DNA of 58,123 nt from Methylocaldum sp. 14B (GTDB lineage: Bacteria; Pseudomonadota; Gammaproteobacteria; Methylococcales; Methylococcaceae), in assembly GCF_002005105.1 (NCBI RefSeq), contig NZ_MSCV01000042.1, positions 1 through 58,123 of the forward strand, in the 5' to 3' direction. Positions 1 through 58,123 of this stretch are shown in pieces. The stretch's first letter is position 1, and the number at the start of each line of letters is the position of its first letter. The position numbers were made by a program, and so were the translations under genes. Below the pieces are notes generated by a model, which was not told where the DNA came from, did no database searches, and saw nothing but the letters and a program-made list of their open reading frames with translations.

Positions 1-81
1 GCTAATTCCAATTCCGTTGGAAGCCCTCCTATATTCTTCTGGCAAGTTTTTACATAGCGCCATGCCTCGGCTTCATTGGGT

Positions 82-372
82 TTATTCTGGAAACTCCTCC
101 GGCCATTTCCGGGCGCCGTGATAAACAGCCAGAATTTCGATGCAGTCCTGACGCACACGGTAAGGCAGAATGTAGGGGGAATCTCCCATGACAAGTTCCC
201 GCGTCCCAGTGACTCGGCCCCGTCGGCCGAGTCCGGGATTATCTTGCAGAAGCGCAACGCGTTGCCGGATTTCATTCTGAAGCTTACGCGCTGCGTAGGG
301 GTTATCTTGGGCGATATAAAGGTAAATGTCCCGCAAGTCTTGGCGGGCGGGGCCGGTCCAGACGATTTTCAC
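82..372 (-). CDS. ParE/RelE-family toxin
   Basis: This 96-aa protein has the size and pattern of ParE-type plasmid-stabilisation toxins: an N-terminal strand (KIVWTGPARQDLRDIYLYIA), a central basic patch with GRRGRV and TRELVM, and a C-terminal segment (PYILPYRV, IEILAVYHGARKWP) typical of the fold. Family members inhibit gyrase (ParE) or cut ribosome-bound mRNA (RelE); the sequence alone does not decide which. It follows the ribbon-helix-helix gene with a 4-bp ATGA overlap, the usual antitoxin-first, translationally coupled order. It looks intact. Confidence 0.9.
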   Translation of the reverse strand: MKIVWTGPARQDLRDIYLYIAQDNPYAARKLQNEIRQRVALLQDNPGLGRRGRVTGTRELVMGDSPYILPYRVRQDCIEILAVYHGARKWPEEFPE

Positions 373-635
373 GAACGGTCTTCGAACGCTCTGATTTTTT
401 CTTCAATCAAGGCGTCCATTTCGGACATCACCTCCTCATGCGGGATCACATCGCCGCGATCGGCGGCGGCAATGCCGGCCTCAATCTTTTGGATCTGCCA
501 AGCATGCAGCTCCAGATATTCCTGGATCGCCTGGTTCACCAGGTAATTGCGCGAGCGGTCGAGCTGTGCTGCGAGTTGGTCAAGGCGTTTAACGGTCTCG
601 CCGTCAGTGCGCACAGTAAAGGCTTCGGTCGTCAT
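369..635 (-). CDS. Ribbon-helix-helix (CopG/ParD-like) antitoxin
   Basis: This 88-aa protein begins with a beta strand (AFTVRTD) followed by two helices (ETVKRLDQLAAQLDRS, RNYLVNQAIQEYL), the CopG/Arc ribbon-helix-helix DNA-binding fold. Its acidic, charged C-terminal half would wrap the toxin. GGGAGG lies 9-10 bases ahead of the ATG and supports this start. Upstream, GGAATG (654-659) and CATTCC (683-688) form a small inverted repeat with two GGTTCA direct repeats between, a plausible autoregulatory operator. It is the partner of the ParE-like toxin that overlaps its stop codon. Confidence 0.9.
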   Translation of the reverse strand: MTTEAFTVRTDGETVKRLDQLAAQLDRSRNYLVNQAIQEYLELHAWQIQKIEAGIAAADRGDVIPHEEVMSEMDALIEEKIRAFEDRS

Positions 636-789
636 AATTCACCCTCCCCTATCGGAATGGTTCAACGTGGTTCATAGGTAATCATTCCACGGGGACCACT
701 CTAATTCAAGGGTAGACTCGTCCGCGTGTGAAGAGGGGCATTGGGCGACATTTTGGCGTGAAATACTGGTGGCAAGTGTCGGTTTCAGT

Positions 790-1095
790 TTATGTGCTGG
801 CCAGGTAATCGCGGACCATTTGGATCAACAGCCAGCCGAGCATCAAGAATACCGTGACGAAGACCATTGCGCCGAAGAACTCGATCACTCGCAGGATGCC
901 GACCTACACGAGCATGACGGCGTGATACGGCAGCGGGTCAGGGTGTCAGGCTTTGGTTATTTGACTTTCGCCCCCTGCTCAGAGCGTTCGCTTCCGGCCG
1001 CGATTCATTTCGTCCAACAGCCGCTCATTGACGCTTCGCGCATGTTCGATGTCCCAGATCCGGATCGCTTCTTCACATTCGAATTCGAACTTTCG
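790..1095 (-). pseudogene. Gene remnants without a continuous reading frame
   Basis: On the minus strand two protein-like pieces lie in this otherwise empty stretch. From about 1095 to 985 the frame reads FNRKFEFECEEAIRIWD, then ERLLDEMNRGRKRTL and a stop, weakly like the end of a phospholipase D/cardiolipin synthase. From about 930 to 790 the frame reads PDPLPYHAVMLV, a TAG stop, then VGILRVIEFFGAMVFV and a hydrophobic stretch ending MVRDYLAST; this is a clear membrane segment. Neither piece has a convincing start. They are probably the decayed 3' end of one or two genes replaced upstream by the toxin-antitoxin module. A tiny 33-aa membrane peptide starting at GTG is the alternative for the second piece. 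Confidence 0.35.
945..993. repeat. Imperfect direct repeat, left copy, flanking the HTH/PIN module
   Basis: The segment starts GTCAGGCTTT, continues with TTGACTT and ends GTTCGCTTC. It recurs at 2325-2373 in the same orientation with roughly three quarters of bases identical. The two copies bracket the complete PIN/HTH toxin-antitoxin module. Confidence 0.5.
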
Positions 1096-1096
1096 A

Positions 1097-1666
1097 TTAA
1101 AGAGCGAAGGACATGCTTTTAAGGGTGCTGACGGTTTCCGGGATGCCTTGTCTCAGTAGGGTGTCGAGGTAGTCTTCGACCGTTTTTGCCGGGTGTTTTA
1201 AGCTCCGCCGGTGGCTTGCGGCGGCTTCCAAAACCTTAGAGGCATCGAGATCGAATAGATCCAAGATGAAGTCATCGGGGTGAATCGCTTCAATGTCGTA
1301 CTTTGCGAGCTCTCGCGCCGGGAAGTCTTTCAGGTTGAACGTGACAATCAGGCTGGAATGGCTCCGGATCGCAGCCGCCAGAACATGGCGGTCATTGGGA
1401 TCGGGAAGGTCGAGGGCAGGAATCAGGTATTCGTAACCCGTTACCAAGGCGTCCCGGACGTTGCTGTCCATGAGCTGTTTGGTTCGGTTGAGTTGGTCTA
1501 TGGTGAGATCCGGCCGTTCGGCGATCAGGTTTCGAATCCATTCTTGATGGATTTTTTCGCTCCATTTGGCCCGGTATAGGTCGGTCAACGCAAGCCACAT
1601 CAAGAAGTCGCGGAGCGGTGCGGGATAAAGCACGCAGGCGTCATATACGACAGCAAAGTTGCTCAT
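1097..1666 (-). CDS. PIN-domain ribonuclease toxin (VapC-like)
   Basis: This 189-aa protein has the acidic residues of a PIN nuclease: D9 (VVYDAC), E42 (QEW), D92 (NDRHVLAAA) and the late NLKDF motif around 111-115. PIN toxins cleave RNA (tRNA or rRNA) using these acidic metal ligands. It is longer than classic VapC (about 130 aa); the extra C-terminal 60 residues are helical and charged, as in the PIN_3-like group. It starts 3 bp after the upstream HTH gene and is surely cotranscribed with it. It appears intact. Confidence 0.85.
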   Translation of the reverse strand: MSNFAVVYDACVLYPAPLRDFLMWLALTDLYRAKWSEKIHQEWIRNLIAERPDLTIDQLNRTKQLMDSNVRDALVTGYEYLIPALDLPDPNDRHVLAAAIRSHSSLIVTFNLKDFPARELAKYDIEAIHPDDFILDLFDLDASKVLEAAASHRRSLKHPAKTVEDYLDTLLRQGIPETVSTLKSMSFAL

Positions 1667-1669
1667 TCA

Positions 1670-2128
1670 TCAATAGCCCATGTTGAGTTCTTGTGCCTGG
1701 GCCGCCAGTTCTTCTAATGTCTTCCGCCGTTCCTGGTCGATGCGTGTTTTGTAATTGACGACATCCTGATACCGCACTCGGCGGTGTTTTCCAACTTTGT
1801 GATAAGGGATCGTTCCCTCATCCAGGAGTTTTATGAGGTAAGGGCGGGAGACATTGAGGATGTCGGCCGCTTCTTGAGTCGTCAGTTCGGCATGTACCGG
1901 AATTAAGCTGACGGCATTGCCTTGCGCCATTTCGGAGAGAATGTCAATCAGGAGCCGGAAAGCAGCGGTGGGAATTTTTACCGCTTCATGCTCCCCTTTT
2001 TGATCAATCACTCGTATGGCTTGCGCTTCTTCTTTGGTCTTTAAGTACAAGGACAATTGCCGGCTACTTTCCTTGGCAAGCGTTACTTCGGACTCGGTTG
2101 GAAGTTCCGGTTTTACGTTCGCGTTCAT
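1670..2128 (-). CDS. Excisionase/MerR-type HTH antitoxin
   Basis: This is a 152-aa DNA-binding protein. Residues about 82-125 form an excisionase-family helix-turn-helix: TTQEAADILNVSRPYLIKLL, then EGTIPYHKVGKHRRVR, a pattern shared by Xis/MerR-like winged helices. The N-terminal 75 residues resemble the helical oligomerisation/toxin-binding part of antitoxins that pair with PIN_3 proteins. It lies directly upstream of the PIN gene (3-bp gap). Its 5' leader carries an 11-copy heptamer tandem repeat ending about 30 bases from the ATG, so repeat length may affect expression. Confidence 0.85.
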   Translation of the reverse strand: MNANVKPELPTESEVTLAKESSRQLSLYLKTKEEAQAIRVIDQKGEHEAVKIPTAAFRLLIDILSEMAQGNAVSLIPVHAELTTQEAADILNVSRPYLIKLLDEGTIPYHKVGKHRRVRYQDVVNYKTRIDQERRKTLEELAAQAQELNMGY

Positions 2129-2153
2129 GGCAGTTTCATTAATCAGCTTCAGT

Positions 2154-2238
<85 letters not shown>

Positions 2239-2252
2239 TCATGATGACATCT

Positions 2253-2288
2253 ATTCGAAATATTCGCAACATTCGAAATATTCGAATC
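2253..2288. repeat. Nonanucleotide tandem repeat (ATTCGAAAT-type, four units)
   Basis: Four consecutive 9-bp units (ATTCGAAAT, ATTCGCAAC, ATTCGAAAT, ATTCGAATC) follow the heptamer array after 15 bp. Each unit contains TTCGAA or a near form, so the tract may also be a set of operator-like palindromes for the HTH antitoxin. Confidence 0.8.
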
Positions 2289-2324
2289 ACAGTTTAAGAG
2301 GGATATATCCGAGAATGGGAAGGA

Positions 2325-2373
2325 GTCAGGCTTTCGCTGTTTGACTTGTGCCTGTGGTCAGAATGTTCGTTTC
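2325..2373. repeat. Imperfect direct repeat, right copy, flanking the HTH/PIN module
   Basis: This is the partner of 945-993: GTCAGGCTTT, TTGACTT and GTTCGTTTC are conserved. On the minus strand it also preserves a short MKRSKKRTF-stop reading that echoes MNRGRKRTL-stop at the left copy. The stretch 2374-2552 beyond it holds no recognisable gene, only the upstream region of the next antitoxin. Confidence 0.5.
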
Positions 2374-2552
2374 TTACTACGCTTCATGCTGGCCGACGAC
2401 CACCCATTACAGTCAACAATCCGTGGAAAAGTGGTATAAACCAGTTTTAGATAATACGGACGTCAAGCCAAGATGGAATGAATTTGTGGCATGCAGTTGA
2501 GATCGAAGAGGCCTAGGGGCGGAGTTTAAGAAAACAGGGCAGAGGCGTTGAA

Positions 2553-2813
2553 ATGATTACCGTGAACCTTCCGAACAATCTTGAAACCCGATTGGACGAG
2601 CTGGCCAAGAAGGCCGGGAAGACCAAGGAAGCTTGCGCCGAGGAAGCCATCGTGGAATACGTCCAACAGATCGAAAAAAAACTGGGCACGACCGATACGA
2701 GACGCCGAAAGCTCCTGAACTTCCTGAACGATCTTAACCGTTCTCCCAGGAAGCCGAGATCGGCCCGAGAAATCGAGGAAACCATTCAAGAGGAACGCGA
2801 TGCTTGGGATTAG
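2553..2813 (+). CDS. Ribbon-helix-helix antitoxin
   Basis: This 86-aa protein opens with a short strand (MITVNLPNN) and two helices (LETRLDELAKKAGKT, EACAEEAIVEYVQQIEKKL), the CopG/RHH pattern; the rest is charged and likely disordered until it binds toxin. The start is set by the ATG after GGCAGAGGCGTTGAA. It overlaps the following PIN-domain gene, or abuts it if that gene starts at its GTG. It would act as antitoxin and autorepressor of the pair. Confidence 0.85.
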   Translation: MITVNLPNNLETRLDELAKKAGKTKEACAEEAIVEYVQQIEKKLGTTDTRRRKLLNFLNDLNRSPRKPRSAREIEETIQEERDAWD

Positions 2814-3211
2814 CCGTGCTCGTTTACCTCGATAGCTGTATCGTCATTTACCTGATCGAGAAACATCCCGAGTTTTACCAGTCCCTTCACGATGTTTTCC
2901 GATCGACCGAAGCGGATTTTTGCATCTCGCCTTTAGTGAAGCTGGAATGCTTAACTGGCGCTTTTAAACGGAACGATCCGTCTCTCGTTTCAGACTTTGA
3001 GACGTTTTTCGACTCGGCAATCACGCTTCCAATGCCTGAATCCGTGTTCTTGAATGCCGCAAGGCTCAGAACGTCCTTCAATCTGAAAACGCCGGACGCC
3101 CTGCATCTGGCGACCGCCGAACTACATAAATGCGACGAATTGTGGACAAACGATGATCGGCTAACCAAAGTCTCCACAATTCGAGTTGTCAACAAAACGT
3201 CAACGCCATAG
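2804..3211 (+). CDS. VapC-type PIN-domain toxin
   Basis: This 135-aa protein is a classic VapC: D10 (VYLDSCIVIY), E48 (LVKLECL), D98 (TPDALHLATA) and D117/D118 (TNDDRL) form the metal-binding acidic cluster of PIN ribonucleases. The start is uncertain: TTG at 2804 overlaps the antitoxin by 10 bp, while GTG at 2816 lies 3 bp past the antitoxin stop and still keeps the whole core. It is probably translationally coupled to the antitoxin. A decayed relative of its central part is seen at about 46718. Confidence 0.88.
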   Translation: MGLAVLVYLDSCIVIYLIEKHPEFYQSLHDVFRSTEADFCISPLVKLECLTGAFKRNDPSLVSDFETFFDSAITLPMPESVFLNAARLRTSFNLKTPDALHLATAELHKCDELWTNDDRLTKVSTIRVVNKTSTP

Positions 3212-3247
3212 CCGCTTAATGCTCCTTTAAAGCTACCCCAACCCTTC

Positions 3248-3345
3248 TTAGAGGCTATCCCAGTAGGCTCAAGAAACCCTTCGACCGGCCTGTCCTGAGC
3301 GGAGTCGAAGGGCTCAGGGCGAACGGCCTACTAGGATAGGCTCTT
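3248..3345. repeat. MITE-like inverted-repeat element
   Basis: A left arm at 3248-3268 (GAGGCTATCCCAGTAGGC core) and a right arm at 3325-3345 (GCCTACTAGGATAGGCTC core) are inverted copies with about 18 of 21 positions matching. Between them lies a TCGAAGG-type repeat (CCTTCGACCGGCCTGTCCTGAG, broken here only in naming) that recurs near 10035, 21500 and 48340. It is a non-coding dispersed element. Confidence 0.7.
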
Positions 3346-3389
3346 AAGCGCTTGTTTTGCGTGGCTTTAGATTGCTTTGCGTCGCATCG

Positions 3390-3437
3390 CAACGCTTTCA
3401 TAATGCGGGTTTCGGCGGTTCAAGTCCGTCCGTAGCT
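3390..3437 (+). other. tRNA-like 3' remnant (possible attachment-site scar)
   Basis: The stretch contains TTCATAA, like a CAU-anticodon loop, then a short variable segment and a good T-arm: GGCGG (3414-3418), TTCAAGT loop, CCGTC (3426-3430), with five pairs, one of them G-T. The anticodon stem pairs at only three positions and no 5' half or CCA end is visible, so this is not a functional tRNA. Its position about 60 bp from a truncated integrase fits the 3' tRNA fragment left by an integrated element. Confidence 0.35.
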
Positions 3438-3452
3438 CTCAAAATCAAAGAC

Positions 3453-3481
3453 TTACGGCAGCTCTGAATCGGCTGCCGTAA
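3453..3481. terminator. Perfect 10-bp stem-loop, terminator-like
   Basis: TTACGGCAGC (3453-3462) pairs perfectly with GCTGCCGTAA (3472-3481) around a 9-base loop. TTTT follows on the plus side and GTCTTTGATTTT on the minus side, so it may terminate the minus-strand integrase remnant that ends at 3493 and act in both directions. Confidence 0.6.
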
Positions 3482-3492
3482 TTTTGCCGGAA

Positions 3493-4008
3493 TCACGCTC
3501 TTTTCACGAGCGTGACCTCAGGCCTCTTCTCCTCGCCGCACAGCAGTTCCACGCACTCGATCAACCGCGCGATTTCCACACGGCTGTAATGCGTGGTGAT
3601 CCGCCCGACATGATGACTGAGCGAGTCCTGCCGGTCTTCCAAGCTGCCCCCCGCGGCACGCAAAGGCATCCCGAAGGTATGCCGAAGATCATGGACCGGC
3701 ACCGGCTGAAGGCCCGCCGCTTCCCGCGCTTTCCGCCAGGCCTTGTCGTTCACCCTCGACACCTTTTGGCCGTCGAGATCGAACACCCGCTCCGAGCCGT
3801 TGCCCCGCCCTGAGGCGACGATCGAGCGCGCCACCGTATTGAGCGGCACAATCCGTTCGCGGCCATGTTTGGTTTCCGTTTCGGGGATGACGAATACCGT
3901 GGTGTGCAACCCCTTGACGTCATGCTCCCAGTCCCAGCGCAGCCCGTAAATCTCCTGATCCCTTAAGCCGGTGTGAAGGGCAAACAGCGTCCTCGGGATC
4001 TTTTGCAT
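3493..4008 (-). pseudogene. Truncated tyrosine recombinase/integrase (C-terminal catalytic part)
   Basis: The 171-aa reading frame holds the catalytic half of a phage-type integrase: the first Arg in TGLRDQEI (near residue 15), the HDLRHTF box (His and Arg), the second His in LSHHVGRI, and the Tyr in THYSRVE. The N-terminal arm- and core-binding domains (usually 150-200 residues) are missing, and a TGA stop sits directly before the ATG. It is therefore a remnant, not an active enzyme. It lies next to the tRNA-like fragment and a hairpin, consistent with the decayed edge of an integrative element. The last block before the Tyr is also short (SLEDRQDSLSHH). Confidence 0.8.
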
Positions 4009-4068
4009 TCAACACCCCCGTCTCCTTATTGGAAACTTTGGTTTCCGCGTTTTCCACCTTAATCCACC

Positions 4069-4335
4069 TTAGAGCATTTTCATACCGACTGTACGGGCAC
4101 TCGCGAGTAGGTCGGGAATCCCTTCCCAATCGCAAACGGTGTCTCCGGGAGCGCCGGAGCCACCCTTCCAATCGCAAACGGTCATCCGGGGAGCGCCGAA
4201 GCCCCCCTTCCCGACGCCACGTCCCGGCCGAGCGTCTTCGTCGGAAGGGTCGCGACTAAAGCGACCGTTTGCGATTGGGAAAGGATTGCCGACCTACGAA
4301 TGCTTGAATCAATTCATCCGAACCGAGGCGCAGTT
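4069..4335. repeat. Dispersed MITE-like repeat (family A) with nested family-B units
   Basis: The left end is TTAGAGCATTTTCAT, matching the terminus of the copy at 45725-45910. Inside are GTAGGTCGGGAATCC and, inverted, GGATTGCCGACCTAC, the family hallmark. Two direct copies of CCAATCGCAAACGGT and one inverted copy are nested within; that motif recurs at 41.8-42.2 kb. The right end decays after GAATGCTTGAATC. The rest of the gap up to 4518 holds only the leader of the next gene. Confidence 0.75.
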
Positions 4336-4518
4336 GGCGATGGCTCGCGAGGTCGTACGGTGTGCCTCCGTGCATGTTCTCTGGCAGCGTCACCGAGCAG
4401 TAACACTCCGCCCCTAAGATTGGTGGTTTCGTGTGCCGCCGCCTGTCAGCTCCTCGAGCGAATCGGGTGCGCGGCACGCGGTCCGACTTCACTCAACGAC
4501 TTCAGGAGAACAAATCCC

Positions 4519-5868
4519 GTGAAAACAAATGCCTGGAAAATTGTCATGCCTTTCGCCCAAGCCTCCGCCCTGACCGCCGCAGTCGTGGCCACCGGCGTTC
4601 AGGCAACGGAACTCACCGGTTTTGCAATGCTGCCGGCCAACACGTTTGCCGTCGGCCCGACTTCCGGACAATTCGCCGGTGCAGGAGCTGGTGGCAACAG
4701 CCTGCCGTTGGTCGACAGGCAGCCGGTCCAGGGTTTTTCGGCCGTTCTGAGGGGGCCGACGGGCAATTCCTTCTACGTGATGACGGACAACGGTTTCGGT
4801 GCCAAGACCAATTCCGCCGACACCCTGCTGCGCCTTTACGCCATGCGGCCCGACTTCAAGACGTGGAACGGTCGATCTGTGGTTGGCAGCGGCAAGGTAA
4901 GCCCGGCCGAGTTCGAAACCGGCAAGAAGCTGAGGGCCTTCACCAGCAAGAGCTTTATCAGTTTGAACGACCCGGACCACAAGATTGGGTTTGACATCGT
5001 CGCCGGCATGGCGAACTACCCCAATGGCGCGAACGACATCCCCGTTGACTCGAGCATTCAAGCAAATCGACTGTTGACCGGCTCGGATCTCGACATCGAA
5101 GCGGTACGTAAGGACAAAAACGGCAATTTGTGGTTCGGAGAAGAATTCGGCCCGTTCCTGGTGAAAACCGACCACAAGGGTAAGGTTCTACGCAGCGAGA
5201 TCGCCACCCCCAACATCCTTCCGCCTGGCTCCTCGGCCACCGGTCCGGACGTCATGTCGCCCCAGAACCCTTATCTCGGGGCAGGTATTCCTAACCTCGG
5301 CACCTCCCGTGGCTTCGAGGGCATGGCGATCAATCCGGCCGGCGACAAGCTCTACACGCTGCTGGAAGGCACCGTGACGGGCGATCCGGTTAAGACGCTG
5401 CGAATCAACGAATTCGACATCGATACGGAAAGCTACACGGGGAACAATTGGCTGTATCAGCTCGAAGCGGAAGGGACCAACATCGGCGACATGACCGCGA
5501 TCAACGATCATCAGTTCATCGTCATCGAGCGTAACGGCGGCACTGCGACCAACGGCACGCCGTTCAAGAAGCTCTACCTGGCTGACATGGCAAGCGTCGC
5601 CAACGGCGGTTTGGTAAAGAAGACAGAACTGGTGGATCTGATGAACATCCCCGATCCGCACGACTTGAACCGCGACGGCAGCACCACCTTCACCTTTCCG
5701 TTCGTGACCATCGAGGACGTGTTGATCCTGAACCCAACCACCCTCCTGGTGATGAACGACAACAACTATCCTGGCACCGGAGGACGGGATTCGAATTCGG
5801 ACAATAACGAGTTCATCAAAATCAAGCTGGATCACCCTTTGGACTTTCGCGGCCGCCGTCAGCATTAA
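4519..5868 (+). CDS. Exported phytase-like esterase
   Basis: I place the start at GTG 4519, 10 bases after AGGAG (4504-4508), giving 449 residues with a signal peptide (KIVMPFAQASALTAAVVATGVQA, broken into charged start, hydrophobic core and AxA site). The mature protein fits the esterase-like-activity-of-phytase family (Phytase-like beta propeller): FSAVLRGPTGNSFYVMTDNGFG, DLDIEAVRKDKNGNLWFGEEFGPFL, SRGFEGMAINPAGDKLYTLLEG and an acidic DPHDLNRDGS segment that probably binds calcium. Such proteins are periplasmic or secreted and may release phosphate from organic esters; the substrate is not known. A longer upstream frame to 4300 lacks a signal and runs through the repeat, so it is unlikely. 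A terminator follows. Confidence 0.85.
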   Translation: MKTNAWKIVMPFAQASALTAAVVATGVQATELTGFAMLPANTFAVGPTSGQFAGAGAGGNSLPLVDRQPVQGFSAVLRGPTGNSFYVMTDNGFGAKTNSADTLLRLYAMRPDFKTWNGRSVVGSGKVSPAEFETGKKLRAFTSKSFISLNDPDHKIGFDIVAGMANYPNGANDIPVDSSIQANRLLTGSDLDIEAVRKDKNGNLWFGEEFGPFLVKTDHKGKVLRSEIATPNILPPGSSATGPDVMSPQNPYLGAGIPNLGTSRGFEGMAINPAGDKLYTLLEGTVTGDPVKTLRINEFDIDTESYTGNNWLYQLEAEGTNIGDMTAINDHQFIVIERNGGTATNGTPFKKLYLADMASVANGGLVKKTELVDLMNIPDPHDLNRDGSTTFTFPFVTIEDVLILNPTTLLVMNDNNYPGTGGRDSNSDNNEFIKIKLDHPLDFRGRRQH

Positions 5869-5936
5869 GGCCCGATTTGCGCCTCAGCGATAGGGATTAG
5901 CACCGACGCGCCGGGGGCATCCGGCAGTCCCGGCCT

Positions 5937-5974
5937 AAAACCCAGCGATTCGCCTTGTCGGGCGTTGGGTTTTT
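5937..5974 (+). terminator. Rho-independent terminator
   Basis: AAAACCCAGCG (5937-5947) pairs with CGTTGGGTTTT (5963-5973) with one G-T pair, followed directly by T residues. It lies about 70 bp after the phytase-like esterase stop codon. Confidence 0.8.
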
Positions 5975-6012
5975 GCCGCGATCCGACGCTATCTGCGATC
6001 TCCGGCTTGCCA

Positions 6013-6175
6013 ACGGAGCGCCGAAGCCGCCCTTCCCGACGGTGCAGTTGGGCCAACGGATTCGTCGGCAAAGGCTTGCCGACCTACGAATGCTTGAATC
6101 CATTCACCCGAGCCGAAGGCGCCAACGACGTCCGCCAAGCACGTTTTGTCGTACGAGCGGGATGAAAACGCTCTA
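6013..6175. repeat. Dispersed MITE-like repeat (family A)
   Basis: It carries GGGCCAACGGATTCGTCGG, TTGCCGACCTACGAATGC, the segment GAAGGCGCCAACGACG and the terminal GATGAAAACGCTCTA shared with 13383-13514 and, inverted, with 45725-45910. The start also carries the GGAGCGCCGAAGCC unit seen at about 4190. No gene lies in 5869-6234. Confidence 0.75.
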
Positions 6176-6234
6176 GCCGACACCATCCGAAACATCGAAT
6201 CAGACTCGGTACAGATCGCTAAAGAACAGCCGAC

Positions 6235-6750
6235 ATGGCGCTTAGAGAACTCAAATCCATTGTTGCTTTCCTGTTGATCTTCGCCGGGCTTCAATGGCTT
6301 TACGGCCTTGGGCGCGGAACGGCCGTAGAGCGCCTGCTCATCGACATGCTGACGGTCCGGCCGAGCGTGGCACTGATCAACCTCATTACCCCCGGCGAAA
6401 ACGTAAGGGCAGTGGGCCACAGCCTGGTGTCGCCCCATGCTCGGCTCAACGTGCTTAACGGTTGCGAAGGTATCGAAACGTTTTTCCTGCTGCTGGCCGC
6501 GATTCTGATCCATCGCACCTCCTGGCGGCACAAGCTGAGTGGCGCCGTCCTGGGCGTTGTGTTCGTCCATGGTCTTAATCAGGCGCGCATCGTGACGCTG
6601 TTCTACGCCTTTCGCTACGACAAGTCCCTGTTCAGCCTGCTCCACGGTTACATGCTGCCGGTGGTGTTGATTCTGCTGACGAGCCTGTTTTTCCTGGCCT
6701 GGGCCGTAGCCTGTAAAAAGGCTGCCAATGGATCGACTCTGCATGCTTAA
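6235..6750 (+). CDS. xrtH: Exosortase, XrtH type
   Basis: This 171-aa, multi-spanning membrane protein has the exosortase/archaeosortase signature: the catalytic Cys in LNGCEGIETFFLLLAA (about residue 75), the Arg in GLNQARIVTLFYAFRY (about residue 118) and the His in LLHGYMLPVV (about residue 137). Exosortases are proposed transpeptidases that cut C-terminal sorting tails at the inner membrane. The small size, the exosortase-H-associated-type protein encoded next to it and the IPTL-CTERM substrate two genes downstream identify the H type. The gene overlaps the next one by 23 bp. The start ATG follows only a weak ribosome site. Confidence 0.85.
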   Translation: MALRELKSIVAFLLIFAGLQWLYGLGRGTAVERLLIDMLTVRPSVALINLITPGENVRAVGHSLVSPHARLNVLNGCEGIETFFLLLAAILIHRTSWRHKLSGAVLGVVFVHGLNQARIVTLFYAFRYDKSLFSLLHGYMLPVVLILLTSLFFLAWAVACKKAANGSTLHA

Positions 6751-7363
6751 GACCGGCGGGACCTTGGTTGTCGCTTACACGGTCTTGCTGGCTCTGTCGG
6801 TTTATCTGGGCGACGATTACACCCGGTTCTGGTTTCCGGAGTATCGGTGGGTGCTGAGCTGGGCGCTGCCCGAATTCGAAGTCGAAGATTTGACCCTGGC
6901 GATCGTTCAGGGCGATACGGTGGTCCGGGCCAAACTCACGGCGATCCATGTCTTCTACCTGGGGGACCGGGAAGTTCCCAGGGGAACCGAAATCGTTTGC
7001 TCGACGTTGGCCGGGCACGCCGTACTTCATCCCCTGCTCATGATTCCCTTGTGGCTGGCATGGCCGGGATTCTCGCCAGTCGGTAGGCTCGCCGTCCCCA
7101 TCCTGGCGCTGCCCGGATGGGCGGCGATCGAGGCGCTGGATATTCCGTTGATACTGGCGGGAAGCGCCTGGGATCTGCTGCTGTTTCAGTTGGCCCCCAA
7201 CGAGTTGCCGCACTCGCCCATAGTCGCCTGGATGCACTTCATGAACGGCGGCGGGAGATCGGCCCTGTCCCTCGCCATCGGAATGCTGACGCTGGTCGCA
7301 AGCCAAACGATATTACGGTTTCGCCTACGGGTGAGGGAGCGTTTCATCAAGTTTTTACCTTAG
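6728..7363 (+). CDS. Exosortase H-associated membrane protein
   Basis: This 211-aa protein has an N-terminal membrane segment (TLVVAYTVLLALSVYL), a roughly 70-residue extracytoplasmic part, and further hydrophobic helices (HPLLMIPLWLAWPGF, RLAVPILALPGWAAIEALDIPLILAGSAW in two pieces, IGMLTLVASQTILRF). It overlaps xrtH by 23 bp and has AAGG 6 bases before the ATG; a second ATG at 6743 is possible. By position it matches the membrane protein regularly encoded beside XrtH. It probably works with the exosortase, perhaps as a scaffold; the biochemical role is unknown. Confidence 0.7.
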   Translation: MDRLCMLKTGGTLVVAYTVLLALSVYLGDDYTRFWFPEYRWVLSWALPEFEVEDLTLAIVQGDTVVRAKLTAIHVFYLGDREVPRGTEIVCSTLAGHAVLHPLLMIPLWLAWPGFSPVGRLAVPILALPGWAAIEALDIPLILAGSAWDLLLFQLAPNELPHSPIVAWMHFMNGGGRSALSLAIGMLTLVASQTILRFRLRVRERFIKFLP

Positions 7364-7409
7364 GACGTTAAGGTTTTGGCACTGCGTGTAAACCAAAACG
7401 GACGTGGGC

Positions 7410-10016
7410 ATGAAATCTCGATTTCCTAACCAAGCACAGACGCCGAGAAACATCGGAACCTATTGGGCTGTCGTATTGATCGCCTGGCTGAGCATGCAAC
7501 CGATCATGGGGGCTGCCGCACTCCCGGTGTCGCAATCCGCCAGCGAGTCGAAAGCCCCGCCCGATGTCCTCGCTCGGCTGGAGGCGGGAGCGCCGCAGGA
7601 TCTGATCGTGTTGTTCGACGATACCGCCATCGAGAAGGAAGCAGCCGATCTTCGCGCCCAAAAGGGGCTAGGCTACGACGACGCGTCTATCCTGGCCTTC
7701 AAATCGGGCCGTTACCGTACTCTGAAGCAACGGGCCTTGGCGGCGCCCGGCGCTGCGGAGCGCGAGTTGCTGCGGGATTATGAGCATCTGCCCATGGCAT
7801 TCCTGCGGTTTCGGACGGCGGGGGCCTTGCGAGCATTGTTGTCGCGTCCCGAAGTCAAAGCGGTCTATCCCGACCTCGTACTCCACCACAAGCTGAACGA
7901 GAGTCTGCCCCTGATCCATCAACCGATACCCATGGGCTCCGGTCGAAACGGTGCGAATACCACCGTCGCCGTGCTCGATACGGGCGTGGATTACACCCAT
8001 TCCGCTTTCGGCTCCTGCACCGCACCGGGCGTTCCTTCAGGCTGCAAGGTGGTGGCGGCAGTGGATATCGCGGCCGACGACAATACCCGCGACGACAACG
8101 GCCACGGCACCAACGTGGCGGGGATCGCGCTGGGCGTTGCGCCGGGAGCGAAAGTCGCGTCCCTGGACGTATTTACCGGCTCGACCGCCTTCGGCAGCGA
8201 CGTCATTGGTGGAATCGACTGGGCCATCGCGAACCGGTCGGCCTACAATATCGTCGCCATCAACATGAGCCTGGGCGCCGACACGAAGTTCACTAGTCCG
8301 TGCAGCCAGCTCTCCGGAGCGAACGGCAATCCGTTCCGGACGCCCATCGCTAATGCCCGGGGCGCCGGCATTCTGACCGTGGCGGCCGCCGGCAACGAGG
8401 CATACCTGGACGGGCTGCCCATGCCGGCGTGCACGCCCGAGGCGGTCTCGGTCGGTGCGGTGTACGACGCGAACCAGGGCCAAAAAGCCTGGTCCGTCTG
8501 CACCGACGCGACTACCGCAGCGGACAAGGTAACCTGCTTCTCCAATACGGCATCTTTTCTGACCTTGCTGGCGCCGGGCGCAATGATCAGTGCCGCCGGC
8601 TGGATTGCCGGCGGAACATCGCAGGCCACACCTCATGCTGCGGGCGCGGTGGCCGTGCTGCGTGCGGCGTTCCCCTCGGAGACGCTGGATCAGACCGTCG
8701 CCCGCCTGACCGGAACCGGCATCCCGGTCACCGACACGCGGCCTGCGGCTGCCATTACCAAGCCGCGCATAGACTTCACGGCCCTTTTCCCGCCCCCCAC
8801 GAACGACCACTTCGCAAACCACATCGCGCTGAGCGGCGCGTCGGGTCAAACCAACGGCTCAAACGAGTTCGCGAGCAAGGAGACGGGGGAGCCCAACCAC
8901 GCCGGAAATGCCGGCGGGAAATCCATCTGGTGGACATGGACCGCGCCTGCCTCGGGCCAACTGACCCTGGATACGTTGGGCGGCGCCGTCGATACATTGC
9001 TGGCTGTCTATACCGGAACGGCGGTCAATGGCTTGACGGCAAAAGCCTCCAGCGACGACAGCGGTGGGGCTCAGAGTCAGGTCGGTTTGACCGTACAACC
9101 TGGAACGACCTACCAGATCGCCGTGGACGGCAAAAACGGCGCCTACGGCGCCATTGCCCTCCACTGGAATTTCATCGAGAACGCCGCGGATCTCTCGGTC
9201 ATCTTGTCCGACAATCCGGATCCCGTTCTTCAAGGGGGCGAACTGGTTTATTCCGCCACCGTGACCAACCAAGGCCCCGCTGTGGCGGTCGGAACGAGCC
9301 TGACTGACACACTTCCGGCCGGCGCGAGTTTCCTCTCGGCGTCTCCCGGCTGTTCCCACCTGGCAGGTACGGTCACCTGCAATCTCGGCGACCTCCCATC
9401 CGGCGGTTCCGCCACCGCAACGATCAGCGTGCAGGCCAATGCCGCGGGTTCCATTCAGAATACTATCCAAGCCGCTTCCGCCACGCCGGATGCCGATCCC
9501 GCCAATAATGCGGCCTCAGCCGACACCACGGTGACTGCCGCCGCCGATCTTGCGGTCACCTTGAACGATAGCCCTGACCCCGTCGCTGTGGGTGCTCAGC
9601 TCGCTTATCAGATCACCGTCATCAACTCGGGTCCCGCGGATGCCCAAGGCGTCACGGTGACTGACGCGCTTCCCTCGGGTGCGGTTTTTCTATCCGCCTC
9701 GGCCAGTTGTACTCACAGCAACGGGGTCGTAACCTGCGATCTGGGTCCGCTAACGAATGGCGGAGCCGGCACCGCTTTCATCAATGTTCAGCCCGTCGCC
9801 GCCGGCAGCCTGCTCAATTCCGTCAGCTTGAGCAGTCCGACAGCCGATCCGAATTCCGCAAACAACAGCGCCGGCGCATCGACCACGGTCAATGACGCTT
9901 TCCCGCCTGAATCCGGCGACGACGGCGATATTCCCACGCTACCCCAATGGGGCATGGTGGTCATGGGCGCGATGCTCTGGCTTGGCCGCCTCGTGACGAA
10001 ACGGATTATTCCATAA
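7410..10016 (+). CDS. Subtilisin-family (S8) serine protease with DUF11 repeats and IPTL-CTERM tail
   Basis: I use ATG 7410 (a GTG two codons earlier is possible), giving 868 aa. A signal-like hydrophobic segment (WAVVLIAWLSMQPIMGAAA) is followed by a propeptide. The S8 catalytic triad is complete: Asp near 190 (VAVLDTGVD), His near 232 (DNGHGTN), Ser near 403 (GGTSQATPH). After a jelly-roll-like segment come two DUF11 repeats (about 592-705 and 711-827), each starting ADL and containing a PDPV segment, TDTLPAG or TDALPSG, and a VTCxLG motif. The end is a textbook IPTL-CTERM: IPTLPQWG, a hydrophobic helix, then RLVTKR. The exosortase gene just upstream is the expected processing enzyme. It is predicted to be a surface or matrix-associated protease. 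Confidence 0.92.
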   Translation: MKSRFPNQAQTPRNIGTYWAVVLIAWLSMQPIMGAAALPVSQSASESKAPPDVLARLEAGAPQDLIVLFDDTAIEKEAADLRAQKGLGYDDASILAFKSGRYRTLKQRALAAPGAAERELLRDYEHLPMAFLRFRTAGALRALLSRPEVKAVYPDLVLHHKLNESLPLIHQPIPMGSGRNGANTTVAVLDTGVDYTHSAFGSCTAPGVPSGCKVVAAVDIAADDNTRDDNGHGTNVAGIALGVAPGAKVASLDVFTGSTAFGSDVIGGIDWAIANRSAYNIVAINMSLGADTKFTSPCSQLSGANGNPFRTPIANARGAGILTVAAAGNEAYLDGLPMPACTPEAVSVGAVYDANQGQKAWSVCTDATTAADKVTCFSNTASFLTLLAPGAMISAAGWIAGGTSQATPHAAGAVAVLRAAFPSETLDQTVARLTGTGIPVTDTRPAAAITKPRIDFTALFPPPTNDHFANHIALSGASGQTNGSNEFASKETGEPNHAGNAGGKSIWWTWTAPASGQLTLDTLGGAVDTLLAVYTGTAVNGLTAKASSDDSGGAQSQVGLTVQPGTTYQIAVDGKNGAYGAIALHWNFIENAADLSVILSDNPDPVLQGGELVYSATVTNQGPAVAVGTSLTDTLPAGASFLSASPGCSHLAGTVTCNLGDLPSGGSATATISVQANAAGSIQNTIQAASATPDADPANNAASADTTVTAAADLAVTLNDSPDPVAVGAQLAYQITVINSGPADAQGVTVTDALPSGAVFLSASASCTHSNGVVTCDLGPLTNGGAGTAFINVQPVAAGSLLNSVSLSSPTADPNSANNSAGASTTVNDAFPPESGDDGDIPTLPQWGMVVMGAMLWLGRLVTKRIIP

Positions 10017-10080
10017 GGAATCTCTGATTAAGTCCTTCGACAGGCCTGTCCTGAACCAATCTCCGAACGGGCTTCCGTTT
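10017..10080. other. Solitary IS5-like end plus hairpin after the protease gene
   Basis: GGAATCTCTGATTAAGTC right after the protease stop matches the left end of the IS5-type element at 43686 (GGAATCTCTGAATAAATC) at 16 of 18 positions, but no transposase is nearby. It is followed by a TCGAAGG-type repeat fragment and by CCGAACGG-GCTT-CCGTTTCGG, an imperfect hairpin that may serve as terminator although no T-run follows. Confidence 0.5.
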
Positions 10081-10217
10081 CGGAAACTGTCACGTGACCT
10101 TCAAACGGCGGTCACAAACGGCCGTTACCGTGTCTTCGCTCTACGGGACCGGCAGATTTTCCGTTGAAAGCCCCCGTGATCGATTTCTCCGAAACAAAAT
10201 TCCAAAAGGACAACAAC

Positions 10218-12713
10218 ATGATGCGCAAGGTATTGACCGGCGCGGTGCTTGCGGCGCTGGGCCCTGCCGCGTACGCCGCGACGCCGGTTTTCATCAATGA
10301 AATCCACTACGACAACGCCGGGACGGACGCTGGCGAAGCCATCGAGATCGCGGGGCCGGCCGGCACCGATCTGAGCGGCTGGAAAATCGTCCGCTACAAC
10401 GGCAACGGCGGCGGCACGTACGCCACGCCCGCCGCGACCACGTCCGAAACCCTTTCCGGGACGATTCCGGACCTGGGCGGTACCGGCTACGGCGTGATCA
10501 CGATCGCTTACAACCAGGACGGATTGCAGAACGGCGCCCCGGACGGCATCGCCCTGGTGGATGCGTCCAATCAAATCGTTCAGTTTCTGAGTTACGAGGG
10601 CATGTTCACCGCCACCAACGGGCTTGCCAACGGCCTCACCAGCACCGATATCGGCGTCAGCGAAAGCAGTTCCACACCGGTCGGCGGATCCTTGCAGCTT
10701 ACCGGAAACGGCATTTTCTACGAGGACTTCACTTGGGTAGCTTCTTCCGGTAACACCTTCGGTGCGCTCAATGCCGGGCAGTCTTTCGCTTCCGCTCCGC
10801 CCCCGCCATCCTCCGTCAGCCTGATCAGTACGGTGCAGGGCACCGGCCTGTCCAGTCCCGTCGTAGGTGCGGCCGTGACGGTGGAGGCCGTTGTTGTGGG
10901 CGACTTCCAGGGCGCGACCGAGTTGAGCGGCTTCTTCGTTCAGGAGGAGCCGGCGGATTACGATGCCGATCCCGCTTCGTCCGAAGGCTTGTTCGTCAAC
11001 TCCACTATCGCCGTCGATCCGGGCGATTGGGTGCGGGTGACCGGAACCGTGACCGAAACCAACGGCCTGACGACGCTGAACGCCTCCTCGGTAACTGTAC
11101 TCGCCAGCGGAAACCCGCTGCCGGCGGCGACGCCCGTAACCCTGCCCTTCGACGGATCGGCCACCGATCGGGAGCGCTACGAAGGCATGCTGATCAACTT
11201 GCCCCAGAGCTTGACCGTCACCGAAAACTTCCAGCTGGGCCGCTTCGGCCAGATCGTGGTGTCCTCGGACGGTCGCCTTCGGAATCCGACGCACGTCGCT
11301 TTGCCTGGCGCGGCGGCGAATGCGGTGGCGGCGGCCAACGACCTGAATCGGTTGTTCGTGGATGACGGCTCCAACGTCCAGAATCCCGACCCGGTGATTT
11401 TCCCGGCTCCCGGCTTGAGCGCCGGCAACACGCTACGGAGCGGCGACACGCTGACCGGCGCGACCGGGGTGATGAGCTACGCCTTCGGTGCTTTCCGCCT
11501 GCTGCCCACGGCGGACCCCCTGTTCGTGGCGGACAATCCGCGCCCCGCGGTTCCGCCCGCGTTGCCCGGCATCGGATCGCTCCGCATTGCCAGTTTCAAC
11601 GTGCTGAACTACTTCAACGGCGACGGCTTCGGCGGCGGATTCCCGACGGCCCGCGGCGCCGAGAACCCGGCCGAGTTCACCCGCCAGAAAGACAAGATCG
11701 TCCCCGCCATCCACGGCCTGAACGCCGACGTGATCGGCCTCATGGAAATCGAGAACGACGACGATGCTTATCCGGCGATCCGGGATCTGGTGGACAGCCT
11801 CAACGTCTATGCCGGGTCCGCTCAGTACGCCTTCATCGACACCGGCATCGTCGGCACCGACGAGATCCGCGTGGCGCTGATCTACAAGCCGGCGAAAGTG
11901 AGCCCGGTCGGGTCGTTCGCGATCCTGGACTCCTCGGTCGATCCCGATTTCATCGACACCAAGAATCGGCCCGCGCTGGCCCAGACCTTCCTGGACAAGC
12001 TGTCCAACAAGAAGCTGACGGTGGTCGTGAATCACTTGAAGTCCAAAGGCTCGGCTTGCACCGACGTGGGAGACCCGGACGTGGGCGACGAGCAGGGAAA
12101 CTGCAACCTGACCCGGACCAGGGCTGCCCAGGCCCTGGCCGACTGGCTGGCGGCGGATCCCACCGGGAGCGGCAACACCGATGTCCTGGTCATCGGCGAT
12201 CTGAATGCCTACGCCAAGGAAGATCCCATCCGGACCCTGGAACAGAACGGCTTTACCAATCAGGTCGCGGCTTTCCTTGGCGAGGACGCATATTCCTACG
12301 TGTTCGACGGCGAAGCAGGCTATCTGGATCATGCCCTGTCCAGTTTGACGCTCACTTATCAGGTCAAGGGCGTCGCGGAATGGCACATCAACGCGGACGA
12401 GCCGATCGCGCTCGACTACAACACCGACTTCAAGACGCCGGATCAGGTCACCAGCTTCTACAGTGCCGATCCGTATCGTTCGTCGGACCACGATCCGGTC
12501 GTGGTGGAAGTGCTGGTGCCGGGCGATCTCGACAAGGACGGCGACGTCGACGTAGCGGACCAGAACCGCTTCCGCTCCGCCTTGGGCAAGTGTTCGGGCC
12601 AATCCGGCTATTTGGCGGAGGCTAACTACGACGGCGTCGGCTGCGTGACCTATGCCGACTACCAGCGCTGGTATGGCCACTACACTGCCTATCGTGTCAA
12701 CGCAGGCCTTTAA
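10218..12713 (+). CDS. ExeM/NucH-type extracellular endonuclease with dockerin-like C-terminus
   Basis: The start is taken at ATG 10218 (AAGGA 7 bases upstream); an in-frame start at 10164 would put 18 extra residues before the signal peptide (MMRKVLTGAVLAALGPAAYA). Domains of the 831-aa protein in order are a lamin-tail-like domain (FINEIHYDNAGTDAGEAIEI), an OB-fold segment (VVGDFQGATELSGFFVQEE), and an endonuclease/exonuclease/phosphatase domain with IASFNVLNYF, LMEIENDD, VVVNHLKSKG, VIGDLNAYAKEDP and the final SSDHDPV. These are the metal and catalytic residues of extracellular nucleases such as ExeM. The last 60 residues read GDLDKDGDVDVADQNRF and, later, NYDGVGCVTYADYQRW: two EF-hand-like loops as in type I dockerins. 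It probably scavenges extracellular DNA. The next gene encodes a cohesin-like protein. Confidence 0.9.
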   Translation: MMRKVLTGAVLAALGPAAYAATPVFINEIHYDNAGTDAGEAIEIAGPAGTDLSGWKIVRYNGNGGGTYATPAATTSETLSGTIPDLGGTGYGVITIAYNQDGLQNGAPDGIALVDASNQIVQFLSYEGMFTATNGLANGLTSTDIGVSESSSTPVGGSLQLTGNGIFYEDFTWVASSGNTFGALNAGQSFASAPPPPSSVSLISTVQGTGLSSPVVGAAVTVEAVVVGDFQGATELSGFFVQEEPADYDADPASSEGLFVNSTIAVDPGDWVRVTGTVTETNGLTTLNASSVTVLASGNPLPAATPVTLPFDGSATDRERYEGMLINLPQSLTVTENFQLGRFGQIVVSSDGRLRNPTHVALPGAAANAVAAANDLNRLFVDDGSNVQNPDPVIFPAPGLSAGNTLRSGDTLTGATGVMSYAFGAFRLLPTADPLFVADNPRPAVPPALPGIGSLRIASFNVLNYFNGDGFGGGFPTARGAENPAEFTRQKDKIVPAIHGLNADVIGLMEIENDDDAYPAIRDLVDSLNVYAGSAQYAFIDTGIVGTDEIRVALIYKPAKVSPVGSFAILDSSVDPDFIDTKNRPALAQTFLDKLSNKKLTVVVNHLKSKGSACTDVGDPDVGDEQGNCNLTRTRAAQALADWLAADPTGSGNTDVLVIGDLNAYAKEDPIRTLEQNGFTNQVAAFLGEDAYSYVFDGEAGYLDHALSSLTLTYQVKGVAEWHINADEPIALDYNTDFKTPDQVTSFYSADPYRSSDHDPVVVEVLVPGDLDKDGDVDVADQNRFRSALGKCSGQSGYLAEANYDGVGCVTYADYQRWYGHYTAYRVNAGL

Positions 12714-12722
12714 ACAGCGATC

Positions 12723-12752
12723 GGCCGCCCCGTTGCAACGAGGCGGCCCTTT
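12723..12752 (+). terminator. Stem-loop terminator after the nuclease gene
   Basis: GGCCGCC (12723-12729) pairs with GGCGGCC (12742-12748) around an inner CGTTGCAACG palindrome, followed by CTTT. It separates the nuclease gene from the cohesin-like gene, which has its own ribosome site. Confidence 0.7.
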
Positions 12753-12773
12753 ACCCCTAACTGGAGATAAACG

Positions 12774-13382
12774 ATGTTGATTTTTAAAGCCCGCCTCGCA
12801 ATTGCCATTCTGGGGCTATTGGCCGTGGCCCCTTCCCACTCGGCCGTGGTGTCGCTCAATTTGGTCGGGAATGCCCCCGTGCTGGTTGGCGACAGCTTCA
12901 GTATCGATTTAACGTTGACTCAGCCCTTCGATGGGTTGGACGCTTCCGATGAATTGCTGGCGTTCGGATTCGACACGGTGCTGAACGGTACCGCCGCTCA
13001 GTTCACCGGCGTCACGTATTCGCCGTCCTTCAGCGATGACAGCGGCCTGCTCGGACTGGATTTGGCGGGATCGGCCTTCCCCGGCATCCCCAATCTTCCG
13101 GCTAATCAGACACTGACTCTGGCGACGCTCAATTTCCAGGCGTTGTACGCCGGAAATATTGATTTGGGCGTGTTGGGCAATCCGTCCGAACCCAATCAAG
13201 GATTGTTCTTCAGCCTCTCGGGGCCGCTCGCCGCCAATGCCGGTCTGTCCTTGAGCATTCAGTCCAGCGCGGTTCCCGTACCGGCCGCCTTTTGGCTGTT
13301 CGCCAGCGGGATCTCGGGGCTGGTGGTGCGGAGTGCATGCCGAAAAGGTTGTACGATCGGCGCACTCAGTCTACGAAGATAG
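12774..13382 (+). CDS. Cohesin-like exported protein with VPxPA/PEP-CTERM tail
   Basis: This 202-aa protein has GGAG about 8 bases before the ATG and a signal peptide (FKARLAIAILGLLAVAPSHS). The mature part has the cohesin/carbohydrate-binding-like pattern: VGDSFSIDLTLTQPF, then LLAFGFDTVLNG, then QTLTLATLNFQALYAGNIDLGVLG. This matches the order of strands in cohesins (VGDxFxVxV, FDxxL, LATxxFxAxxxG). The tail AVPVPAAFWLFASGISGLVV is a VPLPA/PEP-CTERM sorting helix, but it is followed by an unusually long basic tail. The gene ends exactly in a 15-bp sequence repeated on the far side of the downstream MITE, so the tail may have been altered by that insertion. It may anchor the dockerin-like nuclease encoded upstream (inference). 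Confidence 0.75.
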   Translation: MLIFKARLAIAILGLLAVAPSHSAVVSLNLVGNAPVLVGDSFSIDLTLTQPFDGLDASDELLAFGFDTVLNGTAAQFTGVTYSPSFSDDSGLLGLDLAGSAFPGIPNLPANQTLTLATLNFQALYAGNIDLGVLGNPSEPNQGLFFSLSGPLAANAGLSLSIQSSAVPVPAAFWLFASGISGLVVRSACRKGCTIGALSLRR

Positions 13383-13514
13383 CCGTTGGGCCAACGGGTT
13401 TGTCGGCAAAGGATTGCCGACCTACGAATGCTTGAATCCATTCACCCGAGCCGAAGGCGCCAACGACTTCCGCCAAGCCTGTTTTGTCGTACGAGCGAGA
13501 TGAAAACGCTCTAA
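13383..13514. repeat. Dispersed MITE-like repeat (family A), flanked by a 15-bp direct repeat
   Basis: The copy runs from CCGTTGGGCCAACGG to GATGAAAACGCTCTAA and contains TTGCCGACCTACGAATGC. It is bracketed by AGTCTACGAAGATAG at 13368-13382 and 13514-13528. The left copy is the last four codons plus stop of the cohesin-like gene. Confidence 0.75.
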
Positions 13515-13528
13515 GTCTACGAAGATAG

Positions 13529-14105
13529 GCTTTGATCCCAGCCGTTGCCAAAGCTAACCCGTCCCAATTCGCTCGGCTCTTCGTGTGGACGCGGGCCGGT
13601 GTACGGCTGGCGGAAACGTGATCAGGCTCCGAACCAAGACCTTCCCGGCGGTTTTTCTCTTCGCCAAGCCCAAACGCGGCTTGGGCTTGGCTTACGAGCA
13701 CCTCGAAGTTTTTCGAGGTGCCTGACCAACGGATGCAGGCGGCCGGGGACCAAGCGGGACCTGATCCGCCGATTCGACCTGGCGTATCGGCAGAGTGCCT
13801 TCGGTCTATCGCCATCCGCTGCCGCCGCGCCGCTTCCAGCACGAATGGTTTCCCCTCGCTGGCTCATCTCATCACCTGCGCACGAAGCTCGGCCTTGAAC
13901 GGCTGTCTCGGTAATTTCGCCATCTCGTTCCACCACCAATCACCGGATTTACGCGATTGATGGTGTCCACTTTTTTGAGCCTGGCTCACTGGCTCATGGA
14001 GAAGGAGACTGGACAGAATCCACCTAATCGGTCTCCGACGAGTCATTTGTCATAAATTGATTACATAGATTTAACCAATCATTAACTGACGTGTAACAGT
14101 CTCGG
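13529..14105. other. Gene-free stretch with two strong hairpins
   Basis: I see no convincing gene. Two perfect stem-loops stand close together: GCCAAGCCCAA/TTGGGCTTGGC (13663-13673 with 13681-13691) and GCACCTCGAA/TTCGAGGTGC (13698-13721). They could be terminators for the upstream CTERM gene or part of a small RNA. The right part (14040-14105) becomes AT-rich and probably holds the promoter of the riboswitch-controlled gene. Confidence 0.5.
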
Positions 14106-14189
14106 CTTAATTTGACCGGGTATTTCGAAAAAATGAGCAAGGAGGCTTAGGTCGGTTACCGGTCACGTCAAGCTGTAGGACCAGCTGAA

Positions 14190-14290
14190 CGTGTTTGCCG
14201 AAGAGCCACACCCGCCGTGAGGCGGGGCCGGAAAGCCACGGGTCTCGCGTTTGTCGAGATCGCCGGGCCGCCTCCCGAGTGATGGGGAGG
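14190..14290 (+). promoter_or_regulatory. Probable c-di-GMP-I (GEMM) riboswitch
   Basis: The conserved GEMM blocks appear in order: AGAGCCACACC, a GNRA-capped hairpin CCCGCC-GTGA-GGCGGG, then GGCCGGAAAGCCACGGGTCT, a second helix (GGTCTCG with CGAGATC), and GCCGGGCCGCC. A downstream CCTCCC-GAGTGAT-GGGGAGG hairpin could be the expression platform. It lies about 80 bp before a CTERM exported protein gene, a typical target of c-di-GMP control. Confidence 0.68.
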
Positions 14291-14373
14291 ACCGTGGCAC
14301 CGCTCACCACCTGTGGGCAGAATCACGGACATCACTGTGAGTTCAACGTCAACACAGTGAAAAGGTAATTCGG

Positions 14374-15240
14374 ATGAAACCAAGTAAGATCATTTCGGCG
14401 CTCGCTTTGACGGGCGTCGGATTCTCAAGTACTGCCGGTGCGGCAACCTTGCCGAACTGGGTGGGTACCGCGGACTACACCGTCGTGGGCGGTTCGGCCG
14501 GCGAAGTGGTCGGTCCCTTCGATACTTACGACTTCGCGGCGGGCGACGGCGGTCTGGCATTGCTCGTACCGGACACGATCGCCAATCCCTCCCAAATTAC
14601 GGTGGGAGACATCTATTCAGGCGTGTACCAGTCTTACGTCACCAACCATCAGTTGGGCACCTCCACGGTGAGCAACCCCAAACTGAACGTCTCTTACGAG
14701 TTGACCACCCAGTCGGCTTTCCAAACACAAGTCACGAACGCGCAGAATCTGGGCAACGGGCTGTGGACCATCAACTTCCAGGTGTTGAGTGGCTCGCTGG
14801 ACCTGTTTTTCGACAGCGCCGTCAATCGCGACGTAACCGGTGACACGGGCATCACGGACGGCACCAATATTCTTAAGGGATCGGTGACGGGCGGAACCGG
14901 GGTCGTCACGGTAAGCACCCAGTTTCCTTCCGGTCTTGGCGTAACCTCGAGCGAATTTACCTTCGTCGGAAACACCAGTTTCTATGATTCGGCGGTATAC
15001 GATCCCGATACCATCGGCGGCGGCCAGTCGTTGTTCTCCCTGTTCGTCAGAAACCCCACCGCACCTCCCGCCATCTCTTCGGTCGGCGGCATACCGGTTA
15101 CATCGACGAGCATTCTCTACCAGGCGGATGGATCGCTCACGCTGACGGCGGTACCGGTTCCAGCGGCCTTCTGGCTGCTCGCTAGTGCCTTGGCCGGCAT
15201 GAGCGTCATCTCTCGCCGTTCCAGCAAATTGGCTGCGTGA
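14374..15240 (+). CDS. Exported protein with VPxPA/PEP-CTERM sorting tail
   Basis: This 288-aa protein has a signal peptide (KIISALALTGVGFSSTAGAA), a Thr/Ser/Gly-rich beta mature region with no domain I recognise (FQVLSGSLDLFFDSAVNRDV, VTSSEFTFVGNTSFYDS), and the tail AVPVPAAFWLLASALAGMSV followed by SRRSSK. That tail is the VPLPA/PEP-CTERM type: PAAxW, a membrane helix and a basic end. AAGG precedes the ATG by about 9 bases. The gene sits behind a probable c-di-GMP riboswitch, so its expression probably follows the biofilm/motility switch. The exosortase for this tail type is not in the window; the nearby XrtH is expected to serve IPTL tails. It is probably a surface or matrix protein of unknown function. 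Confidence 0.82.
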   Translation: MKPSKIISALALTGVGFSSTAGAATLPNWVGTADYTVVGGSAGEVVGPFDTYDFAAGDGGLALLVPDTIANPSQITVGDIYSGVYQSYVTNHQLGTSTVSNPKLNVSYELTTQSAFQTQVTNAQNLGNGLWTINFQVLSGSLDLFFDSAVNRDVTGDTGITDGTNILKGSVTGGTGVVTVSTQFPSGLGVTSSEFTFVGNTSFYDSAVYDPDTIGGGQSLFSLFVRNPTAPPAISSVGGIPVTSTSILYQADGSLTLTAVPVPAAFWLLASALAGMSVISRRSSKLAA

Positions 15241-15877
15241 GCCTCGCATGGCAAGCCCATTTGGTGAATGGGCGAGGATTCGGTGCAAATCTGCTTCGCT
15301 GACTGCGGAAGCAGACGGCGCGGCCGAACGTCACAACCGGGCCGGCGCTTATCCCGGTCCGGTTCCTCGAGCCGACCGCCAGCCGGAACGGCCGAGGCCA
15401 GTGCTGCAATTATCATCCTCATGACGCAGCGTCGCTAAAAGTCCGCGACAACTCTTGAGGAACTTCACCCTCGGGCTCGAACACTGCGCGCGAGCCAGTT
15501 CGGCGCCGGCGAGCCCCCTCCGGCGCAGGGCTTCCAACAAGAGCTAGCCGACACCCGTTGTTTGTCCTCGGTGGCGGCAAAGTGGGTTTGTGCTGCTTGG
15601 CGCCAGGGAGCCGCGAGATCATCGGCGGCGTCGAAGTCCGGGATGAGCCGATCCGGCGGCGCGCCACGTGCGCGAACAGTTCACGTTGTCCGGTACCATG
15701 GATCACGGCGGAATCTCCTCAAAAATTCAATGTCAGCAGTTGAATTTTAAGGGCTTTTCGATTCCGCCCACCCTCCTTTCATGAACTATGCAGGCTTGGG
15801 ACCTCACGCAACAAAACCCCGCCGGAGGCTTCGATTTCTCGCTCCCGATCGCTCGGTGATCGGGTTTACAGTGCCCC
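15241..15877. other. Gene-free stretch
   Basis: No gene with recognisable homology is seen. On the minus strand a GTG at about 15706 follows GAGGAG and opens a 95-codon frame, but its composition is Pro/Arg-rich and low-complexity. The last 90 bases, near 15780-15870, may hold the transcription end of the glycerophosphodiesterase gene. Confidence 0.5.
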
Positions 15878-17125
15878 TTACAGTCCCTTGCAGTTGGCGT
15901 AATAGGTCACCGTCGCGGCCCAGTCGGCGAAGACGCCACGAATACCCACATCCTTCGCCAGCACGTCGAGCACTTTCATTACGTCGCCCTCGCGTTTGAT
16001 GGCGGAATCGATGGTCTGAAAATAGAACCCATTATTACCGTCGGCGAGAATTCCGGAGCGCTCCAGTGTCCAGGTGATGATATCCAGGTCCGCGGCCTTG
16101 GCGTTCCTGGCGTATTCCGAGGGCACGATGTTGCCGCCGGCGTCCAGGTCCAACAAAGCAAACGTCGGCGGCGCCACGATATTGATGCCCATGGTCTTGT
16201 AGCTTGCCAAGGTGGCAGCATCGGGCAGATCGGCGACCGTTTCGGCGTCGTCCAGATACACGGCCTGCTTGCCGAAGGCGGGTTCGTAGCGGACCCAGTA
16301 GAGCACGTCGTCGATGCTGAAGGACTGAGGGAAGACCTTTTTCGGGGAAACGCGCGCTTCCTTATACTCGTCGATCATTTTCTGGGCGAAATCCTCCTGG
16401 GAAAAGCCGTCGAAAGGCATGGCCACGCTAGGGCTCTTCAGTTCGGGAGTCATCTTCACGCCCAGTTTCTTGAAAAGCTCGATGCTTTCCCTATGCGTAA
16501 GCAGGGTGCCGCTGGTCGGGCCGGCGTAGAGATCCGTGCGGAAATTCGCCGTGCCGCCGAGATATTCGTCCACGGTTCTAGCGCGGGGGTTTGACGCATC
16601 CATCTTGCCGCGAAGGGTTTTGAACTCGGCCAGGGTGATGTCGCTGGTGCGGCATTCCGCCGTGGCGCGCGTGAGGAGATTGCCGCTGGCATCGAAGGTG
16701 GCCGGCGAGAACGGCTTCGTGCACTTGGCGGCCAGCTCGGGGATGGCAAGGATATTCGTAGTCGTGTGAAGATCGTTCTGCGCATGACGACACACCAATT
16801 CCTTATCCTTGGTGAAGGTCACGTCGCATTCCAGAATGCCGGCGCCCATGCGGGCCGCGGCTTCGTAGGATTCCTTGGTGTGTTCGGGAAATTGCAGAGC
16901 GGCGCCGCGGTGACCGATCGAGAAATCGGTCTTTTTGAAGGGACCTTTCGCACATCTCCGAAGCTCGTTTTTGAGTTCGCCGTCTTCCATATCGTTAACC
17001 AGGAAAAACGGCCGAGGCCCCAACTGCACGCTTTGGCTATTATCGGACGCCGACGCGGTGGCGAAGAGACCGGGAAATACTGCCGTCATTGCCGCACAGG
17101 CAATCATGATCAATCGTGGACGCAT
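15878..17125 (-). CDS. Exported glycerophosphodiester phosphodiesterase
   Basis: This 415-aa protein starts at an ATG 6 bases after AGGAG, with a signal peptide ([22 protein letters not shown] in two hydrophobic runs). Catalytic GDPD residues are visible: H72-R73 in IGHRGAAL, E81 in FPEHT, E99 and D101 in LECDVTF, and H114 in CRHAQND. It therefore hydrolyses glycerophosphodiesters to glycerol-3-phosphate and an alcohol, acting in the periplasm. It is longer than the minimal GDPD (about 250 aa), like the periplasmic GlpQ/plant-type group, with an insertion around 120-180. It stands alone on the minus strand, with no operon partner. Confidence 0.9.
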
Positions 17126-17511
17126 CTATCACTCCTGTTGTTCTGGTTTAGTGAAGGTGGGTTGAGCCCATTCGGCCCAGTACAGACCGTACACGCCATT
17201 TGTGCCATCAATGTGACTGAACGGTTTAGGTCTCGTGACAGTTGAGCGGGTTTTCGGAGTTTCCGAGAGCGCTACAGCGGCCCTGATCATGCCGACGCCT
17301 TCCGGCGCTGGCGTGCGGATACGCGGCTCCCGAGGAGCGTTCGTTAGGTGAAGTTTGGCGGGTTGCCCAAGCGGGTTTAGTCAAGGTGGGCCGGATTGCG
17401 CTCTCTCCGTTCAGCCTATACGAGCCGCGGCAGTCGACGCGGAATCCGGACGGAAGCCATCATCCGATCCGGAGTTTCTGAACGGCAGCCGCTATTCGAT
17501 GCCTCAAGCGC
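17126..17511. other. Intergenic stretch without a recognisable gene
   Basis: It lies between the glycerophosphodiesterase start and the end of the biosynthetic operon (both minus strand). I see no CDS, RNA or strong hairpin; short frames here are Arg/Pro-rich and look non-coding. It probably holds the operon 3' end and the phosphodiesterase promoter. Confidence 0.4.
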
Positions 17512-18138
17512 TTATTTCTTTTTCACTTTGGACAGCATGCCGACGATTCGGCTCTCGAAGACGATACGATCCTCGATCAATCCCTGCACGTCGTAATAGA
17601 AGATATTGCGGGCTTGATCGACGTTTTCGCACAGTATGAGCAATTGGTCGCCGGGGGCGGCGGAGCTTCGGAAGCGTGCGTTCTCGATACGCAGAAACAG
17701 CCCGACCGCAGGTTCCGCCAACCGCCGATTGGACAAGTACAAGGCCAGTTGCGCGCCGGCTTCGAGCATGAGCGCGCCGGGCATAATGGGATGCCCGGGG
17801 AAGTGGCCGGCCACCCAAAACTCGTCTTCCCTGACTTTTTTGACCGCAAGGCCGCGACGGAAGGCGTCGTCGACCCAGGCGATGTAGTCCAGCAACAGCA
17901 TTTCGCCGCGGTGGGGAATTACTTGGCTGATCATGTCGCGTCCCACTTTGGGCAAGGCGACGTCAATCTCCGCGGTAGGAAATAACGTGTGCTGCGTCCG
18001 CATCGGCTCATGGATTGCCGAGTCCAATCCCGAGTCGAGCAATTCCCGGATGCGGCTGATGAAATGACGGGTATGGATCGGAGAGTTCCGGAGAGAAAGA
18101 ATCTTATCTAGCATGACACCGCCTGCTTTTGAGACCAT
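17512..18138 (-). CDS. FabZ-like 3-hydroxyacyl-ACP dehydratase (hotdog fold)
   Basis: This 208-aa protein has the FabZ signature: IPHRGEMLLLD (about 75-84), AGHFPGHPIMPGALMLEAGAQ in which H112/H116 and E126 are the catalytic pair, and the late FRSSAAPGDQL strand. The N-terminal 60 residues are an extension beyond the usual 140-150 aa. A second ATG eight codons in (18117) is an alternative start. It is the last gene of the megasynthase operon, 3 bp after the nitroreductase-like gene. It would dehydrate a beta-hydroxyacyl chain on a carrier protein in trans, a step missing from the PKS, which has a KR but no DH domain. Confidence 0.85.
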   Translation of the reverse strand: MVSKAGGVMLDKILSLRNSPIHTRHFISRIRELLDSGLDSAIHEPMRTQHTLFPTAEIDVALPKVGRDMISQVIPHRGEMLLLDYIAWVDDAFRRGLAVKKVREDEFWVAGHFPGHPIMPGALMLEAGAQLALYLSNRRLAEPAVGLFLRIENARFRSSAAPGDQLLILCENVDQARNIFYYDVQGLIEDRIVFESRIVGMLSKVKKK

Positions 18139-18141
18139 TGA

Positions 18142-19317
18142 TCAACGAAGTACCGATTGAAGTGACCGGCGCACGGAACGCTCCAAAGGCCTAGCCAGGC
18201 CGACGCGCAACAGCATTAGCGGCACCGCCCCTGAAGGAAGACCGAGGGATTTCGCCAAACCGGGCGACCCTACGGGCGATTCGGTGGGGTACGCCAAAGG
18301 ATGAACTGCAAGTCCCTGCGCAGCGGCCGCCAGGTAAATCCGCTCTATCAGCCGTCCGCCCTGCAACCAGGCGTCCGGCGTATCCCGCTCGCTCCAGACC
18401 ACGCTCCAAAGCGGCGTGGCTTCGGCGAGCCGCTTCACTACATCGATCTCGCCTTGGCGGAACTCGGACGACACCAAATCCTCGGGGGTGGACAGGAACT
18501 CCACCCACTCCTTCACGAACCACGGGGCATCGCTGGTGAAGATGGAAATCCCGTCGCGGCTCGCTTCCCATTCCCGTCTGGAACGGCGGAACCACGACAT
18601 TGAATCTCGGTACGCCGCATCGTTCGCCACGAACTCGGCCACGGCATCGGCGGCGATCCGAACGATGGCTTCCCATTCGTGAGCGGCACCGTACCAAGCG
18701 AGGTGGGTGCCGGGAAGTTCGCCATACTCATTGAGGCTTTCCGTGAACTCGTTCCGGGAAATCGGCAATGGCTCGAACTCGGCTCGGGTGGTTTGGCGGC
18801 GGAATATGGCCGGAAACCAGGGATGGGTATTTGAGTCAGAGCGCCGCGCCAGTTCGAGCGACGCGCAGCGGCCCCCGTTTTGCAGAAACGCATCGGCCTC
18901 AGCATCGGACACGGTCGCCGCATAACCGAGTTGAGCCGCCGCGACGACCATGTTCTCCGTGGCACAGCCCAAGCCCATCAACATGAGCCGGCGGCGGGGA
19001 TCGGCCTGGCCGAGATGGCGCGCCAGATCGGCGTAGAGAACAATCCGATTGCCCAGCAGGTTGAAGGCCCAGGGTTGAGTGTTGTGAGCATTCGCGGCCA
19101 ACGTGCCGCACAACGCCACGTATTCCAAATCGGTCAGATCTCCCTTTGCCGTTTGCTCCCATGCGACGTACGGCGAGGCACTTGCAACCGCAGGGGCTGC
19201 CCTGAACAATGCGGGAAACGCGGCTGCTCCGACCGCGAGAGCGCCGGTCTGGCGGAGAAATCGCCGACGGCTCTGCAATATCGGATCGGGGCGGATCATG
19301 CTTCGTTTCCTTTTCAT
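18142..19317 (-). CDS. Tat-exported nitroreductase-like flavoprotein
   Basis: This 391-aa protein carries a twin-arginine signal (SRRRFLRQTGALAVGAAAF) cleaved near AVASA. The mature part matches the Acg/nitroreductase-like family: NAHNTQPWAFNL, the FMN-phosphate-binding-type start, then MGLGCATENMVVAAAQLGY and the late PTESPVGSPGLAKSLGLPSGAVPLMLLRVG typical of the FMN fold (shown here in parts). It lies 22 bp after the phosphopantetheinyl transferase and 3 bp before the dehydratase, so it belongs to the biosynthetic operon. A periplasmic flavoenzyme in such an operon suggests tailoring of the product after export, for example a redox step. The substrate is unknown. Confidence 0.75.
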   Translation of the reverse strand: MKRKRSMIRPDPILQSRRRFLRQTGALAVGAAAFPALFRAAPAVASASPYVAWEQTAKGDLTDLEYVALCGTLAANAHNTQPWAFNLLGNRIVLYADLARHLGQADPRRRLMLMGLGCATENMVVAAAQLGYAATVSDAEADAFLQNGGRCASLELARRSDSNTHPWFPAIFRRQTTRAEFEPLPISRNEFTESLNEYGELPGTHLAWYGAAHEWEAIVRIAADAVAEFVANDAAYRDSMSWFRRSRREWEASRDGISIFTSDAPWFVKEWVEFLSTPEDLVSSEFRQGEIDVVKRLAEATPLWSVVWSERDTPDAWLQGGRLIERIYLAAAAQGLAVHPLAYPTESPVGSPGLAKSLGLPSGAVPLMLLRVGLARPLERSVRRSLQSVLR

Positions 19318-19339
19318 CGGCCTTACCGAACTCTTTCTT

Positions 19340-20032
19340 TCATGAATTGTAGTCTGGCGCCGGCCACCACACCCCGGTGAATATGTGAGTGTCGTTCCAA
19401 CCCAAACGGCCGACCAGTCGCACTTCGTTCAGCGCGGAGCCAAAAGTCGGATCGACCACGAAAACGCCGCTCGAGAAGTCCATACGCACCGCCAGATCGT
19501 TAAAACGGGCCAAGGAACCGGCGGCCGTATACAGGCACTTGATGGCGCTTTCCTTGGCCGAAAACAGGACATAGGCGGCCAACTCGCGACAACCGTCCGG
19601 CAGCGAGTCCAACCAGGCGCGCTCTTCCGGCAAGGCGATGGAATCGATGGCACGCCAGGGGAACGGGTTTTGCCGGCATTCCACATCCACCCCTACTCCG
19701 CGAGCGAACCGAAGCCGAGTGGCCACGGCCGCTACCATGCCTTCCGTATGGCTGATGCTGCCGACGATATCCCGTCCCCAGATCGGCGCGCCGGATTCGT
19801 CCCGAAGAATCGGCGCCGGCTCGACCCCGAGATGTCGAACCGCCTTCCGCGCCAGAACGCGCCCGGTGGCGAATTCCTTCCGGCGTTTCGTTATGGCCCC
19901 ATCGACCAGCATCCGTTCTTCCTCGAACAATTCGGACGGGTCCGAGAGCTGTTCGGTCCAGGCGACGACGAATAACTCTCCGGGGAACAAACCCTCAGGT
20001 CGTCGTATCGGTTCAACGGGTATCGATGGCAT
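19340..20032 (-). CDS. 4'-Phosphopantetheinyl transferase (Sfp/EntD type)
   Basis: This 230-aa protein has the three family motifs: GSISHTEGMVAA (91-102), GVGVDVE with D116 and E118 as Mg ligands, and FSAKESAIKCLY with K160, E161 and K165. The enzyme transfers the phosphopantetheine arm of CoA to a Ser of carrier proteins. In this operon it would activate the five carrier domains of the two megasynthases. It overlaps the end of the MFS gene by 20 bp, so the two are translationally coupled. Confidence 0.93.
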   Translation of the reverse strand: MPSIPVEPIRRPEGLFPGELFVVAWTEQLSDPSELFEEERMLVDGAITKRRKEFATGRVLARKAVRHLGVEPAPILRDESGAPIWGRDIVGSISHTEGMVAAVATRLRFARGVGVDVECRQNPFPWRAIDSIALPEERAWLDSLPDGCRELAAYVLFSAKESAIKCLYTAAGSLARFNDLAVRMDFSSGVFVVDPTFGSALNEVRLVGRLGWNDTHIFTGVWWPAPDYNS

Positions 20033-21275
20033 AGTCGCTCGCGAAACTCCTGAGCCAGCGCCACAACCAGCTCACGGCCTGGCTGAACACGAGCATCCCG
20101 AACAGGGCCATGGACGGCGTAAAAAGGTGCTGGCCGCCCCCATGCTGCATGATCCATGCCGACAACCACGGGCCTCCGGCCGATCCGACGGCGAAGGCCG
20201 CGGTAAACAAAGCGGTGCCGCCGGGCAAATCGGCGCGGGGCAGGATCCTGGCCAGAAGCGCCAGGGCCAGAGCGAACACTGGCCCCAATGTCAGTCCGGT
20301 CGCGAAGGCCGCGCCTCCGGCGACGTATTCGGCACTGATCGGTTGGCCCTCCTGCCCCAGGCGTACCCAGACATCGCCGATGAGGGCGCTAACCGAGTCG
20401 ACCCGCATCAGCACCGCCAAAGCGACGATGCCTCCCATGCCGCAACCGAACAGTACACGGCGATAACCCAGCCGATCCCCCAGGTGGCTGACCGGCAAAG
20501 TGCCCAGCAATCCCCCCAGCACGAAAGCCGCCAGGTGATGGGCGGTAGCCATGGCGGTGAAACCCTGGCGCACGAGAACGGCAGGATAGAGGGTCAGCAG
20601 CGTGGCTTCCGCAAAACCATAGGCCAATACGGCCTGCACCGGAATTCCCGCCCGCAGCAGAAGTCGGCCGCTAGCGCGTTCCGGTTCGGCGCGCGCTCCG
20701 GGCAAGCCGATAGCCACCAGAACCGCAGCTTGAACCAGGAGCACGGTGGCGACAGTAAAAGGCAGATGATGGGCCAGCCCGTATAGGTACGAACCCACGA
20801 CCGGCCCGACCGCCAGCCCTATCCCGAAGCATAGACCGTAAACGCCGTTGGCAACGGCGCGGCGCTCCTCGCCGGCAAAGCAGGACAAGGCGGTTTGAGT
20901 GCCGATCATCGCGCAGGCCATGCCCAAGCCCATCAAGCCCCTTAAGGCGAACCACAATCCGATGTCCGATTGCCAAGGGAACGAAACGGCCGCAGTCGCG
21001 TATGCCAGCAGGCCCACGGCCACGACGCGGCGCAGACCGATCCGCCGCAGCGCCCGACCCGCGAAAGGCGCAGCCAGCGCAACGCAGAGAAACAACAGCG
21101 ATGCGTTGGCGCCTATCAGCACGCCGTCGACGTGGCGCTCTTCCATGAAGATGGCAACGATGGGGTTGAGGATTCCAAGCGATATCCCCAACAGCCCGCC
21201 CAGCGCATACAGCGTACCCAGAGCGACGCCCGCCAGCGGATGCTCGGGCGTCGGGGGGCAGGATTTAGCCCCCAT
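20013..21275 (-). CDS. MFS transporter
   Basis: This 420-aa protein has about 12 hydrophobic helices and a clear MFS motif between helices 2 and 3 (GRALRRIGLRRVVAVG) plus the symmetrical one in the second half (SHLGDRLGYRRVLFG). It is probably an inner-membrane exporter for an intermediate or the product, or for a precursor; the direction cannot be told from sequence. Its first three codons (ATGGGGGCT) lie inside the terminal repeat of a MITE, so the element provides its start region. It overlaps the phosphopantetheinyl transferase gene. Confidence 0.88.
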   Translation of the reverse strand: MGAKSCPPTPEHPLAGVALGTLYALGGLLGISLGILNPIVAIFMEERHVDGVLIGANASLLFLCVALAAPFAGRALRRIGLRRVVAVGLLAYATAAVSFPWQSDIGLWFALRGLMGLGMACAMIGTQTALSCFAGEERRAVANGVYGLCFGIGLAVGPVVGSYLYGLAHHLPFTVATVLLVQAAVLVAIGLPGARAEPERASGRLLLRAGIPVQAVLAYGFAEATLLTLYPAVLVRQGFTAMATAHHLAAFVLGGLLGTLPVSHLGDRLGYRRVLFGCGMGGIVALAVLMRVDSVSALIGDVWVRLGQEGQPISAEYVAGGAAFATGLTLGPVFALALALLARILPRADLPGGTALFTAAFAVGSAGGPWLSAWIMQHGGGQHLFTPSMALFGMLVFSQAVSWLWRWLRSFASDYAIDTR

Positions 21276-21737
21276 TTCTCACCTCCGTCCAATCGCGATG
21301 AGTATGACGTAGGATGTGCTGAACGAAGTGACAAATCGGCAGGGCGAGACGCAACGCGACGAGCGGGCAGGCCAGGGACGGTCTGCCCCGGACTCGCGAG
21401 CGAAGCGGGACAGCGTAGCGTGGCGAGGCCGAGTTGCACGGCGAAGCCGCCCGAAGGGTGCCGGACCGGGACGGTCCGGCATGAACCGCATCGTTCGCGA
21501 TTGATGCCTGTCCTGAGCCTAGTCGAAGGGCGCTTCGTGCCTCAGCGCATCCTACAAGCTCCGCCTCGCCCTTCGCGCCGGCTCGACGTCGTATCGTAGG
21601 TCGGGAATCCTTTCCCGACACACGCTCGTCGGCAAAGGATTGCCGACCTACCACGACACCGCCGCTCGGTCCGTGCGGCGCGCCCCACCGGCGTCTGGGC
21701 GCCCTCGCGACGAAGGGGGATAAGAAATGCGGGCTAG
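21265..21737. mobile_element. MITE (family C), long intergenic copy
   Basis: The ends are inverted: TTAGCCCCCATTTCTCACC at the left and, read inverted from the right, CTAGCCCGCATTTCTTATC. The right part (about 21560-21733) is the same sequence as the elements inside the NRPS-like gene and the RND gene, but with a 56-bp palindromic insert (21596-21651, GTAGGTCGGGAATCC ... GATTGCCGACCTAC) of family A. The stop codon of the NRPS-like gene (21734-21736) and the start codon of the MFS gene (21273-21275) both lie within the terminal repeats. No other gene is present in 21276-21733. Confidence 0.8.
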
Positions 21738-24700
21738 GCATGCCGACGCTCCGTGGTCAGGTTGTCCGGTTTCCGGGCTCCCGATATCGTCTCCAGGGCG
21801 GCCATTTTTTCCGAGCCGAACCAGTACATGTCTTGACGGCCGTAGACGCACAGGTGCTGGCCGGTTATCCAGTCGGCCTCCGACGACGCCAGGAAGGCCA
21901 CCGCGTCCGCAACCGCGTCGACCGGGATCGATCGCGCCCGGTATCCCGGCGGCGTCATGTCGGTGTCCACGAACGCCGGGCAAACCGCGTTGATCTGCAC
22001 ATTGTGCGGCTTCAGTTCCTCGCTCAGCGACTTGGTAAGGCCCAGAACCGCATGCTTGGAGGCGGCATAGGCGCTGAACAGGGGGTAGCCGATGTGGCTG
22101 GAATCGGAACCCAGATTCACGATTTTCCCCCTGCGCCGCTCGATCATGTGCGGCGCCACGCTCCGACACAGATGATAGACGCCGAACAGGTTGACCTCGA
22201 CGATGCGCTTCCACTCATCCGGCGAGGAGGTCGCCAAGGCGGACATTCCGGTGATTCCGGCATTGTTGACCAGCACGTCCAGATGACCGAAGCGGCGGAG
22301 GACTTCGCTCACCAAATGTTGCACCTCCGCGAGGTTCCGTACATCCGCCGGAGTTACCACAGCGGTGCCACCACTGCCGGCGATTTCCCGGGCAACGGCT
22401 TCAAGCCCCGCCCGATCGCGGGCGGAAAGCGCCACGGCAACGCCCTGACCGGCGAGTTTCAGGGCGATCGCGCGGCCGATACCGCGGCTCGCACCGGTAA
22501 CCAGCGCCACTTTGCCTGCCCAGCTGCCGGAGCGTGCCGACAGCGGAATTTCTTCCAGCCGGGGCGTTTTCAGCGGTATCAAGGCGGGAGGCTCGCCCGT
22601 CATCACCGCCGGCAAACTCGCGAGGCGAAGCCCCGCCGGCGAATTCGCGTTTTCGCTCAGGTCGGCCAGCAACTCCAGGTAGCGCAGGCCGAGGCGCTTG
22701 ATGGTCTCCCCCTTGAAAAAGTTCTGGGAATAATTGATCTCGACGTGGAGTTCGCCTTCGACCATGGAGAGGAAGATCTCGATGAGGGAGATGCGCTGCT
22801 GGCTCGGGGGCGAGTAGCGCTGATCCCAATCCGTATCGACGAACTCGAAGATGTTGGATTTCGGTAAGCTCCGGTTTCCCAAATAGTTGACGCGCACCGG
22901 GGTCAAATTGTTGTCCGGATAGATGTGCGCGGGCAGCTGGCGACCTACCACATCGAAACTGACGCCGTTCAACGGTGCTTCGGAAAAACCGCGGACAATC
23001 CGGCCGATCAATTCACTCCAGCTTTCCCCGGAGACCAGATCCACGGCAACCGGGAAATTGACGGCGTAATTGCCCACGCTTTCGTACAAAGCCAGGCCGT
23101 TGCCCAGATCGCGTCCGTGCGAGCGATGGCTGAGAACCACCCAAGACTGGCCGGTCCATTCGGACATGAGCCGGTACGCCGCCGCCAGCAGGAGATGATA
23201 GAGCTGACCCTGGAGATGCTTGCGCGCCTCGTTCAGCGCATGAAAGTCCGAGTGGCTGAGTAGAAAGCGCTCGCTGGCGGAAGAAGCCTCGTCATTCGCG
23301 CCGAGATGATGGTCGACCGGCACCTGGAACGCGTACTCCCGGCTCGGAAAACGAGTACGCCAATACTCCGCATAACGGCGCTGCGCCTCCTGCTGCGCCG
23401 GTTGGGCCAACCACTGCACGAAATCGAAATACGACGGCGGCAGAGCGGGAAGTTCCGGCGTCTGATTGACCAGCAACTGCCCGTAAATCTGCCAAAGCTC
23501 TCGGAACAGTATGCTGTTGCTGACCAGATCACTGATCATGTGGTGACCCACGATAGTCAGATCGTATGCGTTCTGATGCTCTTTGATGACGAGCACCCGC
23601 CACAGCGGAAACCGGTCGATGCGCAGTTCATCCGTGATTTCCTTCACCAGCCGCCGGATTTCCGCGCTGCGCTGTTCGGCCGTGAGGTGGGAGCCGTCGT
23701 AGAAATCGAGGCTGAATTCCGCCTCGGGCAGGGCCACGGTCTGCCGCCATTCGCCGTGCTCCTGGTAAAACAGGGAACGCAACACGGGATGGCGCCGGGC
23801 AAGGACGTCGATGGCCTCGCGGAAAACGTCGACATCCAGCGGCTGCAAATAGCGGAATCGGGTGTAGCCGGCCCATTGGTAAGGAGGCTGGAAGAAGTGG
23901 GTGATCCACAATTGAGCCGGCCCCAGGGGCAAACCGGCCGTCGGATCGGCGAACGGCAGCTTCGCCTCCGGCGCGCCGGGCACCGCCTTGCCGGGGGGCG
24001 CGTTGCCGGTTTCCGTCCACTGTTTGAGAACCTTGCGGTCCAGTTTGCCGTTGTGATTTTTCGGCAAAGCGTCGGCCTGACGAACCTCGTGAGGCAGCAT
24101 GTACTCGGGAAGTTGTTTCGCCAGGGCGGAGCGTAGTTCTTTCAACGGAATTTCGCGGCCGACCAGCCAGGCCACCAGCCTCTTGTGCCCGTCGGGTGTG
24201 TCGACGGCGAGCGCCGCAGCTTCGCGTATACCCGGCAGAGCTCCGAGAGCGGTTTCGATCTCGCCCAGCTCCACCCGGAAACCGCGAATCTTGATTTGAC
24301 TGTCGATGCGCCCGTGGAAGTCGTAGCTGCCGTCCGGCAACCGCGAGACCAGATCGCCGGTACGGTATAGCCAGCGGCTGGGTATGCCGGAGAAAGGATT
24401 GTCACGGAAACTCTCGCGGGTCCGCTCCGGATCGTGGAGATAGCCCTGAGCCAACTGCACGCCGCCAATCCAGAGTTCGCCCACGCCGCCCTCCGGTACG
24501 GGGCGCATGTTCTCGTCCAGCACCAGCAGGTAGACCTCCGGCATGGCCGGCCCGATCGGGATGCGAAGCGTCCCTTCCCCCGGACGGGAGTGCATCAGAT
24601 GTGCCGTCACGTCGATCGACGCTTCGGTCGGGCCGTACAGGTTCGCGAGGCCCACCCGGTCGCCGCAGCGGTCGAACCAGCGCTGCACATAAGCCACTGG

Positions 24701-27700
24701 CAGCGCCTCGCCGCTGAAAATCAGCCATCGCAGGTGTTCAGAGCGGAGCGGTTTATCCTCGATGGCCATCAGGAACTCGCCGAACAGGGAAGGCACGAAG
24801 TGCATCGCGGCGATCCGCCGGGTCTCGATCCAATCCGCCAGCCGCCAGGGATCGCGCAGCACGTCCGCGCCGACCGGGCACACGACTCCGCCGTACATCA
24901 ACGGCCAGAAGAGTTCCCATACCGAGATATCGAAGCAAATGGACGTTCTCTGGGCGACCCGTTCGCCCGGCTGAAGCTGAAACAGCTTTTGATGCCAGAC
25001 CAGGCGATTCATGTAACCGCGATGGGCCAGGGCCACGCCTTTGGGAGTGCCGGTCGAACCCGAGGTATAGAGCACCACCATCAGATCGTCCGGGCTGTTC
25101 AGGCATTCGAGATCGTGTTCCGGATAGCTCGCCCAGGCCGCGCGCCCCAACCAATCGCGATGGCCGCCGCTATGGGAGTCGGCACGATGCAGGCCGGCGT
25201 AATCGCAGTCCATGAGCAGGAAGTTGCGGGCCGGCAAGGCGGCGGTTACCGCTCCGCCCATGGCTTCCAGGACGGCTTCCTCGGTGAGGATGGTGTCGAC
25301 GCGGGCGTGCCCCACGATGTATTCGATGCGCGCAGCGGGATAGGCCGGATCGAGGGGGACGTAGGCGCCGCCGGCCTTGAGCACCGCCATCACCGCCGTC
25401 GCGAAATTGGGCGAGCGGGTCAGCAGCAATCCCACCACGATACCGGGCCGCACGCCGCGGACTCGAAGGAAGTGGGCCAGCCGGTTCGATTCGGCATGAA
25501 GCCGGCCATAGGACAGTTCCTCGTGCTCCGCTTGCACCGCCAGTGCTTCCGCGCTGCGGCGGCATTGAGCCTGCACGTGCAGATACGGGATGGGAGGCAG
25601 CTCTTCCGCAGCAGGTTGCGGAATCGAGAGCGGGGCCAGCGGAGCTACAGTGTTTTCGGCGGCGGTTCCGCTTCCATGGGCGGCACCCGGTCCCTGCAAC
25701 AGGGCCGCCATTTCCCGCAACCGCCGGCATCCCAACAGGGCGCGGGTGTCTACCCGCCCCATCTGTTGCTGCAGGCGGCCGACGATGCGAATCCGCTCCA
25801 ACGAATCCAGGCCGAGCTCGGATTCCAGATCGTAATCGAGTGCCTCGGCCCCCACCGCGCGATGCATGACTTCCTCGGCGATTCGCAGCAATCGGGCCGC
25901 CGTCAACTCGTCCAGCTTGGCGACGGCGCAAGGTGCGGGTACGGCGAGCCGCTCGGCGACCTGTGCCACGGCGCCGATCTGGCGGACGAATTCCTCGGCG
26001 ATGGAGGCCACCAAATCCCGAGCGAAGTAGTCCGCATCATAGTTGGCGGTCATATTGAACCGGCCGTGGAAGACTTCCACCAATACGTCCAGCGTACCGG
26101 GATTGGTAGAGGTCGCGGCGTGATATTCGACGACACGTAGCGGCCCGCACGCCTCCTCGATGTGGGTCTGACCGATGTAAGGCAGATACAGGTTCGACTT
26201 GATCGTGGAGCGGATCAGGGTCGCCAGCGGCTCGCCGACGCGACCGTCCTGGAGGCGAAGTTGATCGATTGCCGCCACGGCTGCTTGGCGCGTTTGCGCC
26301 CGGTCATAACCCGCCGCGATGCCGCTCTCGATGCTCGCGTGTACCTGCGGCAGATAGTTCTCGAAAGCTTCGCCTTCTCCGGGCATCGGTAGCGTCAAGG
26401 CCAGATTCTGGGCGAAACAACCCACCATGTGTCCGGCGTCCGTGCCGGGGTAAACGCGTCCGCTGGTGGGAATGTTCAGGATCACCTGTTTCAGATTCAG
26501 ATCGAAGCGCCTGAGAGCGCGCAAGTAGGCGCCGACCAACAGGGTGTTCACCGGCAGCCGCCATTTGCCGGCGGATCGGAGCAATGCCGCCGTGGTTGCG
26601 GCATCCGCACTGAAGTGGTGGGTCCGGTTGGCGGCCCGTGGATTCTTCGGCAGCCCCTTCTTTTCCGGACTCCAGAAAAAACGGTCCTTGCCCTGGGCGC
26701 GGAGAAACGCTTCTAGCGTTTTTTCCGCCTCGGGATCCCGCCAGGCATTGATGCATTCCACGGTCTCCCGATAACGCTCCAGGGAAGTTCCGGGCGGCAG
26801 CGGCGCGGGACGTCCCGTCGCTGCGGCACCGTACAAAGTGACGAATTCGCGCATGACCAGCTGATTGCTGAGACCGTCCGAGAATACGTGATGGTTCGAG
26901 AAGATCACCTCGTGGAGATCGTTCGCCAAGCGATAGGCGCTGAATTGATGCGCCGGCCATTGATCCAGCAGCCACTCCTTGTCCAGCAGACGATGGGTTT
27001 CGTCGTTCAGAAAAGCTTCGCGGTCGGGAGCATCCAGGTGGCGCAAATCGGTCACCAGGACGGTCGGTGCGGTCACCCCGTCCAGCACTTCCAGGCGGTA
27101 TTCCTTCAGGCTACGGCACCCCGGCGGAATGACGAAGCGTGCCCTGAGCATCGGGTGACGCTCCAGCAAGGCGTTCCAGGCGCGGCGCGCCGCTTCCGGG
27201 TCAAACGGACCTTGCAGGCGGATTCTGGAACTGAGGCTGCACGTGCAGACTGCCCAATGGGAGACCAAAAACGGATACTGGGAGAACAGAATATCCACCG
27301 GCCGCACCGCCGGTTCCGCGGCCTGTGGTTTATCGGCCGATACATCCGAAACCGCGCCTGCGGCGCACGGATCGTCCGATTCGACGGCTGCCGGAACCGG
27401 GGCGTTCGGTTCCGAACCTCGAATCAGGGCCTCCAGTTCGCCCAGAGTCTGAATACCGAACAGCGCGCCGGAGGCGAGCTTGGCGCCGAAAGCATCCTGG
27501 AGTTCCGCGGGCAATGCCGTGCCCAGAGCATTCATGAGCTCCACGGTCTTGATTGAATCCAACCCCAGGTCGCTTTCCAGGAACATGTCGTCCGCGAGTT
27601 CGGACGGATCGTGTCCCGTAATTCCGGCGACCACCTCGCGTACTTTTCGCGTTAGCTCGGATTTCTCGCCCCCCTTCGTCGCGAGGGCGTCGAGACGCTG

Positions 27701-28264
27701 CTGTGGCGCGCCGCACGGACCGAGCGGCGGCGAAGGCGTAGCCGACTCTACGTCGAGCCGGCGCGAGGGGCGAGGCGGGAGAGCCGATCCTCCGGTCAAG
27801 GATCGGCCCGCCGAGCGGGCGGCCAAGGAGGGCTGCCCTGGACTTTGCGCGCAGCCGGAGGGCGCTGCGCAAAGACGGTGCGCCACAGCGAGTGGATCGG
27901 CGTCCGCAGTAGGAGTGGAGTGGGAAATCCGAGCTAGTCCGTCGTCAGGCCGGACAGCGGCGGCCTCGGGCGCGGTGGCGGCGGCTTCACTGCTCTCCAT
28001 GGCACCGATCATCGAGACCAACTCCCCAAGGGTTTGCAGCTGGAATAATGTCCCGGCGGCGAGTAGCGAGTTAAACGGGTCCCGCAGGTGGTCCGGCAGT
28101 TGAGGCGGAATGGCGTTCATCAACTCCACGGTCTTGATCGAATCCAACCCGAGATCGCTCTCCAGGAATTGGTCCGGCGAAAGATCGTCCGGCGCGTGTC
28201 CGGTAACTTCCGCCACAGCCTTGTACACACATTGCTCAAGCCGGGCGGCGGGATGGTCTTGCAT
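21734..28264 (-). CDS. NRPS-like megasynthase: ACP-ACP-C-ACP-A-C-SDR
   Basis: The 2176 residues read, in order: carrier 1 (Ser42 in LGLDSIKTVEL); a Pro/Arg-rich linker that is a MITE insertion (about 109-205); carrier 2 (same LGLDSIKTVEL motif, Ser near 235); condensation domain 1 (about 312-770, NHHVFSDGLS); carrier 3 (LGLDSLERIR, Ser near 820); adenylation domain (about 890-1411: VLYTSGSTGTPKG, NLYGPTEASID, YRTGDL, NGKLDRK); condensation domain 2 (about 1445-1875, GHHMISDLVS, where the usual Gly after Asp is Leu); and a complete short-chain dehydrogenase (about 1910-2135: TGASRGIGRA, NNAG, Ser plus YAASK). By eye the A-domain pocket residues read D-I-W-H-I-S-L-I-D, close to the serine code. 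No carrier follows the A domain and no thioesterase is present, so release may be by condensation domain 2 or the SDR. It acts after the FAAL-PKS encoded just upstream. Confidence 0.92.
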   Translation of the reverse strand: MQDHPAARLEQCVYKAVAEVTGHAPDDLSPDQFLESDLGLDSIKTVELMNAIPPQLPDHLRDPFNSLLAAGTLFQLQTLGELVSMIGAMESSEAAATAPEAAAVRPDDGLARISHSTPTADADPLAVAHRLCAAPSGCAQSPGQPSLAARSAGRSLTGGSALPPRPSRRLDVESATPSPPLGPCGAPQQRLDALATKGGEKSELTRKVREVVAGITGHDPSELADDMFLESDLGLDSIKTVELMNALGTALPAELQDAFGAKLASGALFGIQTLGELEALIRGSEPNAPVPAAVESDDPCAAGAVSDVSADKPQAAEPAVRPVDILFSQYPFLVSHWAVCTCSLSSRIRLQGPFDPEAARRAWNALLERHPMLRARFVIPPGCRSLKEYRLEVLDGVTAPTVLVTDLRHLDAPDREAFLNDETHRLLDKEWLLDQWPAHQFSAYRLANDLHEVIFSNHHVFSDGLSNQLVMREFVTLYGAAATGRPAPLPPGTSLERYRETVECINAWRDPEAEKTLEAFLRAQGKDRFFWSPEKKGLPKNPRAANRTHHFSADAATTAALLRSAGKWRLPVNTLLVGAYLRALRRFDLNLKQVILNIPTSGRVYPGTDAGHMVGCFAQNLALTLPMPGEGEAFENYLPQVHASIESGIAAGYDRAQTRQAAVAAIDQLRLQDGRVGEPLATLIRSTIKSNLYLPYIGQTHIEEACGPLRVVEYHAATSTNPGTLDVLVEVFHGRFNMTANYDADYFARDLVASIAEEFVRQIGAVAQVAERLAVPAPCAVAKLDELTAARLLRIAEEVMHRAVGAEALDYDLESELGLDSLERIRIVGRLQQQMGRVDTRALLGCRRLREMAALLQGPGAAHGSGTAAENTVAPLAPLSIPQPAAEELPPIPYLHVQAQCRRSAEALAVQAEHEELSYGRLHAESNRLAHFLRVRGVRPGIVVGLLLTRSPNFATAVMAVLKAGGAYVPLDPAYPAARIEYIVGHARVDTILTEEAVLEAMGGAVTAALPARNFLLMDCDYAGLHRADSHSGGHRDWLGRAAWASYPEHDLECLNSPDDLMVVLYTSGSTGTPKGVALAHRGYMNRLVWHQKLFQLQPGERVAQRTSICFDISVWELFWPLMYGGVVCPVGADVLRDPWRLADWIETRRIAAMHFVPSLFGEFLMAIEDKPLRSEHLRWLIFSGEALPVAYVQRWFDRCGDRVGLANLYGPTEASIDVTAHLMHSRPGEGTLRIPIGPAMPEVYLLVLDENMRPVPEGGVGELWIGGVQLAQGYLHDPERTRESFRDNPFSGIPSRWLYRTGDLVSRLPDGSYDFHGRIDSQIKIRGFRVELGEIETALGALPGIREAAALAVDTPDGHKRLVAWLVGREIPLKELRSALAKQLPEYMLPHEVRQADALPKNHNGKLDRKVLKQWTETGNAPPGKAVPGAPEAKLPFADPTAGLPLGPAQLWITHFFQPPYQWAGYTRFRYLQPLDVDVFREAIDVLARRHPVLRSLFYQEHGEWRQTVALPEAEFSLDFYDGSHLTAEQRSAEIRRLVKEITDELRIDRFPLWRVLVIKEHQNAYDLTIVGHHMISDLVSNSILFRELWQIYGQLLVNQTPELPALPPSYFDFVQWLAQPAQQEAQRRYAEYWRTRFPSREYAFQVPVDHHLGANDEASSASERFLLSHSDFHALNEARKHLQGQLYHLLLAAAYRLMSEWTGQSWVVLSHRSHGRDLGNGLALYESVGNYAVNFPVAVDLVSGESWSELIGRIVRGFSEAPLNGVSFDVVGRQLPAHIYPDNNLTPVRVNYLGNRSLPKSNIFEFVDTDWDQRYSPPSQQRISLIEIFLSMVEGELHVEINYSQNFFKGETIKRLGLRYLELLADLSENANSPAGLRLASLPAVMTGEPPALIPLKTPRLEEIPLSARSGSWAGKVALVTGASRGIGRAIALKLAGQGVAVALSARDRAGLEAVAREIAGSGGTAVVTPADVRNLAEVQHLVSEVLRRFGHLDVLVNNAGITGMSALATSSPDEWKRIVEVNLFGVYHLCRSVAPHMIERRRGKIVNLGSDSSHIGYPLFSAYAASKHAVLGLTKSLSEELKPHNVQINAVCPAFVDTDMTPPGYRARSIPVDAVADAVAFLASSEADWITGQHLCVYGRQDMYWFGSEKMAALETISGARKPDNLTTERRHA
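27652..27937 (-). mobile_element. MITE (family C) inserted in frame in the NRPS-like gene
   Basis: The ends are inverted copies of TAGCTCGGATTTC (27653-27665 and, inverted, 27925-27937). The insert counts 282 bp (94 codons) if one flanking TAG is a target duplication, so the frame is kept and no stop arises. It encodes a Pro/Arg/Ala-rich linker between carrier domains 1 and 2, including PSRRLDVESATPSPPLGPCG. The same peptide is encoded inside the RND gene. Confidence 0.85.
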
Positions 28265-28426
28265 GGTCTTAAGTCCTCACGTATTCAGCGTATTCGTCAT
28301 TTTTTCCGTTCTCGGAGCTTGCGAAGAAACCGTCGCGAGCCGCCCGCCGTCGTCAGTCGTACAAGGAAGTACGACGAGTACATAAAAGGCGATGGCGGGT
28401 GGCGCAGCAGGTCTATTCGCACTCTC

Positions 28427-31400
28427 TCAGGAATGCTCGTTCAAAGGCTCCCGGGGAAGGATGATCCGGTTCAATTCGTCAAGGAGGGCGGTGGCTATAT
28501 TCTGCTGAGGCTCCTTGCTCGCAGTTGTGCCCTGAGAATGCGCGACTGCCGGCTCCGGCGCGGCCGCGATGTCGGCGGTCTCTTCCACGTCCACCGGAGG
28601 CGGGTCGTAGAGGAATTCCTTCCTCTCGAAGGGATAAGCCGGCAGCAATACGCGGGTAAGCACGGGAGAACACAGGGGGCGCGTATCCAATCTCAAGCCC
28701 TCGATGTACAGCCGCGCCAGTGCGGTCAACAAACTCTCGTCGCCCGGCGCCGCCCCGATCATCCGTACAAGTCCTTTCCCCTCGCCGCCTTTGCCCCCCA
28801 GAAGGACGGTTCGCAAGCGTGCATCCGTCGGAGGCTGTACGCTTTCGGATGGGTTTCTCGCAGCGGAGCGCAACCGAATCGCCCATTCCGGATTGTCCAC
28901 GGAGATCTTTCCGTCGATCGTGTGAATTGGAATTCGCCAGATTTGATCGCCGGCACCGTTCTCAGGAACCGCATCGCCCCCGTTCAGCAAGGCTGCGGCC
29001 GAGGCCGGACTTAGCCAGCCCGCTACCGCGGCGGCGACCGGGCTCAAGGCTCCCTCGGCCCAAAGGCCGGCGGGAACCAACTCCAGCTCTCGCAGCAGTC
29101 GACCCAGTGCGTACTGTTCCGCCGCCGCCTGCAGGCGCGGCACGGTTTCGTGTCCGGGAGGAAGTACAGCCCGGAAATCGGTCCAGGCGTCGGCAAAGAC
29201 CGAATACCGTCGCGCCAGCGTATCCGCGGTTCCCTCCGGCCACGGGCAATTGTCGAACACCCATGCCATCGCGGGCGGCTGCTTCGGATTTGCGCGCCCC
29301 GAGAGAAGCCGGTCGTGCTTGCCCGATCCGGCCACGGAGGCCAGGACCGCCAAGAGATCTTCCCGTCCACGTACCACCGCCGCAGCGCGGAAATTCATTT
29401 CTCTTTGGGCACCATTGAGTGAACAGGCAACCTGCTCGGCGGAAATGGATGGGTTTTCCTCGAGATGCGCATGCAGTGCCTTGGCGTAGGCGCGCAGAGC
29501 GCTCTCCGTGCGCGCCGTCAGGTACAGCAGTTGCGGATCGGAAAGCGGAACCCGGTCCATGCCGGTAGGCTGATCCACGGCGCGGGGAGGCTCCTCCAGA
29601 ATCAAGTGGCAATTAGTCCCCCCGAAACCGAAGGCATTGACACCGGCCCGCCGCGGCTGTCCGTTCCCGGGCCACGGCCGGCCGTGGCTGTCCACGACGT
29701 AGAATGGCGAAGCGTCGAAATCGATGTAGGGATTGGGCTCGCTGTAATTGACGGTGGGCGGCAGATAGTCGTGCCGCATCGCCAAGAGCACCTTGATGAC
29801 GCTGGGGATTCCCGCGGCGGACAGCATGTGGCCGATGGAGGATTTCACCGAGCCGATGCCGCAGTATCCGCGCTGGTCGGTAAACTGGCGGAAGCCTTTG
29901 GTCATGCCTTCCACTTCGACCGGATCGCCCAGGGATGTGCCGGTGCCGTGGCATTCCACATAGGAGACCGTGGCGGGGTCGACCCGGGATTCACGGTAGG
30001 CGCGGGCGATGCACTCCGCTTGACCGGCCGGGTTGGGCGCCGTCAGGCCGGAGGAATGTCCGTCGTTGTTCATCGCCGAGCCCAGGATCACGCCGTGGAT
30101 GTAGTCGCCGTCCGCCATGGCGTCGGCCAGCGATTTGAGTACCAGGGCGGCGACGCCTTCGCCCAGGACCATGCCGTTGGCACGGCGGTCGAACGGATAA
30201 CACCGGCCGTCGGGCGACATGGCGTTGACACGGCTCAGAAAAACGAAAGGGGTGGAGCCCATGTTCAGATAAGCCCCCCCGGCCACGGCGATGCGCGACT
30301 CGCCGGAGCGCAGGCTCTGGCAGGCGAGATGCGTGGCCACCAGGGCGGCGGAACAAGCCGTGTTGACGATCAGGCTCGGGCCGCGCACGTTCAGCCAATG
30401 GCTCAAACGGCAGGCGATCTCGTTCAGCCCGTTGCCCGCTATGGCGTCGGACAGGAGTTCCGCGGGCTGCAAAACCTCACGGAGCGCGTCGTCCCAATCG
30501 GCGCGTGCCCCCATCGGAAGTTGACGGTACCAGTCGGTGCTCCTGATCCGGTCGCGCAACCGGCAATAACGCTGCTGGTTGATGAAATGTTCCGCGTAAT
30601 AGTTCTGCTCGCATCCGACGAACACGCCGAGGCGCTCGGCACGCCCTTCGCCGGCGTAACCCGATTGTTGCAGCGCTTCGTAAGCCACTTCCATGAAAAT
30701 CCGCTGCTGCGGGTCCATGGCCTTGGCTTCGCGCGGCGAAATACCGAAGAACTGCGGATCGAATTCGTGCGCACGTTCCAGGAAACCGCCCCACTTCGAG
30801 TAACTACCGTGGGTATGGCGGTTCGCGGCATCGAAATAATCCTCGGGAGACCAGCGGTCCCGCGGCACCTCGCGTATTTCGCACCGCCCTTCCGCCAGCA
30901 TGTTCCAGTATTCGTCGGAGCTGGCAGAACCGGGCACCCGCAAACTCATGCCGACGATGGCGATGCGGTCATCGGTGCGACGGTCGGAGCGGGATGCGGC
31001 AGTGGTCGTAATGGTTATGGTCCGAGCGGGGCCAGGCTCCTGCGACCGGGCAAGGAACTCCGGGCCGTGCTGGTTTTCCAGATGGCGCGCCAGGTCCAGC
31101 GGTGACTGGAACTCGAACAACAGAGTCGGCGTGACATGCTGGCGCAGGATCGCTGCCAGCTTCTCCGCGATTTCGACGGCCCCCTTCGAGTCGACACCCA
31201 GTTCATGAAACTTGCGGCCCGAATCGATCTGTTCCGCTGCTACGTTCACATAAGCGCCTGTGAGCTGGCGTACCAGCTCCAGCCAGTCGGCGGCCTGCAC
31301 CGCCAGGGCGGCGCGCGGAGCCGGCTCGACGGGCTCGGGTACCGGGGAATGTGCCGCTGGCGCCGCAGCTGGCGCCGGGCTTTCCGCCTCCGCCTCGAAG

Positions 31401-34400
31401 TCGATGACGTGCACTACCGAGGCGCCGGGAATAGCGAGCGCGCGCGACAAGGCTGCACAGGCGGTTTCCGGAACCAGGGCGCGCAAGCCCTTGCTGCGGA
31501 CCAGCGCCATCAGGCCGGCGTCGCGACCCATGCCCTTCTCGTCCCAGAGCGACCAGTTGAGCGCCAAGGTGCGGCCTTTCGCCCCGGAACGGTTTCGCCA
31601 TTCCGCGAAACCGTCCAGGAAGGCGTTGGCGGCGGCGTAATCGGTCAGGCTGGCCGCCCACAGCGGACAGGTGGCGGCGATGGACGAATACAGGATGAAA
31701 AATTTCAACGGTTGGTCGGCCGTCAGTTGATGAAGCAGCCAACTGCCCTTGACTTTCGGAGCCAACACCGAGCGTATTGATTCGACGCTCTTGTCGGTGG
31801 CGCGGAGAACGTTGCGGTCGACCACTCCCGCGGAGTGGATGATGCCGTCCAGCCGGCCGAAGCGTTCCCTAAGGCGCCTTATGGCTTTCGTCATCGCTTC
31901 GGAATCGGCGGCGTCGGCCGCATGGTAATCCACCGTTGCGCCCAAGGATTCGAGCTGGCGGATCAGCGCCACGCGCGGGGCATCGGGATGATCGGCCGGC
32001 AGGGCGTCCCACTCCTGCCGCGCAGGCAAAGGCCTCCGTCCGGTGAGGACCAGGTTTATCCGGGCCGATCGCGCCAAGGCAAGGGCGGTTTCGGCTCCGA
32101 TCCCGGCGATCCCGCCGGTGATCAGGCAGGTATCGCCGTCCTTGAGCAGCGGTTCCGAAACGCCGGTTTCGTTGTAGACCGCGCCGAAACGGCGCTGGAA
32201 GCGCAGAGAACGGCGAATCGCAAGTATCTCCCCGCCGAATTCCGCCGTTCCCAGTTCCGCAAGAATGGTATCGACGTCCTCATCCGGAGCCGCCGGCGCG
32301 GTATCCAGATCGGCCGCCTTCACGACGAGATGTTCGTTCTCCTCCCCCAATCCTAGGGCGAATGTAATCCCGAGCAACTGGTACGGATCGGGTGCCGGCT
32401 CCAGGCTGTCCAGAACATGAGCGCGCCGGGTCAACCAGAGTATCCGGCACGGTTTTATGGGACTCGGCTCGTGCATCGCCTGAGCCAGGAACGTCAAGCT
32501 GAAGAGGCCGGAGTGCAGGGCAGCCTCATCGTCTCGCGGCGCGCCCGTCAAATCCGCATTCCAGGCATGGACCACCGCAGCGGGGGCGCCGTAGTCTGCC
32601 AGCACCGATTGCCATAACTGCCGGTAGTCGCCCGCATCCAAATGATTGACCGTGAAATTCCCGCCGTCCGCCGAGAAGCCGGCCCCCGGCCGCACCACCA
32701 GAAGCGGGCGGTCCGGCCCCACACGGATGCGCAGAGCCGCGAGCCAGGCCGCTTGCCCCTCGCCCGCAAACACCAATAGGGCACCGGGCGGCAGCGGGAC
32801 GGAGTCGCCTCGCGGCGTTTGAGGCCATTCCCAGCGATGCAGCAATGCCTGGCCTTGCGATTCGGCCGGCGGCAAGGGAGGCAGACGGTAGACTTTTCGT
32901 TCGAACGGATACGCCGGGAGAGGTATGCGCCGTCCCGGAAAATCCTCGCCGAGCATGCGCCAATCCAGGTTGACGCCCGACGTGTAGAGAGTGCCCAGGG
33001 CATCCAAGAAGGTTCTGGCATTTTCCCGGCGACGATCCAACAAGGCCGCCAAGGTCACGCGCTCCCCGGCCAGCACGGTGGCGACCAAATGGGTCAGAAC
33101 GCTGTCCGGACCGCATTCGACGAAGGTGCGAATGCCGCCGGCATAAGCGGCACGTATGCCCTGCTCGAAACGGACGGGTTCAAGAACATGCCGCAGCCAG
33201 TAATTGGCGTCGGGACCGTTGGCCCCGAGCCAATCGCCGGTGATATTGGAAATGATGGGCAGCCGCGGCGCATGCCATTCCACTTCGGCCAGCACCTTGG
33301 AGAACGGTTCGAGCATGGGCTCCAGGAGCGGCGTGTGAAACGCGTGGGACACTCGCAGGGGCTTGACGCGGCGCCCTTCGATTTCGAGTATGCGGGCGAG
33401 TTCGGCCACGGCATCCCGATGGCCGGCCACGACCTGGTGCGATCCGTTGTTGGCCGCAAACCATACGCGTCCGCGATAGTCCTCTAGATGCGCCGACAGC
33501 TCATCGGCCCTCGCGAATACCGCCAGCATCCCGCCCTGCCCCGGCAACTCGGACATGAGTCGGCCGCGCGCGGCAATGACCTTGGCGGCGTCGGCCAAAT
33601 CCACGGCGCCGGCCAGGCAAGCCGCCACGTACTCGCCGACGCTGTGCCCGATCAATGCGGCCGGCCGCACACCCAGCTCCAGCAAGGCGCGGCCCAGGGC
33701 GTAGTCGGCGGCAAACATCGCCGGCTGCGTGATTTCGGTTCGCGCCAGTTGCTCCGGATTGGCCTCGGGGTGATAGATCGCGGTCAACAAAGGCGCTTCC
33801 AGCCACGGATCGAAGGCCGCCGCGGCCTCATCCATGGCCCGCCGGAAGCGCGGCCAGAGTTCGTAAAGCTGGGCGGCCATACCCGGATACTGCGAGCCCT
33901 GGCCGGTAAACATCATCGCGATCGGCGGAGGCGATTCCGTTTCCGTGGGCTGGCGTTTCTCCAGCCCCTTGAGCCCGTTGGCGAGCTCGCCGAGCGATTC
34001 GACGACCAGGGCATCCCTGCACGCGTAGTGATTGCGTCGGCTGTTCAAGGTGGCGCAGACGTCGGCGGGATCCAGTGCGGGCCTGCGCTCCAGGTAGGCG
34101 GCGAGATGCTCGCTCGTGCGATTCAGGGCGGATCGATTCCGCGCCGAGAGCAATAACAGATGATAGGGCCAGACGCCTTTCGGCTTCTCGCGCGCCACGC
34201 CTTCCTCCACCACCAGATGGCAGTTGGTGCCCCCGAAACCGAAGGAATTGATGGCCGCCCGCCGGGCGACACCTTCGGGTACTGTCCACACGCGGGTCGA
34301 GGTCAGGGGCAGGAATGGCGTCTTGGCAAAGTCGATTTGCCGGCTGGGCTCGTTCAGATTGATGTTTCCCGGCATCTGCCGATGCTGCAAGGCCAGCACG

Positions 34401-37400
34401 ACCTTGATCAAACTGGCGATTCCCGCGGCGCTGAGCAGATGCCCGATGTTCGCCTTGACCGATCCGATCGCGCAACTCTGCCGGGCCAAGCCGCCAAAGG
34501 CGTGGGTCAGGGCGCGGATCTCGCTCGGGTCTCCCAGCGGAGTACCGGTGCCATGGGCTTCGACGAACTGTATGGAAGCGGGATCGATCTTGAACTGGCG
34601 GTATACGGCATCGATGACCTGGCGCTGGCCGTCCGGGTTTGGCGCCATGACCCCAAGGGATTGCCCGTCGTTATTCACCGCCGAGCCGCGAATCACCGCC
34701 AGCACCGGGTCGCCGTCCGCCAGCGCGCGGGACAGCGGTTTGAGCAACACCGCACCGGCGCCTTCGCCCAGCACGAAGCCGTCGGCCGAAGCGTCGAAGA
34801 CGCGGCACCGGCCGCTAGCCGACAGCGCGCCGGCGCGCTGGAACAACAGGAACGGCAAATGGCTCAGGGTGAGGCTCACGCCGCCGGCAACCGCCATCGA
34901 GCATTCGCCCTGGCGCAAGCTCTGGCATGCCAGATGCACCGCGACCAGTGACGAGGAACAGGCGCTGTCGATGGTGAAACTGGGACCTTTCCAGTTGAAG
35001 GTATGGGAGACACGCGCCGCGATCATGTTGAGCAGATTGTCCACCGCCGTATTCACGTGCAGCGAGAACCGCCCGAAGCGGGATTGCCACTCCTTGAGCA
35101 GTTCGTCGCGTTCGCTGGGCGGCAGGCGACGCAGACTGGCGAAGCTCTCCAGGGCGTCGCCGCACAAGGCGTTGACCAGGAATTCCATGTGATTGTTGTG
35201 GCTCGCGCCGATGAACAAACCGACGTCGGCGCCATCCAGAGCCGGCCTGGAGTAGCCGGCGCGCTCCAGGGTCTCGGCGGCCACCTCCAGGAACAAACGC
35301 TGCTGCGGGTCCATGTCGGTGGCTTCTTCGGGGCTGATGCCGAAGAACTCTGCGTCGAAGGCGTAGACGTCGCGCACGAAGCCGCCGCGCCACCAGTCCT
35401 CCCGCCCGCCTTGCGGCAGCGCGAAACGGTCCGCGGGCACGGCGCCGATGGCTTCCCGGCCCTGGCTCAGAAGTTCCCAATATTCCTCCGGCGAATTGCT
35501 CCCCGGAAACCGGCAGGCCGTGCCGATGATCGCGATCGCGTCTTCCTGCGCGTCGCCGGTGTCCGACGCGCTGGCCGCCACGGCGGAGCCGGGCCGTCCG
35601 CCCAGCCAGTCCGCCATCTGACGGACGGTGTGACAACGCAGCAGCAGTTCATGGTCCAAAGGCCGGTTCAGCCGGTCTTCCAGCCGCCCCAAAATCTGCA
35701 CCGCCTTTATGGACGTGCCGCCCAACGAACGAAAGGCTTGGTCCGGATTGATCCTAGCGGCCGGAAGGCCGAGCACGTCCGCCCAGACCTCCCGGACCAG
35801 ATCCGTCAAATTTTCGGTGCCGGAAACGGTCGATTCGAGCGCACCGCTCACCAGATCGACGCCGCAATGGCGTACGGCGTCGTAGTCGCCCCGCTGGAAC
35901 TCCTCCAAGAGCTTGTAACGCTGGAGCTTTCCGCTCGTGGTTTTGGGAATGGCTTTGACCGGTACGACGTAATCCAGCGCGACGTTAAGCACCTGGTTGA
36001 CCCTTTGCCATACCTCGGCCATGACGGCCCGCCCATCGGGACTGTCCGGGTTGCGTATCGCGAGGAAGATCGCCGTTTTCTCCTCGCCCGAGTCGGGGTC
36101 CTGCCAACCGCAGGCGATGGTCTTTCCGGGGTCTACGCCGTTAACCGTTTCCGCCTGCGCTTCGATGTCGTGGGCATAAAAATTCTGCCCGTTGATGAAG
36201 ATAATGTCCTTGGCCCGTCCGCTGATGCACAGGCGCCCGTCGATCATGAAACCGAGGTCGCCCGTATCCAGCCACCCGTCGTGAAATGTCTCGGCATTCG
36301 CGGAAGGGTTGTTGTAATAACCTCCGGTCACATTGCGGCCGCAGATATGGATGCGGCCGACCCGGCCTTCCGGAAGCACCTGCCCGTCGCCGTCCACGAT
36401 GCGGATCCCGCAGCCCGGCACAGGGTAGCCTTCGTCAACGACCGCGATGGAGTTTTCGCCATGGGGCTCGGCGCCTGCCACCCGCCCCTGCGCCAATTCC
36501 TGGCGATCCAGCCAGTGCACCCGCGGAAGCGTTCCGGGCGGAGGGAAGGTCACCGCCAGACTCGCCTCGGCCATGCCGTACACCGGGTACATGGCCTCGG
36601 GCCTGAGCCCGCACGGGCCCAGGGTCGTCATGAATTCCTCGATGACCGCAGCGGCAATCGGTTCCGCGCCGTTATAAATGTTTCTGACGCACGACAAATC
36701 CCAGCGCTTCAGGTGGTCCGGTTTCAGTTTGCCGAGCAGATGGCGGTAGCCGAAATTGGGAGACCCCGTTACTGTCGAGCGGTGCTCGCTGATTTTTTCC
36801 ATCCATAGCGTGGGTTTGCGAACGAAGGTGAACGGGGTCAGGTTCACCTGCTCGATCCCCAGGGCCATGGGAACGAAATGGAAACCGATGAGCCCCATGT
36901 CGTGGTGGTACGGCATCCAGCTCAGGAAGGCGTCGCCCGGACCGTGTTCGGCTCCGAAGATGATGCCCTCCAGATTGGTGATCAGATTGGCGTGACTCAC
37001 CATCACGCCCTTGGGGGTCCCCGTGCTGCCGGAACTGTACTGTATGAATGCCAGGTCATCGGGCCGGGCGAGATCCGGATCCGCGAGCGTAGAGGGTTCC
37101 GCAAGGTCCGTAACCGCCTCGATACGAATCGAGTTTTCCCCCAGAGCCTGCCGCACCACGGACTGCTGCTCCGCCATATAGGCATCGGACAACAACAGCG
37201 GTCGGTCCAGCTGTTTCCAGATCGCCTTCAGCTTCATGAGAACCGCATTGTCGTCCGTGAGCGATGGCGGATAGGCCAGCGGCGCGGGAATGATGCCGCC
37301 CATCACGGCCGCCCAGAAGGTCACCACGAAGTCGTGGCTTTCCCGGAACATCAGCATGACCGGATCGCCTCGCCTGAGCCCCAGGGCCCGCAAGGCGCCG

Positions 37401-37621
37401 AGCCGCATCCGCGCCTGCTCTGCAATGGCCTGATACGAGAAGCGGGTCTCGTGACGCTCGTCCCGGACGAAGACAACCCCGCGATCGGTGGCCGCGGCGC
37501 GCAACAAGATGTAGGCCAGGTTTTCCTCCGGGCATAGCGTTCCCGGAGCGGGACGGGGCTCGATCAAGGCCGCCTTGTCGGCAGGCCGGCCGGTGAACAG
37601 TTCGATGAGTGGCTTGGACAT
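28427..37621 (-). CDS. FAAL-PKS megasynthase: FAAL-ACP-KS-AT-KR-ACP-KS-AT(degenerate)
   Basis: Domains of the 3064-aa protein: fatty acyl-AMP ligase (1-595; YSSGSTGTPKGVMVSH near 197, MPYHHDMGLIG, GSPNFGYRHLL, YPVYGMAEASL); carrier (Ser near 636, LGGTSIKAV); KS1 (690-1120; Cys near 888 in DSACSSSL, HGTGTPLGD, NIGHLLSAAG); AT (1237-1530; GHSVGEY near 1327, HAFH near 1428, which indicates malonyl-CoA); KR with its structural half (about 1550-2075; GGIAGIGAE, YSSIAA, LTDYAAANAF); carrier (Ser near 2144, LGVDSKGAV); KS2 (2215-2640; Cys near 2423, NTACSAAL, HGTGTSLGD, SIGHMLSAAG); and a decayed AT (about 2690-2990) in which the GHSxGE active site is replaced by WAEGALS. The enzyme would activate a free fatty acid as acyl-AMP, load it and extend it. 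No DH or ER is present; the FabZ-like gene may supply dehydration. The gene starts 18 bp after the RND gene. Confidence 0.94.
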   Translation of the reverse strand: MSKPLIELFTGRPADKAALIEPRPAPGTLCPEENLAYILLRAAATDRGVVFVRDERHETRFSYQAIAEQARMRLGALRALGLRRGDPVMLMFRESHDFVVTFWAAVMGGIIPAPLAYPPSLTDDNAVLMKLKAIWKQLDRPLLLSDAYMAEQQSVVRQALGENSIRIEAVTDLAEPSTLADPDLARPDDLAFIQYSSGSTGTPKGVMVSHANLITNLEGIIFGAEHGPGDAFLSWMPYHHDMGLIGFHFVPMALGIEQVNLTPFTFVRKPTLWMEKISEHRSTVTGSPNFGYRHLLGKLKPDHLKRWDLSCVRNIYNGAEPIAAAVIEEFMTTLGPCGLRPEAMYPVYGMAEASLAVTFPPPGTLPRVHWLDRQELAQGRVAGAEPHGENSIAVVDEGYPVPGCGIRIVDGDGQVLPEGRVGRIHICGRNVTGGYYNNPSANAETFHDGWLDTGDLGFMIDGRLCISGRAKDIIFINGQNFYAHDIEAQAETVNGVDPGKTIACGWQDPDSGEEKTAIFLAIRNPDSPDGRAVMAEVWQRVNQVLNVALDYVVPVKAIPKTTSGKLQRYKLLEEFQRGDYDAVRHCGVDLVSGALESTVSGTENLTDLVREVWADVLGLPAARINPDQAFRSLGGTSIKAVQILGRLEDRLNRPLDHELLLRCHTVRQMADWLGGRPGSAVAASASDTGDAQEDAIAIIGTACRFPGSNSPEEYWELLSQGREAIGAVPADRFALPQGGREDWWRGGFVRDVYAFDAEFFGISPEEATDMDPQQRLFLEVAAETLERAGYSRPALDGADVGLFIGASHNNHMEFLVNALCGDALESFASLRRLPPSERDELLKEWQSRFGRFSLHVNTAVDNLLNMIAARVSHTFNWKGPSFTIDSACSSSLVAVHLACQSLRQGECSMAVAGGVSLTLSHLPFLLFQRAGALSASGRCRVFDASADGFVLGEGAGAVLLKPLSRALADGDPVLAVIRGSAVNNDGQSLGVMAPNPDGQRQVIDAVYRQFKIDPASIQFVEAHGTGTPLGDPSEIRALTHAFGGLARQSCAIGSVKANIGHLLSAAGIASLIKVVLALQHRQMPGNINLNEPSRQIDFAKTPFLPLTSTRVWTVPEGVARRAAINSFGFGGTNCHLVVEEGVAREKPKGVWPYHLLLLSARNRSALNRTSEHLAAYLERRPALDPADVCATLNSRRNHYACRDALVVESLGELANGLKGLEKRQPTETESPPPIAMMFTGQGSQYPGMAAQLYELWPRFRRAMDEAAAAFDPWLEAPLLTAIYHPEANPEQLARTEITQPAMFAADYALGRALLELGVRPAALIGHSVGEYVAACLAGAVDLADAAKVIAARGRLMSELPGQGGMLAVFARADELSAHLEDYRGRVWFAANNGSHQVVAGHRDAVAELARILEIEGRRVKPLRVSHAFHTPLLEPMLEPFSKVLAEVEWHAPRLPIISNITGDWLGANGPDANYWLRHVLEPVRFEQGIRAAYAGGIRTFVECGPDSVLTHLVATVLAGERVTLAALLDRRRENARTFLDALGTLYTSGVNLDWRMLGEDFPGRRIPLPAYPFERKVYRLPPLPPAESQGQALLHRWEWPQTPRGDSVPLPPGALLVFAGEGQAAWLAALRIRVGPDRPLLVVRPGAGFSADGGNFTVNHLDAGDYRQLWQSVLADYGAPAAVVHAWNADLTGAPRDDEAALHSGLFSLTFLAQAMHEPSPIKPCRILWLTRRAHVLDSLEPAPDPYQLLGITFALGLGEENEHLVVKAADLDTAPAAPDEDVDTILAELGTAEFGGEILAIRRSLRFQRRFGAVYNETGVSEPLLKDGDTCLITGGIAGIGAETALALARSARINLVLTGRRPLPARQEWDALPADHPDAPRVALIRQLESLGATVDYHAADAADSEAMTKAIRRLRERFGRLDGIIHSAGVVDRNVLRATDKSVESIRSVLAPKVKGSWLLHQLTADQPLKFFILYSSIAATCPLWAASLTDYAAANAFLDGFAEWRNRSGAKGRTLALNWSLWDEKGMGRDAGLMALVRSKGLRALVPETACAALSRALAIPGASVVHVIDFEAEAESPAPAAAPAAHSPVPEPVEPAPRAALAVQAADWLELVRQLTGAYVNVAAEQIDSGRKFHELGVDSKGAVEIAEKLAAILRQHVTPTLLFEFQSPLDLARHLENQHGPEFLARSQEPGPARTITITTTAASRSDRRTDDRIAIVGMSLRVPGSASSDEYWNMLAEGRCEIREVPRDRWSPEDYFDAANRHTHGSYSKWGGFLERAHEFDPQFFGISPREAKAMDPQQRIFMEVAYEALQQSGYAGEGRAERLGVFVGCEQNYYAEHFINQQRYCRLRDRIRSTDWYRQLPMGARADWDDALREVLQPAELLSDAIAGNGLNEIACRLSHWLNVRGPSLIVNTACSAALVATHLACQSLRSGESRIAVAGGAYLNMGSTPFVFLSRVNAMSPDGRCYPFDRRANGMVLGEGVAALVLKSLADAMADGDYIHGVILGSAMNNDGHSSGLTAPNPAGQAECIARAYRESRVDPATVSYVECHGTGTSLGDPVEVEGMTKGFRQFTDQRGYCGIGSVKSSIGHMLSAAGIPSVIKVLLAMRHDYLPPTVNYSEPNPYIDFDASPFYVVDSHGRPWPGNGQPRRAGVNAFGFGGTNCHLILEEPPRAVDQPTGMDRVPLSDPQLLYLTARTESALRAYAKALHAHLEENPSISAEQVACSLNGAQREMNFRAAAVVRGREDLLAVLASVAGSGKHDRLLSGRANPKQPPAMAWVFDNCPWPEGTADTLARRYSVFADAWTDFRAVLPPGHETVPRLQAAAEQYALGRLLRELELVPAGLWAEGALSPVAAAVAGWLSPASAAALLNGGDAVPENGAGDQIWRIPIHTIDGKISVDNPEWAIRLRSAARNPSESVQPPTDARLRTVLLGGKGGEGKGLVRMIGAAPGDESLLTALARLYIEGLRLDTRPLCSPVLTRVLLPAYPFERKEFLYDPPPVDVEETADIAAAPEPAVAHSQGTTASKEPQQNIATALLDELNRIILPREPLNEHS

Positions 37622-37639
37622 AAGGCTTCTCCGACAGCG

Positions 37640-40330
37640 TCAATTCGAGTTTTCACCCATGCGCCCGGCTGGACTCGCGGTGAACACGGTGCCCCCTCCG
37701 GCACCAGCGACCGGCGGGTGTCCTGTTCCGGCATAGTCGGCATCCAGGGCAGTGAACTCGCTGCGCCCGGCGACGTCGGCGGCGGAAGGAACGGGGTGGC
37801 CATGGCCGCCCTTCCCCGGGTCGCTTTCGCTCGCCCCGGCTAGCCCGGATTTCTCGCACCCCTTCGTCGCGAGGTCGTCGAGACGCCGCTGTGGCGTGCC
37901 GCACGGACCGAGCGGCGGCGAAGGCGTAGCCGACTCTACGTCGAGCCGGCGCGAGGGAGTACGGTGCGCCACAGCGAGTGGATCGGCGTCCGCAGTAGGA
38001 GGGGTGTGAGAAATGCGGGCTAGGAGACGGCGCGGCTTATCGATCAGGGACAGGACGGCCGGCGTGATGGACAGGTCGGCCGCCAGGGCGACGACCAGGA
38101 ACAAGCCCACCAGCAAGCCCTTGTAAACGTTCGGCATGAAATCGCCGAACAGAAACACGCAGAACGCCAGAACCAGCACCGCCGTGGTGAAGGTGATGGA
38201 AATGCCCACGTCGGAGAACGCCTCCCCGATCGCCTCGCGCGCGGTGTGCCCGGCCCGCCGCGCCTCCCGGTAATGGCTGAAGAAATGGATGGTGTCGTCG
38301 ACGGCGATACCGTAACCGATGCTCGCCACCATGATGGTGCCGATGTCCAGGTAGATGCCGGCCATGCCCATGAACCCCAGGGCAACGAGGACAGGCAGAA
38401 AATTGGGCAGCGTGCTGGCGAGGCCCAGCAGCCAGGAACGGAACAGCAGGCCGATGAGAACGGTCACCCCTACCACCGACACGGCGAATGAACTGATGAG
38501 GCTGTCTGAGACATTGTTGCCCATGTTGGTGTACAACACGTCGCGGCCGGTGAACTCGACCTTTACGTTCTTGAGATTCTTGGCTGCCCAGTCGCTGATG
38601 ATGTCCATGTTTTCGCGGCTGGCGCGGGTCGGGACCAGGGCGCGGATCACCGTCACGCGACTCGCGGAATAATCGACGTTGAAACGGTCGTTGATGTCCT
38701 GACCCACCGGCACCGAGAGGCTGTAGAGGAACAAATATTGGGCGATCGAATCGTTGTCATCGGGAAGGGTATGGAAACTGGGGTCGTCCTCGTGCAGGGC
38801 GCGATTGACATTGCGCAGCACGGTGGACAGGGAGTAGACGTTGCTCAGCCCGCCCGGCGCTTCCTTGGCCAGGTACTGCGTGAAGGCATCCAGGTCGCGC
38901 ATATACTCCACGGTCTTGATGGAATCCGGGCCCTTGCCGCGTACGACCAGTTCGTACACCGCCCCGCCCGAGCCCTTCTCCTCCAGGAAATGGACCGATT
39001 CGGCGAACCAGAAGCTGGAGCGGAAATAGGACACCGGATTGGAATCGACCGTGAGCATCGGCAGGAAAGCCGCAAAGATGCCGATGAAGACGAGCCAGCC
39101 CAGGACCACCTGCCTGCTGCGGTGTATGGACGCCCAACGCAGCCGATCCAGAAAACCCTTGAACCACTCGGAATCGAAAACGGGACGCGGCGTCTTTTCC
39201 GGGAAGAAACTCAACAGCGCCGGCAGCAGGGTCAGAGTCAGGAACAGAATCAGCAAAGTGCCGCAGCCGGCCTCGAAACCGAACAGCTTGAGAGGAATGA
39301 TGGTGGCCGTGAAATAGAAGGAGAAGAAACCGATCGCCGTCGTGACCGAGGTTATGACAATCGCGCTCAGGTTGATCCGCAGCGACTCCTTGACGGCGTC
39401 CTTGGAATTCAGACCGTTGCGCTTGGCTTTGACGAACATCGCCGCCATATGGACGCAGCCCGCCACGGCGATACCGATGAGCAACTGCGGCGTCGTGGTG
39501 GTGACCACGTTCAGTTTATGGCCCACGAGTCCGGTAAGGCCCATGGCGCCGATCACGCTCAGGAGAGAGATGCCGAGGGACAGCAGGACTCCGAGGATCG
39601 AGCGGAACAGGATGAACCACACCACACCCAGAATGACCAGCAACAGTGGGACCAAGAATCCCATATCCTTCTGCGCCACCTGGTCGAAAGCCTGGTCGGT
39701 GATGGGACCGCCGGCTAGGTAAAACTCGTAGCCGCTCCGGGCTTTCTCCTCGTCCAGGATTTGCATCAACTGGTTGTAGACCTTCGCCGGCAACTCGGGC
39801 GTCACGGCGACCGGCGCGATGCGCGCTCGAATGATGCCGACTTTCCGATCCGGGGAGATCAGAGAACCGGTCACCAGCGGGTCCTGGTCGATATAACTCC
39901 GGGCTGCCGCGATGCGCTCCGGGGTGACCGGCTTGTCGCTCGGGAACAGCGCCTCGGCGCTGAAGCCTTCGGCATCGCCCCGCAACGCCTGGAAGTTGGA
40001 AAGCGAATCCACCCGGATCACGCCGGCTACGTGCCAGAATTTGTCGGTAAGACGCTGGATGGCTTCGAGGGGCTTCGGCTGAAGAATCCCCTGCGGCTCT
40101 TCGAACGCCACGACGAACATATCATCGTGGCCGAACTCCTTGACGAAAAGATCGTAGCTTTTTAGATAGGGATCCTCCTCGTCGAACCAGATGCGATAGT
40201 TCGAGTCGAAGGACAGCCGTCCCAGAAACCCACCCAGAAAGACGATCACGGCAAGGCTCGCCAGGATCACCCAGATCCGGTTCCTGATGACCCAGTTGGC
40301 GTAAGCCGTTACCAGTTTCTTCTCACGCAT
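37640..40330 (-). CDS. MMPL/HAE3-type RND lipid transporter
   Basis: This 896-aa protein has the two-repeat RND layout: one N-terminal helix (VIRNRIWVILASLAVIVFLGGF), a large periplasmic loop, five helices including the MGLTGLVGHKLNVVTTTTPQL and GFFSFYFTATIIPL segments, a second large loop and a second helix bundle (IGYGIAVDDTIHFFSHYREA, an RND helix-4-like segment with conserved acidic residues). HAE3/MMPL proteins such as HpnN and MmpL move lipids out of the inner membrane. The cytoplasmic tail after ITPAVLSLIDKPRRLL is replaced or extended by a MITE-encoded stretch (about residues 770-830) and then a short Gly-rich end. Its place between the outer-membrane barrel gene and the PKS, with 18-21 bp gaps, makes export of the PKS/NRPS product its likely job. 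Confidence 0.9.
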   Translation of the reverse strand: MREKKLVTAYANWVIRNRIWVILASLAVIVFLGGFLGRLSFDSNYRIWFDEEDPYLKSYDLFVKEFGHDDMFVVAFEEPQGILQPKPLEAIQRLTDKFWHVAGVIRVDSLSNFQALRGDAEGFSAEALFPSDKPVTPERIAAARSYIDQDPLVTGSLISPDRKVGIIRARIAPVAVTPELPAKVYNQLMQILDEEKARSGYEFYLAGGPITDQAFDQVAQKDMGFLVPLLLVILGVVWFILFRSILGVLLSLGISLLSVIGAMGLTGLVGHKLNVVTTTTPQLLIGIAVAGCVHMAAMFVKAKRNGLNSKDAVKESLRINLSAIVITSVTTAIGFFSFYFTATIIPLKLFGFEAGCGTLLILFLTLTLLPALLSFFPEKTPRPVFDSEWFKGFLDRLRWASIHRSRQVVLGWLVFIGIFAAFLPMLTVDSNPVSYFRSSFWFAESVHFLEEKGSGGAVYELVVRGKGPDSIKTVEYMRDLDAFTQYLAKEAPGGLSNVYSLSTVLRNVNRALHEDDPSFHTLPDDNDSIAQYLFLYSLSVPVGQDINDRFNVDYSASRVTVIRALVPTRASRENMDIISDWAAKNLKNVKVEFTGRDVLYTNMGNNVSDSLISSFAVSVVGVTVLIGLLFRSWLLGLASTLPNFLPVLVALGFMGMAGIYLDIGTIMVASIGYGIAVDDTIHFFSHYREARRAGHTAREAIGEAFSDVGISITFTTAVLVLAFCVFLFGDFMPNVYKGLLVGLFLVVALAADLSITPAVLSLIDKPRRLLARISHTPPTADADPLAVAHRTPSRRLDVESATPSPPLGPCGTPQRRLDDLATKGCEKSGLAGASESDPGKGGHGHPVPSAADVAGRSEFTALDADYAGTGHPPVAGAGGGTVFTASPAGRMGENSN
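37840..38023 (-). mobile_element. MITE (family C) inserted in frame in the RND transporter gene
   Basis: The inverted ends CTAGCCCGGATTTCTCGCAC (37840 onward) and, inverted from 38023, CTAGCCCGCATTTCTCACAC match at 18 of the 20 positions shown. The inserted length is 180 bp (60 codons) if the flanking TAG/CTAG is a target duplication. It encodes ARISHTPPTADADPLAVAHR and SRRLDVESATPSPPLGPCG, the same peptide as in the NRPS-like protein linker. Confidence 0.87.
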
Positions 40331-40351
40331 AGCATCCCGCCGAAAATTGAA

Positions 40352-41674
40352 TTAAAAACTGTATCTCAGCCGCACCCGAAAGGCGCCGTCACCGTCTTCA
40401 TCCTGATCCGGGAAAACGAAAAACCCGAAAGAGTCCGTATACGTCACCTCGAACCGGAGCTGCTCGACGATGTCGCGGGCATATCGGGCTCGCACGAGCC
40501 AGGTGCCGGCCGGCTTGAAATTGTTTATGGCCCCGACCTCGAACTCCTGACGGGCCAGGTCGTTGACCGTCAAACGAAAACCGGTGAAAAGGCTGTTCTC
40601 GAGTATCTGGAATCTGACTTGCCCGTCACCGACTTTCCCGAAATATTCGGTAAACAGCGTCAAATCGGATAGGCCGACAATCGCGGGAAAGGTGTATTCC
40701 AACCCCGCGGTATAAAAAAATCCCGGCGCAAGGAGTTCGGTCTCGGGAAACCGATAGAATCCCTCTCCCTTGACGATCAGGCTCTCGATAACTTTGGTGA
40801 ATTCAAAACCGAGGCGGTTGGATTTGTAGGGGGTCCCGATCAACTTCGTCCCCGTCTCGTTCATATCGAAAATCGGCAGCCTTTCGATGACGTTCGCCCA
40901 ACTCAAGGCAAAATCGAAGCCGTCGCCTGCATAGAAGTAGCGGATCGCCCACTGGTCCTCGAATCGTTCCGCCGGTTCGCGAATCGGAGCACCGCCGCTG
41001 AGACTGTAGAAGTTATCCGGCCCCGGAAAGCTGTCGGGAATGTAGTAGGGAATCGAATACGCACTGATATCGCTGTTATCGAATTTCCAACGGAATAGAG
41101 CCGCAGGTATACCGATTTTGCTCGGCTCGATCACATCGTCCCGAAAATCCCTAGGATTGAGTACGTCTATTCGGTTTACGCTCTCCATCTGGCCCCAGGT
41201 GAAAATCTGATTTCCAATCCTAAAATCCCAGTTTTCTGTGCTGTATTCGACCCACGCCTCGTTGAGGCGAATAGTATTTTGCCGATCATCCATGAAGTCA
41301 TAGCGGGCAAACGGCGCTATAGCGGCGCGCCAGTTTTCTCCAATGCTTACTTCCGATCGAAAGTCGAGTCGTAATGCGTGATTCTGCTCGATCTGCCCAG
41401 GAAAAAGAGGCGTCTCAGGATACTGATAAGTCTCGTAATCGAAGCTGCCCGCAATATTCAGCTTTTCCATCCAAGAACCGATCCCGGATAGACCTTCTGA
41501 ACTGGTTTCGCCCTCACAAAACCCAAATTCCGGTGACAACATCAAATAAAACCCCAAAGCAGTTATTAGCAGCTTTAACAAGAATGCCCCTAATTCAATT
41601 CCAAATCCTGCACTTGCTGAAAAAGCCTGCTGAAAGGGCATGGTCTTTTCCGTGAAAAATAGAGTTTCAGCCAT
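40352..41674 (-). CDS. Outer-membrane beta-barrel protein (DUF1302-like)
   Basis: This 440-aa protein has an N-terminal hydrophobic export segment (FLLKLLITALGFYLML), then alternating amphipathic strands rich in aromatic residues: NHALRLDFRSEVSIGENW, RLNEAWVEYSTENWDFRIGNQIFTWG in parts, and a last strand GAFRVRLRYSF ending in Phe, the usual signal for outer-membrane assembly. The IGNQIFTWGQMESVN segment resembles the RxGRQxxxWG pattern of DUF1302 porin-like proteins. The start is unclear; Met12 (41641) would give a more normal signal peptide. It is 21 bp upstream of the RND gene and probably forms the outer-membrane end or receptor for the exported lipid. Confidence 0.75.
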   Translation of the reverse strand: MAETLFFTEKTMPFQQAFSASAGFGIELGAFLLKLLITALGFYLMLSPEFGFCEGETSSEGLSGIGSWMEKLNIAGSFDYETYQYPETPLFPGQIEQNHALRLDFRSEVSIGENWRAAIAPFARYDFMDDRQNTIRLNEAWVEYSTENWDFRIGNQIFTWGQMESVNRIDVLNPRDFRDDVIEPSKIGIPAALFRWKFDNSDISAYSIPYYIPDSFPGPDNFYSLSGGAPIREPAERFEDQWAIRYFYAGDGFDFALSWANVIERLPIFDMNETGTKLIGTPYKSNRLGFEFTKVIESLIVKGEGFYRFPETELLAPGFFYTAGLEYTFPAIVGLSDLTLFTEYFGKVGDGQVRFQILENSLFTGFRLTVNDLARQEFEVGAINNFKPAGTWLVRARYARDIVEQLRFEVTYTDSFGFFVFPDQDEDGDGAFRVRLRYSF

Positions 41675-41809
41675 CCGATGCTTTCGTTAGGTATATTCTC
41701 GATCGGAGGTTTTTAACAGACGCTCAATTACCTTTGGCAAGACCAAGGAAAGATGGCCAGATCGCTGGAGTAACTAACGTCCGTCCAAAGTACCAATGCC
41801 GTTAAGTTA

Positions 41810-42215
41810 AGCCGTCATTCCAATCGCAAACGGTCGTTCTGGGAGCGCCAGAACGCCCCTTCCGGCAGGGATTGCTCACCCCATCCCTGGGGTTCGTCCT
41901 ACGGACCGTGCTCCGCACGTCCAAATTTGCTCCTGGCAAATTTGTGCCGGACAAATCGGCAGGATGGCCGATTTGCACGCGAAGCGCCCGTAGGGTGCCG
42001 CACAGGGACTGTGCGGCATGAATCCAGAGCACAGGGAAGTGACACGCCTCTGCCATCCATGGCTTCTGGACCCCGGCATTCCAATCGCAAACGGTGTCTT
42101 CGGGAAGGGCGTGGCCGGCGCTCCCGGCCAGGCCGTTTGCGATTGGAAGGGTCATCCCAGCGCTCCTGGGATGACCGTTTGCGATTGGAGCACCGAAGCC
42201 ACCCTTCCCTGCCGG
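41810..42215. repeat. Composite dispersed repeats (families B and D) inside the operon
   Basis: CCAATCGCAAACGGT occurs directly near 41821 and 42080 and inverted near 42131 and 42174, making large hairpins with the intervening GGAGCGCC segments. Between them, ACAAATCGGCAGG through GGGTGCCGCACAGGGAC-TGTGCGGCATGAA matches a segment at about 21325-21490. No gene is present in 41675-42304, so the LolA-like gene and the barrel gene are separated by 630 bp of repeat. Confidence 0.75.
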
Positions 42216-42304
42216 GGTGACGTCATTCGCCTTAATTTAACGGCATTGTCCGAAGTACAACTCTTCTTGTTTACCGGTTTTATAGAAATGCCCAAGACTC
42301 TATT

Positions 42305-43195
42305 TCAACGCGGCGATTCAAGCCCCCGAACCGTAAACATGCTCGCATCGGTGGGAATTTTCAGCTTGATTTCGTCAAAGCTAAGCGTTGATGCTTTCTT
42401 GGTTTGAACGTTTCTGACCGTAATTTTTTTGGAGCGCCAGATTCCCTCAACTTGGTGATGCCCCTCAAGGAAACGCTCTTTGATAAGCTCCCCTTTTCGA
42501 TCGAAATACTGGCTTTTTGCCTCTTGCAAATTGTCCTTATAGCGCCATCTAATAATCTTCGAATATCCCGAGTTTGAGTTTTTCGGCGTCCGCTCCATGA
42601 CATAGCAGTCTTTTCCATCAACCGTATCGTCACCGAGATACTTGAAGTTGTACTTTTCGAATTGACGGACTACGAGATCTTCATAGGCAAATTCAGACCC
42701 CATGAAAGAGCCGCTTTTGTTGGAGGATGCAATCCGCTTGGCCCGCTTGAGTGCCGGCAAGTACAGCCATTGATCGTCGTCTTCGGCGCCCTTTTCATAG
42801 GTAAGCAGAGCGGTATCCTTGATATCCGGCGGAAAAGAGAACCTTACGAGTGTCTTGTCGTGCCTATCCGGTTCCTCATGCCCCCAGAAATCCAATTTCC
42901 TCTGGGATTCCTGGCCTTCCGCATTGATCAGGGTCAAGGTCATCTTTCGGAATTCGCCGATGTAGCCGGCCTGGATTTCGTCCGCCTTCCGCTCGATATC
43001 GAGCGCCTCGATACCGGGCGTCGGCGGGCGCATATCGGCATTTGCGAGCATTGAATACTGAAGGAACAGAGTTCCTGACAGAATCAAAAGAATTCCGCGG
43101 ATAAAACTCGAAACCGAGTCAGAACGGGCGACGTGAGCCCAATTGGCAAATAACTTCGGAGTGAAGTTAAGCGTACGATTTTCGATATGGCTCAT
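42305..43195 (-). CDS. LolA-like periplasmic/outer-membrane lipoprotein-sorting family protein
   Basis: This 296-aa protein has an N-terminal hydrophobic export segment (FIRGILLILSGTLFLQYSMLANA, split by one charged end). The mature part matches the outer-membrane lipoprotein-sorting (LolA-like, PF17131-type) family: MTLTLINAEGQESQRKLDFWG, TLVRFSFPPDIKDTALLTYEK, DDQWLYLPALKRAKRIASSNKSGSFMGSEFAYEDL, cited here in pieces. The SGSFMGSEFAYEDL block is highly characteristic. Such proteins are often encoded next to HAE3/MMPL RND pumps and DUF1302-type barrels. It would carry a hydrophobic molecule across the periplasm. The gene is first in the operon, 630 bp of repeats before the barrel gene. Confidence 0.85.
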   Translation of the reverse strand: MSHIENRTLNFTPKLFANWAHVARSDSVSSFIRGILLILSGTLFLQYSMLANADMRPPTPGIEALDIERKADEIQAGYIGEFRKMTLTLINAEGQESQRKLDFWGHEEPDRHDKTLVRFSFPPDIKDTALLTYEKGAEDDDQWLYLPALKRAKRIASSNKSGSFMGSEFAYEDLVVRQFEKYNFKYLGDDTVDGKDCYVMERTPKNSNSGYSKIIRWRYKDNLQEAKSQYFDRKGELIKERFLEGHHQVEGIWRSKKITVRNVQTKKASTLSFDEIKLKIPTDASMFTVRGLESPR

Positions 43196-43682
43196 ACTGA
43201 CACTCTTGTAAAAAAACGGTTTCTTTGTATATAGATGTTTTCACCAAGCGCCAGTCCAGTTTTTAAGGGCGGAATATATTGGTGAAGCTTCGACACTATA
43301 AAGAGGAATTGTTACAAATTTGATAGTGTTATTGTTGCAGTTTGATGTAACGATGATCTGACTTTGAAAGGACAGCCCAAGCTAATACCAGCAGTTGGCG
43401 ACGAAACCGGTGAACACTAGGGCGATGTTGGGATACGGACTCTAAGTAATCGGAATTGCAATCCGGCGATTTAAAACGGAACCGCAATCCAATTGTCATT
43501 TAATTTAAATATGACGCGAGTATTAAGGAACAAAAATAGTATTGAAGCCAACGTTACGAAAACTGCATGGCGGTCAAATTATTCGTCACAAAACTATCAC
43601 AAAGCCAGGTATAGATATTTGGATCAACGAGACGCAAGAACTGATTTTGATATTTCTGCCGATATTTTTGATTTCTGATTCT
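43196..43682. other. AT-rich upstream region of the lipid operon
   Basis: No gene is recognisable. The stretch is clearly AT-richer than its surroundings and is the likely promoter region of the minus-strand operon. TGTTACAAATTTG near 43311 and TTTGATGTAACG near 43343 form a spaced GTTACA/TGTAAC inverted repeat that could be a regulator site. Confidence 0.4.
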
Positions 43683-43685
43683 TAG

Positions 43686-44232
43686 GGAATCTCTGAATAA
43701 ATCGCCATGGCAAGCTTGCCCCAGGCTACTTGGAGTGGTGACTTGATAAAACAAGCCAGCTTTGCCTCGTTGACGTTTGATGCCAAGAAAAAACAGACCC
43801 GGCGGGAGAAATTCCTGGCCGAAATGGAACAGGCGGTGCCTTGGGACGCGCTGTTGGCGGTCATTGAGCCGTATTTCCCCAAAGCTGGGCGTCGGGGTCG
43901 TCAGCCCATGCCACTGGAAGCGATGTTGCGGATCTACTTTCTGCAGCAGTGGTATGCGCTGTCCGATCCGGGCATGGAAGACGCCTTGTACGAGATTGAG
44001 TCGATGCGGCGGTTCGCCGGGCTGGAACTCGTGGAAGACGCGCTGCCGGATGAAACGACCATCCTCAACTTCCGTCGCTTGCTGGAGCGGCACGAGTCGA
44101 CTGCCAAGCTGATGAACACCACCAATGATGTGTTGGAACAAAAAGGTCGTTTGCTCAAAGGCGGCACGATGGTGGACGCGACGCTCATTCATGCCGCCCC
44201 GTCGACCAATTTGGTTTTATTCAGCGGTTTCC
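43686..44232 (+). mobile_element. Internally deleted IS5-family element
   Basis: The left end GGAATCTCTGAATAAA (43686-43701) and right end TTTATTCAGCGGTTTCC (44216-44232, inverted) are related inverted repeats, flanked on both sides by TAG (43683-43685 and 44233-44235). The element is 547 bp, about half a normal IS5 element, and keeps only the 5' part of the transposase gene joined to the right end. Confidence 0.75.
43707..44215 (+). pseudogene. IS5-family transposase, 3' part deleted
   Basis: About 170 codons survive: the N-terminal DUF772-type region (GRRGRQPMPLEAMLRIYFLQQWYALSDPGMEDALYEI in parts), LPDETTILNFRRLLERH and the first DDE aspartate in GTMVDATLIHAAPS. The DDE residues that follow are gone because the frame joins the right end of the element after PSTN. 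It cannot be active by itself but could be mobilised in trans. Confidence 0.9.
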
Positions 44233-44236
44233 TAGC

Positions 44237-44401
44237 TCAATCAAGCTCCCGAACCAGCGATCGGACGCGGCGAACCAGGTCAGTATCGACCGTCTGCAGC
44301 CGTTCTCGACGGGCTGCGATATCTTGGCCGAGCAGATTCAGAAAAGCGGTTTCGGCGGGATCACTGCTTGTGGTTTTGTCGTCGTTCAGGGATTTACTCA
44401 T
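44237..44401 (-). CDS. Small protein, PrlF-antitoxin-like C-terminal segment
   Basis: This 54-aa frame starts 4 bp inside the end of the Fic gene (ATGA overlap). It reads SDPAETAFLNLLGQDIAAR then ERLQTVDTDLVRRVRSLV, similar to the C-terminal helices of PrlF/SohA antitoxins, but without the AbrB DNA-binding part. The last residues (RELD) end 5 bp before the IS5-type element. It may be a small partner of the Fic protein or a truncated antitoxin. Confidence 0.55.
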   Translation of the reverse strand: MSKSLNDDKTTSSDPAETAFLNLLGQDIAARRERLQTVDTDLVRRVRSLVRELD

Positions 44402-45534
44402 GTGCGATCGTCCACCAGCGGTCCGCTCAACTCGTAGCTGGTGCTGCGCCCGCCCGCTGCGGACCTGCGCAATACGCTGCGTGCCAACAGTTCGTTGATA
44501 TCGCGTAAGGCCGTGTCCTGCGAACACTTGGCAATCGCCGCCCACTTACGGCTGGTGAGCTTGCCTTCGAAGCCGTCGAGCAACCGGTTGAGCAATTTCA
44601 CCTGTCGCTCGTTCATCGGCGTGCCCGCGAAGCGCTGCCAGAAGCGCGCCTTGGTTATTACAGCATCGAGAGCGAGCTGCGCCTGATTGACGGCTCTATA
44701 CAAGGTGTCCAGGAACCAGAGGAGCCACTTGGTAACATCAAGTGTACCTTTCTGGGTGCGCTCCAGGATGTCGTAGTAGGCTGTGCGTTCCCGCTGAATC
44801 TGCGCCGACAGGCTATAGAAACGCTGCGGGCTGCCGTCGGCGCGCGCGAGCAGCAGGTCGCCAATGGCACGGGCGATACGACCGTTGCCGTCGTCGAATG
44901 GATGCAAGGTGACGAACCACAAGTGAGCGAGTCCCGCCTTGATGAGCGGCAGCTCGCCGGTTTCGCCATTTAACCAGCCGAGAAAACGTCCTGTCTCGCT
45001 TTCCAGGCAATCCGCCGGGGGCGCCTCGAAATGCACCCGCTGGCGGCCGATGGGGCCGGACACTACCTGCATCGGGCCGCCGGCATCGTCGCGCCACCCG
45101 CCGACCTTGATCCGGGCGAGGCCGGAGTACCCGGTTGGAAAGAGCGCAGCGTGCCAACCGAACAATCTCGCCCGTGTGACTGGAGCATCGCGGTTGGCCG
45201 TGGCGTCAAGCACCATCTCGACCACACCTTCGGCGTGACGGTCCACCGGAGCCAGGGCACCGATGTCTACGCCAAGACGGCGGGCGATGGAGGATCGGAC
45301 AGACTCGACGTTGAGCTGTTCGCCCTCGATCTCGCTGGTCTTGACCACATCCTCGGTGAGCGCAGCTAGGCTGGCCTGGTCACGCAATGCCATGCCAACA
45401 TCGGCCAGACGTCCCATCAACAGCCCTTGGGCGCGACTGACGTCCGCTAAAGGACCAGCGAGCACCACTAGGTCATAGCGCCATTTGGGCCAATCGTTGG
45501 CTTGCCAGATGTAAGTGTAATCTCCGCTTTGCAT
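44398..45534 (-). CDS. Fic-domain AMP transferase
   Basis: I choose ATG 45534 (378 aa) because the usual N-terminal DUF4172 motif (YIWQANDWPKWRYD) follows at once and a strong promoter lies directly ahead; a GTG at 45615 would add 27 residues. The Fic active site HPFDDGNGRIAR is complete (His near 211), preceded by the phosphate-binding region (RVHFEAPPADCLE). An inhibitory helix motif T66-SEI-E70-G71 (class II, N-terminal) should keep the enzyme off until it is relieved. The C-terminal region has a winged helix-like segment (KLTSRKWAAIAKCSQDTALRDINELLARSV) that may bind DNA. The enzyme transfers AMP from ATP to Ser/Thr/Tyr of target proteins; the target is unknown. A small coupled gene follows. 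Confidence 0.9.
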   Translation of the reverse strand: MQSGDYTYIWQANDWPKWRYDLVVLAGPLADVSRAQGLLMGRLADVGMALRDQASLAALTEDVVKTSEIEGEQLNVESVRSSIARRLGVDIGALAPVDRHAEGVVEMVLDATANRDAPVTRARLFGWHAALFPTGYSGLARIKVGGWRDDAGGPMQVVSGPIGRQRVHFEAPPADCLESETGRFLGWLNGETGELPLIKAGLAHLWFVTLHPFDDGNGRIARAIGDLLLARADGSPQRFYSLSAQIQRERTAYYDILERTQKGTLDVTKWLLWFLDTLYRAVNQAQLALDAVITKARFWQRFAGTPMNERQVKLLNRLLDGFEGKLTSRKWAAIAKCSQDTALRDINELLARSVLRRSAAGGRSTSYELSGPLVDDRT

Positions 45535-45597
45535 GCGGCGATTATGGGCAGCATTCTCTGCAGATGCAAGATATTCGATGCATTTTATGCGGAGATT
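45519..45597 (-). promoter_or_regulatory. Strong sigma70-type promoter and flanking inverted repeat ahead of fic
   Basis: On the minus strand TTGCAT (45569-45564), a 17-bp spacer and CATAAT (45546-45541) stand six bases before the ATG at 45534. Transcription would start at or next to the start codon, giving a leaderless message. AATCTCCGC (45519-45527) and its inverse GCGGAGATT (45589-45597) flank this promoter and may be an autoregulatory operator. Confidence 0.55.
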
Positions 45598-45724
45598 GAG
45601 GGCGTTATTCTCCACAACCAGGCTCGTCGGCTTAGTTGTTTCTCTGGTTCTGGAAACGGGTTCGATTCTGTATTTGCGAATTGAATCGGATCAGTAGGCA
45701 GTTTCGGGTTGGCAGCGAATAGTG

Positions 45725-45910
45725 TTAGAGCGTTTTAATCTCGCTCGTAGGGCAAAACAGTCCTGGCAGGAGTCGTTGGCGCCTTCGGCCAGGATAGATC
45801 GAATCAAGCTTTCGTAGGTCGGCAATCCTTTGCCGACGAACCCGTTGCGTCGGGAATGGATTCCCGACCTACGCGCGAATGCCCGTACACTAAGTATGAA
45901 AATGCTCTAA
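45725..45910. repeat. Dispersed MITE-like repeat (family A), complete copy
   Basis: Inverted ends TTAGAGCGTTTT (45725-45736) and AAAATGCTCTAA (45899-45910) bracket 186 bp, with GTAGGTCGGCAATCC and TTCCCGACCTACG inside. Partial copies are at 4069, 6013, 13383 and 21596. Confidence 0.85.
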
Positions 45911-46011
45911 GTACATTCCGCAAATATTTGTGGAATCTCGACAGATTGGCTTGATTGGCGGGGTTGTCCTGCAGGTTGCCTATGCTGCAAGACTTCCCTG
46001 AATGTACTTAG
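45907..46011. repeat. Inverted repeat abutting the family-A element
   Basis: CTAAGTACATTC (45907-45918) and GAATGTACTTAG (46000-46011) are a perfect 12-bp inverted pair around 81 bp of non-coding sequence. The left arm overlaps the end of the family-A copy. The rest of the gap to 46241 shows no reliable gene. Confidence 0.7.
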
Positions 46012-46241
46012 CCCGGAAATGCAGCCCCGCGAGGTACCTTTTCTACTCAAGAAATTCTTGAAAAATACCGAAGGCGGACTTCCCTTTCAGAAAAGCTTCC
46101 GTGTAGGCTGCGGCGAACTTCGGCGGGATACGCCAATTCGGTACGGACTGTAACCAGTGCCACGAACGAAGACTTCAGAGCAACGTCGGCGTTTTGAATC
46201 ACCGCCGACGCGCCCGTGATAACTCGTCGCAAGCTACCGGT

Positions 46242-46601
46242 TTATCCACCGAGCCCGCTTAGTACCGCATCAAGATATTCAACCGACTCTTTAGCCTGTT
46301 CGGTTGCTTTTTTCACATCGCCTGCTTGGCCTTGACTAATAGCACCTTCCAGACTTGTGGCAGCCTTATCCAGATCAGCAAGCGGTTTTTCCTTCTGCGC
46401 CATTCTGACATGGTCCAAGCCGACTTGGGCATGTTGCACGAGTGCCTTCGCATCGCCCTTTTCGCCCTCCGTCACAGCCATGGTCACATGCTGGCGTGCT
46501 TCTCTTACGTGTTTTATGTGTTCCGGCTCCGTTTGAGCAAAGCCTACGCCACTCAAAACGAACGTCGTCATCAAGGAAATAGCCATAATGATGCGTTTCA
46601 T
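46242..46601 (-). CDS. smbP: SmbP-like small exported metal-binding protein
   Basis: This 119-aa protein has a signal peptide (RIIMAISLMTTFVLSGVGFA) followed by a fully helical, His/Glu/Lys-rich mature part with a repeating pattern: HIKHVREARQHVTMAVTEG, AKALVQHAQVGLDHVRMAQ, LDKAATSLEGAISQ, then ATEQAKESVEYLDAVL. This is the layout of the small metal-binding protein SmbP first described in nitrifiers, a periplasmic four-helix bundle that binds copper and other divalent ions. It is monocistronic, divergent from the rnk side. It suits an organism with a high copper demand. Confidence 0.75.
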   Translation of the reverse strand: MKRIIMAISLMTTFVLSGVGFAQTEPEHIKHVREARQHVTMAVTEGEKGDAKALVQHAQVGLDHVRMAQKEKPLADLDKAATSLEGAISQGQAGDVKKATEQAKESVEYLDAVLSGLGG

Positions 46602-46717
46602 GTTTCACCTCATAATTCCATTTCCGATTTCCAATCGGCACAACTTTTAGACAATCGTGGCGTAAGCGGTACTTCACCGATAATCATCGGCCGGCGGCCG
46701 ATGGTATTAGGCACGAT

Positions 46718-46862
46718 GACGCTTTCCGATCGACCGAAACGAATTTTGCATTCACTCTTTGGTGAAATAACTTGTACCCGCAGCCTCCAACGCGGAACGA
46801 CTACATCGTTCGCGGTCTCAATATTTATGTGGAGACCACATTCGCGCGTATGCTGAAGGATC
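46718..46862 (+). pseudogene. Decayed VapC-type PIN gene remnant
   Basis: The frame from 46718 reads DAFRSTETNF and then a stop, against DVFRSTEADF in the intact VapC at 2804-3211; TTTCCGATCGACCGAA is identical in both DNAs. A few bases on, a shifted frame shows RND at about 46792 where the intact protein has KRND. The remnant lies in the 365-bp gap between smbP and rnk, which otherwise holds only a GGCCGGCGGCC hairpin (about 46689-46699) and promoter regions. Confidence 0.55.
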
Positions 46863-46966
46863 GGGCCGGCCAGGAGTGTCGGTGACGCAAGATACCGCTT
46901 TTTTAACGATTCGCCTGTTCAGGGCGCTGATTCATCTATGTTGCTCCGGATGACGAGGACACATCA

Positions 46967-47380
46967 ATGGAGAGAAAGCCCAACATTATCGTTTCGTCAA
47001 CGGACTTGGAACGGCTGGAAGACCTGCTCGATTCGCTTCCGGCAGAAGCTTTCCCCGGTAAGGCCGATTTGCAAGCGGAGCTCGAACGCGCCGAGGTGGT
47101 CGATCCGCAGAATGTGCCGCCGTCCGTGGTAACCATGAACTCGACGGTTCGCTTCACCATCGAGTCGACGGGACAGGAATTTTCCCGGACACTGGTCTAT
47201 CCCAAGGATATCGATACCAAAGGGGACAAGATTTCCATTCTCGCCCCGGTGGGCGGCGCGCTGCTGGGCCTTTCCGCGGGGGACCAGATCGAATGGCCCA
47301 GTCCCGGGGGCGGGCTTCTCAAAGTGCGTATTATGGAAGTCGTCCATCAGCCGGAACGCGCCGGTGAACCTCATCGCTGA
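46967..47380 (+). CDS. rnk: Rnk-type nucleoside diphosphate kinase regulator (GreA/B C-terminal fold)
   Basis: This 137-aa protein has a short N-terminal coiled coil (STDLERLEDLLDSL, ADLQAELERAEVV) and the FKBP-like C-terminal domain shared by Rnk, GreA and GreB: VVTMNSTVRFTIE, SRTLVYPKDIDTKGDKISILAP, VGGALLGLSAGDQIEWPSPGG. Rnk binds RNA polymerase and was first linked to nucleoside diphosphate kinase levels; the short coiled coil means it lacks the Gre cleavage-stimulating tip. GAGGA stands about 8 bases before the ATG. It is followed after 89 bp by the methyltransferase-like gene. Confidence 0.9.
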   Translation: MERKPNIIVSSTDLERLEDLLDSLPAEAFPGKADLQAELERAEVVDPQNVPPSVVTMNSTVRFTIESTGQEFSRTLVYPKDIDTKGDKISILAPVGGALLGLSAGDQIEWPSPGGGLLKVRIMEVVHQPERAGEPHR

Positions 47381-47469
47381 CAGAAGCGATCAGCTTCACA
47401 GCTTTACGGATGCTCTCGTCACCCGTACGATCGATCAATTGCATCATCGGATTTGAAAGGATAGCGTGA

Positions 47470-48183
47470 ATGGCTTTTCACCTCGATCAAGTCGTTCCGT
47501 GGGGACGCTCTTTCGCCGAATATGTCGCCATGTTTGCATTGAAACCGCACGAACTCGGAAGAAGAATACTCGGCTGCGGAGACGGTCCCGCCAGCTTTAA
47601 TGCGGAGCTGACGGCACATGGCGGCGGGGTGGTCTCGGTCGATCCGCTCTATCGGTTTACGGCACGGGAGATTTCCTCTCGCATAGACGACACTTTTCCC
47701 CTCGTGATCGAGCAGACACGCAAGAATGCCGACGAATTCGTCTGGTCGCATATCCGCTCCGTCGATGAACTCGGCGAAATGCGCCTGCGCGCCATGCGTG
47801 CGTTCCTGGCGGATTACCCCGAGGGACAACGCGAGGGACGGTATATCGACGCCGAGCTTCCGTGTTTGCCTTTTGCCGAGCGGTCCTTCGACCTCGCATT
47901 GTGCTCGCACTTTCTGTTTCTCTACAGCGCTCATTTCGACGCGGCATTCCACTTGCAGTCCCTGCGCGAGCTTTGCCGCGTGGCAGCGGAGGTCCGCGTC
48001 TTCCCCCTGCTGGAACTCGGCGCGGTCAGATCGCGCCATCTCGACGGCGTAGTGGCGCAACTGACCACCGAAGGTTACCGGATCGCGACCGTCAAGGTGC
48101 CCTACGAGTTTCAGAGAGGCGGCGATGAAATGCTGATCGTGCGATCCCCGGACACTGACACGCGCGTTGCGGATCGCCGATAG
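47470..48183 (+). CDS. SAM-dependent methyltransferase-like protein
   Basis: This 237-aa protein has a class I methyltransferase framework: motif I ILGCGDGPASFNAEL (about 33-47), an acidic end of strand 2 (GGVVSVDPLYRF), and a motif resembling IV (FAERSFDLALCSHFLFLYS). It is most like uncharacterised proteins of this fold in Proteobacteria. AAGGA lies about 9 bases before the ATG. The target is unknown. It is probably cotranscribed with rnk. Confidence 0.7.
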   Translation: MAFHLDQVVPWGRSFAEYVAMFALKPHELGRRILGCGDGPASFNAELTAHGGGVVSVDPLYRFTAREISSRIDDTFPLVIEQTRKNADEFVWSHIRSVDELGEMRLRAMRAFLADYPEGQREGRYIDAELPCLPFAERSFDLALCSHFLFLYSAHFDAAFHLQSLRELCRVAAEVRVFPLLELGAVRSRHLDGVVAQLTTEGYRIATVKVPYEFQRGGDEMLIVRSPDTDTRVADRR

Positions 48184-48214
48184 TTATTCCAAATCGCGTT
48201 CAATCAGGCATTCA

Positions 48215-48430
48215 TTTTGTAGGATGGGTAGAGCGAAGCGAAACCCATCGATGGTAGGTTAGGCGCACATCAGCACTGACCGACCGCCGATCACCGTGCT
48301 TCGCGTGCGCCGTAACCCACCAAGCGACCTCGGACCTGTCCTGAGCCAAGTCGAAGGGTCGGTGGGTTACGCGGAGCCTGTCCTGAGCCTGTCGAAGGGC
48401 CTGTCCCGAGCGGAGCCGAGGGGCTAACCC
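48215..48430. repeat. Dispersed repeats between convergent genes
   Basis: TAGGATGGGTAGAGCGAAGCG, a GCCGTAACCCACC/GGTGGGTTACGC inverted pair and three TCGAAGG/CTGTCCTGAGC units lie in tandem. They resemble intergenic palindromic repeats and may act as a bidirectional terminator between the methyltransferase-like and ATPase genes, which converge here. Confidence 0.6.
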
Positions 48431-48464
48431 GCCTATGTAATGTTCACTCGAATGCCGATCGGGA

Positions 48465-51400
48465 TTAGAGGCTATCGGGCGGGCCGGTCCGGCGAACCAT
48501 CAGCGACAGGATCAGATAAGCGATTCCCAAGACGACCAGCGTCGTGCTCGCCGCGAGCAGCCAAGGAAGGTGCCATGGTTCGAACGGATACAGCGGCGCG
48601 TGCCAAGCGACGGCCAGAAGCAGCGCCGGAATCAGCAATTTCAGCGCCGTCAACGATCCCTTATTCGCTTTGATGCCGAGCAGTGCCTCTACGATCAACA
48701 CCAAGGACAACAAGGCGGCGAAAACCGCGAGAACCATTCCGATAGTCGTAATCGGACCGACTTGGGCACCCGCCGCCAAGGTGTAAAGGCGTCCCGAAAC
48801 CTCCAGCAGCTGCCAAAGCAGGACAAGCCCGAACAGGCCGGCCAACACCGCAGCGGCCCGATCCCAAAGGCGCGCCGGTCGGATCTCCGGCGCCACGGGC
48901 CGCACGGGCTTGCCCAATACCGGTTTCCCGAGCCGGCGAACGACCGCTTTTTCCAGCTCGACGACCAGGAAAACCGCCAAGGCCGCGCCGGCAATCCGGA
49001 GCCACGCTTCGCCGCTCAGATCGCGGGCACCGAAGGCGCTCTGCATGAACGGCGCATAGGTGAACACCAACTGCAAACCGATCAATATGACAATGGCCAG
49101 AATGGCGTATCGATTGCCGAACCAGGCGCGCAACGAAAGGCTCGGAGCCAGGAAGAAGCGGCTGTTGATCAGATAGACCAGTTCACCGGCAACCAATGCG
49201 TTGACCGCCGCGGTGCGCGCCAACTCCACCGACGAGCCCTGGCCGATTTCCCATTTGTACAGTCCCAGGGTCGCTCCGACCAGAAGCAGCGAGACGTAGG
49301 CGATCCTCCACAGCATGTAACGCGTCACCAGCGGTTCGCGGGGCGGACGCGGCGGACGTTGCATCAAATCGCCTTCCGGCGGTTCGAAGGCCAGGGTCAG
49401 CGCCAGAGTCACTGCCGTCACCAGATTGATCCAGAGGATTTGCAGAGGGGTGACGGGTAGCTCCGTACCCAGGAGGATCGCAATGATGATCACCCCGCCT
49501 TCGCCGCCGTTCGTGGGCATGGTGAACAGGATGGTCTTGCGCAAGTTATCGTAAACCGTACGCCCTTCCTCCACGGCCGTGGCAATGGTCGCGAAATTGT
49601 CGTCGGCCAGCACCATTTCGGCGGCTTCCTTGGCGGCCTCGGTACCCCGCTGCCCCATGGCCACGCCGATGTCGGCGGCCTTGAGCGCCGGGGCGTCGTT
49701 CACGCCGTCGCCGGTCATCGATACCACGTGGCCTTCCTCACGCAAGGCTCTCACCAGGCGCAGCTTGTGTTCCGGACTGGCTCGCGCGAACACCTCGACC
49801 TCCCTAGCCTGGTTCCGCAGAGCCTCGTCGTCGAGCTTCTCGATCTCCGCGCCGGTCAATGCCCGCGCGCCGTCGCCGATGCCGAGCTGCGTGCCCACCG
49901 CGCTGGCGGTCGCGGCATGGTCGCCGGTAATCATCTTGACCCTTATGCCGGCACTTTGGCAGCGGGCCACGGCATCCACCGCTTCCGGCCGCGGCGGGTC
50001 GATCATGCCGACCACCCCGAGCAGGGTGAAGCCGCCTTCGGTGTCTTCGAAGGTCAGGGATCCGGGCGGTTCGGTCAAAGGCTTTATGGCGAGCGCCAGA
50101 AGCCGCTGGCCGCGGGCGGCGATCTCGGTCGTTCTTCGGTGCCAAAGCGCGGGGTCGATAGGCTCGTCCTGTCCTTCGCGGCGCTGCCGATTGCAGCGTT
50201 CCAGCACGACTTCCGGCGCCCCTTTCAGGAAGATCAATCCATGGCCGGAATGGTCGCGGTGCAGAGTGGCCATGAAGCGGTGCTGCGATTCGAAAGGGAT
50301 GGCGTCGATGCGCGGCAGGGCTTCCTGCTCGAACGCGGGATTCAATCCGGCCTTGTACGCCAAGGTCACCAGAGCGCCCTCGGTGGGGTCTCCTTCCAGG
50401 CGCCAGGTTCCGTCCTCCTCGTGGAGGGCCGCGTCGTTGCACAGCAGCCCGGCACGGGCCAGATCCAAGAGGTGGGGCAAATCCGCCGCGAATACTTCGG
50501 CATCGCCCCGGCTGAAGCCGCCCTGCGGACTGTAACCGGCGCCGCTCACCTGAATTTCGTCTTCGGCCGTCGCCAACGTCTGCACGGTCATTTCGTTGCG
50601 GGTCAGAGTACCGGTCTTGTCGGAGCAGATCACGGTGACCGAACCCAGGGTTTCCACCGCCGGCAGCTTGCGCAGGATGGCGTTCCGCTGCGCCATGCGC
50701 TGCACGCCGACCGCCAATGTGATGGTGACGATAGCCGGCAAGCCTTCCGGGATCGCCGCGACCGCCAGGCTCACCGCCGCCATGAACATCTCTTCCAGCC
50801 CTAGACCGCGGGTCAGCCAGCCGAAAGCAAAAGTCGCCGCGGCCGAGCCCAAGATGATGGCGGTCAGCCACCGGGCGAACTGCTCGATCTTTTTGAGCAG
50901 CGGCGTGACCAAAGCGCCGACCTCCGCCAGCATCGTGCTGATGCGGCCGATTTCGGTGGCCGTGCCGGTGGCGGCCACCACGCCTATGCCTTGTCCGTAT
51001 GTCACTAGCGTGCCGGAATGAGCCATGCACAGCCGATCGCCCACCGGCGCATCGGGAGCCACCGGCGCCACGGATTTCTCTACCGGCACCGATTCGCCGG
51101 TAAGCACGGCTTCGTCGATGCGCAGGCTTCGGACCTCGACCAGGCGCAAGTCCGCCGGCACTTTATCGCCGGATTGCAGCAGCACCAGGTCGCCCGGCAC
51201 CAATTGTTCGGCCGGAACCGTCATTCTGCGCCCTTCCCGCAGCACCGCGGCGGAGGGCGACAACAGGTTTCGCACCGCCTCGATAGCCGCTTCGGCCTTG
51301 CCCTCCTGAATGAAGCCGATAAAGGCATTGAGCACCACGACGGCCACGATCACGGCGGTGTCCACGTAATCTCCCAGCAGCAGGGTGACTGTCGCCGCCG

Positions 51401-51641
51401 CGAGAAGAACGTAAATCAGCAGATTGTTGAACTGCGACAGTAGCCGCAGCAGGGCGCTGCGCTTGCGGGCCGGCGGCAGGCGGTTCGGGCCGAAGCGTGC
51501 CAGCCGCTCGCGGACTTCGGCTTCGGAAAGCCCATGCCGCCGGTCGGTCTCCAGGCGTTCTATCGACTGTTCCGCCGAAATATTGTGCCAAGCGGTGACT
51601 TCACCCGTCTTTTCCGGCGAATCGCTGGTCGTATCACTCAT
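48465..51641 (-). CDS. P2-type cation-transporting ATPase
   Basis: This 1058-aa protein has an N-terminal cation-ATPase domain (LSEAEVRERLARFGPNRLP), the actuator TGES (LTGESVPVEKS), the membrane PEGLPA motif (near 298), the phosphorylated Asp in CSDKTGTLTRNEM (near 340), a nucleotide-binding region with KGAPEVVLERC, and TGDGVNDAPALK. PEGLPA and overall size place it in the P2 group (Ca/Mn or Na/K-type pumps). The C-terminal membrane region is longer than usual, with about 130 extra residues forming four more hydrophobic segments. The ion is not clear. Its upstream side carries a MITE with perfect inverted ends 26 bp before the start. Confidence 0.92.
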   Translation of the reverse strand: MSDTTSDSPEKTGEVTAWHNISAEQSIERLETDRRHGLSEAEVRERLARFGPNRLPPARKRSALLRLLSQFNNLLIYVLLAAATVTLLLGDYVDTAVIVAVVVLNAFIGFIQEGKAEAAIEAVRNLLSPSAAVLREGRRMTVPAEQLVPGDLVLLQSGDKVPADLRLVEVRSLRIDEAVLTGESVPVEKSVAPVAPDAPVGDRLCMAHSGTLVTYGQGIGVVAATGTATEIGRISTMLAEVGALVTPLLKKIEQFARWLTAIILGSAAATFAFGWLTRGLGLEEMFMAAVSLAVAAIPEGLPAIVTITLAVGVQRMAQRNAILRKLPAVETLGSVTVICSDKTGTLTRNEMTVQTLATAEDEIQVSGAGYSPQGGFSRGDAEVFAADLPHLLDLARAGLLCNDAALHEEDGTWRLEGDPTEGALVTLAYKAGLNPAFEQEALPRIDAIPFESQHRFMATLHRDHSGHGLIFLKGAPEVVLERCNRQRREGQDEPIDPALWHRRTTEIAARGQRLLALAIKPLTEPPGSLTFEDTEGGFTLLGVVGMIDPPRPEAVDAVARCQSAGIRVKMITGDHAATASAVGTQLGIGDGARALTGAEIEKLDDEALRNQAREVEVFARASPEHKLRLVRALREEGHVVSMTGDGVNDAPALKAADIGVAMGQRGTEAAKEAAEMVLADDNFATIATAVEEGRTVYDNLRKTILFTMPTNGGEGGVIIIAILLGTELPVTPLQILWINLVTAVTLALTLAFEPPEGDLMQRPPRPPREPLVTRYMLWRIAYVSLLLVGATLGLYKWEIGQGSSVELARTAAVNALVAGELVYLINSRFFLAPSLSLRAWFGNRYAILAIVILIGLQLVFTYAPFMQSAFGARDLSGEAWLRIAGAALAVFLVVELEKAVVRRLGKPVLGKPVRPVAPEIRPARLWDRAAAVLAGLFGLVLLWQLLEVSGRLYTLAAGAQVGPITTIGMVLAVFAALLSLVLIVEALLGIKANKGSLTALKLLIPALLLAVAWHAPLYPFEPWHLPWLLAASTTLVVLGIAYLILSLMVRRTGPPDSL

Positions 51642-51666
51642 CAGGTGCTCCTTATTATTGGAATTA

Positions 51667-51903
51667 TCCTAGAAACGGCAGTTGGACGCGTCCGAGTGTG
51701 CGGCGGGCGGGACGGCTGGCAAGGCGCGACGCCGCCGCGGGGCCGTCCCCCGCAAGAAGGAGCAACGCCGCCAGGCGGCCCGCCCGCCGTGCAATCGGGT
51801 GCGTAGCGGCCTCACCTAAACGGTGAAGCGGATAGAAGCGGTGACGGTTAAGACTTGAAAGGCTATTCTGGTGCATCGAAGCGGTCAACTGCCGTTTCTA
51901 GGA
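51667..51903. mobile_element. MITE with perfect 18-bp inverted ends
   Basis: TCCTAGAAACGGCAGTTG (51667-51684) is the exact inverse of 51886-51903, and TTA flanks both sides (51664-51666, 51904-51906) as a target duplication. A GC-rich palindrome (CGGCGGGCGGG ... CCCGCCCGCCG) is nested inside, and the right part resembles 56927-57030. No gene is seen in 51642-52094. Confidence 0.85.
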
Positions 51904-52094
51904 TTACCGGTCTGCGGCGCGGCCTGCCGTCGTTCTACCCAGAGTCCGGTGCTCGAACAGTTTGCCGCCCAAGACAATGCGATTCAATTGTCGTGCGGCA
52001 CTTTTCCGGCGCACACCGCTTTCTTGTCAGATTTCCCATTGCCTGAGGTCCAATCGATATACGGAAGTTTTTTCGAAGGCACTACGGAGGTGTT

Positions 52095-52856
52095 ATGAAT
52101 ATCCGCTCATCCTCGCACGCGATCACGCGGAGAGATTACGATGCCGTCATCTTCGACTTGGACGGCGTGATCACGCAAACGGCGACGCTCCACAAAATCG
52201 CGTGGAAGACTCTTTTCGACGACTTTCTGCAGCGGTACGCGGCTCGTGTCGGAGAGCCCCAGCGTAGTTTCGATGCAGATTCGGACTATCGGCTTTACAT
52301 CGACGGCAAGGCTCGCTACGACGGCGTAGCCGCCTTTCTGGCCTCGCGCGGCATTGCGCTTCCCTACGGCGAGCCCGGCGATGGATCGGACCGGGAGACC
52401 GTCTGCGGGCTCGGCAACAAGAAGAACGTCCTCTATCTGGAACTCCTCCGGAGCCGCGGTGCCGAGATCTATCCATCGAGCGTCGACCTGATTCATGAAC
52501 TGAGAGCGAAGAAGTTCGCGACGGCCGTCGTGTCGGCAAGCCGGAACTGTGCCGAAGTCCTGGAGGCGGCGCAGTTGAGCGACTTGTTCGATACGCGGGT
52601 CGACGGGATCGACTTGGAACGAATGCGTTTGCGCGGCAAACCGGAGCCGGATTCCTTTCTCGAGGCCGCCAGGCGGATCGCCGTTGAGCCACCCCGCGCG
52701 GTGGTTGTGGAAGACGCCATCGCCGGAGTCGAAGCAGGTCGCAGAGGAGGGTTCGGCTGCGTCGTCGGCGTCGACCGAACCGGCCATGCAGACGCCCTGA
52801 AAACGGCGGGGGCGGATATTGTGGTGGCGGACCTCGTCGAACTGAGCACGGACTAG
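52095..52856 (+). CDS. Beta-phosphoglucomutase-like HAD hydrolase
   Basis: This 253-aa protein starts after a good GGAGGT. HAD motifs are complete: D21 and D23 in VIFDLDGVITQTA, the Ser/Thr in AVVSASRNC, Lys in LRGKPEPDSFLEAA, and the acidic pair in VVVEDAIAGVEAG. The order DLDGVITQTAxxHxxAW and the AIAGVEAGRRGGFGCVVGVDR block are typical of the beta-phosphoglucomutase family. It would convert beta-glucose-1-phosphate, made by a GH65 phosphorylase, to glucose-6-phosphate. The GH65 gene is close by on the other strand; the two genes converge on the universal stress protein gene, with a 4-bp tail overlap. Confidence 0.87.
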   Translation: MNIRSSSHAITRRDYDAVIFDLDGVITQTATLHKIAWKTLFDDFLQRYAARVGEPQRSFDADSDYRLYIDGKARYDGVAAFLASRGIALPYGEPGDGSDRETVCGLGNKKNVLYLELLRSRGAEIYPSSVDLIHELRAKKFATAVVSASRNCAEVLEAAQLSDLFDTRVDGIDLERMRLRGKPEPDSFLEAARRIAVEPPRAVVVEDAIAGVEAGRRGGFGCVVGVDRTGHADALKTAGADIVVADLVELSTD

Positions 52857-53749
52857 AACGTCCTCTCGCCCGATCGGGGATGAAAAGGCAAGCCGGATTG
52901 TTCGCGGCTCTCTGGCAAAACCAGGACCGGGCATGGCGCATACTGGAGCACGTAGCGCAGGGTGAGAGCGCAACGCGGCGCCAGTTCGCCATGCCATGAC
53001 AGAACGATCAGATCGGCCCCGCGACTGTGGGTGAAGCGCACGATCTCGGGACCGGGCTCGCCGCGCGCCATGAACATCCGAATTCCGCCCTTAACCGGTT
53101 CTCCGGACAAGTATCTTACCCGCTCCAGAAATTCCTGTGCCCAGGCGGGCCATTCATGCTGGGGCTGATCGACATATTGGGGTGCGGTCAATGTGCCAGG
53201 TTCCTGCGGCGGAGGGGCATGTGCACCGGACACATGCAGGACCAACAAACTGGCGCCAGTGCGCCCGGCAAGCGTGATAGCCGGACCCAGCGCTCGGGCG
53301 GTCTCGGGCGTACCATCCTGGGGCAGTACCACTTGCCGAATGCGCCACGGCGTCGGCTCGCGTTCCGGCGGCACCAGCACGACCGGGCAAGGCATCTCCC
53401 GAAGAACCCCTTCGGCAGTGGAATCGAGCCCGGTATCGGGCATCTTCTTGCCCTCGTGCATTGCCATGACGATGCATAGGCTGCGCCACTCCGTAGCCGC
53501 ACGGACAATCCCCTCGGCCGGCTGCCCTTGCATCGGGGCGATGATGGCATGTTTGAGCAGTGCTTTCAGGCTGGGAAATTTCTTCTTCAACTCCGGAAGA
53601 GAACTTGTCGGCCATTCGGTTTGCACAACGCACGGGGTTGCCTCCGCGAGTTGGATGACGGTCTTCGCGACCGGCAATATGGCAGCGGACCGGGACGTTG
53701 TATCGAGCGGCAATACGACTGTGTTCCTTTCCGCACGCTCATCGCTCAT
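52853..53749 (-). CDS. Tandem universal stress protein
   Basis: This 298-aa protein holds two Usp-type halves. The first (about 1-135) reads TVVLPLDTTSRSAAILPVAKTVIQLAEAT and ends CPVVLVPPE; the second (about 136-285) reads RQVVLPQDGTPETARALGPAITLAGRTGASLLVLHV, then HSRGADLIVLSWHG and ends APCPVLVLPE. The ATP-binding GxxGxxxxGS/T loop is not clear in either half, so it may be a non-nucleotide-binding type. It overlaps the GH65 gene start-to-stop by 4 bp (ATGA), indicating coupling and a shared stress role. Confidence 0.85.
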   Translation of the reverse strand: MSDERAERNTVVLPLDTTSRSAAILPVAKTVIQLAEATPCVVQTEWPTSSLPELKKKFPSLKALLKHAIIAPMQGQPAEGIVRAATEWRSLCIVMAMHEGKKMPDTGLDSTAEGVLREMPCPVVLVPPEREPTPWRIRQVVLPQDGTPETARALGPAITLAGRTGASLLVLHVSGAHAPPPQEPGTLTAPQYVDQPQHEWPAWAQEFLERVRYLSGEPVKGGIRMFMARGEPGPEIVRFTHSRGADLIVLSWHGELAPRCALTLRYVLQYAPCPVLVLPESREQSGLPFHPRSGERTF

Positions 53750-56136
53750 GTTGAAACCTCCTTCCAGACTCCTTCAACCAGTTTCCAGCGAACGCGCTGG
53801 CCGGATACGAACCGCGCGGGCGACGCGTCCCCTACCTGAATTACCACGGGCTCGCCCGACTCCGCGACGATTTCGACGGTTTCGGGCCTAACGTCCACGT
53901 GCAGGCAGACGCCCCGCCAAACCAACCGAAAACGGAGCGCTCGCCACTCTTGCGGACAGTGGGGCGTAAAGCCCAACCCGTCCGACCGCACGCTCAATCC
54001 CGCGAAGCCGAAAACCACGGCCTGCCACAACCCACCTAGCGCCGCGGCATGAACGCCTCCCGCTGCGTTTCCCATATTGTTGGTGAGATCGATTTCCGAG
54101 GCCTGGCGGAAGTAGCGCATGGCGGTTTCGATATCGCCCAGCCGAGCGGCCACGGCGGCATGAATGGACGGACTCAGGGAGCTTCCGTGGGAGGTACGCG
54201 GCTCGTAATAGCGGAAATTGGCCTCACGCGCCTCGGGCGACCACCGGTCCCAGAACAAATAGATCAGCATTACGACATCGGCCTGCTTGACGACTTTGCT
54301 CAACTGCGTCCGCTCTCGCCCGAGAATCATATCCATCGGCAAGATACGGGGACCGTATCGGGCGAGGTCGATGTCTTCCAGTTCGAAGTACCCCTTGAAC
54401 TGCTCGAACAGCGCTGTCTTCGGATCGAACCCGGTATACATTCGCCGCGCCAAGTCCCGCCACGTCTCGGGTTCGTCCTCGTTTACATCGAGGCGGCGCG
54501 CAAGCTCCAGCCAGCGATCCGGCCACCGATCGGCGACGATGCGCGCCGCCTCTGCGGCACGTTCCAGGTTCCATTGCGCCATCAGGTTGGTAAAAGCGTT
54601 ATCGTCCATGCCCTCGTGATACTCGTCGGGACCGATGACTTCCCGGATGTGATAGCTTCCATCCTCCTCCAAAAGGCCCCGGCTCGCCCAAAATCGTGCG
54701 GTTTCGAACAGAATCTCCGCACCGGCTTGCAAAAGAAACGCCTCGTCCGCGGTCGCCTGCCAGTATTGCCAAACGGCATAAGCGACATCAGCGCTGATAT
54801 GGTGCTCCAGCACGCCGTTGAGAATGGGCTTGATCTCGCCGTCGGGGGTTATGCTGTAACCCGGCGTGGTCTCTTCGCCGGTGTAGGTCGATTCCCAGGC
54901 GTACAGCGCTCCTTGGTAGCCCAGCCGACGCGCCTTTTCCCGTGCGGCCGGCAAAGTGTGATACCGATACATCAGGAGTGCCCGTGCCGAAGGGGGATGG
55001 GTGAAAATGTAGAAGGGCAGCATGAAGATTTCGGTGTCCCAGAAGACGTGGCCTTTGTAGGCTTCGCCGGTCAGAGCCCGAGCACCGACGGAAACCCGCT
55101 CGTCTTCCGGGTTGGCGGCCCCGATCAGGTGATAACATGCGAATCGCACGGCCCTCTGCAATGCCTCGTCTCCCTCGATTTCGACGTCGCTTTCCCGCCA
55201 GCGCTCTTCCCAAGCCCGCGAGTGAGCATCGATCACGTCTTCCGGAGCGGAATTCAACAGCCTCCCCAAATGGTCCGCAGCCATGGCGGCCGGTCGCTCG
55301 GTCTCCCGCGAGGTGTAGATCACGACCAAACGGTCGAACCGATAAGTTTTCCCCGGCTCGATATCCAGCTCCCAGGACTCGACGCGTCGGTCCGGCAGCG
55401 GTTCGACTTGCGGCGGGACGACCTCGCCGCCGATCCGCAGTCGGCCCGCGGTAGCGACCACGACCTTGATTTGCGTGGTTCGCGTGCACAGCTCGAGCAG
55501 ATAGGGCGAATCGGGGCCAATTTCCGAAGGCGGACAGGGTTCTGGCGTTAGACGTACCCGGCCGGGACGTTCGACCTCCGGTTCGGTCAGCGCCCGGAGA
55601 TGAATTCGGGGAAACTGGTTTTCCGCGTTCAGTTGTATGCACTGAAAGAGAACATGCCGGTCGGCAAGCGAAGCCAAACGGCAGGCACGTACGTGAATCA
55701 GCCCTTCGTTCCCCGCCCGGTAGTCAAATTCGCGCCACAGAATACCGTGCCGCATATCGATCACGCGGCGGTGCCAAAGGTAACCGCCCTGATCGAGACG
55801 GAACTCCTGTCCGCCGATCAGCAAGCTCAGCTGCATCCAATCGGGAGCCGCGGCGAGTTCCGGAACGGGATCACCTTGGGCGGATGAATCGGTGTCGTAA
55901 ACTCCAGCGATGAACGTTGCGGGATCCGACAATGGGCTTCCTTCCGCGAGAGACGCGCGGGAACCGACATAGCCATTCGAAACCGCGAACAACGACTCGA
56001 TTTCGTGCTCCCGCGCCAGATTGAAACCCTCTTCCTCGATTCGCCATAGCGGATCGTCCGTGGGACCAAAACAGGAAGCACCTGCTCGTGCCGTGTTAAC
56101 CCGGTGATCTTTCATGACGAGAAGAAAGCGGAACAC
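53746..56136 (-). CDS. Glycoside hydrolase family 65 (disaccharide phosphorylase/hydrolase)
   Basis: This 796-aa protein has the GH65 layout: an N-terminal beta-sandwich (ESLFAVSNGYVGSRASLAEGS), the (alpha/alpha)6 barrel with the phosphate/substrate region (TGEAYKGHVFWDTEIFMLPF), the catalytic Glu near 505 in VIGPDEYHEGMDDNAFTN, the LKQADVVMLxYLF-like block (KVVKQADVVMLIYLF) and YYEPRTSHGSSLSPS. Members cleave maltose, trehalose or kojibiose with phosphate to give beta-glucose-1-phosphate. The nearby beta-phosphoglucomutase fits that reaction. The start may be Met8 (56115). It is the first gene of a coupled pair with the universal stress protein. Confidence 0.92.
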   Translation of the reverse strand: MFRFLLVMKDHRVNTARAGASCFGPTDDPLWRIEEEGFNLAREHEIESLFAVSNGYVGSRASLAEGSPLSDPATFIAGVYDTDSSAQGDPVPELAAAPDWMQLSLLIGGQEFRLDQGGYLWHRRVIDMRHGILWREFDYRAGNEGLIHVRACRLASLADRHVLFQCIQLNAENQFPRIHLRALTEPEVERPGRVRLTPEPCPPSEIGPDSPYLLELCTRTTQIKVVVATAGRLRIGGEVVPPQVEPLPDRRVESWELDIEPGKTYRFDRLVVIYTSRETERPAAMAADHLGRLLNSAPEDVIDAHSRAWEERWRESDVEIEGDEALQRAVRFACYHLIGAANPEDERVSVGARALTGEAYKGHVFWDTEIFMLPFYIFTHPPSARALLMYRYHTLPAAREKARRLGYQGALYAWESTYTGEETTPGYSITPDGEIKPILNGVLEHHISADVAYAVWQYWQATADEAFLLQAGAEILFETARFWASRGLLEEDGSYHIREVIGPDEYHEGMDDNAFTNLMAQWNLERAAEAARIVADRWPDRWLELARRLDVNEDEPETWRDLARRMYTGFDPKTALFEQFKGYFELEDIDLARYGPRILPMDMILGRERTQLSKVVKQADVVMLIYLFWDRWSPEAREANFRYYEPRTSHGSSLSPSIHAAVAARLGDIETAMRYFRQASEIDLTNNMGNAAGGVHAAALGGLWQAVVFGFAGLSVRSDGLGFTPHCPQEWRALRFRLVWRGVCLHVDVRPETVEIVAESGEPVVIQVGDASPARFVSGQRVRWKLVEGVWKEVST

Positions 56137-56265
56137 CCAAGAGTATGCATGCGCCGAACAGGCCTATCCGGTTCGGCTTTCGCCCAGTTTAAGGATGAAT
56201 GCCCCGTCGGCGATTCGATCCGATGTTGACGAATTAAGGCGGAGATCCGCCCTATGGAGTAAAGA

Positions 56266-56295
56266 GAGCGCCGACCGCCACGGCGGTCGGCGCTC
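56266..56295 (-). terminator. Perfect 14-bp stem, terminator-like
   Basis: GAGCGCCGACCGCC (56266-56279) is the exact inverse of 56282-56295. It lies about 95 bp past the stop of the minus-strand BON gene, and TCTTTACTCC follows on that strand. It probably ends that transcript. Nothing else is seen in 56137-56389. Confidence 0.7.
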
Positions 56296-56389
56296 CGAAT
56301 GACTGCCGGGACGGGAATCCACCGCCGATGGACCGTCATCCGATCCAAATCGACTCTCGATGCTGTCCCGTCCCGTTCTACTTCAGCCC

Positions 56390-56743
56390 TCAAGGAGTCT
56401 CCTTACGGCCTACCCGGATGTCGTTCTTGACATCTTTAACGCCCTCGACGCCACTGGCGATTTCTGCCGCCCGCTCCTTTTCGGCCGCGCTGTCGACGAA
56501 ACCGCTCAGCTGCACGACACCTTTGTTGGTTTCGACTTGAATGGCGAGGCCGCTCGTGCTCTGATCCGCCAGCAATGCCGATTTGACTTTGGCGGTAATC
56601 GCCGTGTCGCTCATGTATCCCCCGGCGGTTTCGGCCAGAATCGAGTCCATCGGATCGTCCGGCGCAGCCATGACCCCAGATCCGAAATAACCGGCAACGG
56701 CGATAGCCACGAGAGATGCTAAGACGGATTTGCGCGTAATCAT
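56390..56743 (-). CDS. Exported BON-domain protein
   Basis: The start at 56743 is set by AAGGAGGG 9 bases upstream; a longer frame to 56905 lacks a ribosome site. The 117-aa product has a signal peptide (RKSVLASLVAIAVAGYFGSGVMA) and one BON domain: DTAITAKVKSALLADQSTSGLAIQVETNKGVVQLSGFVDS and the late AEIASGVEGVKDVKNDI, cited in parts. BON proteins (OsmY type) are periplasmic, bind phospholipid surfaces and rise under osmotic or envelope stress. It lies beside other stress genes. Confidence 0.9.
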   Translation of the reverse strand: MITRKSVLASLVAIAVAGYFGSGVMAAPDDPMDSILAETAGGYMSDTAITAKVKSALLADQSTSGLAIQVETNKGVVQLSGFVDSAAEKERAAEIASGVEGVKDVKNDIRVGRKETP

Positions 56744-56926
56744 GATCTTGTACCCTCCTTGGGAATCAGAAAATACTTCCTTTCGGCTGAGGCTGACCCG
56801 CCGAGATTTTCCCAAAGGGTATGCCCTACCCTTTTTTCGCGATCGGACAGGATTTGGCCTCATTAAAGGTACGACAGCGAATTCGTACGAAAAATCATGG
56901 CTCAAACGGTTTTTTCAGCCTGGAAA

Positions 56927-57030
56927 GGCAGTTGGATACGTAGCGGCTTAACCCAAATGGCAAAGCAGATAAAAGCCGGGACGGTCAGGATGAACAGGCT
57001 ATTTTCTTGTCCACTGAAGCGGCGTCGATT
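56927..57030. repeat. Degenerate copy of the 51.7-51.9 kb MITE interior
   Basis: GGCAGTTGGATACGTAGCGG, then GGACGGTCAGGATGAACAGGCTATT and CTGAAGCGG line up with GCAGTTGGA, GTGCGTAGCGG, GACGGTTAAGACTTGAAAGGCTATT and CGAAGCGG at 51677-51884. The perfect ends are not kept. It sits upstream of the BON gene and past the barrel gene end; no CDS is present in 56744-57103. Confidence 0.6.
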
Positions 57031-57103
57031 TCGGATGGCTGCCGATCGATCGGCAGTGGCCTCATCTTCTGAAATTTCGCCTCTAGTCCGAATCGAATCG
57101 GCT

Positions 57104-57976
57104 TTAGAACGCGAAAATCATGCGCCAGACCGCCATCCACTCCGTAGGCTGACCCGGCAGGCGGGATGGGCCGGCTCCGAGTTGAAGAGTGGCGTGATCC
57201 GTGAAGTCCAGATGCATCTGCGGCATCAACAGATAGCCCCAGCGCGATGCGATTTCATTGTCCAGTTCGATGCCCAACGTCACGCGATCGGAGACACCGT
57301 AGAACCAGCTCGTATTGACGATACCTGCCAATTTATTGCGCCGATCGATACCGGACCATCTGAGCCCCGCCATGTTGAAGGTGCTGAACGCGTGGTCCCA
57401 GCGATAGCCGGCGAGATAAAGAGCGTCGGCGGAATAGCCGTCGTGATGCCGGTCATAGCGCCCGATGGCCTGCCAACCGTGAATGAAGCGGCGTCCGAAC
57501 AGCGTTCCCAGAGTCCCTTGTACCGCCAGCTTGTATTCGGCTATCGATAGGTTTTCAAAAGGAAGTTCGAATTCCACCGCCAAGCCGTCCCGGACCGCAT
57601 ATTCCAGTTCCGGTGCCCAATCCGTTTCTCCGTTTCTCAGAGAGTGCCCCGCCAGAACATTGGTCTCGAACTCTCCCTGCTGCACGCCCAGCGGCCTGAC
57701 CAAATCGAACACCATCGGCTCGGGAATGTGAGGCCTCTCGCTGCTCAGAGCGGCATCACCGTTCTCCCCGTCTTCGAAGATGTTTCCGTAAGCCCCGGAG
57801 GCAACTGTTAGCAAGACGAATATCGAAAGCGTGCCGCTGCAAATCGGAATTCTCGATCGCCCTAATACCGGGATCAGGCTCGAAACCGCTATCGTCGCAC
57901 GACTTTCGATCCAAGAAAGCCGACCGACCGGCCGGTAGTCGATCCGCTGTCCCCGACCGTTTTCCTCCGATTTCAT
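57104..57976 (-). CDS. Outer-membrane beta-barrel-like protein
   Basis: This 290-aa protein has an unusually late export segment (ICSGTLSIFVLLTVASGAYG near 45-63). After it come amphipathic strands: GEFETNVLAGHSLRNGETDWAPELEYAVRDGLAVEFELPFE, VTLGIELDNEIASRWGYLLMPQMHLDF and a last WMAVWRMIFAF ending in Phe. I do not recognise the family; it resembles small transporter-like barrels whose genes sit beside ion transporters. The 4-bp ATGA overlap with the preceding SulP-type gene suggests a joint role in anion uptake. The true start may lie downstream near the signal peptide. Confidence 0.6.
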   Translation of the reverse strand: MKSEENGRGQRIDYRPVGRLSWIESRATIAVSSLIPVLGRSRIPICSGTLSIFVLLTVASGAYGNIFEDGENGDAALSSERPHIPEPMVFDLVRPLGVQQGEFETNVLAGHSLRNGETDWAPELEYAVRDGLAVEFELPFENLSIAEYKLAVQGTLGTLFGRRFIHGWQAIGRYDRHHDGYSADALYLAGYRWDHAFSTFNMAGLRWSGIDRRNKLAGIVNTSWFYGVSDRVTLGIELDNEIASRWGYLLMPQMHLDFTDHATLQLGAGPSRLPGQPTEWMAVWRMIFAF

Positions 57977-58123
57977 AAAACGCCGACTGGGATGGCCTGC
58001 TTTGGTGGTATCAATCCGGAGCTGCCGTTGAGGTTTTTCAATTCCACGGTGATGTTGTCATCCGAGGCGGCGGCCACGAAGTCGTGGATGGTTTCGAGGA
58101 TGTCCTGGTCGATGAATTGCGCT
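57973..58123 (-). CDS. SulP/STAS-type gene, 3' end (runs off the window)
   Basis: The last 49 codons are present in one frame: AQFIDQDILETIHDFVAAAS, DDNITVELKNLNGSSGLIPP and AIPVGVL then stop. FIDQDILETIHDFVxxAxxxNITVEL resembles the end of SulP-type anion transporters or their STAS domain (strand-helix-strand). The stop overlaps the barrel gene start by 4 bp. The assignment rests on a short piece. Confidence 0.5.
   Translation of the reverse strand, partial: AQFIDQDILETIHDFVAAASDDNITVELKNLNGSSGLIPPKQAIPVGVL

Follow-up and report, generated by a model that had tools for sequence, protein, structure and literature searches.

A FAAL-primed PKS-NRPS gene block with a putative RND, LolA-fold and beta-barrel lipid export route in Methylocaldum

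Little has been established about the way in which lipids from giant synthases get to the surface of Gram-negative cells. Aryl polyene clusters contain genes for RND, LolA-like and LolB-like proteins, and in the E. coli system (ApeL/ApeM/ApeN) the lipid synthesis genes are clustered with those for an RND protein, a LolA-like protein and a further Lol-like protein, the product being located in the outer membrane according to the accessible part of the report (PMC8253772). BstABC, from Methylococcus capsulatus, is described in the available text as a methanotroph operon that combines lipid synthesis with an MMPL-family RND protein and sterol-binding carriers (PMC10942540), and the accessible account of AmeABCD from Castellaniella defragrans names an HAE3 pump, a DUF1302 outer-membrane protein and a LolA-superfamily carrier (PMC6394551). 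In mycobacteria PpsE and MmpL7 link a PKS lipid, PDIM, to an MMPL-type RND protein, and the available portion of that work proposes coupled synthesis and export (PMC1238737). A FAAL-ACP start of the PKS/NRPS line is found in the FAAL-primed PKS-NRPS clusters of a review in whose main text the terms MmpL, RND, transporter and outer membrane do not occur (PMC11837247). The locus presented here resembles each of these systems in part. It lies in the window, by which we mean the whole analysed stretch of 58,123 nucleotides from Methylocaldum sp. 14B.

Nine named genes, all of them open frames, occupy the minus strand from 17512 to 43195 (Table 1), and the frames together with Pfam and NCBIfam matches confirmed the domains that a first-pass annotation had assigned to them. 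The domain orders it had given for the two megasynthases, FAAL-ACP-KS-AT-KR-ACP-KS and ACP-ACP-C-ACP-A-C-SDR, were reproduced by Pfam with active-site motifs present, and the catalytic motifs of the KS, AT, KR, ACP, C and A domains were intact (motif scan; KS1 by eye). The gene order had also been called tight, which holds for five close junctions and not for three gaps of about 160, 460 and 630 bp; from the FabZ-like gene to the LolA-like gene the distances are 3, 22, -20, 458, 162, 18, 21 and 630 bp, with the 18 bp separating the pump from the PKS gene. Repeats are present in the 458-bp and 630-bp gaps, those of the latter being other short repeats. Promoter and terminator scans gave matches no more frequent than in shuffled sequences. 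A candidate conserved gene of 158 residues (21265-21741) was rejected; it has no family match and overlaps repeat copies.

Table 1. Positions of the genes, domains and dispersed repeats in the window
Feature	Position	Strand	Evidence or remark
LolA-fold periplasmic carrier	42305..43195	-	LolA_like PF17131, Pfam 194 bits; N-terminal signal by eye
Outer-membrane beta-barrel, distant DUF1302 family	40352..41674	-	Pfam DUF1302 33 bits
MMPL-family RND pump nearest HAE3	37640..40330	-	Pfam MMPL 131 bits
FAAL-ACP-KS-AT-KR-ACP-KS megasynthase	28427..37621	-	Pfam, NCBIfam, motifs
FAAL domain	~35882-37492		
KS1 domain	34202-35542		
AT domain	32969-33913		
KR domain	31538-32131		
KS2 domain	29354-30982		
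ACP-ACP-C-ACP-A-C-SDR megasynthase (NRPS)	21734..28264	-	Pfam, motifs, A-C2 linker
C1 domain	~25985-27283		
A domain	24044-25573		
C2 domain	22637-23932		
SDR domain	21839-22513		
MFS transporter	20013..21275	-	Pfam MFS_1 138 bits
Sfp/EntD-type phosphopantetheinyl transferase	19340..20032	-	4PPT_N + ACPS (Pfam)
Acg-family FMN oxidoreductase (nitroreductase)	18142..19317	-	NCBIfam NF047509 204 bits, cut-off 199
FabZ-like hot-dog dehydratase	17512..18138	-	Pfam FabA-like 74 bits; motif HFPGHPIMPG
Dispersed repeat in NRPS inter-ACP linker	27653..27940	+	read in frame
Dispersed repeat in RND C-terminal region, ~residues 770-830	37841..38023	+	read in frame
Dispersed repeat in the NRPS-MFS gap, as two matching pieces	21561..21736	-	

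The ligase at the start of the PKS was compared with solved structures and resembled fatty acyl-AMP ligases more closely than CoA ligases, with an ACP next to it (residues 608-673, Pfam). It matched 6ulw/6ulx at 333-344 bits, McyG (4r0m) at 318, 3kxw, which we take to be a FAAL, at 255 and 3pbk, named a fatty acyl-adenylate ligase, at 250. Chains named acyl-CoA synthase (5d6j and 7wua, presumably also FAALs) scored 201-217 bits and the best malonyl-CoA-type ligase, 4gxq, scored 98. By eye, the segment after YGMAEA resembles the pattern of the FAAL-specific insertion of the N-terminal domain and may correspond to it. The best NCBIfam model is named long-chain-fatty-acid--CoA ligase (389 bits), followed by fatty acyl-AMP ligase (369 bits), both under cut-off, and this name is a counterpoint to the explanation that we prefer. 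Further along the protein, KS1 carries the cysteine motif DSACSSS, read by eye, and the AT carries HAFH (motif scan), a motif that typically marks a malonyl-specific domain. An AT-like relic after KS2, seen by eye, lacks GHSxG and looks dead, and Pfam reports one AT only.

In the NRPS the specificity code of the A domain reads DIWHISLIDK, with positions set by eye on alignments, and agrees at 8/10 positions with the serine code, DVWHLSLIDK. The serine-like A domain and the FAAL-like start fit the N-acyl amino-acid-type lipid that had been suggested as the product. Neither the linker nor Pfam revealed a carrier domain between A and C2, and the C2 motif HHMISDL has L in place of the usual G.

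The proteins of the putative export route were examined as models and by family. The AlphaFold model of the carrier (mean pLDDT 86) has the LolA/LolB fold, with TM scores by target of 0.91-0.95 against 3bk5, 9tp6 (LolA3) and 4z48; the match to 3bk5 reached 0.95 with an rmsd of 1.2. The DUF1302 match of the barrel is weak and passes its cut-off of 23 bits, and a sequence search against solved structures gave 0 matches. Its model (mean pLDDT 76) has about 18 long strands and matched AlgE and porins at TM ~0.5. In the pump, Pfam MMPL was above cut-off in two stretches, and the best NCBIfam model was HAE3 TIGR00921 at 183 bits, under its cut-off of 352. Among the accessory genes, the phosphopantetheinyl transferase is the sole 4PPT_N match in its own genome, and the nitroreductase (also matched by Pfam Nitroreductase) bears a Tat-like signal, SRRRFLR, by eye. 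The MFS transporter could serve as a second export route, a further counterpoint to the preferred explanation.

The first-pass annotation had proposed checking whether related genomes keep the export genes linked to the PKS, and the linkage was kept in 2/2 genomes with the megasynthases. These were found, among 311 genomes of the order, only in the window genome and a sister genome, G005, and the two belong to one genus. G005 holds eight of the nine genes, collinear and at 84-91% protein identity, and has lost the phosphopantetheinyl transferase; over the 60 kb compared, the flanks had no match. The eight shared genes gave dN/dS values of 0.067-0.187 (NRPS from residue 199 on), which indicates purifying selection and means that the observation is not due to chance. 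With 823 residues, the sister orthologue of the window pump is 73 residues shorter. The likely true start of the barrel gene is a TTG at 41581, because the sister frame carries a stop codon upstream; reading the sister gene as a pseudogene was rejected, as that stop precedes a plausible TTG start. In the sister genome the distance from carrier to barrel is ~180 bp when the upstream start of the barrel is used and ~260 bp with the likely start. GC is lower and dS higher in the carrier and the barrel than in the pump and the synthases, which hints that their history differs and, like the transferase missing from G005, weighs against the preferred explanation.

As a module, the RND-LolA-barrel set is widespread and in most places has no PKS beside it. 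No PKS was near 53 of 60 pump loci of the order (one of the 53 is a Methylovulum contig ending inside the pump), and 19 of 20 barrel loci in a class sample were also without one; all three trio genes were visible at 26 of the 60. It follows that the cargo of the trio elsewhere is usually something else and that the trio-PKS linkage here rests on two related genomes. The 60-locus count omits some order loci that do have a pump, namely G007 (L115; trio, no PKS), G016 (L116/L134/L172; trio, and PKS/NRPS-type genes at a greater distance) and a second G005 locus (L119/L135; a weak trio next to NRPS/PKS genes); L170 and L171 lie outside the analysed loci, and ORFs resembling ligases near L154 and L104 did not count as PKS. 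An unrelated PKS with an alpha-oxoamine-synthase-like enzyme adjoins the trio at 5/60 order pump loci and 1/20 class barrel loci (raw counts). In the pump tree the window pump stands on a deep branch of its own, separate from the remaining pumps with a PKS neighbour, which also counts against the preferred explanation; linkage to a PKS is seen again in other clades. The exact placement is unsure because the tree was built by a quick method and has long branches. The Methylovulum MAG carries an orthologous carrier-barrel-pump trio, and in this fragmented assembly no FAAL-ACP orthologue was found (best 36%). A scan of genome contigs with a single pump sequence gave no match; a scan with a three-sequence alignment, which rested on no more than two short peptides, returned the Methylovulum MAG and one distant Campylobacterales match.

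On balance we judge it probable that the FAAL-primed PKS-NRPS makes an N-acyl-serine-type lipid and that the MMPL/HAE3-like pump, the LolA-fold carrier and the barrel move it outward. In the order of steps and with the substrates predicted from the domains, the FAAL would adenylate a fatty acid and load it on the ACP, KS1, AT and KR would extend the chain by one malonyl unit and reduce it, dehydration of this unit may fall to the stand-alone FabZ-like enzyme, and KS2 would add a second unit on the tandem ACPs. The A domain would load serine on the third ACP for coupling to the acyl chain by C1, and C2 and the SDR would finish or release the product. The RND pump would then take the lipid out of the inner membrane, the LolA-fold protein would carry it across the periplasm and the barrel would pass it into or across the outer membrane, a direction and destination that we infer; the Tat-type oxidoreductase may alter it in the periplasm.

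The product could instead be a small metabolite secreted freely through the MFS transporter, the trio or both, such as a 3-acyl tetramic acid built on serine, or a released lipopeptide that serves as an antibiotic, a signal or a metallophore. A beta-keto chain from KS2 on serine could close to a tetramic acid with the help of the terminal C domain, by a known ring-closure chemistry, and an MFS gene does sit inside the block. AmeABCD, with its DUF1302, DUF1329 and HAE3 proteins, is moreover described in the accessible text as efflux to the outside (PMC6394551). We nevertheless regard such a metabolite as rather unlikely, given that a dedicated LolA-fold carrier and an MMPL/HAE3-like pump suit poorly soluble lipids and that Pfam found no thioesterase or receptor family among the scanned proteins.

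It is quite improbable that trio and synthases are chance neighbours or serve separate cargoes, with the trio carrying a housekeeping lipid. The scarcity of PKS genes at trio and pump loci and the differing GC and dS of carrier and barrel would agree with this, but the pump lies 18 bp from the PKS gene, order and strand are kept in G005 where the flanks are not, and pumps of other clades are linked to a PKS as well. The dispersed repeats found within the pump gene, within the NRPS linker and between NRPS and MFS, together with the other short repeats of the 630-bp gap, could also be taken as insertions marking a cluster that is decaying or silent in the window genome. This we consider highly improbable, since both in-gene copies keep the frame and affect only a linker or a C-terminal region, all nine reading frames are open and dN/dS is low.

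Beyond the N-acyl-serine lipid and its outward route, we tentatively entertain as possible that the trio is a portable Gram-negative export module, recruited independently in bacteria of the methanotroph order beside at least two unrelated lipid synthases, namely the acyl-serine FAAL-PKS-NRPS line described here and a reducing PKS accompanied by an alpha-oxoamine-synthase-like enzyme (BioF/Kbl/serine palmitoyltransferase family). Synthesis would then be coupled to outer-membrane delivery as proposed for MmpL7, and the A domain would load an upstream carrier domain, a non-standard NRPS order. The recurrence of clusters of the second kind suggests that the order exports a broader family of specialised lipids. 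The present block, conserved between two genomes of a single genus, is a compact test case from a methanotroph in which one unit holds all the suspected parts.

Of the original interpretation, the linkage and the purifying selection stand, and the exact full set was, as it had claimed, not found in the literature searched. Its description of the locus as a Gram-negative counterpart of PKS/MmpL export is weakened, as the RND, LolA-like and LolB-like genes of aryl polyene clusters (PMC8253772) and the methanotroph sterol operon (PMC10942540) precede it in the accessible parts of these reports. The wide occurrence of the trio without a PKS weakens it further, and the outer-membrane placement that it had inferred is one candidate fate of the product beside free secretion. 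With ApeLMN, BstABC and AmeABCD as precedents, the block is not new in kind. The cargo of BstABC is sterols, its BstB and BstC proteins fall into other families, and the window pump scores 30.7 bits against the BstA model, whose cut-off is 1400. AmeABCD is linked to monoterpene metabolism and has a DUF1329 carrier and an extra periplasmic protein, AmeC, with PKS unmentioned in the available text (PMC6394551), and PpsE-MmpL7 belongs to an actinobacterial envelope, the accessible portion of its report naming neither LolA-fold nor beta-barrel partners (PMC1238737). The aryl polyene systems, as far as the available account goes, use discrete ketosynthase, dehydratase, reductase and ACP genes, have no FAAL/PKS/NRPS megasynthase and employ the LolB-like ApeN rather than a barrel (PMC8253772). 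An aryl polyene identity was rejected for the present block because it lacks the discrete enzyme set; it has instead a FAAL starter and a multidomain PKS/NRPS, and a barrel takes the place of ApeN.

The host genome comprises 5.62 Mb, the window being its contig C42, and encodes a methane/ammonia monooxygenase A family protein (AMO, PF02461, 428 bits). This protein, together with the order shared by the host and a Methylovulum MAG (SCST01000521.1), identified the host as a gammaproteobacterial methanotroph. The minus-strand block encodes a LolA_like carrier, a barrel, an RND pump, two megasynthases, an MFS protein, a phosphopantetheinyl transferase (PPTase), an Acg-type FMN oxidoreductase bearing a Tat-like signal, and a FabZ-like protein. 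From the FabZ end upward, the intergenic gaps are 3, 22, -20, 458, 162, 18, 21 and 630 bp. Pfam and the motif scan recovered both megasynthase domain orders claimed in the first-pass annotation, FAAL-ACP-KS-AT-KR-ACP-KS and ACP-ACP-C-ACP-A-C-SDR. A protein encoded at 14374-15240 is secreted-looking, had no match in Pfam, and carries a C-terminal tail of the VPAAFWLLASALAGM...RR type that resembles a PEP-CTERM sorting signal by eye.

Positions of the block and of nearby features in the window
Feature	Position	Strand	Remark
Nine-gene block	17512-43195	minus	
Carrier	42308-43195	minus	
Barrel	40355-41581	minus	
Pump and synthases	21737-40330	minus	
Short inverted and tandem repeats	41819-42189		42-51 bp; carrier-barrel gap
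Dispersed repeat copy	37841-38023		pump C-terminal region; in frame; G005 (sister genome) shorter at site
Dispersed repeat copy	27653-27940		NRPS linker; in frame; G005 shorter at site
Dispersed repeat copy	21561-21736		between NRPS and MFS
Secreted-looking protein	14374-15240		

Motifs of the KS, AT, KR, ACP, C, A and SDR domains were all present (motif scan; KS1 by eye). The ligase aligned to the solved structures 6ulw/6ulx with 333-344 bits, to McyG with 318, to 3kxw with 255 and to 3pbk with 250, compared with 98 bits for the best malonyl-CoA-type ligase structure; the NCBIfam models named CoA ligase (389) and fatty acyl-AMP ligase (369) both scored under their cut-offs. The segment 3' of KS2 looks AT-like with the GHSxG serine gone (by eye), and Pfam reported a single AT. 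Since neither Pfam nor the motif scan revealed a carrier domain in the linker of about 37 residues between A and C2, the upstream ACP is most likely the one that the A domain loads; we know of no standard module with this ACP-A order and upstream loading. The specificity code of the A domain, DIWHISLIDK (positions placed by eye on alignments), agrees at 8 of 10 positions with the serine code DVWHLSLIDK.

Among the exporter proteins, the carrier model (mean pLDDT 86) matched 3bk5, 9tp6 and 4z48 with TM 0.91-0.95 by target, 9tp6 being LolA3 of Porphyromonas and 4z48 a DUF1329 protein. For the barrel model (mean pLDDT 76), the matches were AlgE and porins, with TM values near 0.5. HAE3 was the best NCBIfam model for the pump, with a score under its cut-off, and the best solved relatives were the RND transporter 5khn/5khs, HpnN (6wu0) and MmpL5; 5khs is named HpnN in the available text of PMC10942540.

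Barrel matches occurred in 6 of 38 family genomes, the window's own included, with a close orthologue (86%) in G005 only. Some match to FAAL-ACP-KS (E up to 1e-60) was found in 157 of 311 order genomes and to A-C2-SDR (E up to 1e-35) in 151. With the two best candidates per genome scored, G005 held the only close FAAL-ACP-KS orthologue outside the window; with the three best scored, it was the only one among the matches listed to span the whole A-C2-SDR query, the others covering the SDR end alone. By these searches the block was found in two of the four genomes of the genus examined. The export genes stayed linked to the PKS in G005, where eight of the nine block genes are collinear, with dN/dS of 0.067-0.187 (NRPS counted from residue 199 on). 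The glycerophosphodiesterase and Fic protein neighbours had no match there in the 60 kb compared. The missing gene is the PPTase: a remnant of its 3' end precedes the oxidoreductase (G005:C1, about 3278820-3278925; blastn), and 4PPT_N had no match in G005, so the gene was probably lost secondarily. Carrier, barrel and pump follow one another in the Methylovulum MAG as they do in the window (identity 77-81%, 59% and 69-70%); a FAAL orthologue was not found in this MAG, whose trio contig ends inside the pump.

GC is 0.49-0.52 in carrier and barrel versus 0.60-0.65 in pump and synthases, and dS is also higher in the former pair, hinting at a history separate from that of the pump and synthases. 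The repeats between carrier and barrel resemble a small element of mobile or palindromic type. A dispersed repeat has 15 matching pieces genome-wide, five of them in the window, and is similar to palindromic elements translated within proteins.

Of the 369 genomes of the class, 112 contained barrel relatives (E up to 1e-8), a figure that counts the window's own genome. Among 20 barrel places fetched from these, favouring high rank and long contigs, 16 showed an RND gene together with a LolA-like one within the stretch, one had LolA alone, one an RND about 7 kb away and two neither; a PKS lay in one stretch. The pump (E up to 1e-40) was found in 91 of 311 order genomes. Sixty loci fetched from these (long contigs favoured, spread over genera, some genomes twice) comprised 26 full trios, 18 with pump and LolA only and 16 with the pump alone, by phmmer with window proteins as queries, which may miss distant partners. 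A KS/AT protein occurred in seven stretches, with the trio at L138, L139, L146, L147 and L178 and with the pump only at L145 and L148.

At those five trio loci and at class locus L133 (= L096), an alpha-oxoamine-synthase-like protein adjoined the PKS (phmmer). The two PKS scanned with Pfam, from L139 and L133, are KS-AT-DH-KR-ACP; the four alpha-oxoamine-synthase-like enzymes, of the six, that were run against NCBIfam drew BioF, Kbl and serine palmitoyltransferase models, none over cut-off, and a PPTase was present at three loci (L139, L146, L178). Such a reducing PKS, with its BioF/Kbl/serine-palmitoyltransferase-like enzyme and trio, could possibly make and export a sphingoid-like lipid. In a pump tree made by a quick method and showing long branches, the window, G005 and Methylovulum pumps formed a single clade (support 100), apart from that of the five loci, with L133 elsewhere again. 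This separation suggests that linkage of PKS to trio pumps probably arose more than once. Elsewhere in G005 (L135/L119; C1, about 4877001-4907000), a set of RND, LolA-like and barrel genes with weak matches adjoins a ligase and two megasynthases, one of KS-C-A type and another with an A domain. In G016, another genome of the order, contig C250 (L134/L172) carries RND, LolA and barrel together with an AT/nitronate-monooxygenase-type protein, a cupin and a KS-ACP-sulfotransferase-condensation protein.

The best reading of the block is a make-and-export sequence in which a fatty acid would serve as the start, one or two malonyl units would be added, serine would then be joined, and C2/SDR would release a product passing from pump to carrier to barrel. 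The main rival is a secreted tetramic acid or lipopeptide. The parts of the block, with aryl polyenes (available text of PMC8253772) and methanotroph sterols (that of PMC10942540) as precedents, lead us to infer that the product of the make-and-export sequence would end in the outer membrane.

A survey of methanotroph clusters (PMC11964084) contains none of the terms Methylocaldum, PKS or hybrid in its main text. In the available text of PMC13291983, which deals with hybrid PKS-NRPS lipids, an RND comes up a single time, next to zeamine clusters of Dickeya. The first-pass annotation knew of no described system with this full set. A FAAL-PKS-NRPS version with a barrel was not found in a search confined to freely accessible papers. 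The kind itself, Gram-negative lipid synthesis genes with an RND pump and a LolA-type carrier, is known.
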